NCBI RefSeq assembly: GCF_020921035.1
Contig: NC_063157.1
Coordinates: forward strand, 5,080,501-5,144,500
Length of the DNA stretch: 64,000 bases
Source: Rhodamnia argentea
Lineage: Eukaryota; Streptophyta; Magnoliopsida; Myrtales; Myrtaceae
Reading direction: 5' to 3'
Shown: positions 1-64,000 of the stretch, in pieces
How positions within the stretch are numbered: position 1 is the stretch's first letter
How the letters are laid out: every line of letters begins with the position of its first letter
Made by a program: the position numbers and the translations under genes
The notes under the pieces: generated by a model
What the model was told of the DNA's origin: nothing
Databases searched by the model: none
Seen by the model: the letters and a program-made list of their open reading frames with translations, nothing else

Positions 1-529
1 TCTTTTTATTATATACCACCGCTGCCATTACAATGTGAACCCGTGAGAAGCAACCTCCAAAACTCGAAGAAGATTAACAAAATGAAAAAACCATCTTTGC
101 CTTCATCCTTCGTCGTTTTCGCAAGACTTTGATAGTCAGTTCGATAAAATACGCATGTACGACAACGACGAAACCAGTGGACAACCTTATTGTCTTTTTA
201 TTTAATTCCTGTTGCTCATGATACTTTCTTTTTTTTTTCCTGATCGATTGCAATAAACCCACGTTTTAGAAAAACATTAAATTAATAATATATATATATA
301 TATTTTTTTTTAATGAGCTGCGTTTGTTTTTTCGTACCCACCCCGGTTCATACCTTTCTCGGATACCAGAAAGAAAACTATTTGCCAAGAAGGAAAACAG
401 ATGAGATTTGTCCGGTGTTAGATTTTTTTGAGAGTACACTGGTTTTCAATATTCGAATCTTTTGCTTCAAGAAACCGCCTGGCAGACACATTGGAGTTTC
501 AACACGTTTTTTTTTTTTTTTTGGACCCC

Positions 530-925
530 ATTTCTCTGTACCCTTTCTCGCTGGAGAGATACCTTCGATGATGTTGTGACGATAATGGTAAATCGATTAC
601 TATGCAATAAGATCGAAGCTCATGAATGCTTGGACGAGATTGATACTCGGTATTGTGTTTTCTTACGTAGCGTTAGAGACCAAATCCAATCTCTTTTTTA
701 CCTTAGAGACACTCCGGATGGTATCGTGGAAATGACCGCAACACGATCGCCGCTATGCGGCACGATCGAAGTTCGCAATTATGTTTCCTAACACAGCATT
801 AGAGACTGAATTCATTCGATTTCTTTTTTTTTTTACCACTTTCTGCTATAGAGAGAGATACCCACGATGATGTCGTGAAAATAACCGCAAAAGGGTTGCC
901 ATGCAAGATGATCGAAGTTCGCAAG
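530..925 (+). repeat. Three degenerate tandem repeats, ~130-150 bp period
   Basis: Three successive copies share the same order of words: a T-rich run, a 'TTTCT.CT..AGAGAGATAC'-like segment, a 'GATGATGT.GTGA' segment, then 'GATCGAAG.TC'. The last word recurs at about 613, 764 and 911, and a 'GC.TTAGAGAC' word sits between units at about 670 and 799. The units have diverged considerably. No coding frame runs through all three. Origin unknown; it may be remnants of a larger satellite or of a transposon's internal repeats. Confidence 0.6.
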
Positions 926-1587
926 TACTCGCCAATTTCGAATCGTAGAAGGATATTGTCACAAACGATTCTGGAAAAGAATATTATCTCATACATATCT
1001 TCTTTGCATTGTTTTCTCCTTTTCCGGCGATCTTCTATGACATGATTGTTAGATGGTGAGCAATCTCACAATCATCATCTTGCAACCAATCCTTAGATGA
1101 ACAGCTTTTAGAGCACGCTAGTGTTGAAAACTCTCAGTCCCACTAGAACTGTGTGGATGCAAAAGAAGATGAAGGTTCCGGGTGTCAAGGCACTTGTCGG
1201 CTTAAATTAACCCTTTGAAATAGTGTACAAAAAACAAAAAAAAGGGACATTGGAAAATGAGAGAGAAAATTTTGTGCTCATTCGTCCGTTCCTAGCTCAA
1301 TTATTTGCAAATTCGTCCATGATTGGGGAGCTCCCACTAGCACTAGAAGCGCACCGATTGCGTCATTTACTACGACTTCGTGACTAACGCACACAATCAT
1401 TATTGACCGATGAGTTCGTTGGTCTATTTATTTATATAAAAATAAAAGAGAGAGAGAGAGAGAATCAAATAATTCACGGGGACACACATATTTCAACCTA
1501 GCTCTAAAGATCAAGAGCGTAATGGAAAGGGTCCTGTAATGTCTCATGTGTGTTGGAAACGAGATGTGCACGTACATAGGGATAACT

Positions 1588-1902
1588 GTCTAAAAAGTCC
1601 TAGACATATTTACGATGGCTACTTCGATCCCAAATCTTTCAATTGTGTCAGTTTAATCTTAAACATTCTGAAATTTTGTCAAATTAACCATGCTCTTATT
1701 ATTAAATGACGATATTGACAAATCATCAGAAGGTTTGGGACTAAATTGACAAATCGTCCAAAATGTTTAAAACCGCACCGACACAATTGAAAAGTTTATG
1801 ATCGACTTGACAAATCATCAAAGGGTTTTGGATAAAATTGGCATAATTGAAAGGATTAAGATTGAATTGACTGCCTTATGGTAAATTTAGGATTTCTTGG
1901 AC
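1588..1902. mobile_element. MITE-like inverted-repeat element, family A
   Basis: The left end (GTCTAAAAAGTCCTAGACAT) matches, with mismatches, the reverse complement of the right end (GTCCAAGAAATCCTAAATTT). The interior is built of the recurring phrase 'aaattgacaaatc.tc.aaa.gttt' in both orientations, so the whole element can fold back on itself. A better-preserved relative lies at 25373-25720 and a fragment at ~46070-46165 and ~60765-60860. There is no coding capacity. I could not identify a clear target-site duplication, so the superfamily is open. Confidence 0.55.
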
Positions 1903-3609
1903 AAAGTATCTCCACATATCTATGTTGTATCACTGCAAGGATTGATGTCGATGCATGGTTGTCTTGATTCATTGGGAGGTAGTGCACTTGTCGTGGTTTG
2001 GATAAGGACATAGTGGGGTCGACACCGGCGACTGTGATTTAAAATTTTAAATTCCACCATGCGGGTTCTTCTAGATGAGACCAAAAAAAGAAGAAGAAGA
2101 AGAAGAAGAAATTTTTGAGTAAATTTTTCGGCTTTACTTTCATTTTAAAAAGGCAAAAAAAAAAAAAAAAAAGGAATTTCCGATGGTGGAACCCAAGTTC
2201 TCAAGCGAGTGTTTAAGCAAATTTAATGTTTTTTTTTTCCATTTTTAAAAATTACTTGTGTGATCATTTGGTGAGCTATTGATGGACCTTAGATTGGTGG
2301 TTCAAAAAGCGTCCGACAATTATAGTTGTTGTCACTGTTTTTTTTATCTTTCCAGTGGCCATCTGCCCTATTCTGCTTTAGTCTCGATCTATTGTGGGAC
2401 AAGCCACTCTCTGAAGATTAAAAGTGAGGTGTAATCGACACTTCTACGGAAGTAGAGAATTACATGGGACACGCCCTCACGGATGACATGTTTTTTGGGA
2501 ATTTATTACGTCAGCACTGGCCGGAAATATTTGGACCCTTGTAGTAGCCAGTGACCGTTCGATATATGCATCATCATAAGCCTCTCTGCTCGTGGCATTA
2601 GCTATTCTCGATTTGTCAATTCATTCGCTTGCGGCACGTCGGACGGACTGCGATGACCATGCGCCTATGGATATACTGGGTAGGCGTGAACCGAATCAAA
2701 TATTACGGAGCGGGTGCAGATTCTTATGATAGCGCTCGAAGGGACGGTTGCTTTAGTCGCCCCTTCCCACCCTTTTATAGCTATAAACATTTTTTTTTCC
2801 ATTGCCAATTTATCAATTTTAATGCGGATTTTTCGTTTCTCTTCGATCCATAAAACAAGCATTAACTCACCGTCAGGAACGGACAAACCCTCCGGTGTGT
2901 GAAATCTCCATGGAGTCGCCCCCATCCACGAAATTCTCTTCGTTTTTTTCCTAATTGGGGTAGCATCGACCCCATTATCTGGTTTGCTGTCGGTCAGGAT
3001 CAGCTCGACCATGCAATGTCTCCCGACCATCGGATCGATCGATCCGGATGCGCACGATGTTTCGACCGTCGTGCCCCAGCCTCTTTAATGGTGATGCAGT
3101 GTGTGGTCCTAGGGACCACGAGCGACGAGCTCGGTTCCTCATATTTGTGCCCTTTTTTTTCTCTCCGGCAATCTCTCGCCTAACATGCTGAGATGAGAGC
3201 GGAGTTTGTAGTTCTCGAGAGAGTTACCAGATCCACGAAACTGTGCCCGTCGAATCTCCTTCGAGTCGAGCATGCGAATCGACGGGCACTGTCGAGATGC
3301 TTAATGATTAAACAAGTCCCAACTCATCGAATCGAAATGTTCAGATACCCTTGTCGTTGCAAGGAAACGACAGCAACTCTGAAAATAAACCCATTGTCTG
3401 CCCTCATCAACCACCCTTTCATAAAAGAAGGAACGAACTTTCCCCCACCTAGTCTTTAGCATGAACTTCACATGTTAGAATCCGAAAACAGCCTCCAATA
3501 ACAACCCTACACAAGTACCGGTCAATAGCGCATATCCTCCTATCAACAGGCTCTATTCCTTTACATATCCTAACTTTTGCTTCTTTACCTGTAAGGCAAG
3601 ACACAAACC

Positions 3610-5214
3610 ATGATCTTCACTTTCATTGCATGGCAGACTCTCAGTACTGCCTTCTTCTTCACAGTCCTCTACTTCCTTCATGTGCTCAACGCCAAGTTCT
3701 TTCAACAAGCCGTCACCTTCTCCGGCCATGGCCCACCAAGCTACCCCGTCATCGGGTGCTTGATATCCTTCTACAAAAACAGGCGCCGCCTTTTGGACTG
3801 GTACACCCAACTCCTGTCCCAATCCCCGACCAACACCATCGTCGTGCGGCGGCTGGGCGCCAAGCGCACCGTTGTGACGGCGAACCTGAAGAATGTCCAG
3901 TACATGCTCAAGACCAACTTCAAGAACTACCCAAAGGGCAAACCGTTTACTGAAGTATTGGGTGATTTTCTCGGGCATGGCATTTTCAATGTGGATGGAG
4001 AGCTATGGCGAACTCAGCGCAAGCTCGTGAGCCATGAATTCAGCACCAACTCGCTGCGGGAGTACGTGATGAACACGTTGCGCGAGGAAGTTGAGAACCG
4101 GTTGTTGCCGGTCATGCAGTCAGTATTGACAGAAAACAAGGCAGTGGACTTGCAGGACCTCCTAAAGAGACTTACATTCGACATGATATGCAAGGTCTCG
4201 TTGGGGACTGCTGAGCAACACCGTTCGCTGGATCCTACGTTCCCCATTTGTCCGCTTGCCGAAGCTTTCGACGTGTCATCGGAGATCTGTGCTCGTCGTG
4301 GGGCCGCCACTCTGTCTCTCTCGTGGAAGATCAAGAGATTGATCAGAGTCGGGTCAGAGCGGAGGCTGAAGGAAGCGGTCCAGGAAGTCCACGTGTTTGT
4401 GTCACGAGTGATTAGAGACAAAATCAGGGACATGAATGAAAGAGCAGCTTCTGGCAATGACGATCTCCTCTCTCGCCTGATCTTAGCAGGGCATGATGAG
4501 AGAACGATAAGAGACCTTATGATAAGCTTCATAATGGCGGGAAGAGACACGACTTCGGCCGCCATGACATGGCTTTTCTGGCTGCTTTCTCAACATCCAA
4601 ACATAAAGCAAGACTTGGTGAGAGAGGTCGAACTTGTAGTGAAGAAGAGAAGGAGCAACTTGGACTATGAATCGCTTAAGGAATTGAAGCTGTTAAATGC
4701 ATGTCTACTGGAGTCCATGAGGCTCTACCCGCCCGTGGCCTGGGACTCCAAGCATGCCGTCGAAGATGATGTTTTGCCTGATGGCACAATCGTGAAATCA
4801 GGAGATAGGGTAACTTATATCCCTTATGGGATGGGAAGGATGGAACAGCTGTGGGGGAAGGATTGGTTTGAGTTCAGACCGAACCGGTGGCTTCTCGAAC
4901 CGGAGAAGGGCGGGACCGGAGAAATAAGGAAGATGTGCCCGTATAAATACCCGGTTTTTCAGGCGGGGCCGAGGGATTGCATAGGGAAGGAGATGGCTTT
5001 TATTCAGATGAAGTATGTGGTAGCTTCAATTCTGCGCCGGTTCGACGTCGAACCGGTGAATCAAGGTTGTCCAGTTTTCGTGCCGTTCTTGACAGCCCAC
5101 ATGGCTGGCGGCCTCCCAGTCAGGATTCGAAAAAGAAACATTTCTAAGCACGATGGCAATGAATTTGCCCGATTGATCGGAGCAAATGCTCCCGATTTTA
5201 GATCATTGGGTTAA
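3610..5214 (+). CDS. CYP94: Cytochrome P450, CYP94 family (CYP94B-like)
   Basis: A single-exon microsomal P450 of 534 aa. It starts with a hydrophobic N-terminal anchor (about residues 5-28), followed by a 'GPPSYPVIG' proline-rich hinge. The I-helix oxygen-binding motif AGRDTT is at 310-315, the K-helix ExxR at E368-R371, an 'FRPNRW' PERF-type motif follows, and the heme loop FQAGPRDCIG has its Cys ligand at about residue 457. The Ala-Gly-Arg-Asp-Thr-Thr I-helix, the PYGMGRME segment and the intronless structure are typical of CYP94. In plants CYP94 enzymes omega-hydroxylate fatty acids, and the CYP94B/C branches oxidise jasmonoyl-isoleucine at C12. The branch is my reading of the 'VTYxPYGMGRMExxWGKDW' stretch and is less sure than the family. 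About 20 residues extend past the usual C-terminus. The first in-frame ATG gives a full-length anchor. Confidence 0.95.
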   Translation: MIFTFIAWQTLSTAFFFTVLYFLHVLNAKFFQQAVTFSGHGPPSYPVIGCLISFYKNRRRLLDWYTQLLSQSPTNTIVVRRLGAKRTVVTANLKNVQYMLKTNFKNYPKGKPFTEVLGDFLGHGIFNVDGELWRTQRKLVSHEFSTNSLREYVMNTLREEVENRLLPVMQSVLTENKAVDLQDLLKRLTFDMICKVSLGTAEQHRSLDPTFPICPLAEAFDVSSEICARRGAATLSLSWKIKRLIRVGSERRLKEAVQEVHVFVSRVIRDKIRDMNERAASGNDDLLSRLILAGHDERTIRDLMISFIMAGRDTTSAAMTWLFWLLSQHPNIKQDLVREVELVVKKRRSNLDYESLKELKLLNACLLESMRLYPPVAWDSKHAVEDDVLPDGTIVKSGDRVTYIPYGMGRMEQLWGKDWFEFRPNRWLLEPEKGGTGEIRKMCPYKYPVFQAGPRDCIGKEMAFIQMKYVVASILRRFDVEPVNQGCPVFVPFLTAHMAGGLPVRIRKRNISKHDGNEFARLIGANAPDFRSLG

Positions 5215-6151
5215 TGTAACATCGCATTATTCCCTTTTTTTTTTTTGGGTACCCCATAACTCGTCTTCGAGCTGCAACTGACTGCTCTCCGAGACGCGGA
5301 GCCCTTTCCCCTGTGCAGAAATTTATCGTAATATCACGGAGCGATCTTATTGTTATTTCTGTGCATACGTGACAGTGGAGTCGTGTTACTGTTACATTAG
5401 TTCACCCGGTTAAGGTTGCGTTCGTCAGATCAACCACCCTCAATATCAAGCATGCTGTGGATGATGTGTCTCAGGTGCCAGTTCAACTATGTGTCATCCA
5501 GGGGTAGGTTATGATTCGTTGCCCAAGTACGTTTTCGGTCTCAAGATGTCAGAAAGCCAAGTTGGATTTTTCTAGAGAAGGATAGAGGGCACATGGGCTT
5601 TTCGGGGAGGATAAGTTCACGTGGGAAAGATTTTCCAAGCGATAAGATGGTGAACGGAGACGAAGCACTTTTTTTTTGTTTAGTATTATCACGGATTTCC
5701 TGTATTAACTGTTGTAGGACCTCTTTCATTATTCAACTGTCTCTTCTACCTTTCTTCCTTTTATTATTATCATCATCAATTGTTGTTTTTTTTTTTTTTT
5801 TGGACGATGGATGAGGTGTCGCTAGCTGAACGCATGATAGAAAAAATTTGAACAGAGATCGTTCCTCTATCCACTTAGACGCCGATCTATATAGATAGAT
5901 TAAACCACGCAAGCTTGGGACCTTCTATAATGACTTTTCACCAAACTGTGCATTCTTGACCCGTGTTTTTCTTTTCCCTTTTTGCCAAGCATTCTTTTTC
6001 TGGACTTAGCTATGCATGCTTGTGGAAAAGATAATACATGTTAACTACTAAAGAAGGGAATCGCTAACCCTTAGTTCTCCATGGAGTGATGGAAGGATGA
6101 AGTCGCTCGTATAATTACAAGCTTCACGCTCAGCGTTGGCAGGAATGACTT
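5215..6151. other. Intergenic DNA between P450 and FIGL1
   Basis: The 3' ends of two convergent genes, the P450 on plus and FIGL1 on minus, face each other here. I see poly-T tracts (about 5230-5246 and 5788-5801) and no coding region, RNA gene or clear transposon. Confidence 0.6.
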
Positions 6152-9100
6152 CTAAAGCGATAAGCTCCCAAATTGCTTGTTCCATTCCTCATAGATGCCA
6201 AGTTCGCTAATGGAAACTGAGGGCCTAACTTCTTGCAATGCGTTCTCAAAGTCCTATATTGATTCAGAAAGTGAGTCAAACTATGCCTCTTACGATGTTG
6301 GGCAAGTACTTGTGTGGCAGTGGTAGCTGTGCATGTAGTTACCTGAAGGGTTACTGGACGCATATCCTCCTTTCTCAGCTTCGTGATTTCTATTCCCTGT
6401 ATGAGTGCCTCTCTCAGGGGACCCATCGATGCATCTTTTGCCAAATTCTTCATGTCCGATCCTGAATACCCTGAGAACTAGTTCTAGGTGTGTAAGGACA
6501 AATATCCCAAACAAAACTCGGAAGTTCTCCTGACTCAATGGCATGCAGCAAACAGTTAACTAACTCAGGTTTGGGTTTGTTATAGCTATTACCCTTTGTC
6601 AGGTTGCATATGATATTGATATCCTCACTCGAAAGCTTGAAGAGACCATCCTTCTCTAGTAAATTACGTACAATCCAAGCCCTTGCTTCTTTACATGATA
6701 TAAAAAAAGGCAGTTAACTCCGCCTTACAGTATGTTCAGAAAAAAAAAAAAAAATACAGAAAGCCAACACAAGTATGAGAGGCACCTGATGAAGGGAGGG
6801 GAATATAGAGTCTTTTGGTCAGTCGCCTCCGTGCTGCTTCATCAAGTTCTTGAGGTCTGTTAGTTGCTCCTGATTATATAAGAAAAAAGCATATCATCCC
6901 AATCCATTTTCAATATATTGTGCAAAAAAGAACTCACAACATCATGTGTAAATATGTCAGAATAGAAGGCTAAGAGCGATTGAACATGAGAAGTGAATTG
7001 ATGAGGAAGTTGGTAATGCAGTGTGCCTTCACCAAGATCCACTGTAATGTGGAAACCTATTGCCATACTTTAGTATGGTGTATTACTTTCCATTGCATTT
7101 ATATTTACAACAAAAACTAAATCTCAAAGAGTTTCAAATTTAACATAGAATATCCCGCTTTTTATACCAGCCTCACATAACCTACAGTGTTTTGAGACGA
7201 GTAGCATTTTCATTCTACATATCAGAGGGATCCACACTCTAGGAGGCCTCGAGCTAAAGAACAAACTGATTAAGTAACAACTCATTACATAAAGAGTAAA
7301 CTGAAAAATTCACCAAACTTGTTTTGCACATTCACCATCATCTAAAAAATGACCACTAGCCCCTGCTCTTCGAAGATTTCACTAATTTTTTTTGCTTTTG
7401 GAAAGTGAAATTCACTACAGCCGAGGAAGGTAGAAACATTTGGCAATAGTATCAACTATTTAAAACATGGGACTGCCAAACCATGATGCTTGCAAGTTTC
7501 AGAATGACAAGCACGAATTTTGTCTATCCTCTACAACCGTGTAATCGATTTAATTGGTTGTTGACATTAATTTGTGGTCTTACTACATACTTCAGACTTC
7601 AGTTTTCAAGCAATCCTAATTGAGGCATCCATTTAATTCGCTCATTCCTAAATGTTTGACCTTCCTGATTAGACAATAGCATTTTGCCCCCTCTTATAAA
7701 TACAACGACAATGCACCAAACCACCTAAGATGGTAAAGCAACGAGCAATCAAATGTAGTTAAATCAAGCCTTCTAAAGCAATTGTGTTTCGGGGAATATA
7801 CTGTCTTCAAATTCAACAGCAGGCAATTTTAGACTATGTTAAGGGTCTCACTAATACCTATTAGAAGAATTTGCTCACTGCCGCTATCAAAGCCTTCCAT
7901 TTCGATGAGGAACTGCGTCTTGAGGCGTCTGCTTGATTCATGTTCCCCTTCCGACTTCCGCTGCAACAATTTATAGAGTTCAATGAAGTTCTTGTTTCTG
8001 CCACTAACTATAGCAATTAACCTTAATTGCTTGAGCGCATTTTTTACTTCGTGCATAATCAGAGTATCTCAATTTAAAGACATACATAATCTTTCTACCC
8101 CGCTCCTATAATCCAGTAAACTCGTGCAAACACCAAAATGAGCATCTATATGATCCCTTCCAGGCTTGTCAAGGGTGATAAGAATACATCTTACCTGAGA
8201 AAGAAGAGAGTCTATTTCATCAACAAATATTACAGCAGGCTGGCGACAATGTGCAACTCCAAAAAGCGCGCGTACCAGTTTTTCACCTTCACCAATCTAA
8301 AAACACAATAAAAGTTAGAATTCTTATTTTGTAAATGCTTCTTCGCTTCTGGTCTATCATACATGCAAAACAAAGAGTAAAACCAAATCCAGCTAAAAGA
8401 CATACCCATTTGCTTGTTAATGAACTGGCAGATATGTAAAAGAAAGTTGCTTTTGCCTCTCCAGCTATAGCTTTGCCAATCATTGTTTTCCCTGTGCCCT
8501 AAACGGGCAAAGCATTATATACACAATTTCATTACATAAAAGTATCCATCCACCATATAGAATAGTATAATTCATACCGGAGGACCAAACAGAAGAAGAC
8601 CTCTTCCTGGAGAACGACATCCTTTAAAAATGTCAGGACGTAATAAAGGCCATATGACCATTTCTGTCACACACTTTTTAGCATGCTCCAGTCCCGCTAC
8701 AAAATTATCCAGCAGTGCGAGCATATTATAACAAATTCACACACTATGAAGTGAAAAAAGGACTCAAATCTGTTTTTCTCATTTCTCGTAAAGACAGGAA
8801 TGTTACATCTCATATTACCTATATCGTCCCAGCGAACATTAGGATCCCGATCCATAATCTCATTACTAATATGTTCAATGAGACGAGGTTCTAAGTTCCT
8901 CAATTTTTCTGGAAGCTCTCCATCAGGACCACAGAGCATTTCCAAGCTGTATAATGCAATAGAATGCAATAGGAGATTACTATCATGCAATAGAAAGAAC
9001 AAGGCTGCTAAAACTTTTTGATCCTTGAGCTAGGAAAATCAGAGATGACAGAGTGTTTCTTCAAAAACCAACCAGTTGATCACAGTTCTCTACAAAGAAC

Positions 9101-11624
9101 ACACGTGTGGCAAGCGTACTTTATGAATGAAAAAGTTAAAGATACTTATAAATGGCTAGGAGTGGCACTGTGTGCTATTAACCTACAAATTACAACCTAT
9201 TTATGAACTTACCATCTCTTTGTGGAGTCATCTATTCCATCATCAGACTTTCCTGCAACTCGTGAAGTCATATTTCCCATGCTATTTCCATTGGATCTGA
9301 TGGGGGGAATAAAATTACCCCGAACACCACGCCTTATGGAACCATACGATCTCCCTCCATAGCCCCTACCAATGGAATCACTTTGGGGAGACAGAGAAGC
9401 ACTAGGTGATCCTGCCAAACCATGCCTTCGCCTTGCCTCCATTTCCTATAGGCCAAAAAGCTTATGTAACGGGTGGCTCCATGTGACCACACATACAGAA
9501 GACTACTTAATCCATTACCCACAATTAGCGAAAGAAGTTTTGTGGCCAAACCTGATAAACTTGTCACACCTTTTGTCATTATAAAACTTTGAACACACAG
9601 TTACATTCTTGATCTAAATAGCCAATTTTTATCTGGCTGCATAGAACAAAATCCAAACTGTTTCATGCCTCAAGTAGCATGAAATAAAATTTTGATTAAA
9701 ACTCTTTCCAGCTACATCATGTCCATCATAAAAATAGGCATCCACAGGGTATAATATGTTAATGTGAAAGGACTTCACATACAATAGGCAAAGTCCCACT
9801 GAAAATAACTTAAGGAAAGTGATAACAATTTTTCTCTTTTAGAATTTTTTTCCACCAGCGCTTGTCGCAAGGAAGATTAAGCATTACAAGCATAATCATT
9901 TCATAGGATGGTTCCATCTCATAAAATAATGTGTGGAGCTATGCCTGACATCATTTTCACAATAAATGAAATGCATTCCTTCCAAATAAGAAAATAATCC
10001 TGTCTGTAGTAGATAAAGAAGAAAAAAATAATAGTTCGACAGGCTAACTATCTTACTAAAAGAGAAACAAACAGGAAGATACCAATTTGGCTCTTGCAGT
10101 CACAAATCCATTGCCAGCCACATCACCATTAGATTCTTCATCATTGGATGGCGACTTCCCAAAATCATTCCCAGGGTTACTTATTTCCATGTGAACACGC
10201 TTTGCCCCAAAAGCATTATCGTGAGATCTCTCTTCTTCGACCTTTGGAAATGGCGAAAGAATAGTAGTCTTGGAATGGCTGCAAATAGGATGGGGCTTAT
10301 CTAAAATGACACAATCCTCAGAGTTATTACTCCTGGAAGTCAGAGAATTCTTGCAGGGGATGGTGCTCTGTCTAATAAGGTTGTTTCCATACAAAGATGC
10401 CAACTTTGCTTGTTTCAGAATTTTGGCTGTCTTATCTAACTTGTCCTTCCTATCAAACTGGTCATCCTGAGAGGAAGAACAAATTTTATTAGACATGATT
10501 GATCTTCATCATTGAGTGTATTAGCAACATTTTCATCATGTAGGGATTAAGCACGGTTATCTTTAATTTCCAAAGTTTGTAAAGATAACAAAATGAGAGG
10601 ACACGCACACCGGAATAACGTACATCATCGTTTCATACCATTTGTTTCGAATCTCCATTGGAATGCTGAAGAAGAGCACGAAAGTATGCTGACTGTTTTA
10701 ATTTCTCCATGTCAATGCCACCCTTCGAGCCAAAAACACTACCAGGAGCTCTGTCTGCCAATTGAAATGCTCGGCTGAAGGTAGACAATCCATCACGAAG
10801 AGTACAGAACAGACAAGTAGTGAGCATTTATTAAATTACACCATCCTTCCAAAGTATTAGAAATTTGACAGTTTTCCAGTGCCATTGCTTTCCTCACTAC
10901 TAGAAAACGAACTTTGATCGGGGTGATGTCCAACCTTCACAAACCATCCGAATGACTAGGGGCTGAAGTGGAAGTGAATTTGTGCTTTATAGCGAGCATA
11001 GCTTTTACTTAAATATTCCACCAGAATAGTGAAAGACATCGGAATGTAGAATCAGATTTAGGTTCTATAAAAGCTCAAACAGTCAACACAGGAAATAGAT
11101 TATACAGTGAATTTATCTTCTGTGCAATCAAGTAAACTAATCCAGGTCAATTAGCTCCACGTCCTTTTGACAACGAGCAATCAAGCGCTGTCCAACGCCT
11201 TTCAAATCAAGCCTCATTTCCGCTTCATAACTATGTTCCAAGGCTGATTTAGACTCTAACCTAAAGATTGACGAACGGAAAACACATTGCACGTCGGAAG
11301 TGTAAACATCTACAACAAACGATCTAGAGAGAGAGAGAGAGATAGAGAAAGAGGCTACCGATCGGAGTCAGGAGTGAGGGCCCGGCGAGCGGCGTCGAGC
11401 TTCGCAGAGGCCTCGCGGCGGATAGGGCGGATGAAGGCGGCGTCCACATCAGTTTGAGTCTGGGAGTCGAGGAAGCCAAGGAGGCGGAGCGAGAGGATCT
11501 GAGCGGTGGAGAAGTCGCGGCGGTCCAGAGCGAGGTCGGCGCCGAAGAGGAGAGAGTGGAGGCGGTTCAGCTTCTCGTCCACTTCCTTCCTCCAGCACGC
11601 ATTCGTCTCCTCGGATTTCGCCAT
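6152..11624 (-). CDS. FIGL1: FIGL1 (fidgetin-like 1) AAA ATPase, 13 exons
   Basis: Reconstructed exons, in transcription order: 11624-11359, 10774-10639, 10466-10083, 9445-9213, 8946-8819, 8696-8578, 8498-8406, 8296-8195, 7960-7858, 6869-6786, 6688-6593, 6470-6343, 6253-6152. All introns are GT-AG, phases agree, and the sum is 657 aa plus stop. The N-terminal ~90 residues ('[20 protein letters not shown]') match plant FIGL1. The middle is low-complexity and Ser/Gly/Arg-rich. The AAA module begins with '[17 protein letters not shown]', with Walker A GPPGTGKT at 420-427, Walker B VIFVDEID at 475-482, and sensor/Arg-finger '[16 protein letters not shown]'. It ends with a Vps4-type C-terminal helix, '[10 protein letters not shown]'. 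In Arabidopsis FIGL1 works in the nucleus with FLIP, restrains RAD51/DMC1 strand invasion and limits class II crossovers. The gene appears intact. Intron 9 (~1 kb) is the largest. Intron 1 starts with a CT-rich run. Confidence 0.96.
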
Positions 11625-13170
11625 TCTCGAGCTTCTCCGGCGAGAGCGAGCGCGAGAGCGAGAGAGGGAGGGAGGAGTTTGTTTTTGGTGGCGGTGGAGA
11701 TGGTCCGCTTTTAGTTTTAGCTCTCTCTTTCCCGCCATCTTTCTTGTGGGCTTGATTGGGCTTTTGAATTTCTCAATCTCAACATTAGATGGGCCTTGCA
11801 AGGTAAGGGCCTCTTTTCTTTTGCTCGTATAGATTTTTCTTTTTCTTTTTTTTACCTTTTTGGTCAAATCTTGCTGCATAAGATTAGGATTTCATCGGCA
11901 GACCTTATCAATGAGCAGACCTAAACGAGCAAAACTAATGTACCGAGCCTGAAAGTACTTCCCTAAGCCGCTCGTGATTAAGAAAAGAAAATATTAACCC
12001 ATATTCAAAGAAGATCCGGGCCTCGGCGAGCGAAGTGAGTCTCGACAAGATCTATGTGAGACAAAATAGTCGAACCCGTGAACACAAACCAACCAATCAC
12101 ATTTCTATGGGCGATGAACATAGGGCAAAATGACATGGACCAGCCTCAAGCCTACCATACCATGCCAGTAATACATCAAATCTAGACTACCGTTTTCCTC
12201 ATTTGACGATTCGATGCCTGCCAGGGCTATGACACTTGATCAGGTGGCCACAGCACGCGCTGCGATACACCAGACACCTGATGTCAGTAAGGAACAGATC
12301 AGGTGGATATGCATTCCTTTGGATGACCTATGAAAACTGGCTGATGTCAACTTTGAGGCATCTTCCCTCACGCCACACTTGCTTTTGCTGCTTTACTACA
12401 TAGAGCACTTCCACAGATCACTTTGTATCGTCAACTACCAGACTATATCGGGAAATCTACAGCTCTCCAGGGCTCGGATCCTCGAAGATCGGCAATAGTT
12501 GAATTACAAATAAACAAATCTCAATCGTTCATCTAAAATCATTAAGTGGTTGAGCCACCACCGAACATATTGCATTCATCCAACAATGTATACTGGAATG
12601 CCAGATTAAAAAGAGTGCTGCATTTCCCTGTCCACAGGTTGAGCCGACACCAGGACAAGGCAGTCTCGTTCTTTATTCCAGCATCTCACCCACGCAATGA
12701 ATTCTATTCACTGCAATGAAACCAAAACATCGGCCCCTTAAAAGAAAAGACATCAGTAACCACCACCATTTGACCATGAAGTTATCGAATGCTTACTAAT
12801 TATCGAAACCTGAACAGCATCTCGGCCATACAGCATTCAGAATCAATTGTATAACAGTTTAACTTAGCAACATGGCGCCATTATCCTTTCACAGCAACAG
12901 AGGAGGGTACAGCAGCAGGCACACAACTATTTACAATAGGCATTGCCTTTTTAAATAAATTGTTCCACATCCAAGAGTTTCTATCACTGAAATTATATTA
13001 AACTCCATATTGCAGGAGCTCATGGCTGTGATTCCCATCAGCTATAAAAGCCAAAGCTACGCCACCAGGCCTCCTACCTCAAGTAGTCAACAACATGCAT
13101 GATTGTAGGTGCCGAGCAAAAAGAATCCATGGTTCGCAAAGTGGCCCACCCAAAACCTCCCAAACCATAG
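11625..13170. other. FIGL1 upstream region and 3' region of SNF12 gene
   Basis: The FIGL1 leader and promoter lie immediately above 11624 and the SNF12-type gene's 3' UTR probably occupies the part near 13170. I see no open frame with homology, no RNA gene and no terminal-repeat element in this stretch. Confidence 0.55.
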
Positions 13171-15031
13171 TTAAGTGCTTGGAGGAGCATCACTTCCAGT
13201 TGCTGGTTTGCGATTCAAGTACCGAATAACAGCATCTTCCACCCTATAATAATAAAAAAACAGTCATAATTCACCTTCAAAAAGCATTTAGTCCAGAGGG
13301 CATGTTTTGCACACTTAAGCAGAAACTCAAATCAGAGACATGACCACATCATAACCAGGTTTAATGGTTCGCTGTGTAGCCAAAGTGAAAGTTCTCAGGT
13401 TCCATAAAGCAGGATGATATTTTAAGAGTAGAAAAAGTCCCAAAAGCATAGAGTAAGAAATGCCCAAATTCATAGAGATGATGTGAATACCAAGGCTGAT
13501 TGAAGAAATCAGATCGACGCTCCTTTTCAGCACTACGACTAGCTTCTCCAGAAAGTAGCTTTAGATCTTTGCTTTGGGATTCAATGAGTGCATTAATAAA
13601 TTCCACAGGAGATTGACTAAAGCCAAGGAAAAATGCCCGTCTCTTCCGGTGCTCGTGAATTTTTCGTATTGCGGAATATATTGCCTCATCACAGGCATCA
13701 ATCTCTTTGTTCTTCTCCACATTCGCCAACAGCACAGACAACTCCCTCTGGATGGGAATGGGTACATCAACCAGCACATCATAGCATGCAGTTCCAGCTG
13801 GACTATTTCCGGAAAGCTTAATTTTGTGCTCCAAATGTATTGGCTGCGGTGAAGATAAATGATTGGAGATCTTCTGAGAAACCATAGTAAATTTCATCTT
13901 CTCTTCCCCAAACACTTTCTGAAGAGGCGGGTCACAGTTAAAAAATGAAGGATCACTTGGGTTCTGCAATTTTCTGGCCTTCACATAATGCCAGATTGCA
14001 GTAATAATTCTTGGTCTAGTCTCAACTTCGATGCCAAGAACTTCCACCAAAGCTGGCGACAGCTTGAATTTCTCTGGTACATAGTTCATTTCCAACCGAA
14101 TAGGCACCGTAAATTCTTTATCCCCTTTCCGCTTCACCTCGAATCCCTCTTGAGGAGCAGAAGATCTAGAGTTCTCCCAAACAATCACAGGGTTTTCAGG
14201 ATAAAGTCGCTGGTCCAAAGAAATGGTTACTCTCTTGAAGAAAGATGAAAACTTTGGGTATAAAGGGTTCGATTTCTGAACTACTCCAGGCTGATCAGGA
14301 TCCACCCCTTCCTCCAAGATCCTCCCGATTATCTTAAGGGTCCAAGTAGGTGGCTCAACATTTGGCTTCTGAGGTATCGTGCGAATCTGGTTGGCAAATG
14401 TATTGAAGACATATATCCTAAGTGTTTTCTGAATGCATGGAGGGTTCTTCAGGGCTTCCTGTATGTCAGTCTTCTTTCTTGCGAGAGCAGCATCAACGCG
14501 AGACTCAAACTCAAGGAGCTGCGTGTACAATGCGGACTCAGGAAGAATTGCTGCCACTCTGTCTTGCAGCTGCTTCTCGGGGACCTTCTGCTTCTTCTTG
14601 CGAGCAGCTGAAGCAAGCTCCATTTGTTTCAATGGCGAAATCATGGTGTTCATAGGGACTCCAGGAGGTCGCATTGGGGGTTTTTGAGGTAGACGCTTCG
14701 CGCTGCCACTTCCAGGCGTGGACATGGAGGGTGAAGATGAACCCAGATTCCCAAGGCTTCCCATTTGACTGAGAGAAGCTTGCAGCTGCGCTTGGAACTG
14801 GGGGTTCACCGCTTGCATTTGAGCTTGCGCATGAGCCTGCGCTTTCGCCTGTGCATGCGCGATGGCTTGCGCTTGCGACAGCTGAAACTGTGCTTGAAAC
14901 CCGGGCCCACCTTGACTCTGTGCTTGCGCGAACGCAGGGTTTGTCGGCATAGCCGAATTCAAAATCGCAGCATTCCCAAAAGGTGATGAAGAAGGCGGAA
15001 GGTTTCTAGACGGGTTGCTATTGTTATTCAT
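13171..15031 (-). CDS. CHC1: SWI/SNF complex subunit, SWP73/BAF60 type (SWIB domain)
   Basis: Two coding exons, 15031-13491 and 13243-13171, joined in phase at a Trp codon, give 537 aa, about the length of Arabidopsis CHC1/SWP73B. Residues 34-85 are a Gln/Ala-rich tract of repeated QA and HAQA units. Residues 138-150 are basic (ARKKKQK). A conserved central BAF60 region follows, and the SWIB/MDM2 domain spans about 318-395 ([14 protein letters not shown] to NHLSSPQP). The C-terminus is a helical '[19 protein letters not shown]' and '[20 protein letters not shown]' tail. BAF60-type proteins bridge transcription factors to the chromatin-remodelling ATPase in the nucleus. I place the start at the ATG at 15031: a GTG three codons upstream is only the first codon after a likely acceptor (CTAG at ~15041). 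No damage seen. Confidence 0.96.
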
Positions 15032-15620
15032 GGACGTCACCTAGTACCCACCAATGAAATTACTTCACCAAGATGAACACGCTCCACAGAAACCTAGTAT
15101 CGACTATACACAGGCCCTAAGCCCCCCCATACAAGAATCTCGGATAGTTCAGGATACAGATCCCAAAGTTTCCCCCAAAAAAAAAAAAAGAAAAAAACGC
15201 CAGTAGTCAAAACAGCTCCTTCGTCATAAACAAGCGTTAACTTGACCAAAAAATGGGAAAACCCTAAACCCTAGACTCGAAGTTCGCCACACCTCCGAAC
15301 AAGAAATTGATCTCACGCTTAGGATTAACTGTCAAGACAAATGTAAAAGTACCATGAAATGGAGGGGAAACAACAACAGGTTCGCGATATGTTTCCTACA
15401 GAAAATGGGAAATTGGAATTGAGGACGGGAAGTGCCAAATTCTTGGCGAATCAAGCAAGCAAGTAAGCGACTTATAGAGAAGCACCTTACGTGATCAAGG
15501 GTAGTGATCGAGCTTTCAGATCTGTTTCAGCTTCGCTTTCGCTTGAAGATGGTTAGAGAGAGACCGAGCTAAATCAGCTCCTTTCGGCCCTTCTCTCTCT
15601 ACTTGCAGGATTGTGCCGAG
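15032..15620 (-). promoter_or_regulatory. 5' leader with probable leader intron of the SNF12-type gene
   Basis: Reading on the minus strand, a splice acceptor (TACTAG, at ~15041) lies nine bases above the ATG, and a plausible donor (CAC|GTAAGG) lies near 15488-15494. This implies a leader intron of about 450 bp and a short CT-rich first exon near 15500-15600. This is inferred from splice consensus only. Confidence 0.45.
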
Positions 15621-17580
15621 TAGGTCAAAATCAAAATGGGGATGCGATCCGGATCCAATATGACCGGCCCGATCTTATCTCGGGTCGGCTAGGATGTAAA
15701 TGGACCAGGCCGGTTACGATTCCATGAGAGATGTTACCCAGTCTGTAGTGCTTAATTTGATTTGAACTGATGGACATTCGGGTCTCAATCTTCCAACGAA
15801 TAAATTATTACTCCCAAAAAACAATTATTGTCGCGTTATTACGCAGTCAATTAAATTGAAAATTTAATTAACAGATGAATAGGCACACATTTAAGTAACA
15901 CACGGTACGTATGCTAGAATTTGGTTCGATCCGATTCAACCGATTTCAATTTTTTCACTGCTCATAACGCTTGGACAAACCTTAGACCTATCAACCCGAA
16001 CTATTCTATCTTTAGCCAACTCGAACCCAATCATTTCAAACTACTTATTCGCTTAGTTGGCATTTTTCAATTAGACAATTTCGTTCAACACCAAGAATTT
16101 TATGGGACTGCGCCTGTTCCGAGGCCAACGTTTTTTGTAATGGGAGAACCCACTTGGGCTGCGTTTGGTCCTCGGGATTTCTGGTCGGGATAGGATTGGA
16201 TATGATAGGATAAGAAATCTAGGGATTTGGCCATATCTCATCCATCATTTGGTGAACTACGGATTTAAAGTCGGATATTCTCATATCCTATCCTATCCCG
16301 CATTTGGTATAAACCGTATATCAATATAAATGACATATATGCCCTACGTGATACTCATGAAATATTCCGATCTTATTACTATAAAAATAATGTTCTCATA
16401 CAAAAAAAAAACTTGAAAATATACACATTTTATTAGATTTTCAAACCTCTTTGCAAAAGAAATAAATAAAATGAAAATAGAAACAAATGAGACAAGAAAG
16501 TTAGCTTTTATATGACGGATAAGAGAAATCCTATCCGACCTTATCCTACCCCCTCCCCTAGGATTTTTTTATCCAAGTTATATCCCCCTATATCCGACAT
16601 TATACTATCCGGGACACCTACCAAACACGGGATAGGATAAAACATATCCTATCATGAGTTTTATACGGACGACCAAACGCAGCCTTGAAGTTATGACAGG
16701 AGTTCGGTTCTAACACAAAAAACATCTAAATTTGTTCGACACCTCAAGAATGACCTACTCAGGATGCGTTTATCATACTCAACAGACAAGCCTAGACCCA
16801 TAGACCCATAAGAACGAGGCATTGCTTATTGAACCTAGTGTACGCATGCCAGTTCGATAACCCGTTCGTGTTCGAGACTTTTGCTTGATCGGGATCGAAT
16901 TAAATGAGTTTACAGAACGAGAGCTTTATTCATCTGTTAAGGTTGTCTCTTCTCTGCTGAACCTTGTGCCCTTTGTCCCCAAAACAGGGAATCTGCTACT
17001 CAAATAGGTCTCTGAGGAAATATCAAATCTTCAATGTCCGAACATATAGTCAACAAAGAACATGTATTCAGGAAGCATCCTGTCCTCTCATTGCAGACTA
17101 GTTTCTCAAGCAGAGCATAGTTGATTCCGAGCGCCGGAGCGAATCCTACTACACAGGATACAACCTAAGCAACATGCGAAAAGCTAGAACTTTTCTGCTG
17201 CCCGTCTCGAAGAAAAGATGAACTGAAAATCTTGTGCAACTTACCCGAGATCCAGCAACAACTGGAGCTCTCCTTTCAGGCATGAAAAGTTTTTTATTAC
17301 AAGTTCAGCAAGATAGCACACCATGATAGAAACACTTGCCCTTGATTTAGAAAGACACAGGGGAGGCGCTTGAAATAATCATCAAGTTTGGAGATAGAAT
17401 GGCATAAGAAAGATTACAGCCAAGTCAGGCAATTAACCCAACTGTGATAATGCAAGTTGAATATGACAGCCATCTTCTTGGGACAAGCTATGTGTATGTA
17501 TGGTTTAGTGAGACCAGCTACACGGACTGCAAAGATAGCGAATTATTCAGGTGCTCATGGCACGAGTCACCGGTCAAACT
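15621..17580. other. Intergenic DNA with one MITE
   Basis: The MITE at 16157-16684 is listed on its own. The rest, including ~16900-17580 just below the F-box gene, which should contain its 3' UTR, has no further gene that I can support. The short plus frame at 15921-16193 runs into the MITE and shows no domain. Confidence 0.5.
16157..16684. mobile_element. MITE, PIF/Harbinger-like ends, 528 bp
   Basis: The terminal inverted repeat is GGCTGCGTTTGGTC at 16157-16170, matched by GACCAAACGCAGCC at 16671-16684, and is perfect over 14 bp. It continues as a longer, imperfect inverted repeat rich in 'GGATAGGATA' / 'TATCCTATCC'. The flanks read TTG on both sides, a possible 3-bp target duplication. 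A 3-bp duplication and GGCTGCGTTTGG-type ends suggest PIF/Harbinger, though the usual target is TTA/TAA. There is no coding capacity. Relatives of its left half lie reversed at ~40780-41003 and ~55440-55660. Confidence 0.8.
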
Positions 17581-18900
17581 TCAAGCCATCATAACGCAAC
17601 AATTCAGGATAAAGTGACTGGAACTGTTCTTGGCACAACCATGAGGCGTCCACTGCAGTTCCTCGGTGTCTGGATCGGGGCAGCAAGTGAAGATGGTCAT
17701 GCCATGGCTGGAGTAGGAAGCCGAGGATGCGCCTATCACGAGCAACTCGCTGCCCAGAGATTTGAACGCGATGCCCCATCCTCCGTTGAAATCAGCTCTT
17801 ATAGGAACTGGCCCCAGCCTCTTCCAAGAGTTGCTGCTCTTGATATACACCTTCAGCTCGTTCGACGAAGTCTCGAGAGTGTAGAGCTCGTTGTTCACAA
17901 CGGCAAGGAGGGGTGGAGAGTGGACGGTTGAGACGGGCATGTCTTTCAACATGCCGGGGATGATTTCCCACTTGTTTTGGCTCTCGTCGAAAGCTTCCGC
18001 ACAAGTGAGGTTCTTTTCCTCCTCATTCTTGCCTCCAATCACAAAGAATTTATTGTCCATGTAACAACCAGAACACATCTTCCTCCTTTGATGCATCACA
18101 GGAAGCCGATCCCACGACTTAGTCTGGGGATCATACTTCTCAGCAGAATTAAGAACTTCCTTTTTGCTGCCTATACCAATCCCACCGGCTACAAAAGCAT
18201 AGTTACCACAAGTGGCGGAAGCGAACAAGCACCTCGGGTTCTTCATGGAGTCACCCTTGAACCACTTATTTTCAGTCAATTCGTATCTATAAATCACAAG
18301 GCCATCAATCTCTTTGCCCGAAACCATCAGGTGAGTACCTGCACAAAGTGTTTCCTTGTCTCCGGCAGAGAAGCATGAGTCAGAGGGCAAAATAGGAAGA
18401 TTCCGGCAAGATTCAGAGTGCGGATCAAATGCCCACCAACTAGTTTCCCCGCTCGCCAACATAAACACAGCCGGTTCTTTAAATCCAATCTCCCTCCTGA
18501 TTTTGAATATCTCTCCGCTCTTAATTAAAGATAAGAATCGCTTGCAGACGGTGGAAAATTTCCAGTATAAAGATCTAGGCACCCTAGCCAGTATCAAGGC
18601 CTCTAACTCATCACTGAGTGATGGAGTGTAATCTGCATCCTGAGGTTCCGCAACTGAGGAACTACCAATCCTGCTAGAACTATAAGATGACCGTTTCTCC
18701 GATTTCCTTTGAGTCTCACAACACCCCGATTTTGCCAGTGGGCATTGCAGAGAATTGACCCAAGAAGCACCACAAAAGTGCAACTCGAGCACAGGGTCTT
18801 TTATGCGTCCGTCAATGTCCACGGTCACTTCTTCTTCACGATCTGAACCCTCCATGTTAGCTCTTTCTTCTTCACCATCCAGGTCCTTTCCTTTCGACAT
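17581..18900 (-). CDS. F-box/kelch-repeat protein
   Basis: A single-exon gene of 439 aa. An acidic N-terminus is followed by an F-box at about residues 93-139 (PSLSDELEALILARVPRSL, then VCKRFLSLIKSGEI). Kelch-type beta-propeller repeats follow from about 150 to 400, marked by 'ATCGNYAFVAGGIG', 'SAEKYDPQTKSWDRLP', 'NKFFVIGGKNEE' and 'AEAFDESQNKWEIIPGM'. It resembles the Arabidopsis F-box/kelch group of At1g74510, At1g26930 and SKIP11. Such proteins are substrate receptors of SCF (SKP1-cullin-F-box) E3 ubiquitin ligases; the propeller binds the target. The substrate is not predictable from sequence. The ATG at 18900 is the first in frame, and a splice acceptor (TTTGCAG) sits ~35 bp above it, so the leader is probably spliced. 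Intact. Confidence 0.95.
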   Translation of the reverse strand: MSKGKDLDGEEERANMEGSDREEEVTVDIDGRIKDPVLELHFCGASWVNSLQCPLAKSGCCETQRKSEKRSSYSSSRIGSSSVAEPQDADYTPSLSDELEALILARVPRSLYWKFSTVCKRFLSLIKSGEIFKIRREIGFKEPAVFMLASGETSWWAFDPHSESCRNLPILPSDSCFSAGDKETLCAGTHLMVSGKEIDGLVIYRYELTENKWFKGDSMKNPRCLFASATCGNYAFVAGGIGIGSKKEVLNSAEKYDPQTKSWDRLPVMHQRRKMCSGCYMDNKFFVIGGKNEEEKNLTCAEAFDESQNKWEIIPGMLKDMPVSTVHSPPLLAVVNNELYTLETSSNELKVYIKSSNSWKRLGPVPIRADFNGGWGIAFKSLGSELLVIGASSASYSSHGMTIFTCCPDPDTEELQWTPHGCAKNSSSHFILNCCVMMA

Positions 18901-19903
18901 AGGCCGAGATTAACTTGAAATGCTCCAAGCCTTCTGCAAAATTTTAAACTGAATGATTACAGCTAACCCATCGAAAAGGGCACATCATGATTCACTCGGC
19001 ATATCTACCAGAAAGACGGTGATCATTACCGTAAGGCCACCCAATTATTACACTACGAAGCTTGTTCAACGATTTATAACAAAGACACGCAGACAGAAAG
19101 AACACAAGGACAGCACATACGATGAACCGAGACGACGGGAAATTAACCTCCTTCATGTAATTGGTCCTAAAAAGGGATAGTACATGACAGAGCAAATATT
19201 TCATGGGTGAAAACTCCCCAACAGATTAACTTCTCACCTGCCAAACACTGATGACAACCAGAACTTTTAACAAAAACATAGCGAAAAAACATGCATATGC
19301 CAAGCGCTGAGCATCAGGATTTAGGACACAATCATATTACACCAAGCAAAGAGTGGGATTATCAAAACTAAGGAACTGAGGCATGTCACATCATAGTACA
19401 GGCATAAACCCAGAAGACATCAAAGATTTTTCAGCTCTCAAATCACGCAGAGTTCCAAGAAACATCCCCTTCAAGTGCAAACATTTCAAGAAAGTTACCA
19501 ATATGGAGCACAGACGCCCCACCCCACTACCCTCAGCCAAGAACGATATGAACTTTCTTACACACAACACCCCAACTCAAGACTCCAATATAATAAGATG
19601 TCCGAACGGGAAGCCGAAACCGAAATCAAAAATGGGTCAAAGTGGAAACGCATGCAAAGCAGTAAATACGACCGAGGGAGGGGGAGGGATGAACCAGTCA
19701 AAGGGAAGACGCTCCTGAGAAGAAGGAGTCAAGTCAAACGAAGTTTTGAGTGCAGTTTGGACTGAGATGAGTAAAGAAGGGGAACGGTTACAGAGGAAGC
19801 AAACGAAGGGAAAACTGAGAGGGATCATCGGGCATCTGTTGGTATTGGCAAAACCCAAAAGAGCAAAAGAAGGCCTTGAATTTGGAGTAAAGGAGGAAGG
19901 CAC

Positions 19904-19942
<39 letters not shown>

Positions 19943-20010
19943 GAGTGAGAATGAAATAAAAATTGCAACTTGGGGAGGAAAGGAGGAAGAAAAAAGGAGG
20001 AGGCCCTTAT
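18901..20010 (-). promoter_or_regulatory. Leader and likely leader intron of the F-box/kelch gene
   Basis: On the minus strand a good acceptor (AATTTTGCAG) ends near 18935. The first non-coding exon is probably near the (GA)n/(CT)n microsatellite at about 19911-19940, a pattern common in plant leaders. I cannot fix the donor. The several short open frames here (such as 19383-19718 and 19475-19765 on plus) are overlapping, compositionally odd and without domains. Confidence 0.4.
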
Positions 20011-23000
20011 TTTAATTGAAATTGCAACTTTAGGTGGGGGGATTAATTGCTTAATTTAGTGGGAGTACAATTTTGAGTGTTGGGTTCCAAGTGTGAAGAT
20101 CAAATTTAATATATGAACACTATTAAACCACCATCTTGGATTCCCAAAAGCAAGGTTAGAAAAGCATAAAGAGTTTTTTTTTTTTTAAATCTCTTTTTTT
20201 CCTCTTTAGCCCATATAGAAACTCAAGATTTTCGAATCATGATTTTACAAATTCCACAAACATTATTTTAAAAGGTTTTTCAGACTAGCTTCATTGGTCA
20301 ATAAGCATTAGAGGCTTAAAGACAACGAGAACCCTGATGCAAAATATAGCCATGAAAGTAGAAAAATATCCAAATTTGGCAAATCGAAGAACACGCGTCG
20401 TACCGGACGGTCAAAAATTGGTCTTGTAGTTACAAGGGTCTGGTGAATAATCTAGTAATGTCTTTGGCGTACTCGAAATTTAGTATTATACTAGAAGTTG
20501 TTGATCAAAAGAATGTCAAAAATTGATGGCTCCATTATCACCAAAACGGCGCACTTTAGCTTCACTAGTCAAATCCTACCATTCTATGTATATCTACGCG
20601 CCTGTATATCCATAATCAAATGCCAATCGGAATGTCTCTTGTACAAACTATAGATAAAACAATCATTTACATGAGTTGACTATTAAACCATCTGTTTATC
20701 CAACACCATCATGTTAATTACTTGAGTTGTACTTACGGGTATTACTTTTATTGGTGTTCCGTCGATTTCGACCAAACCGGTACATGTAAAACAAATAGAC
20801 ATGTAAATACAGAAAAAGAAAATTGCAACTAAAGATTGTTATATGTAATCGGGAAGTTAAAAAGAGGCCCGATTGATTTAAACTCGGGATGTTTTTCTCT
20901 TATGTCATATAAGATTTTATGGGATTATTATCAAATGATCTAAAAATTTAAACTGTCAAATAAAGATGAAGTTTACTATTTACATTCTGGCGAAGATACA
21001 TTGATATTACAAAGTGAATTTCCAATGGCCATCACGAGTTATCTCTTCTCATGAAAAGTCTAACCAGAAATGCTAAACGTGTAATGATGAGATTTGAGCG
21101 CACGCAACCCGCGCGCACACGCACCACGCGTCGATCTTCTCTTTTGGCCCTTTAAAGAGGGAAAGCTTGCAGGAAGAGTGAATAGATTGTCTAATCCAAG
21201 AACAGTGAAGAAGAAAAAGGACTCCCAGAGCTGTTCGCTTCTGGAGCAATGACCTTTTGCTCACGGCCGAAATGTGCACAAAGCGTGGACGGAAAACGTT
21301 TGGGCATTCACATTGGGGCCACACCTATGCATTGCCCCCCTATTTGTCTTTCGTTTCTCTTCCTTTCTTCTTTGCCTACTTTGTAACTTTGGCATGATGT
21401 GGACGCAAGGCGTCTGGATTTTGTTCTTCACCTTGCATCACTGGGAGCCAATGACCAAACAGAACTTGCCCACTACGTCTTTGAATCTACTTACCATGAG
21501 TCTATGTGCATGTCCACAGCTCACAAGATATTAGAAGGATATGACACACGGTAGTGTTCACCTAGGGCTATGAAAATTTCGCATCGACAAGACATGCCCG
21601 TATGTCGACATTAGGAATGGAAAGAGAGTAAAGATCCGAAAGCGCATCGAGATTTTGAAAGGTAAAGAGCAAGAATTAGCTCGATGGGTGGCACTAGTTA
21701 TTGGTGCTTTTTCTGGGTACTTACGAATCCTTCTAGACCCCATCGCTCTTCATCTCTCTCCCGCCATCGCACGAGCCCAACGCCATCTCGGATCGTTACT
21801 TTCTGGGCCATCTCTCTCTCTCTCTCTCTCTCTCTGTCATCTTAATCTGTGTCCTCACGTCGGACTCGCCGCCACCATTGCTTGGATCAAGCACGAGCCT
21901 CGGATCTAGGTTGATAATGAGCTACCGCGTGGCGCAAATGGCCCATCAAAGCGGGTAAAATTACAATGGGTGGCTGAGTACACCAGTGCAAGGCGAAAAC
22001 CACCAATAAACGAGTGACATGTAGGGCGTAGACATTGATTGGCCACAGCTAACTCTTGCCCTTAACTAAATACAATGCCGACGCATATTGCCCCTATTCA
22101 AATCTCAATAATCAGGAACTAGGAGAAACAAATGTTATCTATAAGGAAAACAAATGACAGCGAAAGGAAAGACAAGTAACTAATTATCGAGAGGAAGGAA
22201 GGGCGGTGGAGAAAATGATCGATATCAAAACCGCTCAATGGTAAAAGATCTATTTCATCGGTAGAACAACTACGATAACATTTAACGAACAAAAACCAAC
22301 AAAAAAAAAAACGAACCTTTCTTTACTAAACAGAAGAGGAGATACATCACACAAAGCTAACAAACCGATGAAAAACAAGCAAACAAACAAACTCTTACCC
22401 TAAATATTAGTTTAAGCTAAAGGCTAATGGTAAGAACAGATGCCACGCCATAACCCTAGAAAGTGGATGCCCATTGGATAAGGGAAGGCTTCCTTTTCCA
22501 AGTGTCGTTCGTTTGCTTGTCTTCGGGCGTGTTGTGTGTCTTTTCATGTTGTGCTGCAGATATAAAATAATCATCACCAGCCACGATTCCTGTGTCGTCC
22601 TCCCCCACTCAGGAGTTTCTGTCCCTTCTTTGCCGTGTTTTATAATCCTAGAATCACTGTCATAATCGCGGTAGGGGTTTCGCAATTGCCTTCGACATGT
22701 GTCTCCCCCCATTTGCTCAATAAAAGAATTCATGTTAATGGAGAGATTAGCCCTTCATTTCTCAAGAAAGCTGAGCCTTGATTGGCTCCAGGACAGATCC
22801 TATTCAGCTTGCAGCCCACAGATTAGGAAAAGAGCATTCCTGGGAGAGAGAGAGAGAGAGAGACATTGGCCCTAAATATTCAATTCTCCCACTAATTCAG
22901 CTTTTCATTGGTTCACATCACTAAAAAAAATTTCTCCTCCTTTCTTTTAGCTATGGCATGCTACATAGTTCAAACAAATGTGAATTTGAAGGGCTCACCT

Positions 23001-25372
23001 ACCTAAACTGGTCACTTTCTAAGGATGTTCTAACGGCGTAATGGACTGATACTGAACTTTCTTTTTCTTCTTCTGGTTTCTATTCTTCCTTTCTTTTCTA
23101 TCATGGTTCTTATCATTCGTTTTCTCATAATCCTTCGAGAGACGGCCGGAGACCCTCGGCTACTTGAAAACTCATGAAACGTCTTTTCAAGTCTCGTGAA
23201 TTGGTTAAATCCAAATTTCTATCATGCACAGAATGGCTTTGGTTCAGAGGAGTAGGGACACAGTTGATGGGATTCGAACGGATGATTTTCTGAAAGAATG
23301 ACAAAAATCTTTAGTCCCAAACAAATAATCAAACCAGACAAAACGACAGCACATACTTGTATAGGCTTTGTTGGGATGCTTATGTAGAATTGAATATACG
23401 ATATCGGCGCACGATAGGACATGTTTAAACAAAGAGCACTAATTGAGCCTTTAGGGATGTGGGAGAAGAATTTGAAGGCCAATTTTACCATAAGAAAAAT
23501 AGCATGCTTCAACAATCTAGCTTATATTTAAAGCATAAATATTATAGGATTTCGAAAGCCACTAAGGTTTTGGTCGTGAATTGAGAAGTGGGATGTGATG
23601 TCTCAAGTCACACATCGTCTATATGAGTGATTCGTGAATAGTATTTATCGCCAAAATAATAATAAAAAAATATATCATTTTTCTTGTGATAAATATATTG
23701 TGTTAGAATAACAATCTCATCGCAACTTGATTGATCACAATTCCTATCTAGAATTTCAACGTCTAGTTTGCAAATTGCAAGGAATTTAAATTTGTCTAGA
23801 GCATGAATTATACAATTACTTAATGAAATAGAATACTGATGTGAAATCCCATGAAAACGAAAACAAAGAAGTTCATTGCAGCATTAGGACATATTGACCC
23901 GACATGACATGCGCCATTATTAGAGGTTTTAACGAGTCAAGTGAACAACCCCAGCTCGCAAGTTATTCACGATGGACTCCAGCTCGACCATTCGATTTCG
24001 AGATGTAGAAAACACTCGGCTTGGATCGCTCACGAACCTTATTGGTCGGTGAAAACATTTTCCACTCCCATCACATATCTGTGCATAAGTATATCACAGA
24101 TGGGCACGCACCGCCGTCTTCAATTTCAGAATGAGTATCTGTTCTCTGCATCCTCCCGTCATCTGTTCTTTGCTTTTATATCATACTCCGCCCGGTTCGC
24201 TTCGAACCGATGACCAGTTACGTTCGCAGCGGAAGAAAATAGATCTGCCTCCGATGGATCGGACACCTAAGATCAACACACCCAAATCGATCTTGATCAA
24301 CTTTAACGCAAATTGAAACTATGTTCTGTTCATGCAAAAGATCAAAGCCTATATGGACGACATACCTCGACGCACATGATATACATACATACATACATAC
24401 AAATGAAATCCGACCCGAGGCAAAAAGGTGGCCAATGGGAAGCCAGCGGCGTCGCATGCGGCGTAGAAAGCCCCGATCCACACGGCCCCCCTCCCCCCGG
24501 TGTCACGCCCTCATACGCTGTCTCGTTTTCGAACCTCTCCCTCTTGGTCAATTAGTTCAATTCGATCCCCTTTTCGAATAACCCCGTTCATGAATTTTTT
24601 GTTCTTTATTTGCGACTTTATAGCGTAGATTTCGGGCAAAAATCATTGCGTAATTTAACCAAAAAGAGGATGGCATGGGATGGATAATGCTTGTTTATTA
24701 TCAACGGCGGGGAGATAAGATCCATCATCCATTTGGAGCGTTTTCAACGGAGGCTCGCGCGTCTACGCGTTTGTATTTTGTCCACCAGATTATTCCCCGT
24801 CGACTTCGATTCAACTGCCCTTTGCCCCTTTTTCTTTTTCTTATTCATGTTTATTTCTTTATCATTTTTCGTGTCCGATTTTCATGATAAGTTGTGTTTT
24901 GCCCTCGTGGGTGACCCGACGGGCCACCGCGACCCGCCGGCGGAGGCGGTGGAAGCATCTCTCTTAGGTTATATGTGCACTCATCATCATCATCGTCGTA
25001 CTAAGGACTCGTGAAACCAAACTACTAAATCACGGCTAAATCTTGTACTATTTCGTATTCTTTATTTCTCTCGAATGGTGAAATCGACGTTCCTTGCATG
25101 TAGGTAACTCGTCACGTGCTTTTCCATTCAAGGCACTAGTATTTGAGATTCGCGACAGTTCAGTTGAACTAGAGGGAAAAAGAGATTTTTGAGAAGGGTA
25201 ACTTGTAAATAGCTCGACTTGGTTGCGCTCGCCTTTCTCGGGCCTTTTTTTTTTTTTTTTAAGGAGGTTGATTGCGACAATTAAAAGGAAAGAGTAGTAA
25301 CCGCAAGTTGTCATACTTTTTTTCCGGCCAATTGATGGGAGGAGACTCGACGGTAAAAGAGGGAGAAATTAC
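20011..25372. other. Gene-poor region, 20.0-25.4 kb
   Basis: No gene recognised. It contains a (TC)n microsatellite near 21811-21836, a GA run near 22845-22863 and a CATA microsatellite near 24385-24404. The open frames in this stretch (for example 22407-22733 minus and 24691-25014 plus) lack recognisable domains, overlap one another on both strands and have no splice or codon support. Some may be remnants of old transposons that I cannot classify. Confidence 0.5.
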
Positions 25373-25720
25373 CCAAAAAAATGCTAAATCTATCATACTT
25401 GTGTCAATTCAGCTCTAAACCGTTTGACAACTTGCGAATTCAGTCCTAAACCTTAATTTAGCTTTGACCCTTTTGAAATTTTGTCAATTTAGTCCTAAAT
25501 CTTTTGAAGTTTTTCCATTTTAGTCATGAACCTTTTATTTGAGTAATTAGCCGGAATGGCTAAATTGATAATTCGCGAAACAGTTTAGGACTGGTTTGAC
25601 AAATAATTAAAAGGTTTAAGATTCAATTAGCACAATTAAAAGGTTTGTGACTGGATTATCGTAAGTGTAATAAATTTAAGATTAAATTGGCACAAGTGTA
25701 ATAGGTTTAAGACTTTTTGG
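25373..25720. mobile_element. MITE-like fold-back element, family A
   Basis: The left end (CCAAAAAAATGCTAAATC, then ACTTGTG) pairs with the reverse complement of the right end (CCAAAAAGTCTTAAACC, then ACTTGTG). The interior repeats the words 'caatt.agtcctaaa.c.ttt' and their reverse complement, so most of its 348 bp folds on itself. It is non-coding and related to 1588-1902. The target-site duplication was not resolved. Confidence 0.7.
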
Positions 25721-25738
25721 ATATCTTTTCTTTTTTTC

Positions 25739-26010
25739 GGGAAAAGGGGATTGAAAGCATAGGTTTCAATTTGTTGCCATGAGGAAGCTAAATTCGAGCG
25801 CAAATCATCGCTTTAGCCATCGATTGGCAGAAGGAGAAGGAAGGTTTCCGATCTTTGAATGGGAAAAGAGCAACGAAAGCATAGCTTTCAATTGTTGCCA
25901 TGAGAACAAAGCTAATTCTAGCTAAACTCGTAGCTTAAGCGGGCAATTGATAGAAGGATGCCGGAAAGTATTGTATCTTTGAATGGGAAAATAGGAACGA
26001 AAGCATAGCT
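25739..26010 (+). repeat. Tandem repeat, three units of ~122-124 bp
   Basis: A phrase 'GGGAAAA', then 'GAAAGCATAG.TTTC', recurs at 25739, 25861 and 25985. Units 1 and 2 share 'TTGTTGCCATGAG', a 'AAGCTAA.TTC.AGC' segment, and a 'CAATTGATAGAAGGA'-like segment that leads into the next unit. The third unit is cut short after about 30 bp and is followed by unrelated sequence. Non-coding. Confidence 0.7.
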
Positions 26011-27005
26011 TTCCCAAAGCCTCCTGCTCTTTCAAGGCCTTTGGCAAATGCAAGTACGGCTTGACAAATTTTTTTAGAGAGCTTTGGGGAATGCAAACTT
26101 CATTTCCATAGGTCTTGGTCTTTGCCCAAGCAAGTATGAAAGGTACTTTATTGGTGCATTTTCGAAATGCAAATATATATAATCTCAACTTTGTCCTCTT
26201 AGAACTTTTATAATTTCTAAAATACCCTCACCTCATGCGATGTCGTTGATGAGGGTTTAGGCCGCCGACAACCAGATCCGGTCGCCGACAAACTAGTCTA
26301 GCATAGGCCCGCATCGTGTGAGGTTGCATGACCTTAGGTGGCGATCGCCCGAGTAGTGTGACCTTAGGCAAGGTTGGCTGGCGACTAGATCTAGTCGTCA
26401 ACGGTTGATTTGGCTTGCCCATGGGCTTGTTTCTCCGAAAAGATTTGAAGAAAAACTAGTGAAAGTCCTTTTGTCAAAATGTAGTTTTTTCCAAATTGGC
26501 ATTTAAGTCAAAGTTGCTTGCCAATATGTTTTTAAATTACACTTCACTAAATACTATTTGCATTTTGGAAAAACCATTTTACCAAAATCCTTTGCATTTT
26601 TTCAAAGGCTTTCCTCAAAAGTGTTACCAAGCGCACCCATGAATGACCTTTTGAATCACGAGTCTTGAACGCTAGTCGTGCAAGGCCAAATATACTAATA
26701 TTCTATTGCAATACGGCAGACTGCAAGCGGATATCTCATCAATTATGTTATATTCAGCACCCCATAGCCCTCTGTCAAATCATCTAGTGTATAAAATTTT
26801 GTAAATCCGTCTTAGCATATCTAGCATTTTTCGTTACAAAAACTTGGAATCAAATGTACAGCCACACGGACTGACTGATCCTGTTTGGGCTTCGCTCGAA
26901 ACATTGGGCCAAGCCCGAGAGGAAAAGCCCGTCGATCGGGCCTTGAGCCCAGCCCATCAGATGAGCCCATTAAAGCAAGCAATCCACGATTTTCCTGAGA
27001 GTTCT

Positions 27006-27050
<45 letters not shown>

Positions 27051-27155
27051 CTCTCTATCCAGAACCAAGAGCTTCACAAAAATTCAGAAGGCGTTCAATT
27101 CAACCCACACAAAAAGAGGACCGGCATAGCCAAACGCTGAAGCTCTCCCACCAAA
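26011..27155. other. Upstream region of the bS21c gene
   Basis: From about 26020 to 26640 the ends look weakly inverted ('AAGCCT...TTTGGCAAATGCAA' against 'TTGCATTTTTTCAAAGGCTTT'), as in an old fold-back transposon, but I could not fix its limits. A (GA)n run of about 40 bp at 27009-27050 lies ~110-150 bp above the bS21c ATG and is probably in its promoter or leader. Confidence 0.4.
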
Positions 27156-29320
27156 ATGGCGACTTCGCTGTCCAACTTCCTCTCCTTTCTCTCGCCTTCG
27201 AAGCCGCCGCGGCCGCCACTTCCGCCGGCGAGGGGCCCGGCGACTCTATGCATGTCCAATCGCGACGCCAGGAGCAGCTCTGCTCCGCTGGCCGCGGTGC
27301 CGGAACGTCTACCGAGCGAGCTGTCGGCGGTGGTGAACCCGGCGCTCGCTCACGCGAACGCGCTCTTCTTCCGAGGCTACAACGTCCAGGTGATCGTGGA
27401 CGACAACGAACCGGAGGAGAGGCTGCTGAACAGGTTCAGGAGGGAGGTGATGAGGGCCGGCGTGATTCAGGAGAGCAAGAGGCGGCGGTACTTCGAGAAC
27501 AAGCAGGACGAGAAGAAGCGCAAGACTCGCGAGGCTGCGAAACGCAATCGCCGAAGGTGCGCTTGTTTTCCTTGACCTCATTTTGCAATTTCCTTACTGG
27601 TGAAATCGATTGAGATTGTGGTTAACATGCTAATTCGGCTTAAAGAGATTAATTTATTGATGCAAATCGGACGTTGCGAGAAGAGTGTTGGAGCTGCATT
27701 GCATTCAGTTTATTTTTCTTTTGTCATTTGGAGTTGATGATGTACGAAGATACTCCGTCGCGAGTATTGCTCGGTAGTTCTGAGTATAAGAGAAAGAGGA
27801 GCGAGGTGGCGACGGCTTCAGTAATGGTTAAGTGGTGCAAAATTGAGAAAATTTGTAGGGTTATCAGATTGGAGGAGGAGGTTGTTTCCCTTTGCTATCT
27901 ACTTTTTAAGGTTTCATGATCAAATTGTGTAGAACACCGGCAGTTTTATCTGCGCGTAGAGGATGCGGTTTAGGTTAGTGTCTTGCTTTGGCTATTTAGG
28001 ACCTCCTCCTCCCCTTCCACCCCCTTCACCCCCTTTTCCTTTGCCTTTTCTTTTTTCCCCCAATGGCCAATGTTGTTCAAGTTTTTTTTCGGCCTTTTTT
28101 GTTAACCTATTGTTTCATATTACAAAGTATTATTTCATGTTACAAAGTATTATAACTGACTTTCAAGGACATCAGCCCCTGTCATGGACTTGAGCTTGAA
28201 AGTTTCGAGTGGAAGTCATAAGAGGTAGCGTTGTAATATGCTTGTGAGTTTGGGTTGGTAGGGCAACCAACATAGGGGGCTAGCTTGCTTCCACTGGTGG
28301 CAGGCGGATGAAGGCTGTTTTGGACAGGTAGGCGGGGGCGAGTCAAAAAATCCAAGAGTTCCATTTTCCTTCTTATTCATCAATTGGAAATCAAGACAAA
28401 CCGAGCACTACAAAGTTTAGTCTCGAACAATGTTTTCTGGCGAGTAGGGAATGGTGCGTCCATAAACCTTTAGGATCTCAACTGGAGTGCGCAGGCTGTG
28501 GAGAGTCTTAAAGCTATTCGCTGGAAATGTAAGCAGTGATTGCGTGTTTCCTACCCATTTGCTTTTCGTGGGCTGGTAGATGGCTGGTTCTTCTGCCTAC
28601 ATTATGTTGTCAATGACATGGTGCTGATAAAAGAATTCATGTTGGTGTCATCACCAAGAGTCATGGCTACTTTTCAGCTATAAATTTAGTTAACAATTGA
28701 GAAGCATTTTATAGTTAGTTTTTGATGTGGAGTCTGTATAAGATTCTTCAGTTGGCCATCTTGGTGAGGTCTGATGTTACAGTTAAGATTCCAGTTGAAA
28801 AGTGGAACTTTGAGGAAAAAAGATTCACTGTTTTAGTAGGACTTAAGAATGAAGAAGGGAAAAAGATAGGCTGGGCCAAGTCTAGAGAACATTCGTAGCG
28901 AACAGTTTGTCTTTTATCATTGTAGAACATTTGTCATTTGCAAATGCGATAGACATGCTTTTTCTCCAATGCTTTTTCTTCCAAGTTAAAGTCTGTCTGG
29001 ATTGTATTTTTCTTCAACATTCTATTTGTCATTCATCCTCTTTAAGCTTTTTTCTTTTGGTTGTTACTTACAATGCTCTATAGCCTAATGCTCTAGGCCT
29101 TTACTTCGCAAGAATTTAGATTTTCCTTGTACTACAGTGGTATCTTCAACTCTCTGTCGGATTTGGTTAAATATGCTTATCCCCATAGTTGCCATCTTAC
29201 TGTGTAAACAGACGTCCCCAATCAAGATTTGTGCCTCAGAGCAAGCAAGAGACCCCTACTAACAAGAAAAAGGAAGACGATGAAGATAACTGGGACCTCC
29301 CTGATGAACTTCCATTTTGA
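27156..29320 (+). CDS. GHS1: Chloroplast 30S ribosomal protein S21 (bS21c)
   Basis: Two exons, 27156-27556 and 29212-29320, with a 1655-bp GT-AG intron, give 169 aa. Residues 1 to ~45 are a Ser/Pro/Arg-rich chloroplast transit peptide (MATSLSNFLSFLSPSKPPRP). The S21 core runs from about 70 to 140: 'YNVQVIVDDNEPEERLLNRF', then 'VIQESKRRRYFENKQDEKK', then a Lys/Arg-rich helix. The tail is acidic (KKKEDDEDNWDLPDELPF), as in plant bS21c. The protein joins the plastid small ribosomal subunit near the mRNA 3' anti-Shine-Dalgarno region. The Arabidopsis counterpart is GHS1, whose loss gives glucose hypersensitivity. The ATG at 27156 is preceded by CCAAA and is the first to give a full transit peptide. 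Intact. Confidence 0.95.
28410..28480 (+). mobile_element. Possible LINE remnant inside the bS21c intron
   Basis: One reading frame gives 'NNVFWRVGNGASINL', a stop, then 'DLNW'. This recalls the 'WR(I/V)GNG.S(I/V)..W.D.W' stretch near the C-terminus of plant L1-type LINE polyproteins. It is only about 25 residues long and no reverse transcriptase motif is visible beside it, so chance or another source cannot be excluded. Confidence 0.25.
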
Positions 29321-30777
29321 TTTCATCTACCCTTTGCTCATTTTTGTAGTCACAATTGATGCTGAGGGAGTGTTATCCAGATTGTTCTTTAATTGATGAC
29401 TTGTGTTATCAACCCTGATTCTTTCCAACATAAATATAGATGCATTATTCCCAAATCCTTTTGGATTGTTATGTAATGATCTGTTTTTGGGTACACACTG
29501 GCTGGCCTTTGTCAAGAAGCGGAGAAATTGAGGAGTAGTTTTGATCATAGGTCAAAAGTTGAAATATTGAGAGGGAATTGGAGAGACGGGAGCCGCTCAT
29601 TCCGCTGTTAATGCATAATAGTGAAAAGTAGCATTCACAACTAAATTCTTTAAGTTGAATTTTCTATCAGAGGAGCCTTTTGTGGCTTCCGGTTTATATC
29701 CTCTGAAGGGTTATTACTCATCACTTGCTTTACTGGAGTCGGTCAACCTGGCTTGTTGCTTATAGAGTGGGTGGTAAGATGGTGAAAGAAGGAAAGATGA
29801 GATGGCGGGGACTTCGTCTCAATCAAATGTAAAGAAAGTGAAAGCATTGAAAGCATTAAGCTTGGCCAGCATTGCAAGGAAAGAAATGGGTGGATGCGGG
29901 CGAGCCGAGGTACAATTTCCAAAGACTAATATCGTGGCTAAATTAAGTAAATTTCTTAAGGAGAGGCCTAACTCTTTTCATTTTTCGGTTTTGCTGGGAT
30001 GGCACGCATTGAAGATACTGCTTGGCTATTCCCTCCCAGTTCTGACTCTTCTTTGCAGCAGAAACCCAGAACATGGGCAAAATCATTTGGTACCGGTAAT
30101 CTAGTATAAATCAGCAGTGGTTTGTTCAGAAGTTACTCTACATGGTGTTATCAAATGGATGCAGTTATGGTTCTGAGCACTTAAACTGAGCAATCACCGC
30201 AGTTTTAACCCTGTGGATACCACTAGGATACGATCCGAGAGCCCACTAGATGAAGTTCCGACAATGACCCCGTTGAACTATCGGTTCAAGCATCGAGCAA
30301 GTCGTTCCCTCCCATTTATGTGGTTTTAGGAACTCCCATTTCTGTGGTTATAGCAATACCAAACCACGGAGACCGCAATAAGACTCTCCCTGAAGCAAAA
30401 GGCTCCACATCGTCCCTTTCTTTCGTGGAGGAAAATCTTTTGGCATGATCTGGCAGGACCAAAAGGGTTTTAGAATGCTACAACCCTTCCTGATGCGCAA
30501 ATTTGAGAAGGGAGAAAAGGGGGTTCAAAACCAATAAATATAAGCAAACGCCGACAGGACACGACACCCTTTAATACGCAAACAATTCCCATATACTACA
30601 ATTTAAAAGATACCTAACAAGAACTCACGATGCTACAGTTTATGTGCAACTAAACTCTCCAGCAGTTAATCAGCTCAAAGTGAAATGCTTTTGGACTAGA
30701 AGAATGAAGCAGGCCGAGAACAAAATTTTTTCCGTCTTCCTCTTTGTTGAACCAGACAGGATGGGGTGAAGCATACG
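29321..30777. other. Intergenic DNA between bS21c and the RNA methyltransferase
   Basis: The 3' ends of two convergent genes. The only sizeable open frame, 29802-30104 on plus (100 codons), has no recognisable domain or splice partner. No repeat or RNA gene seen. Confidence 0.55.
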
Positions 30778-33700
30778 TTAGGTCTTGACTTCGTGGTGCA
30801 TCAATGGCTTTTGCTCCTTCGCAGGTGACTTCCTCTTTTTCTTTCCCGTCTTTTTCTTCTTGATGTGCATATTTTCCCTCCTTTTGAACACCGCCAAAAC
30901 TTCAATGCTGAAATCACAATCTCATCATTTAGACAGCTTACACGTAAAACAAACACGACCGCTAGACAAGACGTCATTACGCTGCATGTGTTAAGGATTC
31001 CAAAGGCAGGCAGCTTTAACCCCGAAGCTTATGCTATTCTTGGGAGACCTAAGAGAGAGGAAAATGGTTGGATAACACCCCTAGTTTAAATTTTCCCTCC
31101 ATATCTTTCTCATTGACATAATAAGATTTGCACAATTTTTTGGCCCAATTTCCATTTCTCCACTTTTCACCCTTTCCCAAACAGAGCCTTAAAGTTTCTA
31201 AAGACAATAAGCCACACCTCTGGTTCTAATACAAACACATGAAAGTGTAAATTTTAAAACCTTCCCAAGTCAATCCTCATAATCTGGGAAGACTATTTGA
31301 CTAAGGTAGAACATTCGGAGTACGTTTGTGGCTTAGACCAGCTCAACATATTATCGCATACAATTTCCGTATGATGTTAACATTTCACTTTTTTACCAAG
31401 AATCTTGCATAATTTCAGAGAAGCGTCAATCCAAAACCAAGACAAACGTTTCTCTAGATCTTTGAGAACAAGACATCATAATTGGTATCTCAATCTAAAT
31501 TTTACGATCATTGAACCGCTGCAGACAAATTTCAGGTTCAAATCTGAGTAATTCCCGACTACTTGCTAAAGATGTACGACCACAATTCAGAATGTCAGCA
31601 ACTTTCATACGATATAAGTGAGGCCAATGTTAATTCAACATAGCTCCTGAATCATGCAAAGCTACAGGATTGCAATATGAGGGGACTAATACCTTTGTGT
31701 GCCAGGGAAAAAGTTAAATCCATGGGCTTTTTCCAAATGCCATGCCTTGCAGGACAGCAATGAGTTACAGTCCTGTAAATTATTCGCTTGACATCAGCTC
31801 CTCAAGTTATTTAGATTTCAGCTTATAAGAAAGCAAACTAAGCACCAAAGCTGCACTTCAGTCTCTTAACTGCAATTTACCTCCTTAAAACTTTCCCAGC
31901 CACAGCTTATGTAGATAAGAGTTTGAGGCACTGAGTCACGGTTTTCTCGAGTTAAATCATTTCCAACTCGAACAGAAGCTTCCCTAGCACGAAGTACCCA
32001 TGGTCTCTTTTCTTCTTTTGTCTTGGAACTAATACCAAAGACAGTACAGAAGGAGTGGAAGGCTGAGACTCTTATTTTTGTGAAGATATCGATTGATCAT
32101 GTAAGAGACCAAAAATGTCATGCCTTGATGCAAAGAAAAGCTAAAGATAAGACCCTACCTTTCAGGTGATGATCTAGTTTTCAGTTCCCGTGATGGAAGG
32201 GTCTGCAATGCACCCACCACGGACGTTTCTAGTCCTTTTCTAGGAGGATCAACAACAATCACATCTGATCCCACAAGCCAAGAAGTAGGCTCCTGATTCG
32301 ATTCCAACAAATTAGTGAGAACACACCACTCTATTACACTCTCAAGTCTGAAGAGGATTTACATAGATATATATCTCCCAGTGAATAGTAATCTATAGAT
32401 AAATATCCCCCAGTGAAAAGTAATTTTCCACGCAAAATGGATATAAAAGTCATCAAGTCGACAAGATTGATTAACAATAACATCAATGAGATTCTTTTTG
32501 GGGACTTACAACTGAAGTGTCAGCTTGATACCAACTGATGCTGCTATCCACATATTTTGGCAGGCGTTCAACTGTCTTTTCAAAAGACAACTTGGATTCT
32601 TTGTTAATTTCTACACATTTTACAGACCTGGAAGAGATGAATTACAAATTTGAAAGCCTTTTCAGAATTAGAACGAACAATCTGGAGCATTTAACGGAAA
32701 GGGGAAACCAGCTAGAAAACTGAAAGAGAACTCTGGATTCTTGCCTGCATTTTCTTGTAGCAGCCAAGGACAAGCCAATGACGCCAGATCCTGCATATAA
32801 GTCAGTAACTGATGCACCATAAGGAACATACTTCTGTAACTTTCGGAGCAAAGAATCAAAAGCCTGAAGATGACCAAAGAAACATTATCATTACCAAGCA
32901 TCGGTTACGTGAATTTCGATTAAAAGGGGATAGACTCTCTATTCTGAATGAACAATCTATTTTCATCCATATGCAACTGGGTTTGCATGAATTATCACAT
33001 GGGGCCAAGATCCTGAGCACATCAACACATGTCACTCAAAAGTTTTCTTGGCTATCAAAGAAGATGGTTGAGCGAGATAGAATCGAACTCCAAAATTGCA
33101 TTCCAATCATAATGCCAATTTCAAGAACATGCTGCAGTCAATGCTAAACTAACATGACATTTGATGCTATCCGGCAAAACAAGCAACTTGACACCAGCAT
33201 GGTAAATGCAATTTTGTGTTAAACTAACAGTAGGTTAATATTGATGTTTTTCTGTTAGTACGGCTTTCTAGGGTGGGAGATATGTCTAACCCGCGTATTT
33301 GCTTGGCCAAAACTGGATGGAGCCAGTGAAACATCAATGCCTCCAAGGTGTTCCCAGAAGTCCCTATCACCCAGAAGATGTCTCCACCTATTCCCGAAGA
33401 TTACCTACACAATCAAATGCACCACAACTAATAAAAAGACCCACTTGTCCTAGAAGGATTGAATTGAAAGGTACATTTAGTCACAGGATTAATTAGCATT
33501 TCATGTTATTAGCATGACGCCATAACCACATTCCTTGTCAGTCATTTAGAAAACATTAAAAATTCAAGCAGTTAGCTACCACTCACATTGCTAGTTGACG
33601 TCTGAAAATTGGCCCACACAGAATGTATTAATGGGACTTTGCACTTTGACCCACTATTTCGCCATAAAAACTGCAGATGGATAAAGAAACACATTTTACT

Positions 33701-35174
33701 GGCTAATTATGATATGGTCCAGTAAGAGCAAAATGAAGAAAGAGAATTTGGCAGCCTCACATGAGCCAAGGCATTCAGCTTATATGAATTGGGTGAATTT
33801 TCATTTCGAGCATTCCAAACTAGAGCAACCTGAACCCGACCTATAAATAAGTTAAGTTTCGAATTGTGAATGCAATTTGCACACCAAAAACTTATAGAAA
33901 GTAAAAAAATGAAAATTCAAACTAAGTAGACAAGAAGCAAGTTCAGATCCATACCACGTTGGTATCTTTCCGAAGCGGGAATAGATGTATTGTATGTCGT
34001 CACAGCCATCTGGCAGAAGCACAAGAACACATAAGTCACTGATTACTAGCACAAATAGAAACTTAACAAGATATCCCCAGTAACAAAACACTACCTGCAC
34101 GTAGCGCAGATCACCTGTCCCTCGATCCTCGTCATGTGGTTCTATACCTAACTCTCTGATTCCTGTTAACAATTTCTCTCGCGGGATAAAGTAAGTACGT
34201 AATGTTCCAGAAAGCACACCAAATCTTTAGACATCATCAGCAAAATATACCTTGCTTTAACAGTTCCATGGCAGCATTAATATTCGGATGATGAGCTGCA
34301 AGAAACAAGCAAAATAAGGCATTAACCGCACCACCATTGCCACTAGTTCCATCCTTGAGGCCAATTTTGCTCAAACCAGTTCAGAACTTCATTTTTCATG
34401 CTCCGACTTGCGAACTGAGTACCTTTGCAATTAGGGATGTCCACCACACTATGCGTGCCCTCCTCATAGAGTCCAATGAGAGGATCCGCCGATGAGCCGC
34501 GAACTGCCAACTTTGCACGGCATCTCCACCCCCACTGCACCAGACACACAGCGAGAAATCAATCGAAACTAAGGCTGCATAAGCTGAAAAACCACACCAA
34601 TACGTCAACTCAAATTGAGAGAAGAAGAAGGCAAGCTTACAAGCTTGCAACTATCGAAAGTGAAATCCGAGACACCTAAGCTCTTGAAGAAATCGACGGC
34701 ATCGTCAACGACGCTCGGACGGTCGAGGTTCAGCTCGTGAGTACAACCTGAGCACCTGCATATTCAAGCGAACCAATACTATGAAATAACAAGAATTAAG
34801 GTGCAAAAGAAGCGCAGTTGAGACCGACAAGAACACACGAGCGTTCACATACTCGCGCTCGTGAAAATCCGAGTGATATTAATTCGACAATCCAGCAAAT
34901 ACACGGATTTATTGACAAGAACACCACGAAATGAAGCGAGTTGCGACATTTGAAGAGAAAGAAGGAGAACTAAGGAAAAGAGTTGGCGTGCGTACGATTG
35001 GAAGTGAGGACACTGGAGTGCGCAGGTCGGTGCGGGCGGCGAGGTCGAGGCCGGACTCAGACCGAGAGAGGCCGGAGCGAGTGGCGGCGGGAAGCGAGGC
35101 GCTGAGGCGGCAGGAGAGAGGTGGCGGGAGGTGATTGGGTGGAGGAAGCGAGAGGAGAGGAGGCACAGTGACAT
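30778..35174 (-). CDS. RNA (uracil-5-)-methyltransferase family protein (TrmA/RumA-like), 15 exons
   Basis: Exons in transcription order: 35174-34996, 34755-34641, 34534-34423, 34295-34251, 34162-34095, 34009-33955, 33840-33761, 33670-33587, 33404-33291, 32863-32745, 32627-32510, 32292-32159, 32028-31881, 31772-31693, 30907-30778. Phases agree; total 526 aa. The first ~60 residues are Ser/Pro/Ala-rich, probably a plastid targeting peptide. A CxxC pair (CSGC) follows, placed like the Fe-S cysteines of RumA. SAM motif DLYAGSG is at 305-311, motif DPPRKG at 378-383, and the presumed catalytic Cys in YISCGW at ~450. 'PSSFGQANTRAFDSLL' matches the family's Gln-containing motif. The tail is Lys-rich. 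It resembles Arabidopsis At3g21300; enzymes of this class make m5U in rRNA or tRNA. The actual RNA target is not visible. Intron 10 has a GC donor. This is the intact parent of two downstream fragments. Confidence 0.94.
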
Positions 35175-35881
35175 CAGTGAAGCTGGGCGAGCGCAACGGA
35201 GCTTCGCTGCATGTGATTTCGACCGGAGTGGATAAAATGGAGACGATGCATATCTTCGACCAACGACCGGGTCGGGTAACAGTTCGGGGCTTCGGGTTAA
35301 ATTTAGAGTCGGGCCAAGGATGGAGGGTCCGGAAGCTAATCGGGTTCTAACGGATTTCGAACCTGCTCGATTCCTAAGCATAAAAGTCAATAGACTCATG
35401 GGCTCCGCGAAGAATAAGTAATCTAAAAAACATTTTCTTAAAAATGATAAATTATATAACTTTAAAATTTAACTAACAAAATATATTTTTATTACTGACA
35501 ATAATCAATGACTTAATATTTGCATATATGATAAAAACATTTTTCGTTTATTCATTTTTACGAGTAATATAAGTAATATTTTTTTAAATTATTTATTTTT
35601 CATGAAATAATAGAATTAGTAGAAGATCCTACGGGATTCAGACCAGAGTCTGAAGTAAGCTTGGGCTCTGAGGAAGGAAAAAAAGTGAACCTTCCATGGA
35701 ATTCAGTCTTCTCTTATTGCTCAAATCTCATTTCATAGACAATACCTGAAGCATATGCAGTATGTTCCTTATCTCACTGTAAATAACCGCTCCATTCTTA
35801 AGATGTCTAATGATGTTATGGAAGACAGCTTCGAGGAAGCACTGAATTCAAATCCCTGTAAACATGCCTGCATAGTGCATT
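35175..35881. other. RMT upstream region and AT-rich spacer
   Basis: The RMT promoter side (35175-35345) is conserved at ~40271-40440 and ~54902-55085 in the two later units. From ~35410 to 35620 the DNA is AT-rich without a recognisable element. The downstream copies carry about 0.6 kb of extra DNA at the matching place, including a MITE-related segment. Confidence 0.6.
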
Positions 35882-36897
35882 CTAGCCTCTCCCACTCGCG
35901 CCGAGTGCTACTAGCTTGTTCTTCATCCTGTCCGCGAAACCCTAGTAAGCCTCTCTCCAGGACTTCTTTACGATCAAAGTGCCATAGACGCCCAAGAACC
36001 CGACGAAGAAACCGAGCCCGATGCTCGGGAAGAGCCAGAAATATTCGAGATCATTGTCCCCCTCTTCGCTTTCGCTGTTTCCGCCGCCATCGTCAGGAGA
36101 TTGTGGCTGTTTCTCGTCTCCCAGGCATAACTCGGGCAGTGGAAACCCACAGAGGCCGGCGTTGCCCTCATGAGTAGATGGGTTGTCGATGGTCTGGAAC
36201 TGGTTGGCCATCGGGATTTTCCCAGACAGGTCATTACATGACACGTTCAAGTGATTCAGCTTTGTTAAAGCGGTCATGCTCAGAGGAATCGGCCCCGAGA
36301 GATTGTTGCTCGATAAGTCGAGTCTCTCCAGCCATTCCGAGTTCCCAATGTCGATCGGTATTTTTCCGGTGAGATGGTTCATGGACAAATTCAAGGTCCC
36401 TAACCTCACGAGGCTCACTAACGCTTCAGGAATCTCCCCGGACAAGAGGTTGTCCGAGAGATCCAAACTGTTCACGAGGTAAAGAATGCTTTGATAAACC
36501 TTCCTGTGGTCACCAAGGATGCTTGACCCTCGCACCTCACCTTGTCAGCATCCAAGAGCTCCAACTTCAAGCCGGTGAAGTTTCCGATGCACGGCGGGAT
36601 CAATCCTGACAAGCTGTTGTGCGAGAGGTCTACCATGTGGAGATTTGAAAGACGGCATATCTGAGGGGGAATTTCCCAGTAAACGAATTGGACCGCAGGC
36701 GCAAAATCAGCAATGAAAGAATGCTCTCTACAATCCATGCGGGAATGTTCCCCGATAAGTTGTTCTCACCTAGATCGAGACTGTCCAAAGAGCTGCAGTT
36801 CCGCAAGGAGGACGGAAGTTCACCAGAGAGATTGCTGTCACCGAGTATGAAGAACCTGAGATAGGAAAGGAAGCCAACCTCGCCCAGTATTGGAACC
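35882..36897 (-). pseudogene. EIX-type receptor-like protein, truncated 3' fragment
   Basis: It corresponds to the C-terminal third of the 992-aa RLPs at 42128 and 56798: the last LRRs, the island region, acidic linker, membrane span and tail. The 5' two thirds and the promoter are gone. Homology stops near 36897, continues as ~100 bp of unrelated sequence, then resumes with DNA that in the intact copies lies upstream of the gene. The remaining part has a nonsense codon in the cytosolic tail (TAC to TAG at the second Tyr after SWREA) and small deletions that shift frame near 36490 and 36670. It is the most decayed of the three RLP copies. Confidence 0.9.
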
Positions 36898-37750
36898 GCA
36901 GCATTTGCAGCCTACACCGGAGTCCATTCACCACTGCTGACACAGTTCAAATTTTTCACTGCACTGCTAATGAAGACCTCGACTACCTCAAGTCGTTGTG
37001 ACTTGATCGGAAAGGAAGTCCCTCAGCAGTTGCACTTCCTGGACAATCCAATAGGACGACCGCGGCAGCACGGCACGACCTCAAGAGGTCATTTCTCGTA
37101 GAAGTCCTCACGTCCTCTTTCACTCTCGTATTCTTAAGAGCTTCGTCTCTGCTCATGCATCCATGTCATTGCCTCGGCCTGAATGATAAAATCATTCTTG
37201 AATCTTCTCTCTCGAATTGACCTTGAGAGCTCATTTCAAATTGAAGCCAAACTCCTGACCTCGCTTCCTAAATCGAAAATTGCCGTGCTGTTTCATCAGC
37301 TCAATAGATCCACCAGAGATCAGTCCACTACTATATCTAACCCCAAAAATTTAGCCATTGTTGTTCATGGGTAATGAAGCAAGAACTGTGATTTTGCCTA
37401 CTCCGGCTCTTCGATTGTACAGGGGTTTTACTTCTTACTAACTGCCACTGATGGTTGTCATCAGAGTTGAACCACAGTAAAAGCCAGAGGACAAAAATCC
37501 CTTCAAGGAGATTCTCCTAGAAAGTGCATTAGCTTTATCTAACCCTAACCAACTATTCAACATAAGAGTTTCCTTCACAAATAACTGATGCAAGTCGCTA
37601 ACTGCAGTTTTTTATACACTTTGTTTCAGGACTTTCATTATAATTGAGACTAAATTAGGAGACTCCCTCTATTTCCATATGTATGAGACCATAATTAAGG
37701 GCAATTACCCCAATTAATAGCCGGTCAAACGAATGTCTGCTCTTCAAGGA
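36898..37750. other. Spacer between RLP fragment and UKL fragment, unit 1
   Basis: From ~37010 it aligns with the RLP upstream DNA of units 2 and 3 (~46255-46375, ~60930-61050). From ~37190 it aligns with the UKL 3' flank at ~61410-61910. No gene of its own. Confidence 0.6.
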
Positions 37751-39153
37751 TCAGTTGTCAGTGCCAAAGTAATGATCACCGAACTCGCCCATACCCGGAA
37801 TAACATGAAGCTCTTCATTCAACGCATCATAAATCTCTGAAGTCACAATTTTCAAGGAGGGAAATCTTTTGGAGACGCAATGAATTCCTTCAGGAGCCTG
37901 CAATTATGGCAGCAGTAGGATAAGCCGAACTTGATTCGCAATAAACTGCAGTAATTACCATTATGAAAAAAAAACCACTCACAGAGATGAGATTCAGCAA
38001 TATTATGTGGGACTCTGGAACTCTTTTCAGTGTTAGTAGCTCGATTGCTTGGTTAGCCATCAGATAAGTACATCCATCATTGCCATGCATAAAATGAATG
38101 CGAAGAAAGCATACTAGCATTGTCTAGTTGCGTCAGCTGCTGTTATCAATTTCATCAGCTGCAAATGAGCTTGTGGGTTGTCAATAGATTCGAAACCCTT
38201 TATAGGAATTCCAACTGCAGAAAAGGCAAATTAACTAACATTCTTCGAATCATTTCACCTATTCCTGATACACAGTTCTTGGCACATAAAGTTGGCAAGC
38301 TCCTTGGGCATCCAAAAGTTCAAGAATCTGTCAGGGATGACATGATCTGTAGTTAAGTGTAGCTAGAACCGGATCTAGCAGCAAAACATGACGTTCAGAT
38401 ATATCCTTGGGAAGCTTCTCACATAAGCTGCTCAAAATACATCCAGTGCACCACAGATCACACACAGAGAAGTGAAATGTCCCCATTGACAAGAAAACAG
38501 ATGGCAACTAAGGCTTTGTTTATTTCATGGAAAATAGATAAGTTGGAAAACCTTTTCCCACAAAAATTAACTTGTATTGCTTACGAAAATAAATGAACGA
38601 AAAAAAAAAATTCATTGTCCATGAAAATGTTTAGACGTAAATTGTTGTCGATAATGACAATAATTTTCATTGACTAATTATTTCAAGCGATATACGCGGT
38701 CATTTTTAGGAAAATGTTAAACAATTCATTCATTTACCGCGAAACAAATGGATCCTAAGAGGAAGATATGTCAAATGGAGAGGCACATGCACTTGTTGCC
38801 CATTGTCTCCATCTCGGTGGATCAGAACTTGTCCAATTTTTATCCCTTTGCAGCAAGCACATAATGCATTTTCCATGCTCTCTCCCTTACACAGATAGAG
38901 AATATCCCAGGCATTAAATCAGCATTAGTTTGACATAGATAAGTGCAGGGCAACAATAAGCATGCTAAACCTAACCATTAGTGCATAATGAATATCCATC
39001 TTCACTAGTAACCTTGTAAAGAGAGGTTATGGTGTTTGAAATGGCAGGAGAGCTGAAACTAGACGTATGTGAGAGGCAGAGGAAGTAAAAAGGAGTGCGC
39101 AAAACAGCCTATATTTTTCTTGAAGATTCAGTTCAAGGTAAGCCCTATCTTGA
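37751..39153 (-). pseudogene. UKL (uridine kinase-like/UPRT) 3' fragment, unit 1
   Basis: Remnants of the last four exons of the UKL gene at the right edge: the terminal exon (37897-37751, still ending in GEFGDHYFGTDN and a stop), the 'PESHIILLNLIS' exon (~38070-37985), the PRPP-loop exon (~38437-38365, LLLDPVLAT) and the 'GESMENAL' exon (~38882-38790). The exon before these is missing because the unit ends in the intron. Splice donors are altered after the PRPP exon and replacements have accumulated. With no 5' kinase half it cannot make the enzyme. Confidence 0.87.
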
Positions 39154-40270
39154 AATTGGCCCGCACAGAATATATTAATGGGACATTGCGCTTTGACCCG
39201 CTATTTTACAATAAAAGCAGCAGATGGATAAACAAACACATTTTACTGGTTATCAAGGTGTGGTCCAGTATGAGCAAAATGAAGAGAGAGAATTCGGCAG
39301 CCTCACACAAGCCAAGGCATTCGGCTTATCAGAATTTGGTGAGTTTCCATTTCGAGAATTCCAAACTAGAGCAACCTGAACCCGACCTATAAATAAGTTT
39401 AGTTTAGAATTGTGAATGCAATTTACACACTGACAAACTTAATAGAAAGTTAAAAACTGAAAACTCAAACCAAGTATGCAAGAAGCGAGTTCAGATCCAT
39501 CCCATGTTGGTATCTTTCTGAAGCGGGAATAGATGTATTGTACGTGGTCACAGCCATCTAGCAGAAGCACAAGAACACATAAGTCACTGATTACTAGCGT
39601 AACTACAAACTCTCAAGATATCCTCGATCCTCGTCATGTGGTTCCATACCTAACTCTCTGATTCCTGTTAACAATTTCTCCCGCGGGATAAAGTAAGTAC
39701 GTAATGTTCCAGAAGGCAAACCAAATCTTTAGACATCATCCACAAAATATACCTTGTTTCAACAGTTCCATGGCAGCACTAATATTTGGATGATGAGCTG
39801 CAAGAAATAAGCAAATTAAGGCATTGACCGCACTGCCATTGCCACTAGTTTCATCCTTTGAGGCCAATTTTGCTCAAACCAGTTCAGAACTTCATTCTTC
39901 AATGCTCCAACTTGCTAACTGAGTACGCTTGCAATTAGGGATGCCCACCACACTATGCGTACCCCACTGGTAGAGTCCAATGAGAGGATCCGCCGATGAG
40001 CCGCGAACAGCCAACTCTGCACGGCATCTCCACCCCCACGGCACCAGACACACAGCGAGAAATCAATCCAAACTAAGGCTGCATAAGCTGAAAAACCACA
40101 CCAACACGTCAACTCAAATTGAGAGAAGAAGAAGGCAAGCTTACAAGCCGGACTCAGACGGAGGGACGCCGGAGCGAGTGGCGGCGGGAAGGGAGGAGCT
40201 GAGGCGGCGGGTGAGAGCTGGCGTGAGGTGACTGAGTGGAGGGAGCGAGCGAGAGGAGGCACAGTGACAT
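39154..40270 (-). pseudogene. RMT 5' fragment, unit 2
   Basis: It aligns with exons 8 (part), 7, 6, 5, 4, 3 and 1 of the RMT at 30778-35174. Exons 9-15 are absent because the unit begins in exon 8. Exon 2, with part of exon 1 and the intron between, is deleted (near 40145). About 35 bp around the exon 5 donor is also lost (near 39622). The former start codon corresponds to 40270. It cannot encode a methyltransferase, as the SAM motif and catalytic Cys lie in the missing part. Confidence 0.88.
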
Positions 40271-42127
40271 CAGGTGGAGGTGGGCGAGCGCAACGGAGCT
40301 TCGCTGCATTTGATTTTTGGCCGGAGTGGAAGCGAACCAAGAATATCGTCGGCTAACGACCGGGTCGGGTAACCGTTCGGCGCTTCCGGTTAAATTCGGA
40401 GCCGGGTCTAGGATGGAGGGTCCGGAAGCTAATTGGGTTATCTGACCCGCCCGATTCCCGAGCTACATGTCGCTTGCCTCTTCCAAATAGGCTCAATTCT
40501 GTAGCATTTATCTTGCTTTTAAACGAATTACTTACCAATTTCTATTTACATACATCGATTTCACGTATGTTAATTTCGCAGTGTGGTATTTGTGGGTTTC
40601 ATGAGCCTACTTAACAATTCCAAATGCTTACAAATACATTTATAGATTTTACCACAAACTTAAGTAAATTAGGAAGTCTGTGCTAAAAAATGGACAAAAT
40701 AGTATAAATATATTGGTTTGTGAGTCTTTTTTTTTTTTGTTGCAACTGAGGGTTGCAATTCTAATCATATGTGCATGTTTTCAAGTATATATACTTTCAT
40801 GGGCACTACATGGGGGGCATATATATCATTTACATTGATATTTAATTTCAACCAAATAATGGATTAGACAAGATATGAGAATATCCGACTTTAAATCTGT
40901 AATTAACCAAACAGTGAATCGGATATGATAAAATCCTTGGGTTTCTTATCCTATCCTATTTAGTCTTATTCCGATTAAAAATCCGGACGATTAAATGCAG
41001 CCTAAAAGTCAATAGACTTATATCCTACGCTTGCTAGTTAGAATTAAATTTAGGACAAGATAATTTTATCCCCATTTTGTGTTTGGTGATTTATCCTATT
41101 CTATATTTGGTGCGTACTCAAAATATAATAACATCGGATATAGGAGAGATAAAGCCCGAATAAAATTGTGGTTAGGATTTATAATATCCCATAATACAAA
41201 AGTCATTTTTATCAAAAAACAAACTTCTCAAAACATAATATTTGAATTTCAATATAAAAATTCTCAGTATAACGAAAAAATATTTTTATCAATTCTTATT
41301 TTTATTTATATATTCGACTTTCTTTTCGTCTTATAAAATTAGTTTAATATATAAATATTATAATATTTATATTCATTACATATTTTAGGTACATTAGTGT
41401 AGTTTAATAATTAATAAATTTTTATTAGAGATTGATGGAAGGGGAAAAATAATTTTAAAAAAGAGAGGGGAAAATATAATTAAAAACAAGCAAATAAACA
41501 TGAAGTACGCAAGATTGTCCACAGAGATTCTTACCAATTTGTGCGAGTTTTAGGTTCATTTACTTATATATGACGTTTATATCGAATAATAGACATGTTT
41601 ACGTTCATTTACATTTATGTGACGTTTATACCGAATACTGGATAGTATCCTAAGGATATAACAAAATAGTGACAATTTTTTTTTTTTATCTATTGTGAGA
41701 TTGATATTATGTTTGTGAGCCACAAAAACTAGATCATAAATAATTTAAAATTATTATGGGTCCACTCCTTCAAGTCAAGGTCACGCAAAAAATGTTATGC
41801 TAAGAAAGTCTTAATAAAATTTCCGTATTTCAAATTCGACCATATTTAGTGCTATCCCGATTAGAAATCTCGACGATAGCATATAGTCGTACAAAATCCT
41901 GCCGCCCTAAATCTCAAGATAAGCTTAGATTCTCATATAGAAAGAAAAAAGTGAGATTTCCATAGAATTCGGCCTTCCCTTGCTGCCCAAAACTCATTTC
42001 CTTGACGATGCGTGAAACATATATGCATGCTGTAAATAACTGCTACATTCCTAAGATGTCTAATGATGGTATGGAAGCAGATCTATTCGAGCACTGAATT
42101 CAAATCCCTGAAAACATGCTTCGCATA
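40271..42127. other. AT-rich spacer between RMT fragment and RLP, unit 2
   Basis: Nearly the same as ~54902-56797 in unit 3. It begins with the RMT promoter homology, then includes a MITE-related segment (~40780-41003), a second block with 'TATCCTATTC'/'GGATAGTATCC' words (~41050-41900) that may be another decayed member, and the RLP 3' flank. The small frame at 41079-41336 is AT-driven and has no domain. Confidence 0.55.
40780..41003 (-). mobile_element. Partial MITE related to 16157-16684
   Basis: Its reverse complement runs GGCTGCATTTAATCGTCCGG, then 'GGATAGGATAAGAAA', 'AAAGTCGGATATTCTCATAT' and 'AAATGATATATATGCCC'. This follows the first ~230 bp of the element at 16157 in order. The opposite end is not found, so it is a fragment or was overwritten. 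The copy at 55440-55660 is its tandem duplicate. Confidence 0.65.
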
Positions 42128-45106
42128 CTAGCCTGCCTGACTCGCGACGAGTGCTACTAGCTTGTTCTTCATCCTGTCTGCGAAACCGTAGTAAGCCTCT
42201 CTCCAGGACTTCCTTACGATCAAAGGGCCGCAGACGCCCCAGAACCCGACAAAGAAACCGAGCCCGATGCTCAGGAAGAGCCAGAAATAATCGAGATCAT
42301 CGTCCCCGTCCTTGCTCTCACTGTTTCCGCCGCCATCGTCAGGAGACTCTGGCTGTTTCTCGTCTCCCGGGCATAACTCGGGCAATGGAATCCCACAGAG
42401 GCCCACGTTGCCCTCGTAAATCGATGGGTCGTTGAAGGTTTGGAACTGGTTGGCCGTCGGGATTTTGCCTGAAAAGTCGTTGTACGACAGGTTCAAGTGA
42501 TTCAGCTTTGTTAAATTGGTCATGCTCGGAGGAATCGGCCCTGAGAGATTGTTGCTTGATAAGTCGAGAGTCTCCAGCCATTCCAAGTTCCCAATGTGGA
42601 TCGGTATTTTTCCGGTGAGATGGTTCATGGACAAATTCAAGGTCCCCAACCTCACGAGGCTCGTTAGCCCTTCGGGAATCTCCCCCGACAAGCGGTTGTC
42701 CGAGAGGTCCAAACTGTTGACGAGGTAAAGAATGCTTTGACCATATTGAATAAATCTTCCTTTGGCCACCAAGGTCAAGAGTCCCTCGTACCTCACCGTG
42801 TCAGCATCCGTGGGCTCCAATTTCATGCCAGTTAAGTTTCCGATGCATTGCGGGATTGATCCTGTCAAGCTGTTGTGCGAGAGGTCTACTATGTGGAGAT
42901 TCGAAAGACGGCATGTCTGAGAGGGAATTTCCCCAGTAAAAGAATTGGACCGCAGGCTCAAAATCAGCAACGAAGGAATGCTCCCTGCAATCCATGCGGG
43001 AATGTTTCCTGAGAAATTGTTCTCGCCTAGATCGAGACTGTCCAAAGAGCTGCAGTTCCGCAAGGAGGACGGAAGTTTGCCAGAGAGATTGTTGTCACTG
43101 AGTATGAAGAACCGGAGAGAGGAAAGAAAGCCGACCTCGCTCGGTATTGGACCCGAAAGGCTATTGTTCGACATGTCGAGAATCCACAGCAAGGATAAGT
43201 TGCTCCAGAACCGCGGTATTTCTCCTGATAGGTAGTTGTTGGAGATAACTAAGGTTGTCAAATTGGTCATATTCCCAATGGACAAGGGAATGGTACCATT
43301 TAGGCCATTCCGACATATATCTAAATCTGTCAGGCCTGGCATCAGTTCACCGATGTTGGGAGGAATGGGACCCGAGAAGCGATTATCTCCGAGATACAGT
43401 GAGGTCACGTTGGAAGACCAGATAGGAAGAGGACCTTCGTAGAGGTTAGAACCCAAGTCGACATTAGACTGGTCATCTATAAACAACAGCGAGGTGGGTG
43501 GCTCGCCGGTGAGTCGATTATATGCGACGTCTAGTTCATCTAATTGCAGATTCATCTGCAAGAACCAATTGGGTATGGTTCCTGAAATGTTAGCGTTGTT
43601 CAACACCACGGTCTTGAGGTTGTTTTGATTCCTGAGCCAAGTAGGAAACTCAGGACCCAATTGGCAAGACCTGATGTTAAGGTACCTGAGCTTGAAGGGA
43701 GGAATCCAACCGGGGGCTATCTTGAATGCCAAGGAAATGTTTGGGGAGGCTTTATTCAAATCAAGATCCTCGAGGCTCGAGAGGTTTGCTAGGTGACGCT
43801 CCGTCACGACTCCTTCCCACAAGTTCTCGGAGAGATCCGCTGCGGCCAGTGTCGACAGTTGCCCGAAACTTTCAGGAATCCCACTCATCCTGTTGTGGGT
43901 AACGGAAAGCTCTTTCAACGACAAGTTTCCAATCGACTGTGGAATGGAACCTTGAAATGAATTCTGCCCAAATTGGAGGTACCTTAGCCTCTTTAATTTT
44001 CCTAGAGAATCTGGCAAATTACCAGACAACCCATTGTCCCACAAGTTCAGATTTTCCAACTTGCTATCGTTGCATCGAGCTAACCCGTCAATAGAATCAG
44101 TTATCTCACCAGTGATTCCATTGAGAGAAAGCATTAGGACACGCAAATCACATAAGCTCCCCAAGGATTTCGGAAGCCGACCTTCGAGGTACGAATTCTG
44201 GGACATGTCGAGTTCTTGTAGGGATGCTAAATTAGCAAATTCATCTGGAAGCTCGCCCCCGAGATTATTTGAGTTTAGATCAAGACACACGAGGCGAGTG
44301 AGATTGAACAGCCACCGAGGCGATGTAGAGTTGAAGTTATTGTTCGAGAGATCGAGGACCTCAAGCGATGTGACATTGATGAATGGAAGAGAAAGAGGAA
44401 GCTTTGACAGGAAACAGTTGGGCAAGCGCAACTCCGTGAGAGAAGGTAGCGAATTGATAGCTCGAAGCCAATAGTCTGCGGCTTTACTGAGATCAACGGC
44501 TCCAAGATTAAGGTATCTCAGGGAAGAAAGCCCAGGAAGCCAGAGAAGATCGTTTTGGCTCGTTTTGGCAAAACAATTGCTGAGGTCCAGATACTGCAAT
44601 CGCGAAAGGTTCCCGAGACTCGGAGGAATCAGTCCGCCGAAAGACGCGCCCGATAGATTGAGGTATCTCAGCTGCTTTAGCGAACCAATGAATCTGGGGA
44701 TTTTGGTGCCTTCAAAATTGTTCATGCTCAAATCCAAGTAGTTCAACTCTTTTACATCGAGCAGAGAAGGACTGATCTCACCCCCCAGCGCTTGTCCTGG
44801 CTTGAGATCGCCGCTTAGATCATCACCCACATACGGGTTGTGGAGGTTAATCTCGACCACTCGCCCAGTCAGGTTGCTACATACAATTCCTCTCCATTTG
44901 CAGCAGTCTTTCCCGACCCACGAAGCGAGCCGGCCCAAAGGATCCGTGAAGCCACCTTTCAGCTTGGCGAGCGCTTCTCTTTCGCTTGCGAAGCAACCTG
45001 AAGCGATTCCCCAAGTGGAAAGCGCGAACTTCACAGTTCCAGGAAATAGAAGTCCTGATAGGACCAGGAGAGGTAGAAGCTCAATGAAGGAGATCTTACG
45101 AGCCAT
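42128..45106 (-). CDS. EIX-type leucine-rich repeat receptor-like protein, copy A
   Basis: A single-exon, 992-aa cell-surface receptor without a kinase. It has a signal peptide (residues 1 to ~29), an LRR N-terminal cap with paired cysteines (ASEREALAKLKGGF, then DCCKWRGIVC), then a long run of ~24-residue LRRs of the 'LxxLxLxxNxLSGxIP' plant type. A non-LRR island (about 760-805, with KGRFIQYGQSILYLV) precedes the last four LRRs. Then come a Cys cap, an acidic linker (DGDDDLDY), a membrane span at ~940-964 containing GxxxG spacing (SIGLGFFVGF), and a 28-residue cytosolic tail. This is the architecture of tomato EIX1/2, Cf and apple HcrVf proteins, which signal with SOBIR1 and BAK1 in pattern or effector recognition. 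The ligand is unknown. Complete, without interruption. W-box repeats lie just upstream. Confidence 0.95.
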   Translation of the reverse strand: MARKISFIELLPLLVLSGLLFPGTVKFALSTWGIASGCFASEREALAKLKGGFTDPLGRLASWVGKDCCKWRGIVCSNLTGRVVEINLHNPYVGDDLSGDLKPGQALGGEISPSLLDVKELNYLDLSMNNFEGTKIPRFIGSLKQLRYLNLSGASFGGLIPPSLGNLSRLQYLDLSNCFAKTSQNDLLWLPGLSSLRYLNLGAVDLSKAADYWLRAINSLPSLTELRLPNCFLSKLPLSLPFINVTSLEVLDLSNNNFNSTSPRWLFNLTRLVCLDLNSNNLGGELPDEFANLASLQELDMSQNSYLEGRLPKSLGSLCDLRVLMLSLNGITGEITDSIDGLARCNDSKLENLNLWDNGLSGNLPDSLGKLKRLRYLQFGQNSFQGSIPQSIGNLSLKELSVTHNRMSGIPESFGQLSTLAAADLSENLWEGVVTERHLANLSSLEDLDLNKASPNISLAFKIAPGWIPPFKLRYLNIRSCQLGPEFPTWLRNQNNLKTVVLNNANISGTIPNWFLQMNLQLDELDVAYNRLTGEPPTSLLFIDDQSNVDLGSNLYEGPLPIWSSNVTSLYLGDNRFSGPIPPNIGELMPGLTDLDICRNGLNGTIPLSIGNMTNLTTLVISNNYLSGEIPRFWSNLSLLWILDMSNNSLSGPIPSEVGFLSSLRFFILSDNNLSGKLPSSLRNCSSLDSLDLGENNFSGNIPAWIAGSIPSLLILSLRSNSFTGEIPSQTCRLSNLHIVDLSHNSLTGSIPQCIGNLTGMKLEPTDADTVRYEGLLTLVAKGRFIQYGQSILYLVNSLDLSDNRLSGEIPEGLTSLVRLGTLNLSMNHLTGKIPIHIGNLEWLETLDLSSNNLSGPIPPSMTNLTKLNHLNLSYNDFSGKIPTANQFQTFNDPSIYEGNVGLCGIPLPELCPGDEKQPESPDDGGGNSESKDGDDDLDYFWLFLSIGLGFFVGFWGVCGPLIVRKSWREAYYGFADRMKNKLVALVASQAG

Positions 45107-45232
45107 TGTTGCCAGGCAAAAACAAGAGCAAGACGAAAGGAGGGTAGTCTCGGAAGGTCCAGATTAGCTTTGCTTAGACATGTATAGTGGACTAGTGTCG
45201 TCCTACAATGCAACGTGAGGTGTCGTCCATTG

Positions 45233-45303
45233 TTAGTCTTGACTTGACTTGACCTTGAGTGGATCTCATCATTAGTCTTGACTTGACTTGACCTTGAGTG
45301 GAT
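45233..45303 (-). promoter_or_regulatory. Tandem W-box cluster upstream of RLP copy A
   Basis: Two 32-bp repeats at 39-bp spacing (45233-45264 and 45272-45303) each contain TTGACTTGACTTGACC, that is three overlapping-phase TTGAC cores. Six WRKY-type W-box cores therefore fall within 71 bp, about 127-197 bp above the ATG. Clustered W-boxes are the usual target of WRKY factors in plant defence genes. The function is inferred; only the sequence pattern is seen. Confidence 0.6.
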
Positions 45304-45822
45304 GTCATGAAGACATAACATAAGCAAGTAAAGCGTCATTGACCGGGTCATCTAAACCATTCTTGTTTTCCCCTTGTCCGGGACACATTATGAATCTGTA
45401 GACTGGGATGACAAGTTCTGGCGGACTATCGGAAAGATCGTACGTTCCTCGCCCATGTTCTCGAAAGTCGTGAGAATTTGATAGCTCGCTACGAGGTCCA
45501 CCGAGTTAAGCCGACCACGCCGCGGATTTGGAGCGCAATGAATCGAGTCTGCATAACCACATATATATATTCCCATTCACAGCTTATGTCCTGGGAGAGG
45601 CAGTCGTCGACGGTACATGAATCACAAACTCTGCAAGTGAAAGCGATTGCATGTGGACGATGATGGCGTTGGACAAAGGGAGTGGATGGTGGTCGAGACG
45701 CGCCCGGGCTCTTTGAAGGGGGTTGACTTTTAAGATTCGTCAAGTCTTCTCTTGGACCGTTTCACAATGGGCATTTTCTTCTCGAGCTTAGGCGGGCGAG
45801 AGCTCGGTCGAAGAAGTCGTTT

Positions 45823-45856
<34 letters not shown>

Positions 45857-46659
45857 TGGGGGTTTGGATCTAATTGGAGAAGGAAGGAGGCGTTCCTCGA
45901 AATCGCAGTGGAAGAAAGTGACTTGCTCGTGGGGACAGGACATTCACATTGAGAACGAAATATAGATCTGCTAGGAAGTGGTCTAAGTCGTCATATCGTA
46001 ATCTCTACGTTTGATAATAGCCAGAAAATTATCACAAAAAAATATATAAAAATCTTAAATTTATTGCATTAGTACCAATTCAGTCCTAAATTTTTCAACT
46101 TGACCCGTTTAGTCTTAAATATTTTGACGATTTGCCAATGTAATCATTTCGGCTAATTTCGTTAGGAAATCACTGAACAATCGGCGCAGAATGAACAATT
46201 TCTTTATGTATTTTTTTTTAAATTTTCTATATTTTCGAACAATGAAACCAAGTCATGGTGACTCGTTTCGGCAAGGAAGTTGTTCCGCAATTGCACTTTC
46301 TGGACAAGCAGCACGGCACGACCTCAAGAGGTCATTTGTGGAACGCTTTGTCAAAGCCCTCACGTCCTTTTTCACGTTTTACGTTGATCCGCCAAAATGA
46401 ATCATCGACCCATTTCTTAACCAATATTTGTTGGGCTGAATTGCTATATGTATTATTTGCACTCAATAAATGGGTCATAAATTGCTTGAAAATGGTCAAG
46501 CCCGAAATAATACGAGTGTTAAATAAATTCACAATTTATTTAGACTTGATCTCACGCTCGCTTAATTTCCGCTTTGAATATGAATTTTCCTATGTTCGGT
46601 TGAATACGGCAATGTTTTAGCAATATGGATCAAGTCAAATATAAATTAGATAAAAATAA
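45304..46659. other. RLP upstream region, unit 2
   Basis: Almost identical to ~59974-61315 in unit 3. It contains a (GA)n microsatellite at ~45826-45852, slightly longer than its partner at ~60496-60520, and a fragment of the family A MITE words at ~46070-46165. The open frames here are repeated in unit 3 but lack domains. At ~46659 the sequence jumps directly into UKL, skipping about 1.16 kb present in unit 3 (61320-62480). Confidence 0.6.
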
Positions 46660-49187
46660 AGTTGGCAAGGAATTAAGGATCTATAACGCAGACCTCCTTG
46701 GGCACAAAAAAGTTCAAGAATCTTTCAATGATGACATGATCTGTAGTTACCTGTAGCTAGAACCGGATCTAGGAGCAAAACATGACGTTCAGATATATCC
46801 TTGGGAAGCTTCTCATATATAAGCTGATCAAAATACATCCAGCGCACAGATCACAATCATAGAAGTGAGATGTCCTCATTATCTAGAAAACAACAGGCAA
46901 CTAAGGCTCTGTTTGTTTTCCGGAAATTGGATAATTTAGAAAATATCTTCCTAAAAATAATCGCTTATATCGCTTACCAAAATGGATGAAAGAAACAAAA
47001 TTCACCGTCCACAAAAATGTTCTGACATAAATTATTGTGGAAAACTTTTTTCATTGACTAATTACTTCAAGCAATATAAGCGATCATTCTTGGAAAGATG
47101 TTTTTCAAAGCATTTATTTGCCGCGAAACAAAGGGAGCCTAAGAGGAAAATACGTCAAATGAAGAGGCACATGCACCTGTTTCCCATTGTCTCCATCTCG
47201 GTGGATCAGAATTTTTCCAATTTTTATCCCTTTGCAGCAAGCACGTAATGCATTTTCCATGCTCTCTCCACTAGACAGACAAAGAACATCCCAGGCATCA
47301 AATAAGCATTAGTTTGACATAGATAAGTGCAGCCCAACAATGAGAATGCTAAAAATAACCATTTGTGCAAAATGAATATCCATCCTCGCTAGTAACCTTG
47401 TAAAGAGAGATTATGGTGTTTGAAATGGCAGAAGAGAACCGAAACTAGACATTTGTGAAAGGTAGAGGAAGTAAAAAGGAGTGCGCAAACACCCCTATCT
47501 TTTTCTTAAAGATTCAGTTTAAGTTGAGCCCTATCTTGATGAAAAGATCCATTCAATTAGAAACCAGGATCGAAATCTGACAGGTGCTAAGCAATCCATG
47601 TAATCTATCTTTTTGCTTGCACAAATTCTCTCTAAGAACCAGTACCTTAATCAAGGCTCACCTTCGAACAAATGGATCCTAAGACGAAGATATGTCAAAT
47701 GGAGAGGCACATGCACTTGTTGCCCATTGTCTCCATCTCAGTGGATCAGAACTTGTCCAATTTTTATCCCTTTGCAGCAAGCATGTAATGCATTTTCCAT
47801 GCTCTCTCCCTTACACAGACAGAGAATATCCCTATGTTACACGGACTCGCTGTTTTGAAAATTTTTTCCGTGTCGAACACGTGTCGGACTCGGACACGTG
47901 TCCGACACGCTGGGACACCGCCAGACTCTTCTCGGACACGCGGTCAACTCCACGTACACGAGAGGGACTCGCGTGTCCGACGTTAACATAGGCAAAACGT
48001 CCAATTTTGACCTAATTTCTCACTCATCCCTCTCGGTTGCCGGTCTCACCTCTCCCTCTCCCTCTCCCTCTCCCTCTTGCGATTGTCGACCGGCCTCTCG
48101 CAACTTGCCGCCGTCGCCGGCTCCCATCGCCGGCTTCTACTTGCGCCGGCCTCTCCCTCTCGCGACTGTCGACTAGCTTCTGCTCGCGCCTCAGCTCGCC
48201 CCCTCGATCGCGCCTCAGCTCGCGCCTTCTGCTCGCGCCTCGGCTCGCAACTCTGCTCTTGCCGCGCCGCCTCAAGGTATCACTCCTCTGCCCCCCCTCC
48301 TCTGCTCACGCCTCCGCTCGAGACGGGGGTTTTGGATCTCCTCTGTTCGCGCCGCTGCTCAAGACAAGGGTTTTGGATCTCCTCAATTTCACCCGCCTTT
48401 CATCTTGGCTTGCGAATCGCGTACGCCCATCTCTCTCCCCCACTAAATTTTGCTCCCAGCTCCGGTCTTGTTCCCACTTTTAGCCTTTGTCTTTATTGAC
48501 TGAATAAGGCGATCATAATCGGCTTGGACATATCACTCGATAATATGACATACAACTCTTAGAGATCTCAAAACCATATTGTATGTTCAATCGGTGTCTT
48601 TGTCTTCCGTGGATTGCTCTTTTTTTTCCCCTCCAAGTTTTATGGATTATTGAAATGAAATGTCGTTGAATTCTTCACATGATATATTTTTTGATCGCAA
48701 GGTATGATTTTGCTTTGCCTACATATGATATATTTTGTGAGACCTTTCTAAGGAGGAGATTAATAATAGTTTCGACATCATGTGTATTATTGTTGAAATT
48801 ACAAAAACAATAATTTATCGTGTATATATAAAAATATACATATAATATAAAACGTGTCCCAGCGTGTCGGAATTTTCTACTTTTTGAGAATTCACGTGTC
48901 GGCATGTCGTGTCCCGTGTCCGTGTGACATAGGAATATCCCAGGCATTAAATCAGCATTAGTTTGACGTAGATAAGTGCAGGGCAACAATAAGCATGCTA
49001 AACCTAACCATTAGTGCAAAATGAATATCCATCTTCACTAGTAACCTTGTAAAGAGAGGTAATGGTGTTTGAAATGGCAGAAGAGAGCTGAAACTAGACA
49101 TATGTGAGAGGCAGAGGAAGTAAAAAGGAGTGCGCAAACAGCCCTATATTTTTCTTGAAGATTCAGTTCAAGGTAAGCCCTATCTTG
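46660..49187 (-). pseudogene. UKL fragments, unit 2, interrupted by a hAT-like element
   Basis: It contains the PRPP-loop exon (~46823-46751), the 'GESMENAL' exon (~47262-47169) and the start of the '[10 protein letters not shown]' exon up to ~47655. There it jumps back to sequence like 38748-39153, so the 'GESMENAL' exon appears a second time (~47800-47708). The last two exons are deleted. A 1.1-kb element splits the second part at 47832-48932. The block ends at the same UKL-intron::RMT junction as unit 1. Not functional. Confidence 0.85.
47832..48932. mobile_element. Non-autonomous hAT-like DNA element with GC-rich interior
   Basis: The ends are CTATGTTACACGGAC and, inverted, CTATGTCACACGGAC: 14 of 15 bp identical. 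They are flanked by the 8-bp direct repeat GAATATCC (47824-47831 and 48933-48940). The uninterrupted site is visible at ~38890 in unit 1. Both ends carry subterminal 'CGTGTCGGACAC'-like repeats and share CCGACACGCTGGGACAC. An 8-bp duplication indicates hAT. The middle (~48005-48485) is strikingly GC- and CT-rich, with a (CCCTCT)n run and a duplicated 'AGGGTTTTGGATCTCCTC' segment, looking like captured host leader or coding DNA. No transposase is encoded. Confidence 0.8.
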
Positions 49188-49877
49188 AAATTGGCCCGCA
49201 CAGAATATATTAATGGGACATTGCGCTTTGACCCGCTATTTTACCATAAAAGCAGCAGATGGATAAAGAAACACATTTTACTGGTTATCAAGGTGTGGTC
49301 CAGTATGAGCAAAATGAAGAGAGAGAATTCGGCAGCCTCACACAAGCCAAGGCATTCGGCTTATCAGAATTTGGCGAGTTTCCATTTCGAGAATTCCAAA
49401 CTAGAGCAACCTGAACCCGACCTATAAATAAGTTTAGTTTAGAATTGTGAATGCAATTTACACACTGACAAACTTAATAGAAAGTTAAAAACTGAAAACT
49501 CAAACCAAGTATGCAAGAAGCGAGTTCAGATCCATCCCATGTTGGTATCTTTCTGAAGCGGGAATAGATGTATTGTACGTGGTCACAGCCATCTAGCATA
49601 ACTACAAACTCTGATTACTAGCATAACTACAAACTCTCAAGATATCCTCGATCCTCATCGTGTGGTTCCATACCTAACTCTCTGATTCCTGTTAACAATT
49701 TCTCCCGCGGGATAAAGTAAGTACGTAATGTTCCAGAAGGCAAACCAAATCTTTAGACATCATCCACAAAAATATACCTTGTTTCAACAGTTCCATGGCA
49801 GCACTAATATGTGGATGATGAGCTGCAAGAAATAAGCAAATTAAGGCATTAACCGCACTGCCATTGCCACTAGTTTC

Positions 49878-50159
49878 TGTTGGAGCTGTGTCCCAGTGCT
49901 GCTGCTGTTTTTCTTGTCGTTTTAGTTCCTTTTTTTTCTGTTTTGCAGTCAAGTTTGATTTGTTAGGTAGTTAGTTTGTTAGCTATTTTCTAGGAAGTGG
50001 AACAAGTCAGTTTTTGCACGTTTGTGTGCAGTTCAAAACATGTTCCTATTAAGCTTGTAATGGACAGTTTTTCAAAGTTAAGGTTTTTAGTCTTCTATTC
50101 CATCTCTCTCTGTGCAAACAGAAAATTTGTGATAGCTGATTTTTTCATCAGCTTTAACA
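49878..50159 (+). repeat. 5' LTR of the Copia element
   Basis: 282 bp, beginning TGTTGGAG and ending TTTAACA, with TG...CA ends. It carries the promoter of the element. Confidence 0.93.
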
Positions 50160-50160
50160 G

Positions 50161-50172
50161 TGGTATCAGAGC
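50161..50172 (+). promoter_or_regulatory. Primer binding site, initiator tRNA-Met type
   Basis: TGGTATCAGAGC, one base after the 5' LTR, is the usual complement of the 3' end of plant initiator methionine tRNA in Copia elements. Confidence 0.92.
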
Positions 50173-53100
50173 TTCTGTGGGATCTCAAGGGACCGTGAAG
50201 TGAGGGTAAGCAAGCCTGCAAAGACAAAGCCGATGGAGGCAGGATCAAGTGGATTCTCTGCAATGGCTACTCCGGTCTTTACCGGGGAAAATTATCAAGC
50301 TTGGGCTGTCAAGATGACAGCATTCTTGGAGGGTCATGATCTATGGGAGGCTGTGGAGAATGATTATGAGATTGCTCCGCTTCCAAACAATCCGACCTTG
50401 AATCAGATAAAGTTCCATAAAGAGAGAACCACAAGGAAGGCCAAGGCAAAGTCTTGCCTGTATGTTTCTGTCTCACCCCATATCTTCACAAGGATCATGA
50501 GATGTGATTCTGCAAAGACAATATGGGATTACTTGAAGGATGAATACGAGGGAGATGAGAAGATAAGAAGCATGAAGGTGTTGAATCTCTTAAGGGAGTT
50601 TGAGAGACAACTGATGAAGGATTCAGAGTCGGTGAAGGAATACTCCGATAGGCTGATTGAGATAGCTGAAAAGATCAGAGTTTTAGGGACCGACTTGAAG
50701 GATGAAAGGCTGGTTCAAAAGATCCTGCTGTCTCTTCCAGAGAAGTTTGAAGCCACCATAGCTTCTCCGGAAAATACAAGAGATTTAGCCGACATAAAGC
50801 TTGCAGAATTGTTAAGTGCCCCTGCAGCACAAGAACAAAGAAGACTCGATGAGAAGAGAAGAGCCTGAGAGAGGGTGCACCGCAAGCTAAAGTGAAGTTC
50901 AATGATGGAGGCAAAGGGAAGAAATGGAATCACCCAAAGGAAATGCAGGTGACTCCAAGTTTGCAGTGAAAGAAGGAAGTTCTAGTGGGTCCGGCAAATG
51001 GAAGAAGAACAAGAAGCCTTGTCAACACCGTGGTGGAACTACTCATCAGTCCTTTAGATGCTGGAGGAGGCCTGATGCTAAGTGTAGAAGATGTCACAAG
51101 ATGGGTCACATGGAAGCAATCTGCAAAGAGAACAATCACCAGCAAAGGTGAGAAGCACAGATAGCAATGAATGAGACCGAGGAAGAACGCTTGTTTGTGG
51201 CTTCCTATTCTGGTTCTCCTGTTGAGAATGATGCATGGCTGGTGGATAGTGGCTGTACCAATCATATGACTAGCAATTTGAAGCTGTTTAGGAGTCTAGA
51301 CAAGTCGGTCGGGTCCAAAGTCGAATTGGCAATGGACAAGATATCGAAGTGCAAGGGAAGGGTACAAGTGGCTATTGAAGGAAATCGGGAGGTGAAGCTG
51401 ATTAGTGATGTTCTCTTTGTGCCAAAAATAGACCAGAATCTATTGAGTGTTGGCCAATTAGTTGAGAGGGGCTATAAAGTGAAGTTTGAAGGAAAGGAGT
51501 GCCTCATTGATAATGTAGATAGCAAGGAAGTGCTGAGAATGCCAATGAAAGACAAGTGCTTCCTGTTCAAGCCACGTGAAATGCAACAAATGGCTTTGAA
51601 GTGCAAAGAAGAAAATGCAGAGCTATGGCATAAAAGGCTCGGACATGTTCACTGGAAGAACATGTTGTTTATGCAGAGGAATAGCTTGGCAGATGACTTG
51701 CCAAGTTTGGAGGAGGAATTTCCACAAGGCGTAACTTGTCTTCTTGGCAAGCAAGTCAGATTTCCTTTCAAAGGAGGAGGCTGGAGAGCATGTGAGAAGC
51801 TGCAATTAGTCCACACGGACTTATGTGGACCTACGTCCGAGTCATCTCTCAATGGGAGCAGGTATTTCATTACTTTCATAGATGACATGACTAGGATGAG
51901 TTGGATTTACTTTTCGCAAGCTAAGTCTAAAGTTGTTGATGTGTTTGTGAAGTTCAAAGCCTTAGTTGAGAATCAGAGTGGGAAGAAAATCCAAATGCTC
52001 AGGTCTGATAATGGTTCTCAGTATACCGCTCACAAGTTTAAGTTAAACCGTGAGGAAGCGTGCATTATGCAGCAGTTCATCGCCCCCTATTCACCTCAAC
52101 AAAATGGGGTCGGTGAGAGGAAAAACAAAAGCATTATGGAAATGGCCGGATGTATGATGCAGGAGAAGATGTTACCTAAGAAGTTCAATTTGAGGCGGCT
52201 AATACCGCAGTGTTCTTGTTGAATAGATTGCCTACAAAGGCCTTAGAGAGGTCAACACCTTTTGAAGCCTGGTATGGTGTTAAACCTTATGTAAAGAATT
52301 TAAAAGTTTTTGGGTGTTTGTGTTATACGCATGTTCCTCGTGTCAAGAGGGACAAGCTGGATCAAAGAGCCGAGTCCGGAGTCTTCATTGGATACGCTCT
52401 CCAATCAAAGGCTTACAGAATTTTTCAGCCTATGACAGGGGAAGGTGATGTGAGTAGAGATGTTGTTTTTCTAGAGGAAGATGAGTGGAATTGGATGGAA
52501 GAAAAGAATGCGGGACGTAAGAAATTCAGAACAACAACCCGCAACAACCGTACGGGTTGATGAAGTTGTGAATGGATTGGAAGATACTATGGATGATATG
52601 CCAAGAAGAGGCACAAGGTCACTTGCTGAAGTTTATGAAAGAAACAATGTGGCAAGTGCTTGAACCAAACTAACTTTGTGGAAGCTAAGGAGGATCGAAG
52701 TGGATTGCAGCAATGCGGGAGGAGTTGACAATGATTCGGAAAAACCACACATGGGAGCTCGTTGATGCACCATATGACAAGAATGTGATTGGGGTTAAGT
52801 GGGTGTTCGTAACAAAACTTAATCCCGATGGTTCCGTCAATAAACACAAAGCTAGACTAGTTGTGAAAGGCTATGCTCGGATATGGGGAGTAGATTATTC
52901 TGAAACTTTTGCACCTGTTGCAAGACTTGATACAATCAGGCTACTTTTAGCCGTTGCAAAGCAGAAGGGGTGGCCTATATTTCAGCTAGATGTCAAGTCC
53001 GCATTTCGAATGGAGAGCTTGAAGAGGAGATTTTTGTTGAACAACCCGAAGGCTTCGGTGCCAAAGGGCAAGAAGAGAAGGTATACAAATTGAGGAAAGC

Positions 53101-54203
53101 TCTGTATGGACTCAAGCGTGCTCCAAGAGCTTGGTATGGAAAGATAGACAGATATCTGCAGGATTTTGGCTTTGTAAGAAGCTTGAGTGAGTTCACTCTT
53201 TATGTCAAGAAGGTGAATCACAGTGTTGTAATTCTGTCACTCTATGTAGATGATTTGTTGGTGACAGGGAATGATATGGAACCGATAGAGAGGGTGAAGC
53301 AAGGGTCTGCTTTGCGGCTTTTGAGATGTCGGCCTTGGGAAAGATGGCTTATTTTCTAGGTCTGGAAATCAAACAAACTTCACATGAGATTTTCATCCGC
53401 CAAAAGAAATACATGAAGGAAATTTTGAAGAAGTTTCAAATGGAAGATTGTAGAAGTGTCGGCACTCCTATGGTCGCTAAGGAGAAGCTGCAAAAGAATG
53501 ATGGAACAGAAGAGATGCTTCAATGTATAGAAGCTTGATTGGATGTCTCATGTATCTTATAAAGCAACTAGACCGGACATTCTATTTGCTGTGAGTGTTT
53601 TATCTAGGTTCATGAGTAGTCCTAGTCGGTTACATTTGGTCGCTGCAAAAAGGGTCTTGAGATACATCAAAGGAACATTGTTCTTTGGTGTGAAGTTTAG
53701 GAAAGGCCAGAAGTTTAAGTTGCGGGGTTTTTCCGATAGTGACTGGGCTGGCTCAAGAGATGACATGAAGAGTACATCCGGGTACTGTTTCACTCTTGGT
53801 TCCGCTTGTTTCTCTTGGTGTTCCAAAAAGCGGGAGATTGTAGCTCATCCACCGCAGAGGCTGAGTTTATAGCGCCACTTTTGCAGCTGCAAATCAAGTT
53901 TTGTGGTCAAGAAGATAATGAAGGATCCGTGGTTGAGTTCTGGTGATTGCATTGAAGTTTATGTGGACAATCAGGCTGCTTTAGCAATATCACGTAATCC
54001 AGTTTTCCATGGAAAAACCAAGCATTTTAAGATCAAATTCTTCTTTCTACGTGAAGTGCAACAAAGTGGTGAAGTTAAGTTGGTTTATTGCAAATCGAAG
54101 ATCAGCTTGCGAGACATGTTTACAAAGCCACTTCGGGTTGAAAGATTTGAGCCGTTAAGGGAGAAAATTGAGTTTGCAGCAAGAATCGATCCAAGGAGGA
54201 GTT

Positions 54204-54482
54204 TGTTGGAGTTGTGTCCCAGTCTTTGCTGTTTTTCTTGTCGTTTTAGTTCTTTTTTTTTCTGTTTTGCAGTCAAGTTTGATTTGTTAGGTAGTTAGTT
54301 TGTTAGCTATTTTCTAGGAAGTGGAACAAGTCGGTTTTGCACGTTTGTGTGCGGTTCAAAACAGGTTCCTATTAAGCTTGTAATGGACAGTTTTTCAAAG
54401 TTAAGGTTTTTAGTCTTCTATTCCATCTCTCTCTGTGCAAACAGAAAATTTGTGATAGCTGATTTTTTCATCAGCTTTAACA
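54204..54482 (+). repeat. 3' LTR of the Copia element
   Basis: 279 bp, about 97% identical to the 5' LTR by eye. A purine run (AAGGAGGAG) directly before it is the likely polypurine tract. Confidence 0.93.
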
Positions 54483-54901
54483 GTTTCATCCTTTGAGGCC
54501 AATTTTGCTCGAACCAGTTCGTAACTTCATTCTTCAATGCTCCAACTTGCTAACCGAGTACCCTTGCAATTAGGGATGCCCACCACACTATGCGTACCCT
54601 ACCGGTAGAGTCCAATGAGAGGATCCGTCGATGAGCCGTGAAATGCCAACTTTGCACGGCATCTCCACCCCCACTGCACTGCATACACAGCGAGAAATCA
54701 ATCCAAACTAAGGCTGCATGAGCTGAAAAACCACACCAACACGTCAACTCAAATTGAGAGAAGAAGAAGGCAAGCTTACAAGCCGGACTCGGACGGAGGG
54801 AAGCCGGAGCGAGTGGGGGCGGGAAGGGAGGAGCCGAGGCGGCGGGTGAGAGGTGGCGTGAGGTGACTGAGTGGAGGGAGCGAGAGGAGGCACGGTGACA
54901 T

Positions 54902-56797
54902 CAGGTGGAGGTGGGCGAGCGCAACGGAGCTTCGCTGCATTTGATTTTTGGCCGGAGTGGAGAAAATGGAGATGGTGAAGCGAACCAAGAACATCGTCGG
55001 CTAACGACCGGGTCGGGTAACCGTTCGGTGCTTCCGGTTAAATTCGGAGCCGGGTCTAGGATGGAGGGTCTGGACGCTAATTGGGTTCTCTGACCCGCCC
55101 AATTCCCGAGCTACATGTCACTTGCCTCTTCCAAATAGGCTCAATTCTGTAGCATTCATCTTGCTTTTAAACGAATTACTTACCAATTTCTATTTACATA
55201 CATCGATTTCACGTATGTTAATTTCGCAATGTGGTATTTGTGGGTTTCATGAGCCTACTTAACAATTCCAAATGCTTACAAATACATTATAGATTTTACC
55301 ACAAACTTAAGTAAATTAAGAAGTCTGTGCTAAATAACGGACAAAATAGTATAAATATATTGGTTTGTGAGCCTTTTATATATATATATTGCAACCGAGG
55401 GTTGCAATTCTAATCATCTGTGCATTTTTTCAAGTATTTATAGTTTCATGGGCACTACATTGGGGGCATATATATCATTTACATTGATATTCAGTTTCAA
55501 CCAAATAATGGATTAGACAGGATATGAGAATATCCGACTTTAAATCAGTAATTAACCAAAATGTGGATAGGATATGACAAAATCCTTGGGTTTCTTATCC
55601 TATCCTATCTAGTCTTATCCCGATTAGAAATCCGGACGATCAAACGCAACCTAAAAGTCAATAGACTTATGTCCTACGCTTGCTAGTTAGAATTAAATTC
55701 AGGACAAGATAATTTTATCCCTGTTTTGTGTTTGGTGATTTATCCTATTCTATATTTGGTGCCTACTCAAAATATAATGACGTCCGATATAGGAGAGATA
55801 AAGCCCGAATAAAATTGTGGTTAGGATTTATAATATCCCATAATACAAAAGTTATGTTTATCAAATAACAAACTTCTTAAAACATAATATTTGAATTTCA
55901 ATAAAAAAATTCTCAGTATAACGAAAAAATATTTTTATCAATTCTTATTTTTATTTATATATTTGAATTTATTTACATCTTATAAAATTAGTTTAATGTA
56001 TAAATATTACAATATTTATATTCATTACATAGTTTAGGTATATTAGTGTAGTTTAATAATTAATAAATTTTTATTAGAGATTGATGGAAGAGGAAAAATA
56101 ATTTTAAAAAAGAGAGGGGAAAATATAATAAAAAACAAGCAAATAAACATGGAAGTATGCAAGATTGTCCACTGAGATTCTTACCAATTTGGGCAAGTTT
56201 TAGGTTCATTTACATAAATGTGACGTTTATATCGAATAATAGACATGTTTACGTTCATTTACATTTATGTGACATTTATACCGAATATTGGATAGTATCC
56301 TAAGGATATAACAAAATAGCATATGCTTATGTGACAATTTTTTTTTTTTTTATCTATTGTGAGATTGATATTATGTTGTGAGCCACAAAAATTAGATCAT
56401 AAATAATTTAAAATTATTATGGGTCCACTCCTTCAAGTCAAGGTCACGCAAAAAATGTTATGCTAAGAAAGTCTTAATAAAATTTCCGTATTTCAAATTC
56501 GACCATATTTAGTGCTATCCTGATTAGAAATCTCGACGATAGCATATAGTCGTACAAAATCCTGCAGCCCTAAATCTCAAGATAAGCTTAGATTGTCATA
56601 TAGAAAGAAAAAAAAAAAAAGTGAGATTTCCGTAGAATTCGGCCTTCCCTTGCTGCCCAAAACTCATTTCCTTGACGATGCGTGAAACATATATGCATGC
56701 TGTAAATAACTGCTACATTCCTAAGATGTCTAATGATGGTATGGAAGAAGATCTACTCGAGCACTGAATTCAAATCCCTGAAAACATGCTTCGCATA
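54902..56797. other. AT-rich spacer between RMT fragment and RLP, unit 3
   Basis: A near copy of 40271-42127 with small indels in poly-A/T and TA runs. It includes the duplicate MITE fragment at ~55440-55660. No gene. Confidence 0.6.
55440..55660 (-). mobile_element. Partial MITE, duplicate of 40780-41003
   Basis: The same order of words as the unit 2 copy, ending in GGACGATCAAACGCAACC, which is slightly closer to the intact terminal repeat of the element at 16157. It was copied with the segment rather than inserted anew. Confidence 0.65.
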
Positions 56798-59776
56798 CTA
56801 GCCTGCCCGACTCGCGACGAGTGCTACTAGCTTGTTCTTCATCCTGTCTGCGAAACCGTAGTAAGCCTCTCTCCAGGACTTCCTTACGATCAAAGGGCCG
56901 CAAACGCCCCAGAACCCGACAAAGAAACCGAGCCCGATGCTCAGGAAGAGCCAGAAATAATCGAGATCATCGTCCCTGTCGTCGCTCTCGCTGTTTCCGC
57001 CGCCATCGTCAGGAGACTCTGGCTGTTTCTCGTCTCCAGGGCATAACTCGGGCAATGGAATCCCACAGAGGCCCACGTTGCACTCGTAAATCGCTGGGTC
57101 GTTGAAGGTTTGGAACTGGTTGGCCGTCGGGATTTTGCCTGAAAAGTCGTTGTACGACAGGTTCAAGTGATTCAGCTTTGTTAAATCGGTCATGCTCAGA
57201 GGAATCGGCCCTGAGAGATTGTTGCTCGACAAGTCGAGAGTCTCCAGCCATTCCAAGTTCCCAATGTGGATCGGTATTTTTCCGGTCAGATGGTTCATGG
57301 ACAAATTCAAGGTCCCCAACCTCACGAGGCTCGTTAGCCCTTCGGGAATCTCCCCCGACAAACGGTTGTCCGAGAGGTCCAAACTCTTGACGAGGTAAAG
57401 AATGCTTTGACCATATTGAATAAATCTTCCTTTGGCCACCAAGGTCAAGAATCCCTCGTACCTCACCGAGTCAGCATCCGTGAGCTCCAATTTCATGCCC
57501 GTTAAGTTTCCGATGCATTGCGGGATTGATCCTGTCAAGCTGTTGTGGGAGAGGTCTACTATGTGGAGATTCGAAAGATGGCATGTCTGAGAGGGAATTT
57601 CCCCAGTAAAAGAATTCGACCGCAGGCTCAAAATCAGCAACGAAGGAATGCTCCCTGCGATCCATGCCGGAATGTTTCCTGAGAAATTGTTCTCGCCTAG
57701 ATCGAGACTGTCCAAAGAGCTGCAGTTCCGCAAGGAGGACGGAAGTTTGCCAGAGAGATTGTTGTCACTGAGTATGAAGAACCTGAGAGAGGAAAGAAAG
57801 CCGACCTCGCTCGGTATTGGACCCGAAAGGCTATTGTTCGACATGTCGAGAATCCACAGCAAGGACAAGCTGCTCCAGAACCGCGGTATTTCTCCTGATA
57901 GGAAGTTGTTGGAGATAACTAAGGTTGTCAAATTGGTCATATTCCCAATGGACAAGGGAATGGTACCATTTAGGCCATTCCCAGATATATCTAAATCTGT
58001 CAGGCAAGGCATCAGTTCACCGATGTTGGGAGGAATGGGACCCGAGAAGCGATTATCTCTGAGATACAGTGTGGTCACGTTGGAAGACCAGATAGGAAGA
58101 GGACCTTCGTAGAGGTTAGAACTCAAGTCGACATTAGACTGGTCATCTACAAACAACAGCGAGGTGGGTGGCTCGCCGGTGAGTCGATTATATGCGACGT
58201 CTAGTTCATCTAATTGCAGATTCATCTGCAAGAACCAATCGGGTATGGTTCCTGAAATGTTAGCGTTGTTCAACACCACGGTCTTGAGGTTGTTTTGATT
58301 CCTGAGCCAAGTAGGAAACTCGGGACCCAATTGGCAAGACCTGATGTTAAGGTACCTGAGCTTGAAGGGAGGAATCCAATCAGGGGCTATCTTGAATGCC
58401 AAGGAAATGTTTGGGGAGGCTTTATTCAAATCAAGTTGCTCGAGGCTCGAGAGGTTTGCTAGGTGACGCTCTGTCACGACTCCTTCCCACAAGTTCTCGG
58501 AGAGTGCCGCTGCGGCCAGTGTCGACAGTTGCCCGAAACTTTCAGGAATCCCACTCATCCTGTTGTGGGTAACGCAAAGCTCTTTCAATGACGAGTTTCC
58601 AATCGACTGTGGAATGGAACCTTGAAATGAATTCTGCCCAAATTGGAGGTACCTTAGCCTCTTTAATTTTCCTAGAGAATCTGGCAAATTACCAGACAAC
58701 CTATTGTCCCACAAGTCCAGATTTTCCAACTTGCTATCGTTGCATCGAGCTAACCCGTCAATAGAATCAGTTATCTCACCAGTGATTCTATTGAGAGAAA
58801 GGATTAGGACACGCAAATCACATAAGCTCCCCAAGGATTTCGGAAGCCAACCTTCGAGGTACGAATTCTGGGACATGTCGAGTTCTTGTAGGGATGCTAA
58901 ATTAGCAAATTCATCTGGAAGCTCGCCCCCGAGATTATTTGAGTTTAGATCAAGACACAAGAGGCGAGTGAGATTGAACAGCCACCGAGGCGATGTAGAG
59001 TTGAAGTTATTGTTCGAGAGATCGAGGACCTCAAGCGATGTGACATTGATGAATGGAAGAGAAAGAGGAAGCTTTGACAGGAAACAGTTGGGCAAGCGCA
59101 ACTCCGTGAGAGAAGGTAGCGAATTGATAGCTCGAAGCCAATAGTCTGCGGCTTTACTGAGATCAACGGCTCCAAGATTAAGGTATCTCAGGGAAGAAAG
59201 CCCAGGAAGCCAGAGAAGATCGTTTTGGCTCGTTTCGGCAAAACAATCGCTGAGGTCCAGATACTGCAATCGCGAAAGGTTCCCGAGACTCGGAGGAATC
59301 AGTCCGCCGAAAGACGCGCCCGATAGATTGAGGTATCTCAGCTGCTTTAGCGAACCAATGAATCTGGGGATTTTGGTGCCTTCAAAATTGTTCATGCTCA
59401 AATCCAAGTAGTTCAACTCTTTTACATCGAGCAGAGAAGGACTGATCTCACCCCCCAGAGCTTGTCCCGGCTTGAGATCGCCGCTTAGATCATCACCCAC
59501 ATACGGGTTGTGGAGGTTAATCTCGACCACTCGCCCAGTCAGGTTGCTGCATACAATTCCTCTCCATTTGCAGCAGTCTTTCCCGACCCACGAAGCGAGC
59601 CGGCCCGAAGGATCCGTGAAGCCACCTTTCAGCTTGGTGAGCGCTTCTCTTTCGCTTGCGAAGCAACCTGAAGCGATTCCCCAAGTGGAAAGCGCGAACT
59701 TCACAGTTCCAGGAAATGGAAGTCCTGATAGGACCAGGAGAGGTAGAAGCTCAATGAAGGAGATCTTACGAGCCAT
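56798..59776 (-). CDS. EIX-type leucine-rich repeat receptor-like protein, copy B
   Basis: A single-exon, 992-aa RLP, the same length and domain order as copy A: signal peptide, Cys cap (DCCKWRGIVC), LRR array, island (~760-805), last LRRs, acidic linker (here DDRDDDLDY), membrane span ~940-964 and short tail. I count about 38 amino-acid differences from copy A and no gap. Many lie in or beside the variable 'xxLxLxx' positions of LRRs. Copy B gains or loses cysteines relative to A at several places: it has LCVTH, MPCL and YECN where A has LSVTH, MPGL and YEGN, and it has DISGN where A has DICRN. Such unpaired cysteines are unusual in secreted LRRs. The promoter repeats match copy A. It is a recent tandem paralogue; the function is presumed to be immune recognition at the plasma membrane. 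Confidence 0.95.
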   Translation of the reverse strand: MARKISFIELLPLLVLSGLPFPGTVKFALSTWGIASGCFASEREALTKLKGGFTDPSGRLASWVGKDCCKWRGIVCSNLTGRVVEINLHNPYVGDDLSGDLKPGQALGGEISPSLLDVKELNYLDLSMNNFEGTKIPRFIGSLKQLRYLNLSGASFGGLIPPSLGNLSRLQYLDLSDCFAETSQNDLLWLPGLSSLRYLNLGAVDLSKAADYWLRAINSLPSLTELRLPNCFLSKLPLSLPFINVTSLEVLDLSNNNFNSTSPRWLFNLTRLLCLDLNSNNLGGELPDEFANLASLQELDMSQNSYLEGWLPKSLGSLCDLRVLILSLNRITGEITDSIDGLARCNDSKLENLDLWDNRLSGNLPDSLGKLKRLRYLQFGQNSFQGSIPQSIGNSSLKELCVTHNRMSGIPESFGQLSTLAAAALSENLWEGVVTERHLANLSSLEQLDLNKASPNISLAFKIAPDWIPPFKLRYLNIRSCQLGPEFPTWLRNQNNLKTVVLNNANISGTIPDWFLQMNLQLDELDVAYNRLTGEPPTSLLFVDDQSNVDLSSNLYEGPLPIWSSNVTTLYLRDNRFSGPIPPNIGELMPCLTDLDISGNGLNGTIPLSIGNMTNLTTLVISNNFLSGEIPRFWSSLSLLWILDMSNNSLSGPIPSEVGFLSSLRFFILSDNNLSGKLPSSLRNCSSLDSLDLGENNFSGNIPAWIAGSIPSLLILSLRSNSFTGEIPSQTCHLSNLHIVDLSHNSLTGSIPQCIGNLTGMKLELTDADSVRYEGFLTLVAKGRFIQYGQSILYLVKSLDLSDNRLSGEIPEGLTSLVRLGTLNLSMNHLTGKIPIHIGNLEWLETLDLSSNNLSGPIPLSMTDLTKLNHLNLSYNDFSGKIPTANQFQTFNDPAIYECNVGLCGIPLPELCPGDEKQPESPDDGGGNSESDDRDDDLDYFWLFLSIGLGFFVGFWGVCGPLIVRKSWREAYYGFADRMKNKLVALVASRAG

Positions 59777-59902
59777 TGTTGCCAGGCAAAAACAAGAGCA
59801 AGACGAAAGGAGGGTAGTCTCCGAAGGTCCAGATTAGCTTTGCTTAGACATGTATACTGGACTAGTGTCGTCCTACAATGCAACGTGAGGTGCCGTCCAT
59901 TG

Positions 59903-59973
59903 TTAGTCTTGACTTGACTTGACCTTGAGTGGATCTCATCATTAGTCTTGACTTGACTTGACCTTGAGTGGAT
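59903..59973 (-). promoter_or_regulatory. Tandem W-box cluster upstream of RLP copy B
   Basis: The same two repeats as at 45233-45303, again with six TTGAC cores and 39-bp spacing, at the same distance above the ATG. The surrounding sequence differs at single positions, but the cores are all kept. Confidence 0.6.
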
Positions 59974-61915
59974 GTCATGAAGACATAACATAAGCAAGTA
60001 AAGCGTCATTGACCGGGTCATCTAAACCATTCTTGTTTTCCCCTTGTCCGGGACACATTATGAATCTGTAGACTGGGATGACAAGTTCTGGCGGACTATC
60101 GGAAAGATCGTACGTTCCTCGCCCATGTTCTCGAAAGTCGTGAGAATTTGATAGCTCGCTACGAGGTCCACCGAGTTAAGCCGACCACGCCGCGGATTTG
60201 GAGCGCAATGAATCGAGTCTGCATAACCACATATATATATTCCCATTCACAGCTTATGTCCTGGGAGAGGCAGTCGTCGACGGTACATGAATCACAAACT
60301 CTGCAAGTGAAAGCGATTGCATGTGGACGATGATGGCGTTGGACAAAGGGAGTGGATGGTGGTCGAGACGCGCCCGGGCTCTTTGAAGGGGGTTGACTTT
60401 TAAGATTCGTCAAGTCTTCTCTTGGACCGTTTCACAATGGGCATTTTCTTCTCGAGCTTAGGCGGGCGAGAGCTCGGTCGAAGAAGTCGTTTTCGAGAGA
60501 GAGAGAGAGAGAGAGAGAGAAGTTTGGGGGTTTGGATCTAATTGGAGAAGGAAGGAGGCGTTCCTCGAAATCGCAGTGGAAGAAAGTGACTTGCTCGTGG
60601 GGACAGGACATTCACATTGAGAACGAAATATAGATCTGCTAGGAAGTGGTCTAAGTCGTCATATCGTAATCTCTACGTTTGATAATAGCCAGAAAATTAT
60701 CACAAAAAAATATATAAAAATCTTAAATCTATTGCATTAGTACCAATTCAGTCCTAAATTTTTCAACTTCACCAGTTTAGTCTTAAATATTTTGACGATT
60801 TGCCAATGTAATCCTTTCGGCCAATTCTATTAGGAAATCACCGAATGCTCTACACTGAATGAACAATTTCTTTATGGATTTTTTTTAAAATTTCTATATT
60901 TTCGACAATGAAACCAAGTCATGGTGACTCGTTTTGGCAAGGAAGTTGTTCCATAGTTGCACTTTCTAGACAAGCAGCACGGCACGACCTCAAGAGGTCA
61001 TTTGTGGAACGCCTTGTCAAAGCCCTCACGTCCTTTTTCACGTTTTCTGTTGATCCGCCAAAATGAATCATCGACCCATTTCTTAACCAATATTTGCTGG
61101 GCTGAATTGCTATATGTATTATTTGTACTCAATAAATGGGTCATAAATTGCTTGAAAATGGTCATGCCCGAAATAATACGGGCATTAAATAAATTCACAA
61201 TTTATTTAGACTCGATCTCGCGCTCACTTTATTTCCGCTTTGAATATGCATTTTCCTACATTCGGTTGAGTACAGCAATGTTTTAGCAATACGGATTAAG
61301 TCGGATATAAGTCAGATAAAAATTAGTCAATTTGGTTCGAACTGTTTTCAAGCGACTCAAACCCGACCCACCGTCTTACGAATCTACTCGGCCAGAACGA
61401 TAACTTCATTCTTGAATCTTCTCCGGACGTGACCTGAAGAGGTCATTTCAAATTGAAGTCAAACTCATGACCTCGCTTCCTAAATCGAAAATTGTCATGC
61501 CGTTTCATCGGCTCAATAGAATCTTCAGAGCTTAGTCTGCTACTATATTTAACCCCAAAAGTTTTATCCATCGTGGTTCAGGGGTAATGAAGCTAGAACT
61601 GTGCTTTTGCCAACTCCGGCTCTACAATTTTTCAGGGGTTTACCTTTACTAGCTCTCAGGGTATCGTCTAAGTCGAACCACAGTAAAAGCCGGTGGAGAA
61701 AGATCCCCTCAAGGAGATTCTCATAGAAAGTGCATCAGCAAACTTTCTGATGCAAGTCGATAACTGCATTTATTTACAAACTTAGTTTCAGGACAGTTTG
61801 ATCGTAATTGGGACTAAATGAGGAGAACCTCCTCTATCTCTGTATGTATCAGACCGTAATTAAGGGCATTTAGCCCAATTAATAGCAGGTTAAACGATGG
61901 TCTGCTCTTCAAGGA
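59974..61915. other. RLP upstream region and UKL 3' flank, unit 3
   Basis: Up to ~61315 it is the duplicate of 45304-46659. After that it is the UKL downstream flank, kept in part at ~37190-37750 in unit 1 and deleted in unit 2. It contains a GA microsatellite at ~60496-60520. No other gene seen. Confidence 0.6.
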
Positions 61916-64000
61916 TCAATCGTCAGTACCAAAGTAACGATCACCGAACTCACCCATACCCGGAATAACACGAAACTCTTCATTCAGCGCAACATCAATC
62001 TCGGAAGTCACAATTTTCAAGGAGGGGAATCTTTTGGAGACGCAATGGATTCCTTCAGGAGCCTGCAGTTATGGTAGCAGTAGGATAAGGCAAACTTGAT
62101 TTGCAATAAACTGCAGTAATTACCATTATGAAATATAAAAAAAAAAAACACTCACAGAGATGAGATTCAGGAATATTATGTGGGACTCTGGAACGCCTTC
62201 CTGGATGAGTAGCTGGATCGCTTGATTAGCAGAATTACCTTCCAAAATAGCAAGTACATCCATCATTGCCATGCATAAAATGAATTTAAAGAAAAGCATA
62301 TTAGCATTGTCTAGTTGCATCAGCTGTGCTGTTATCGATTTCGTTAGCTGCGAATGAGCTCTTGATTTGTCAATAAGATTTGAAACCCTTCACTGGAATT
62401 CCAACTCCAGAAAAAGACGAATTAACTGACATACTTCGAATCATTTCACCTATCCCTGATACACAGCTCTTGGCACATAAAGTTGGCAAGGAATTAAGGA
62501 TCTATAACGCAGACCTCCTTGGGCATAAAAAAGTTCAAGAATCTTTCAATGATGACATGATCTGTAGTTACCTGTAGCTAGAACCGGATCTAGGAGCAAA
62601 ACATGACGTTCAGATATATCTTTGGGAAGTTTCTCATATATAAGCTGCTTAAAATACATCCAGCGCACAGATCACAATCATAGAAGTGCGAAGTTCTCAT
62701 TATCAAGAAAACAACAGGCAACTAAGGCTCTCTTTGTTTCCCGAAAAATGGATAATTTGGAAAACATCTTTCTAAAAATAATCGCTTGTATCGCTTTCCA
62801 AAATGGACGAAAGAAAAAAAAATTCACCATCCACGAAAATGTTCAAACATAAATTGTTGTGGAAAACATTTTTCATTGATTAATTACTTCAAGCAAAATA
62901 AGTGATCATTCTTAGAAAGATGTTTTTCAAAGCATTTATTTGCCGTGAAACAAAGGGAGCCTAAGAGGAAAATACGTCAAATGGAGAGGGACGTGGACCT
63001 GTTTCCCATTGTCTCCATCTCGGTGAATCAGAATTTTTCCAATTTTTATCCCTTTGCAGCAAGCACGTAATGCATTTTCCATGCTCTCTCCACTAGACAG
63101 ACAAAGAATATCTCAGGCATTAAATCAGCATTAGTTTGACATAGATAAGTGCAGCCCAACAATAAGCATGCTAAAAATAACCATTTGTGCAAAATAAATA
63201 TCCATCCTTGCTAGTAACCTCGTAAAGAGAGATTATGGTGCTTGAAATGGCAGAAGAGAACTGACACTAGACATTTGTGAACGGTAGAGGAAGTAAAAAG
63301 GAGTGCGCAAACAGCCCTATCCTTTTCTTAAAGATTCAGTTTAAGTTGAGCCCTATCTTGATGAAAAGATCCATTCAATTAGAAACCAGGATCGAAATCT
63401 GACAGGTGCTAATCAATCCATGTAATCTATCTTTTTGCTTGCACAAATTCTCTCTAAGAACTAGTACCTTAATCAAGGCTCACCTTCGAACAATAGAAAC
63501 TCCACATAATTTCTTGCAAAAATCAACTCCAGTATATAATGATCCTGAAACCACATAATCAGAAAAAGTGTAAGTAAGAAAAATGTCATGATTTTCCAAG
63601 CTTTGAGCCACTTAAAATCAAACACAAGCCAATGAGCTATAACTATCCAGACAAGCAAATACTAGCGGAACTAGTTTTGTCACCTCTGTGACAGCTTCCT
63701 CTTAATTCCATATTCAAACCAGCACAATGACAGATTAATACAGATTAAGAGGCCGATACCTGTTGGAGTAACCACTTGTTTCTCAGTAAATGGCAAATGA
63801 CCAAGCCCATGCTCTACCACCTGAAAATCAAGTTTAATAATGGAGTTCTGACAATTCCAATGCAGGGATGGTAAAACCTGTTTGCAATTCTACTCATGGA
63901 GGTACCAGCCGAATAAGTCGATCAGAATAGAAGACAAAATCATGCTTTGATATGTCGCGATCTCGAATCAGTGTGTGCATGCCTCTTATCTGGGAAAAAC
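61916..64000 (-). CDS. UKL: Uridine kinase-like protein (UKL), UPRT domain, 3' part
   Basis: Partial: the 5' exons, including the kinase half, lie beyond the right edge. Exons in the window are 63989-63906, 63820-63760, 63544-63484, 63092-62999, 62644-62572, 62238-62156 and 62062-61916. All are GT-AG and in phase, giving 200 residues to the stop. Seen in order: '[14 protein letters not shown]', '[20 protein letters not shown]', '[17 protein letters not shown]', '[20 protein letters not shown]', the PRPP-binding loop [12 protein letters not shown], '[14 protein letters not shown]', and the terminal '[17 protein letters not shown]'. This is the C-terminal uracil phosphoribosyltransferase-like domain of plant UKL proteins, closest to UKL3-5 by the '[15 protein letters not shown]' ending. 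Plant UKLs salvage uridine; whether this domain has UPRT activity is disputed for the family. No damage seen. It is the parent of the two UKL fragments to the left. Confidence 0.93.

Follow-up and report, generated by a model that had tools for sequence, protein, structure and literature searches.

A three-unit receptor gene array very probably built by two nested tandem duplications of different age

The RLP gene array in the window, which is the whole analysed stretch of 64,000 bases, contains no N and is of plant origin judging by its genes, very probably grew by two nested tandem duplications, an old one followed by a young one, with distinct end points and with illegitimate joining at each. 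The boundaries, the order of the events, the gap in divergence between them, the broken genes and the insertions are read from the sequence. In the direction of transcription the genes are ordered UKL, RLP, RMT, all on the minus strand; these labels were taken over from an earlier, sequence-only reading of the same DNA. That reading had explained the array by one block and one model. We found instead two events that differ in divergence and in end points, and the junction at 47666/47667 is no copy of the first.

Layout of the array and its genes

Using self-BLAST of the window, we found long collinear direct repeats with common sharp ends, which confirms that the tandem array proposed by the sequence-only reading is real. 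The repeats form two layers. In the old layer, 33606-39152 matches the later units with 81-91% identity, depending on the piece; its left end is found at 33606 = 39153 = 49188 and its right end at 39152/39153 = 47538/47539 = 63360/63361. In the young layer, 38743-47671 matches 47667-63493 with 95-97% identity when two insertions and one deletion are set aside. At the four boundaries, 150-bp tests with 200 shuffles each gave similarity z values of 22 to 30 inside and of -2.4 to -0.4 outside, and chance can therefore be rejected as their cause. The features are listed below.

30800-35174, minus strand: RMT, a RumA/TrmA-like RNA (uracil-5-)methyltransferase gene by resemblance, about 15 exons, apparently intact
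33606-39152: unit 1 (O1), with the RMT 5' half, a truncated RLP and a UKL 3' fragment; the probable left product of the old duplication (self-BLAST and boundary tests)
35885-36893, minus strand: RLP remnant of unit 1, matching the intact receptor at residues 653-992, spread over three frames
37173-39152, minus strand: UKL 3' fragment in unit 1, with exons d-g
38512-38755: Tourist-like MITE of 244 bp, flanked at either end by TTA, inside UKL intron d-e of unit 1
39152-39153: old junction, UKL intron joined to RMT exon 8; repeated at 49187/49188
39153-40439, minus strand: RMT 5' fragment of unit 2
39153-47671: unit 2, part of the young duplicated block 38743-47671 (self-BLAST)
42128-45163, minus strand: intact RLP of unit 2, a single-exon gene of 992 aa with its ATG at 45106
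45223-46060, minus strand: 835-bp tract upstream of the unit 2 RLP, identical in unit 3
46657-47671, minus strand: UKL fragment in unit 2, comprising exons d and e and the last bases of exon c
47666-47667: young junction, 5-bp microhomology
47667-49187, minus strand: repeat of the unit 1 end, comprising 410 bp of UKL sequence that includes exon d, interrupted by the hAT-like insertion
47832-48932: hAT-like element, 1.1 kb, inverted ends, unit 3 only
49188-55089, minus strand: RMT 5' fragment in unit 3, interrupted by the Copia element
49878-54482, plus strand: Copia LTR element, 5-bp target duplication GTTTC, unit 3 only
56798-59833, minus strand: intact RLP of unit 3, 992 aa
61916-64000, minus strand: UKL, C-terminal uracil phosphoribosyltransferase (UPRT) half, with exons a-g forming a single open frame; its 5' part runs past the window end

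The left end of the old block, 33606, falls within RMT exon 8 (33587-33670), and the right end, 63361, lies in the UKL intron between exon c (63484-63544) and exon d. Both locations had been predicted correctly; the second pair of end points, 38743 and 63489-63493, had been overlooked. The whole RMT gene claimed for the left end appears to be present as well, with exons 1-13 splicing to a single open frame of 457 aa, while exons 14-15 and the left limit were placed by eye. RMT resembles RumA/TrmA RNA (uracil-5-)methyltransferases, as judged from its match to NCBIfam TIGR00479 rumA (E 7.5e-32, positions 57-385 of 432, 110.7 bits, below the bacterial cut-off of 183.55) and to RNA methyltransferases of the PDB (E 1.3e-14). 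No uracil-methyltransferase family was found for it in Pfam at E up to 0.001; the Pfam matches were to the general methyltransferase families Cons_hypoth95 (25.1 bits, cut-off 24) and MTS (under the cut-off). UKL does occupy the right end, but only its C-terminal half lies within the window. This half contains a UPRT domain (Pfam PF14681, E 1.5e-74 over 200 aa; PDB UPRT, E 1.7e-70), and the N-terminal uridine-kinase-like domain would fall outside the window.

Three receptor genes had been proposed. Two of them are intact, but the leftmost is a truncated remnant, in which LRR matches are present, the front part is missing, and two frame changes and one stop have accumulated. Comparison of the unit 2 and unit 3 receptors over the stop-to-stop frame, stop included, showed 38 differences in 1012 positions. 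Both receptors carry the LRRNT_2 and LRR domains of Pfam expected of an RLP, and no kinase family was detected in Pfam at E up to 0.001. By eye, the translation has a hydrophobic start and a hydrophobic stretch near its end. The closest solved relative is PDB 7drb (E 3.9e-168, three stretches), which we take to be RXEG1. The RLPs may be plant immune receptors. The dN/dS between the two receptors is 0.54 overall and approximately 1 in the middle LRR part (43148-44155, minus strand), where 20.5 nonsynonymous and 6.5 synonymous differences were counted and the amino-acid change per site equals the silent change. These counts are too small to claim diversifying selection on the two receptors.

Ordinary neighbour genes were also seen in the window, namely a cytochrome P450 gene (3595-5214, plus strand), an FIGL1 N-terminal domain (11355-11891, minus strand), genes for a SWIB domain protein (13361-15040, minus strand) and a kelch protein (17581-18909, minus strand), and ribosomal protein S21 (27141-27575, plus strand).

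Order and joining of the two duplications

Tripling of a single block would give identical joins between units 1 and 2 and between units 2 and 3. Since the joins differ, two events have to be assumed rather than one. Unit 3 has the old junction (49187/49188), preceded by the new junction and 410 bp of the end of unit 1. Within this 410-bp tail, all 29 deciding (two-against-two) sites place the copied tail with unit 1 and join units 2 and 3 to each other, and none speaks for other groupings; 32 further variable columns and 6 gap columns are uninformative on the grouping. The K2P divergence of the old layer is 0.142-0.159 outside the RMT segments and 0.094-0.140 within them. For the young layer it amounts to 0.021-0.054 over six segments, the two flanking ones being highest (0.047 and 0.054). 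Overall, units 2 and 3 differ at 295 of 8,908 aligned bases (3.3%). This divergence is uneven, ranging from 0 to 7.5% per 400 bp, so that the age of the young event is uncertain; our reading is that the most divergent young segments give its true age.

Both joins have the form of illegitimate (microhomology) tandem joining, with sharp-ended direct repeats whose joined ends lack long homology. At the old join the overlap is 1 bp, and 44.5% of random joins reach at least as much, which is no more than chance. The young join has 5 bp, and a microhomology of at least 5 bp has P 0.006 among random joins in the region. Its left break, 38743, lies 410 bp to the left of the old junction, in the UKL intron d-e of unit 1 and at the 13th base from the MITE end; its right break, 63489-63493, falls within the final bases of UKL exon c, about 130 bp to the right of the old end. 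A junction within homologous repeats in constant register, as in an NAHR array, was not observed: 410 bp are doubled out of register. Neither join is a homologous exchange. For the young join, the natural reading is microhomology-mediated end joining or a replication template switch as the probable repair pathway.

A single event that gave three equal copies of the RMT-RLP-UKL block, later partly homogenised, as the earlier model had it, would fit the ends 33606 and 63361, which are common to the units by homology. Nevertheless, we regard it as very improbable, because a new junction and an additional 410 bp of the unit 1 tail lie at the boundary between units 2 and 3, the old layer is about three times or more as diverged as the young one, and the sites stand at 29 to 0 for two steps. 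It is even harder to believe that the third unit arose from ordinary unequal crossing over between homologous parts of units 1 and 2. Direct repeats for this were available at the second event; today one pair of about 2 kb is 81% identical and another of 850 bp 84%, and both were more alike at that time. The young break points miss the register of such an exchange by only about 540 bp. However, the junction sides are unrelated outside the 5 common bases (z -1.2 and -0.4), and a homologous crossover gives neither such a junction nor a doubled 410-bp tail.

The 3.3% difference between units 2 and 3 would also be in line with two haplotypes of a heterozygous plant that were misjoined in the assembly at 47666/47667. 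We consider this unlikely, as the window has no N and the overlap at the join is 5 bases, which is too small for an overlap assembler. Moreover, such a misjoin would leave the old duplication (approximately 16%) unexplained. Two successive duplications, the second nested on the first, are thus the reading which we prefer.

Three of the four break points fall within a UKL stretch of approximately 540 bp. The clustering on the UKL side has P 0.0086 if three points are placed uniformly over a length assumed to be 10 kb; this test was chosen post hoc and omits one of the four breaks. This stretch surrounds the MITE, which is found in three units with 235-244 bp, inverted ends and TTA flanks. A TTA/TAA target duplication together with inverted ends and short length is what we take to be the mark of a Tourist-like MITE (PIF/Harbinger). 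Being present in units 1, 2 and 3, the element predates the old event. Its palindrome has 97-nt arms with 73% complementarity in unit 3 and a self-match of 68% over 249 columns in unit 2 (self-BLAST), and in unit 1 only short arms were found at the settings used. DNA folding of 301 bases of unit 1 gave z -2.67, with 2 of 100 shuffles equally stable, which lends weak support to hairpin formation at the MITE. Quite speculatively, and with a small probability in our own estimate, the UKL stretch around this old MITE might be a recurrent break site that drove the growth of the cluster. The second event would then be a mispairing of UKL copies on sister chromatids, with homology serving for the pairing, finished by the 5-bp microhomology join at the hairpin-forming MITE end.

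Decay, insertions and sequence exchange

The broken RMT and UKL pieces described between the receptors were recovered, with deletions, lost splice sites and a stop. Each of the RMT fragments in units 2 and 3 shows deletion of most of exon 2 and of the ends of exons 1 and 5; the donor site of exon 6 and the acceptor site of exon 8 are lost, and a stop in exon 8 was read from the alignment. The RMT exon deletions are common to the fragments of both units and can therefore be dated between the two events. The UKL fragment of unit 1 has lost the acceptor of exon d, 2 bp in exon e and the donor of exon e, and the start of exon f is missing. Loss of the exon d acceptor is common to unit 1 and the copied tail and thus predates the young event. 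The UKL fragment of unit 2 has no exons f-g owing to a deletion of about 1.15 kb at 46656/46657, which is not found in units 1 or 3. Like the two insertions, this deletion came after the duplications.

A 1.5-kb stretch that is present in units 2 and 3 and absent from unit 1 contains a dispersed repeat (40815-41005 and 55464-55654). Its counterpart at 16154-16344 is in the opposite orientation and 76-81% identical.

Insertions of Copia and hAT type had been named in the sequence-only reading, and a Copia element and a hAT-like element are indeed present, in unit 3 only. The empty sites of both are present in unit 2, indicating that unit 2 never had them; they are hence most likely younger than the young event. 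The Copia LTRs have a K2P of 0.025 (standard error 0.010), which is below the two most diverged young segments (0.047 and 0.054) but not clearly below the RLP and left segments (0.021-0.027). As the LTR divergence is similar to that of the RLP and two young segments, it is the empty site, rather than the clock, that dates the Copia element. For the hAT-like element, an 8-bp target duplication gives symmetric ends, and 9 bp is also possible. This element may hold captured host sequence. C- and G-rich short tandem repeats were seen in it at 48044-48384.

The tract upstream of the receptors, with 835 bp, is the longest clean run between units 2 and 3; shuffles gave a median of 178 and a 95% point of 254. 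Recent gene conversion between the units is the likely explanation and the best fit, with strong constraint on non-coding DNA or a local assembly collapse as alternatives. Rfam gave no match at the gathering score in the whole window, and the tract is thus without a known RNA family at this score.

Taken together, the ancestor would have had a single copy of the minus-strand UKL-RLP-RMT trio. The old duplication would have copied the block from RMT exon 8 (33606) to the UKL intron (63361), after which RMT exon sequence would have been deleted from unit 2. At some point the front of the RLP would have been lost from unit 1. The young duplication would then have taken unit 2 with a sliver on either side. 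Later, gene conversion may have exchanged sequence between the intact receptors. Meanwhile the RMT and UKL pieces probably decayed and gained the hAT-like and Copia elements.

Comparison with known clusters

Receptor clusters are often said to expand by unequal crossing over. In the present array, both growth steps ended in joins with almost no homology, despite the homologous repeats that were available at the second step. The truncated neighbours serve as date stamps, so that the order and relative age of the steps can be read from one sequence.

Fragments of neighbouring genes lie between the Hcr9 genes. The Cf-4/9 (Hcr9) RLP cluster of tomato is named in the available portion of PMC7202015; neighbour-gene fragments were found neither in that portion nor among the open-licence matches listed. 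It is likewise an RLP cluster, which differs in its receptors and neighbours and is likened here without a comparison of junctions. RXEG1 (PDB 7drb), a membrane LRR receptor-like protein and the best solved relative of the RLPs, comes from a different species.

According to the accessible sections of PMC3113787, the SH3 disease-resistance cluster of coffee grew by duplication, with gene conversion between paralogues. A figure legend marks truncated genes at the locus, flanking non-R genes are also drawn, and the authors state that the duplication edges are unrelated to mobile elements. As far as these sections go, SH3 resembles the present array in its growth by duplication, its truncated genes and the gene conversion that is likely here too. 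In contrast, SH3 consists of NLR (CNL) genes, whereas the present array consists of RLPs, has two junctions resolved to a few bases and has one break in a MITE end.

For the EPSPS locus of Kochia scoparia, the excerpted text of PMC6808082 describes growth in successive steps whose repeat units differ (56.1 and 32.7 kb), with co-duplication of neighbour genes. There, the shorter unit was proposed to derive from microhomology-mediated repair at a mobile-element end, and the first step was ascribed to unequal crossing over between two mobile elements. To the extent of that excerpt, stepwise units, microhomology at a mobile-element end (as proposed for EPSPS) and co-duplicated neighbours are common to both arrays, but EPSPS is a herbicide-resistance gene and its first step is attributed to unequal crossing over. 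Partial and chimeric gene duplicates, in which duplication ends inside genes leave truncated and fused copies, are reviewed in PMC3449122. Going by the extracts from this review, the present array has such truncated and fused copies, while the class is a general one with data mostly from worm, fly and yeast.

Among the open-licence matches listed, none was seen to report an RLP cluster whose microhomology joins had been dated. For an RLP, the array combines features described for SH3 and proposed for EPSPS. It cleanly illustrates a known process rather than a new type of system, is compact enough to serve for teaching, and suggests a local break site as an idea that can be tested.
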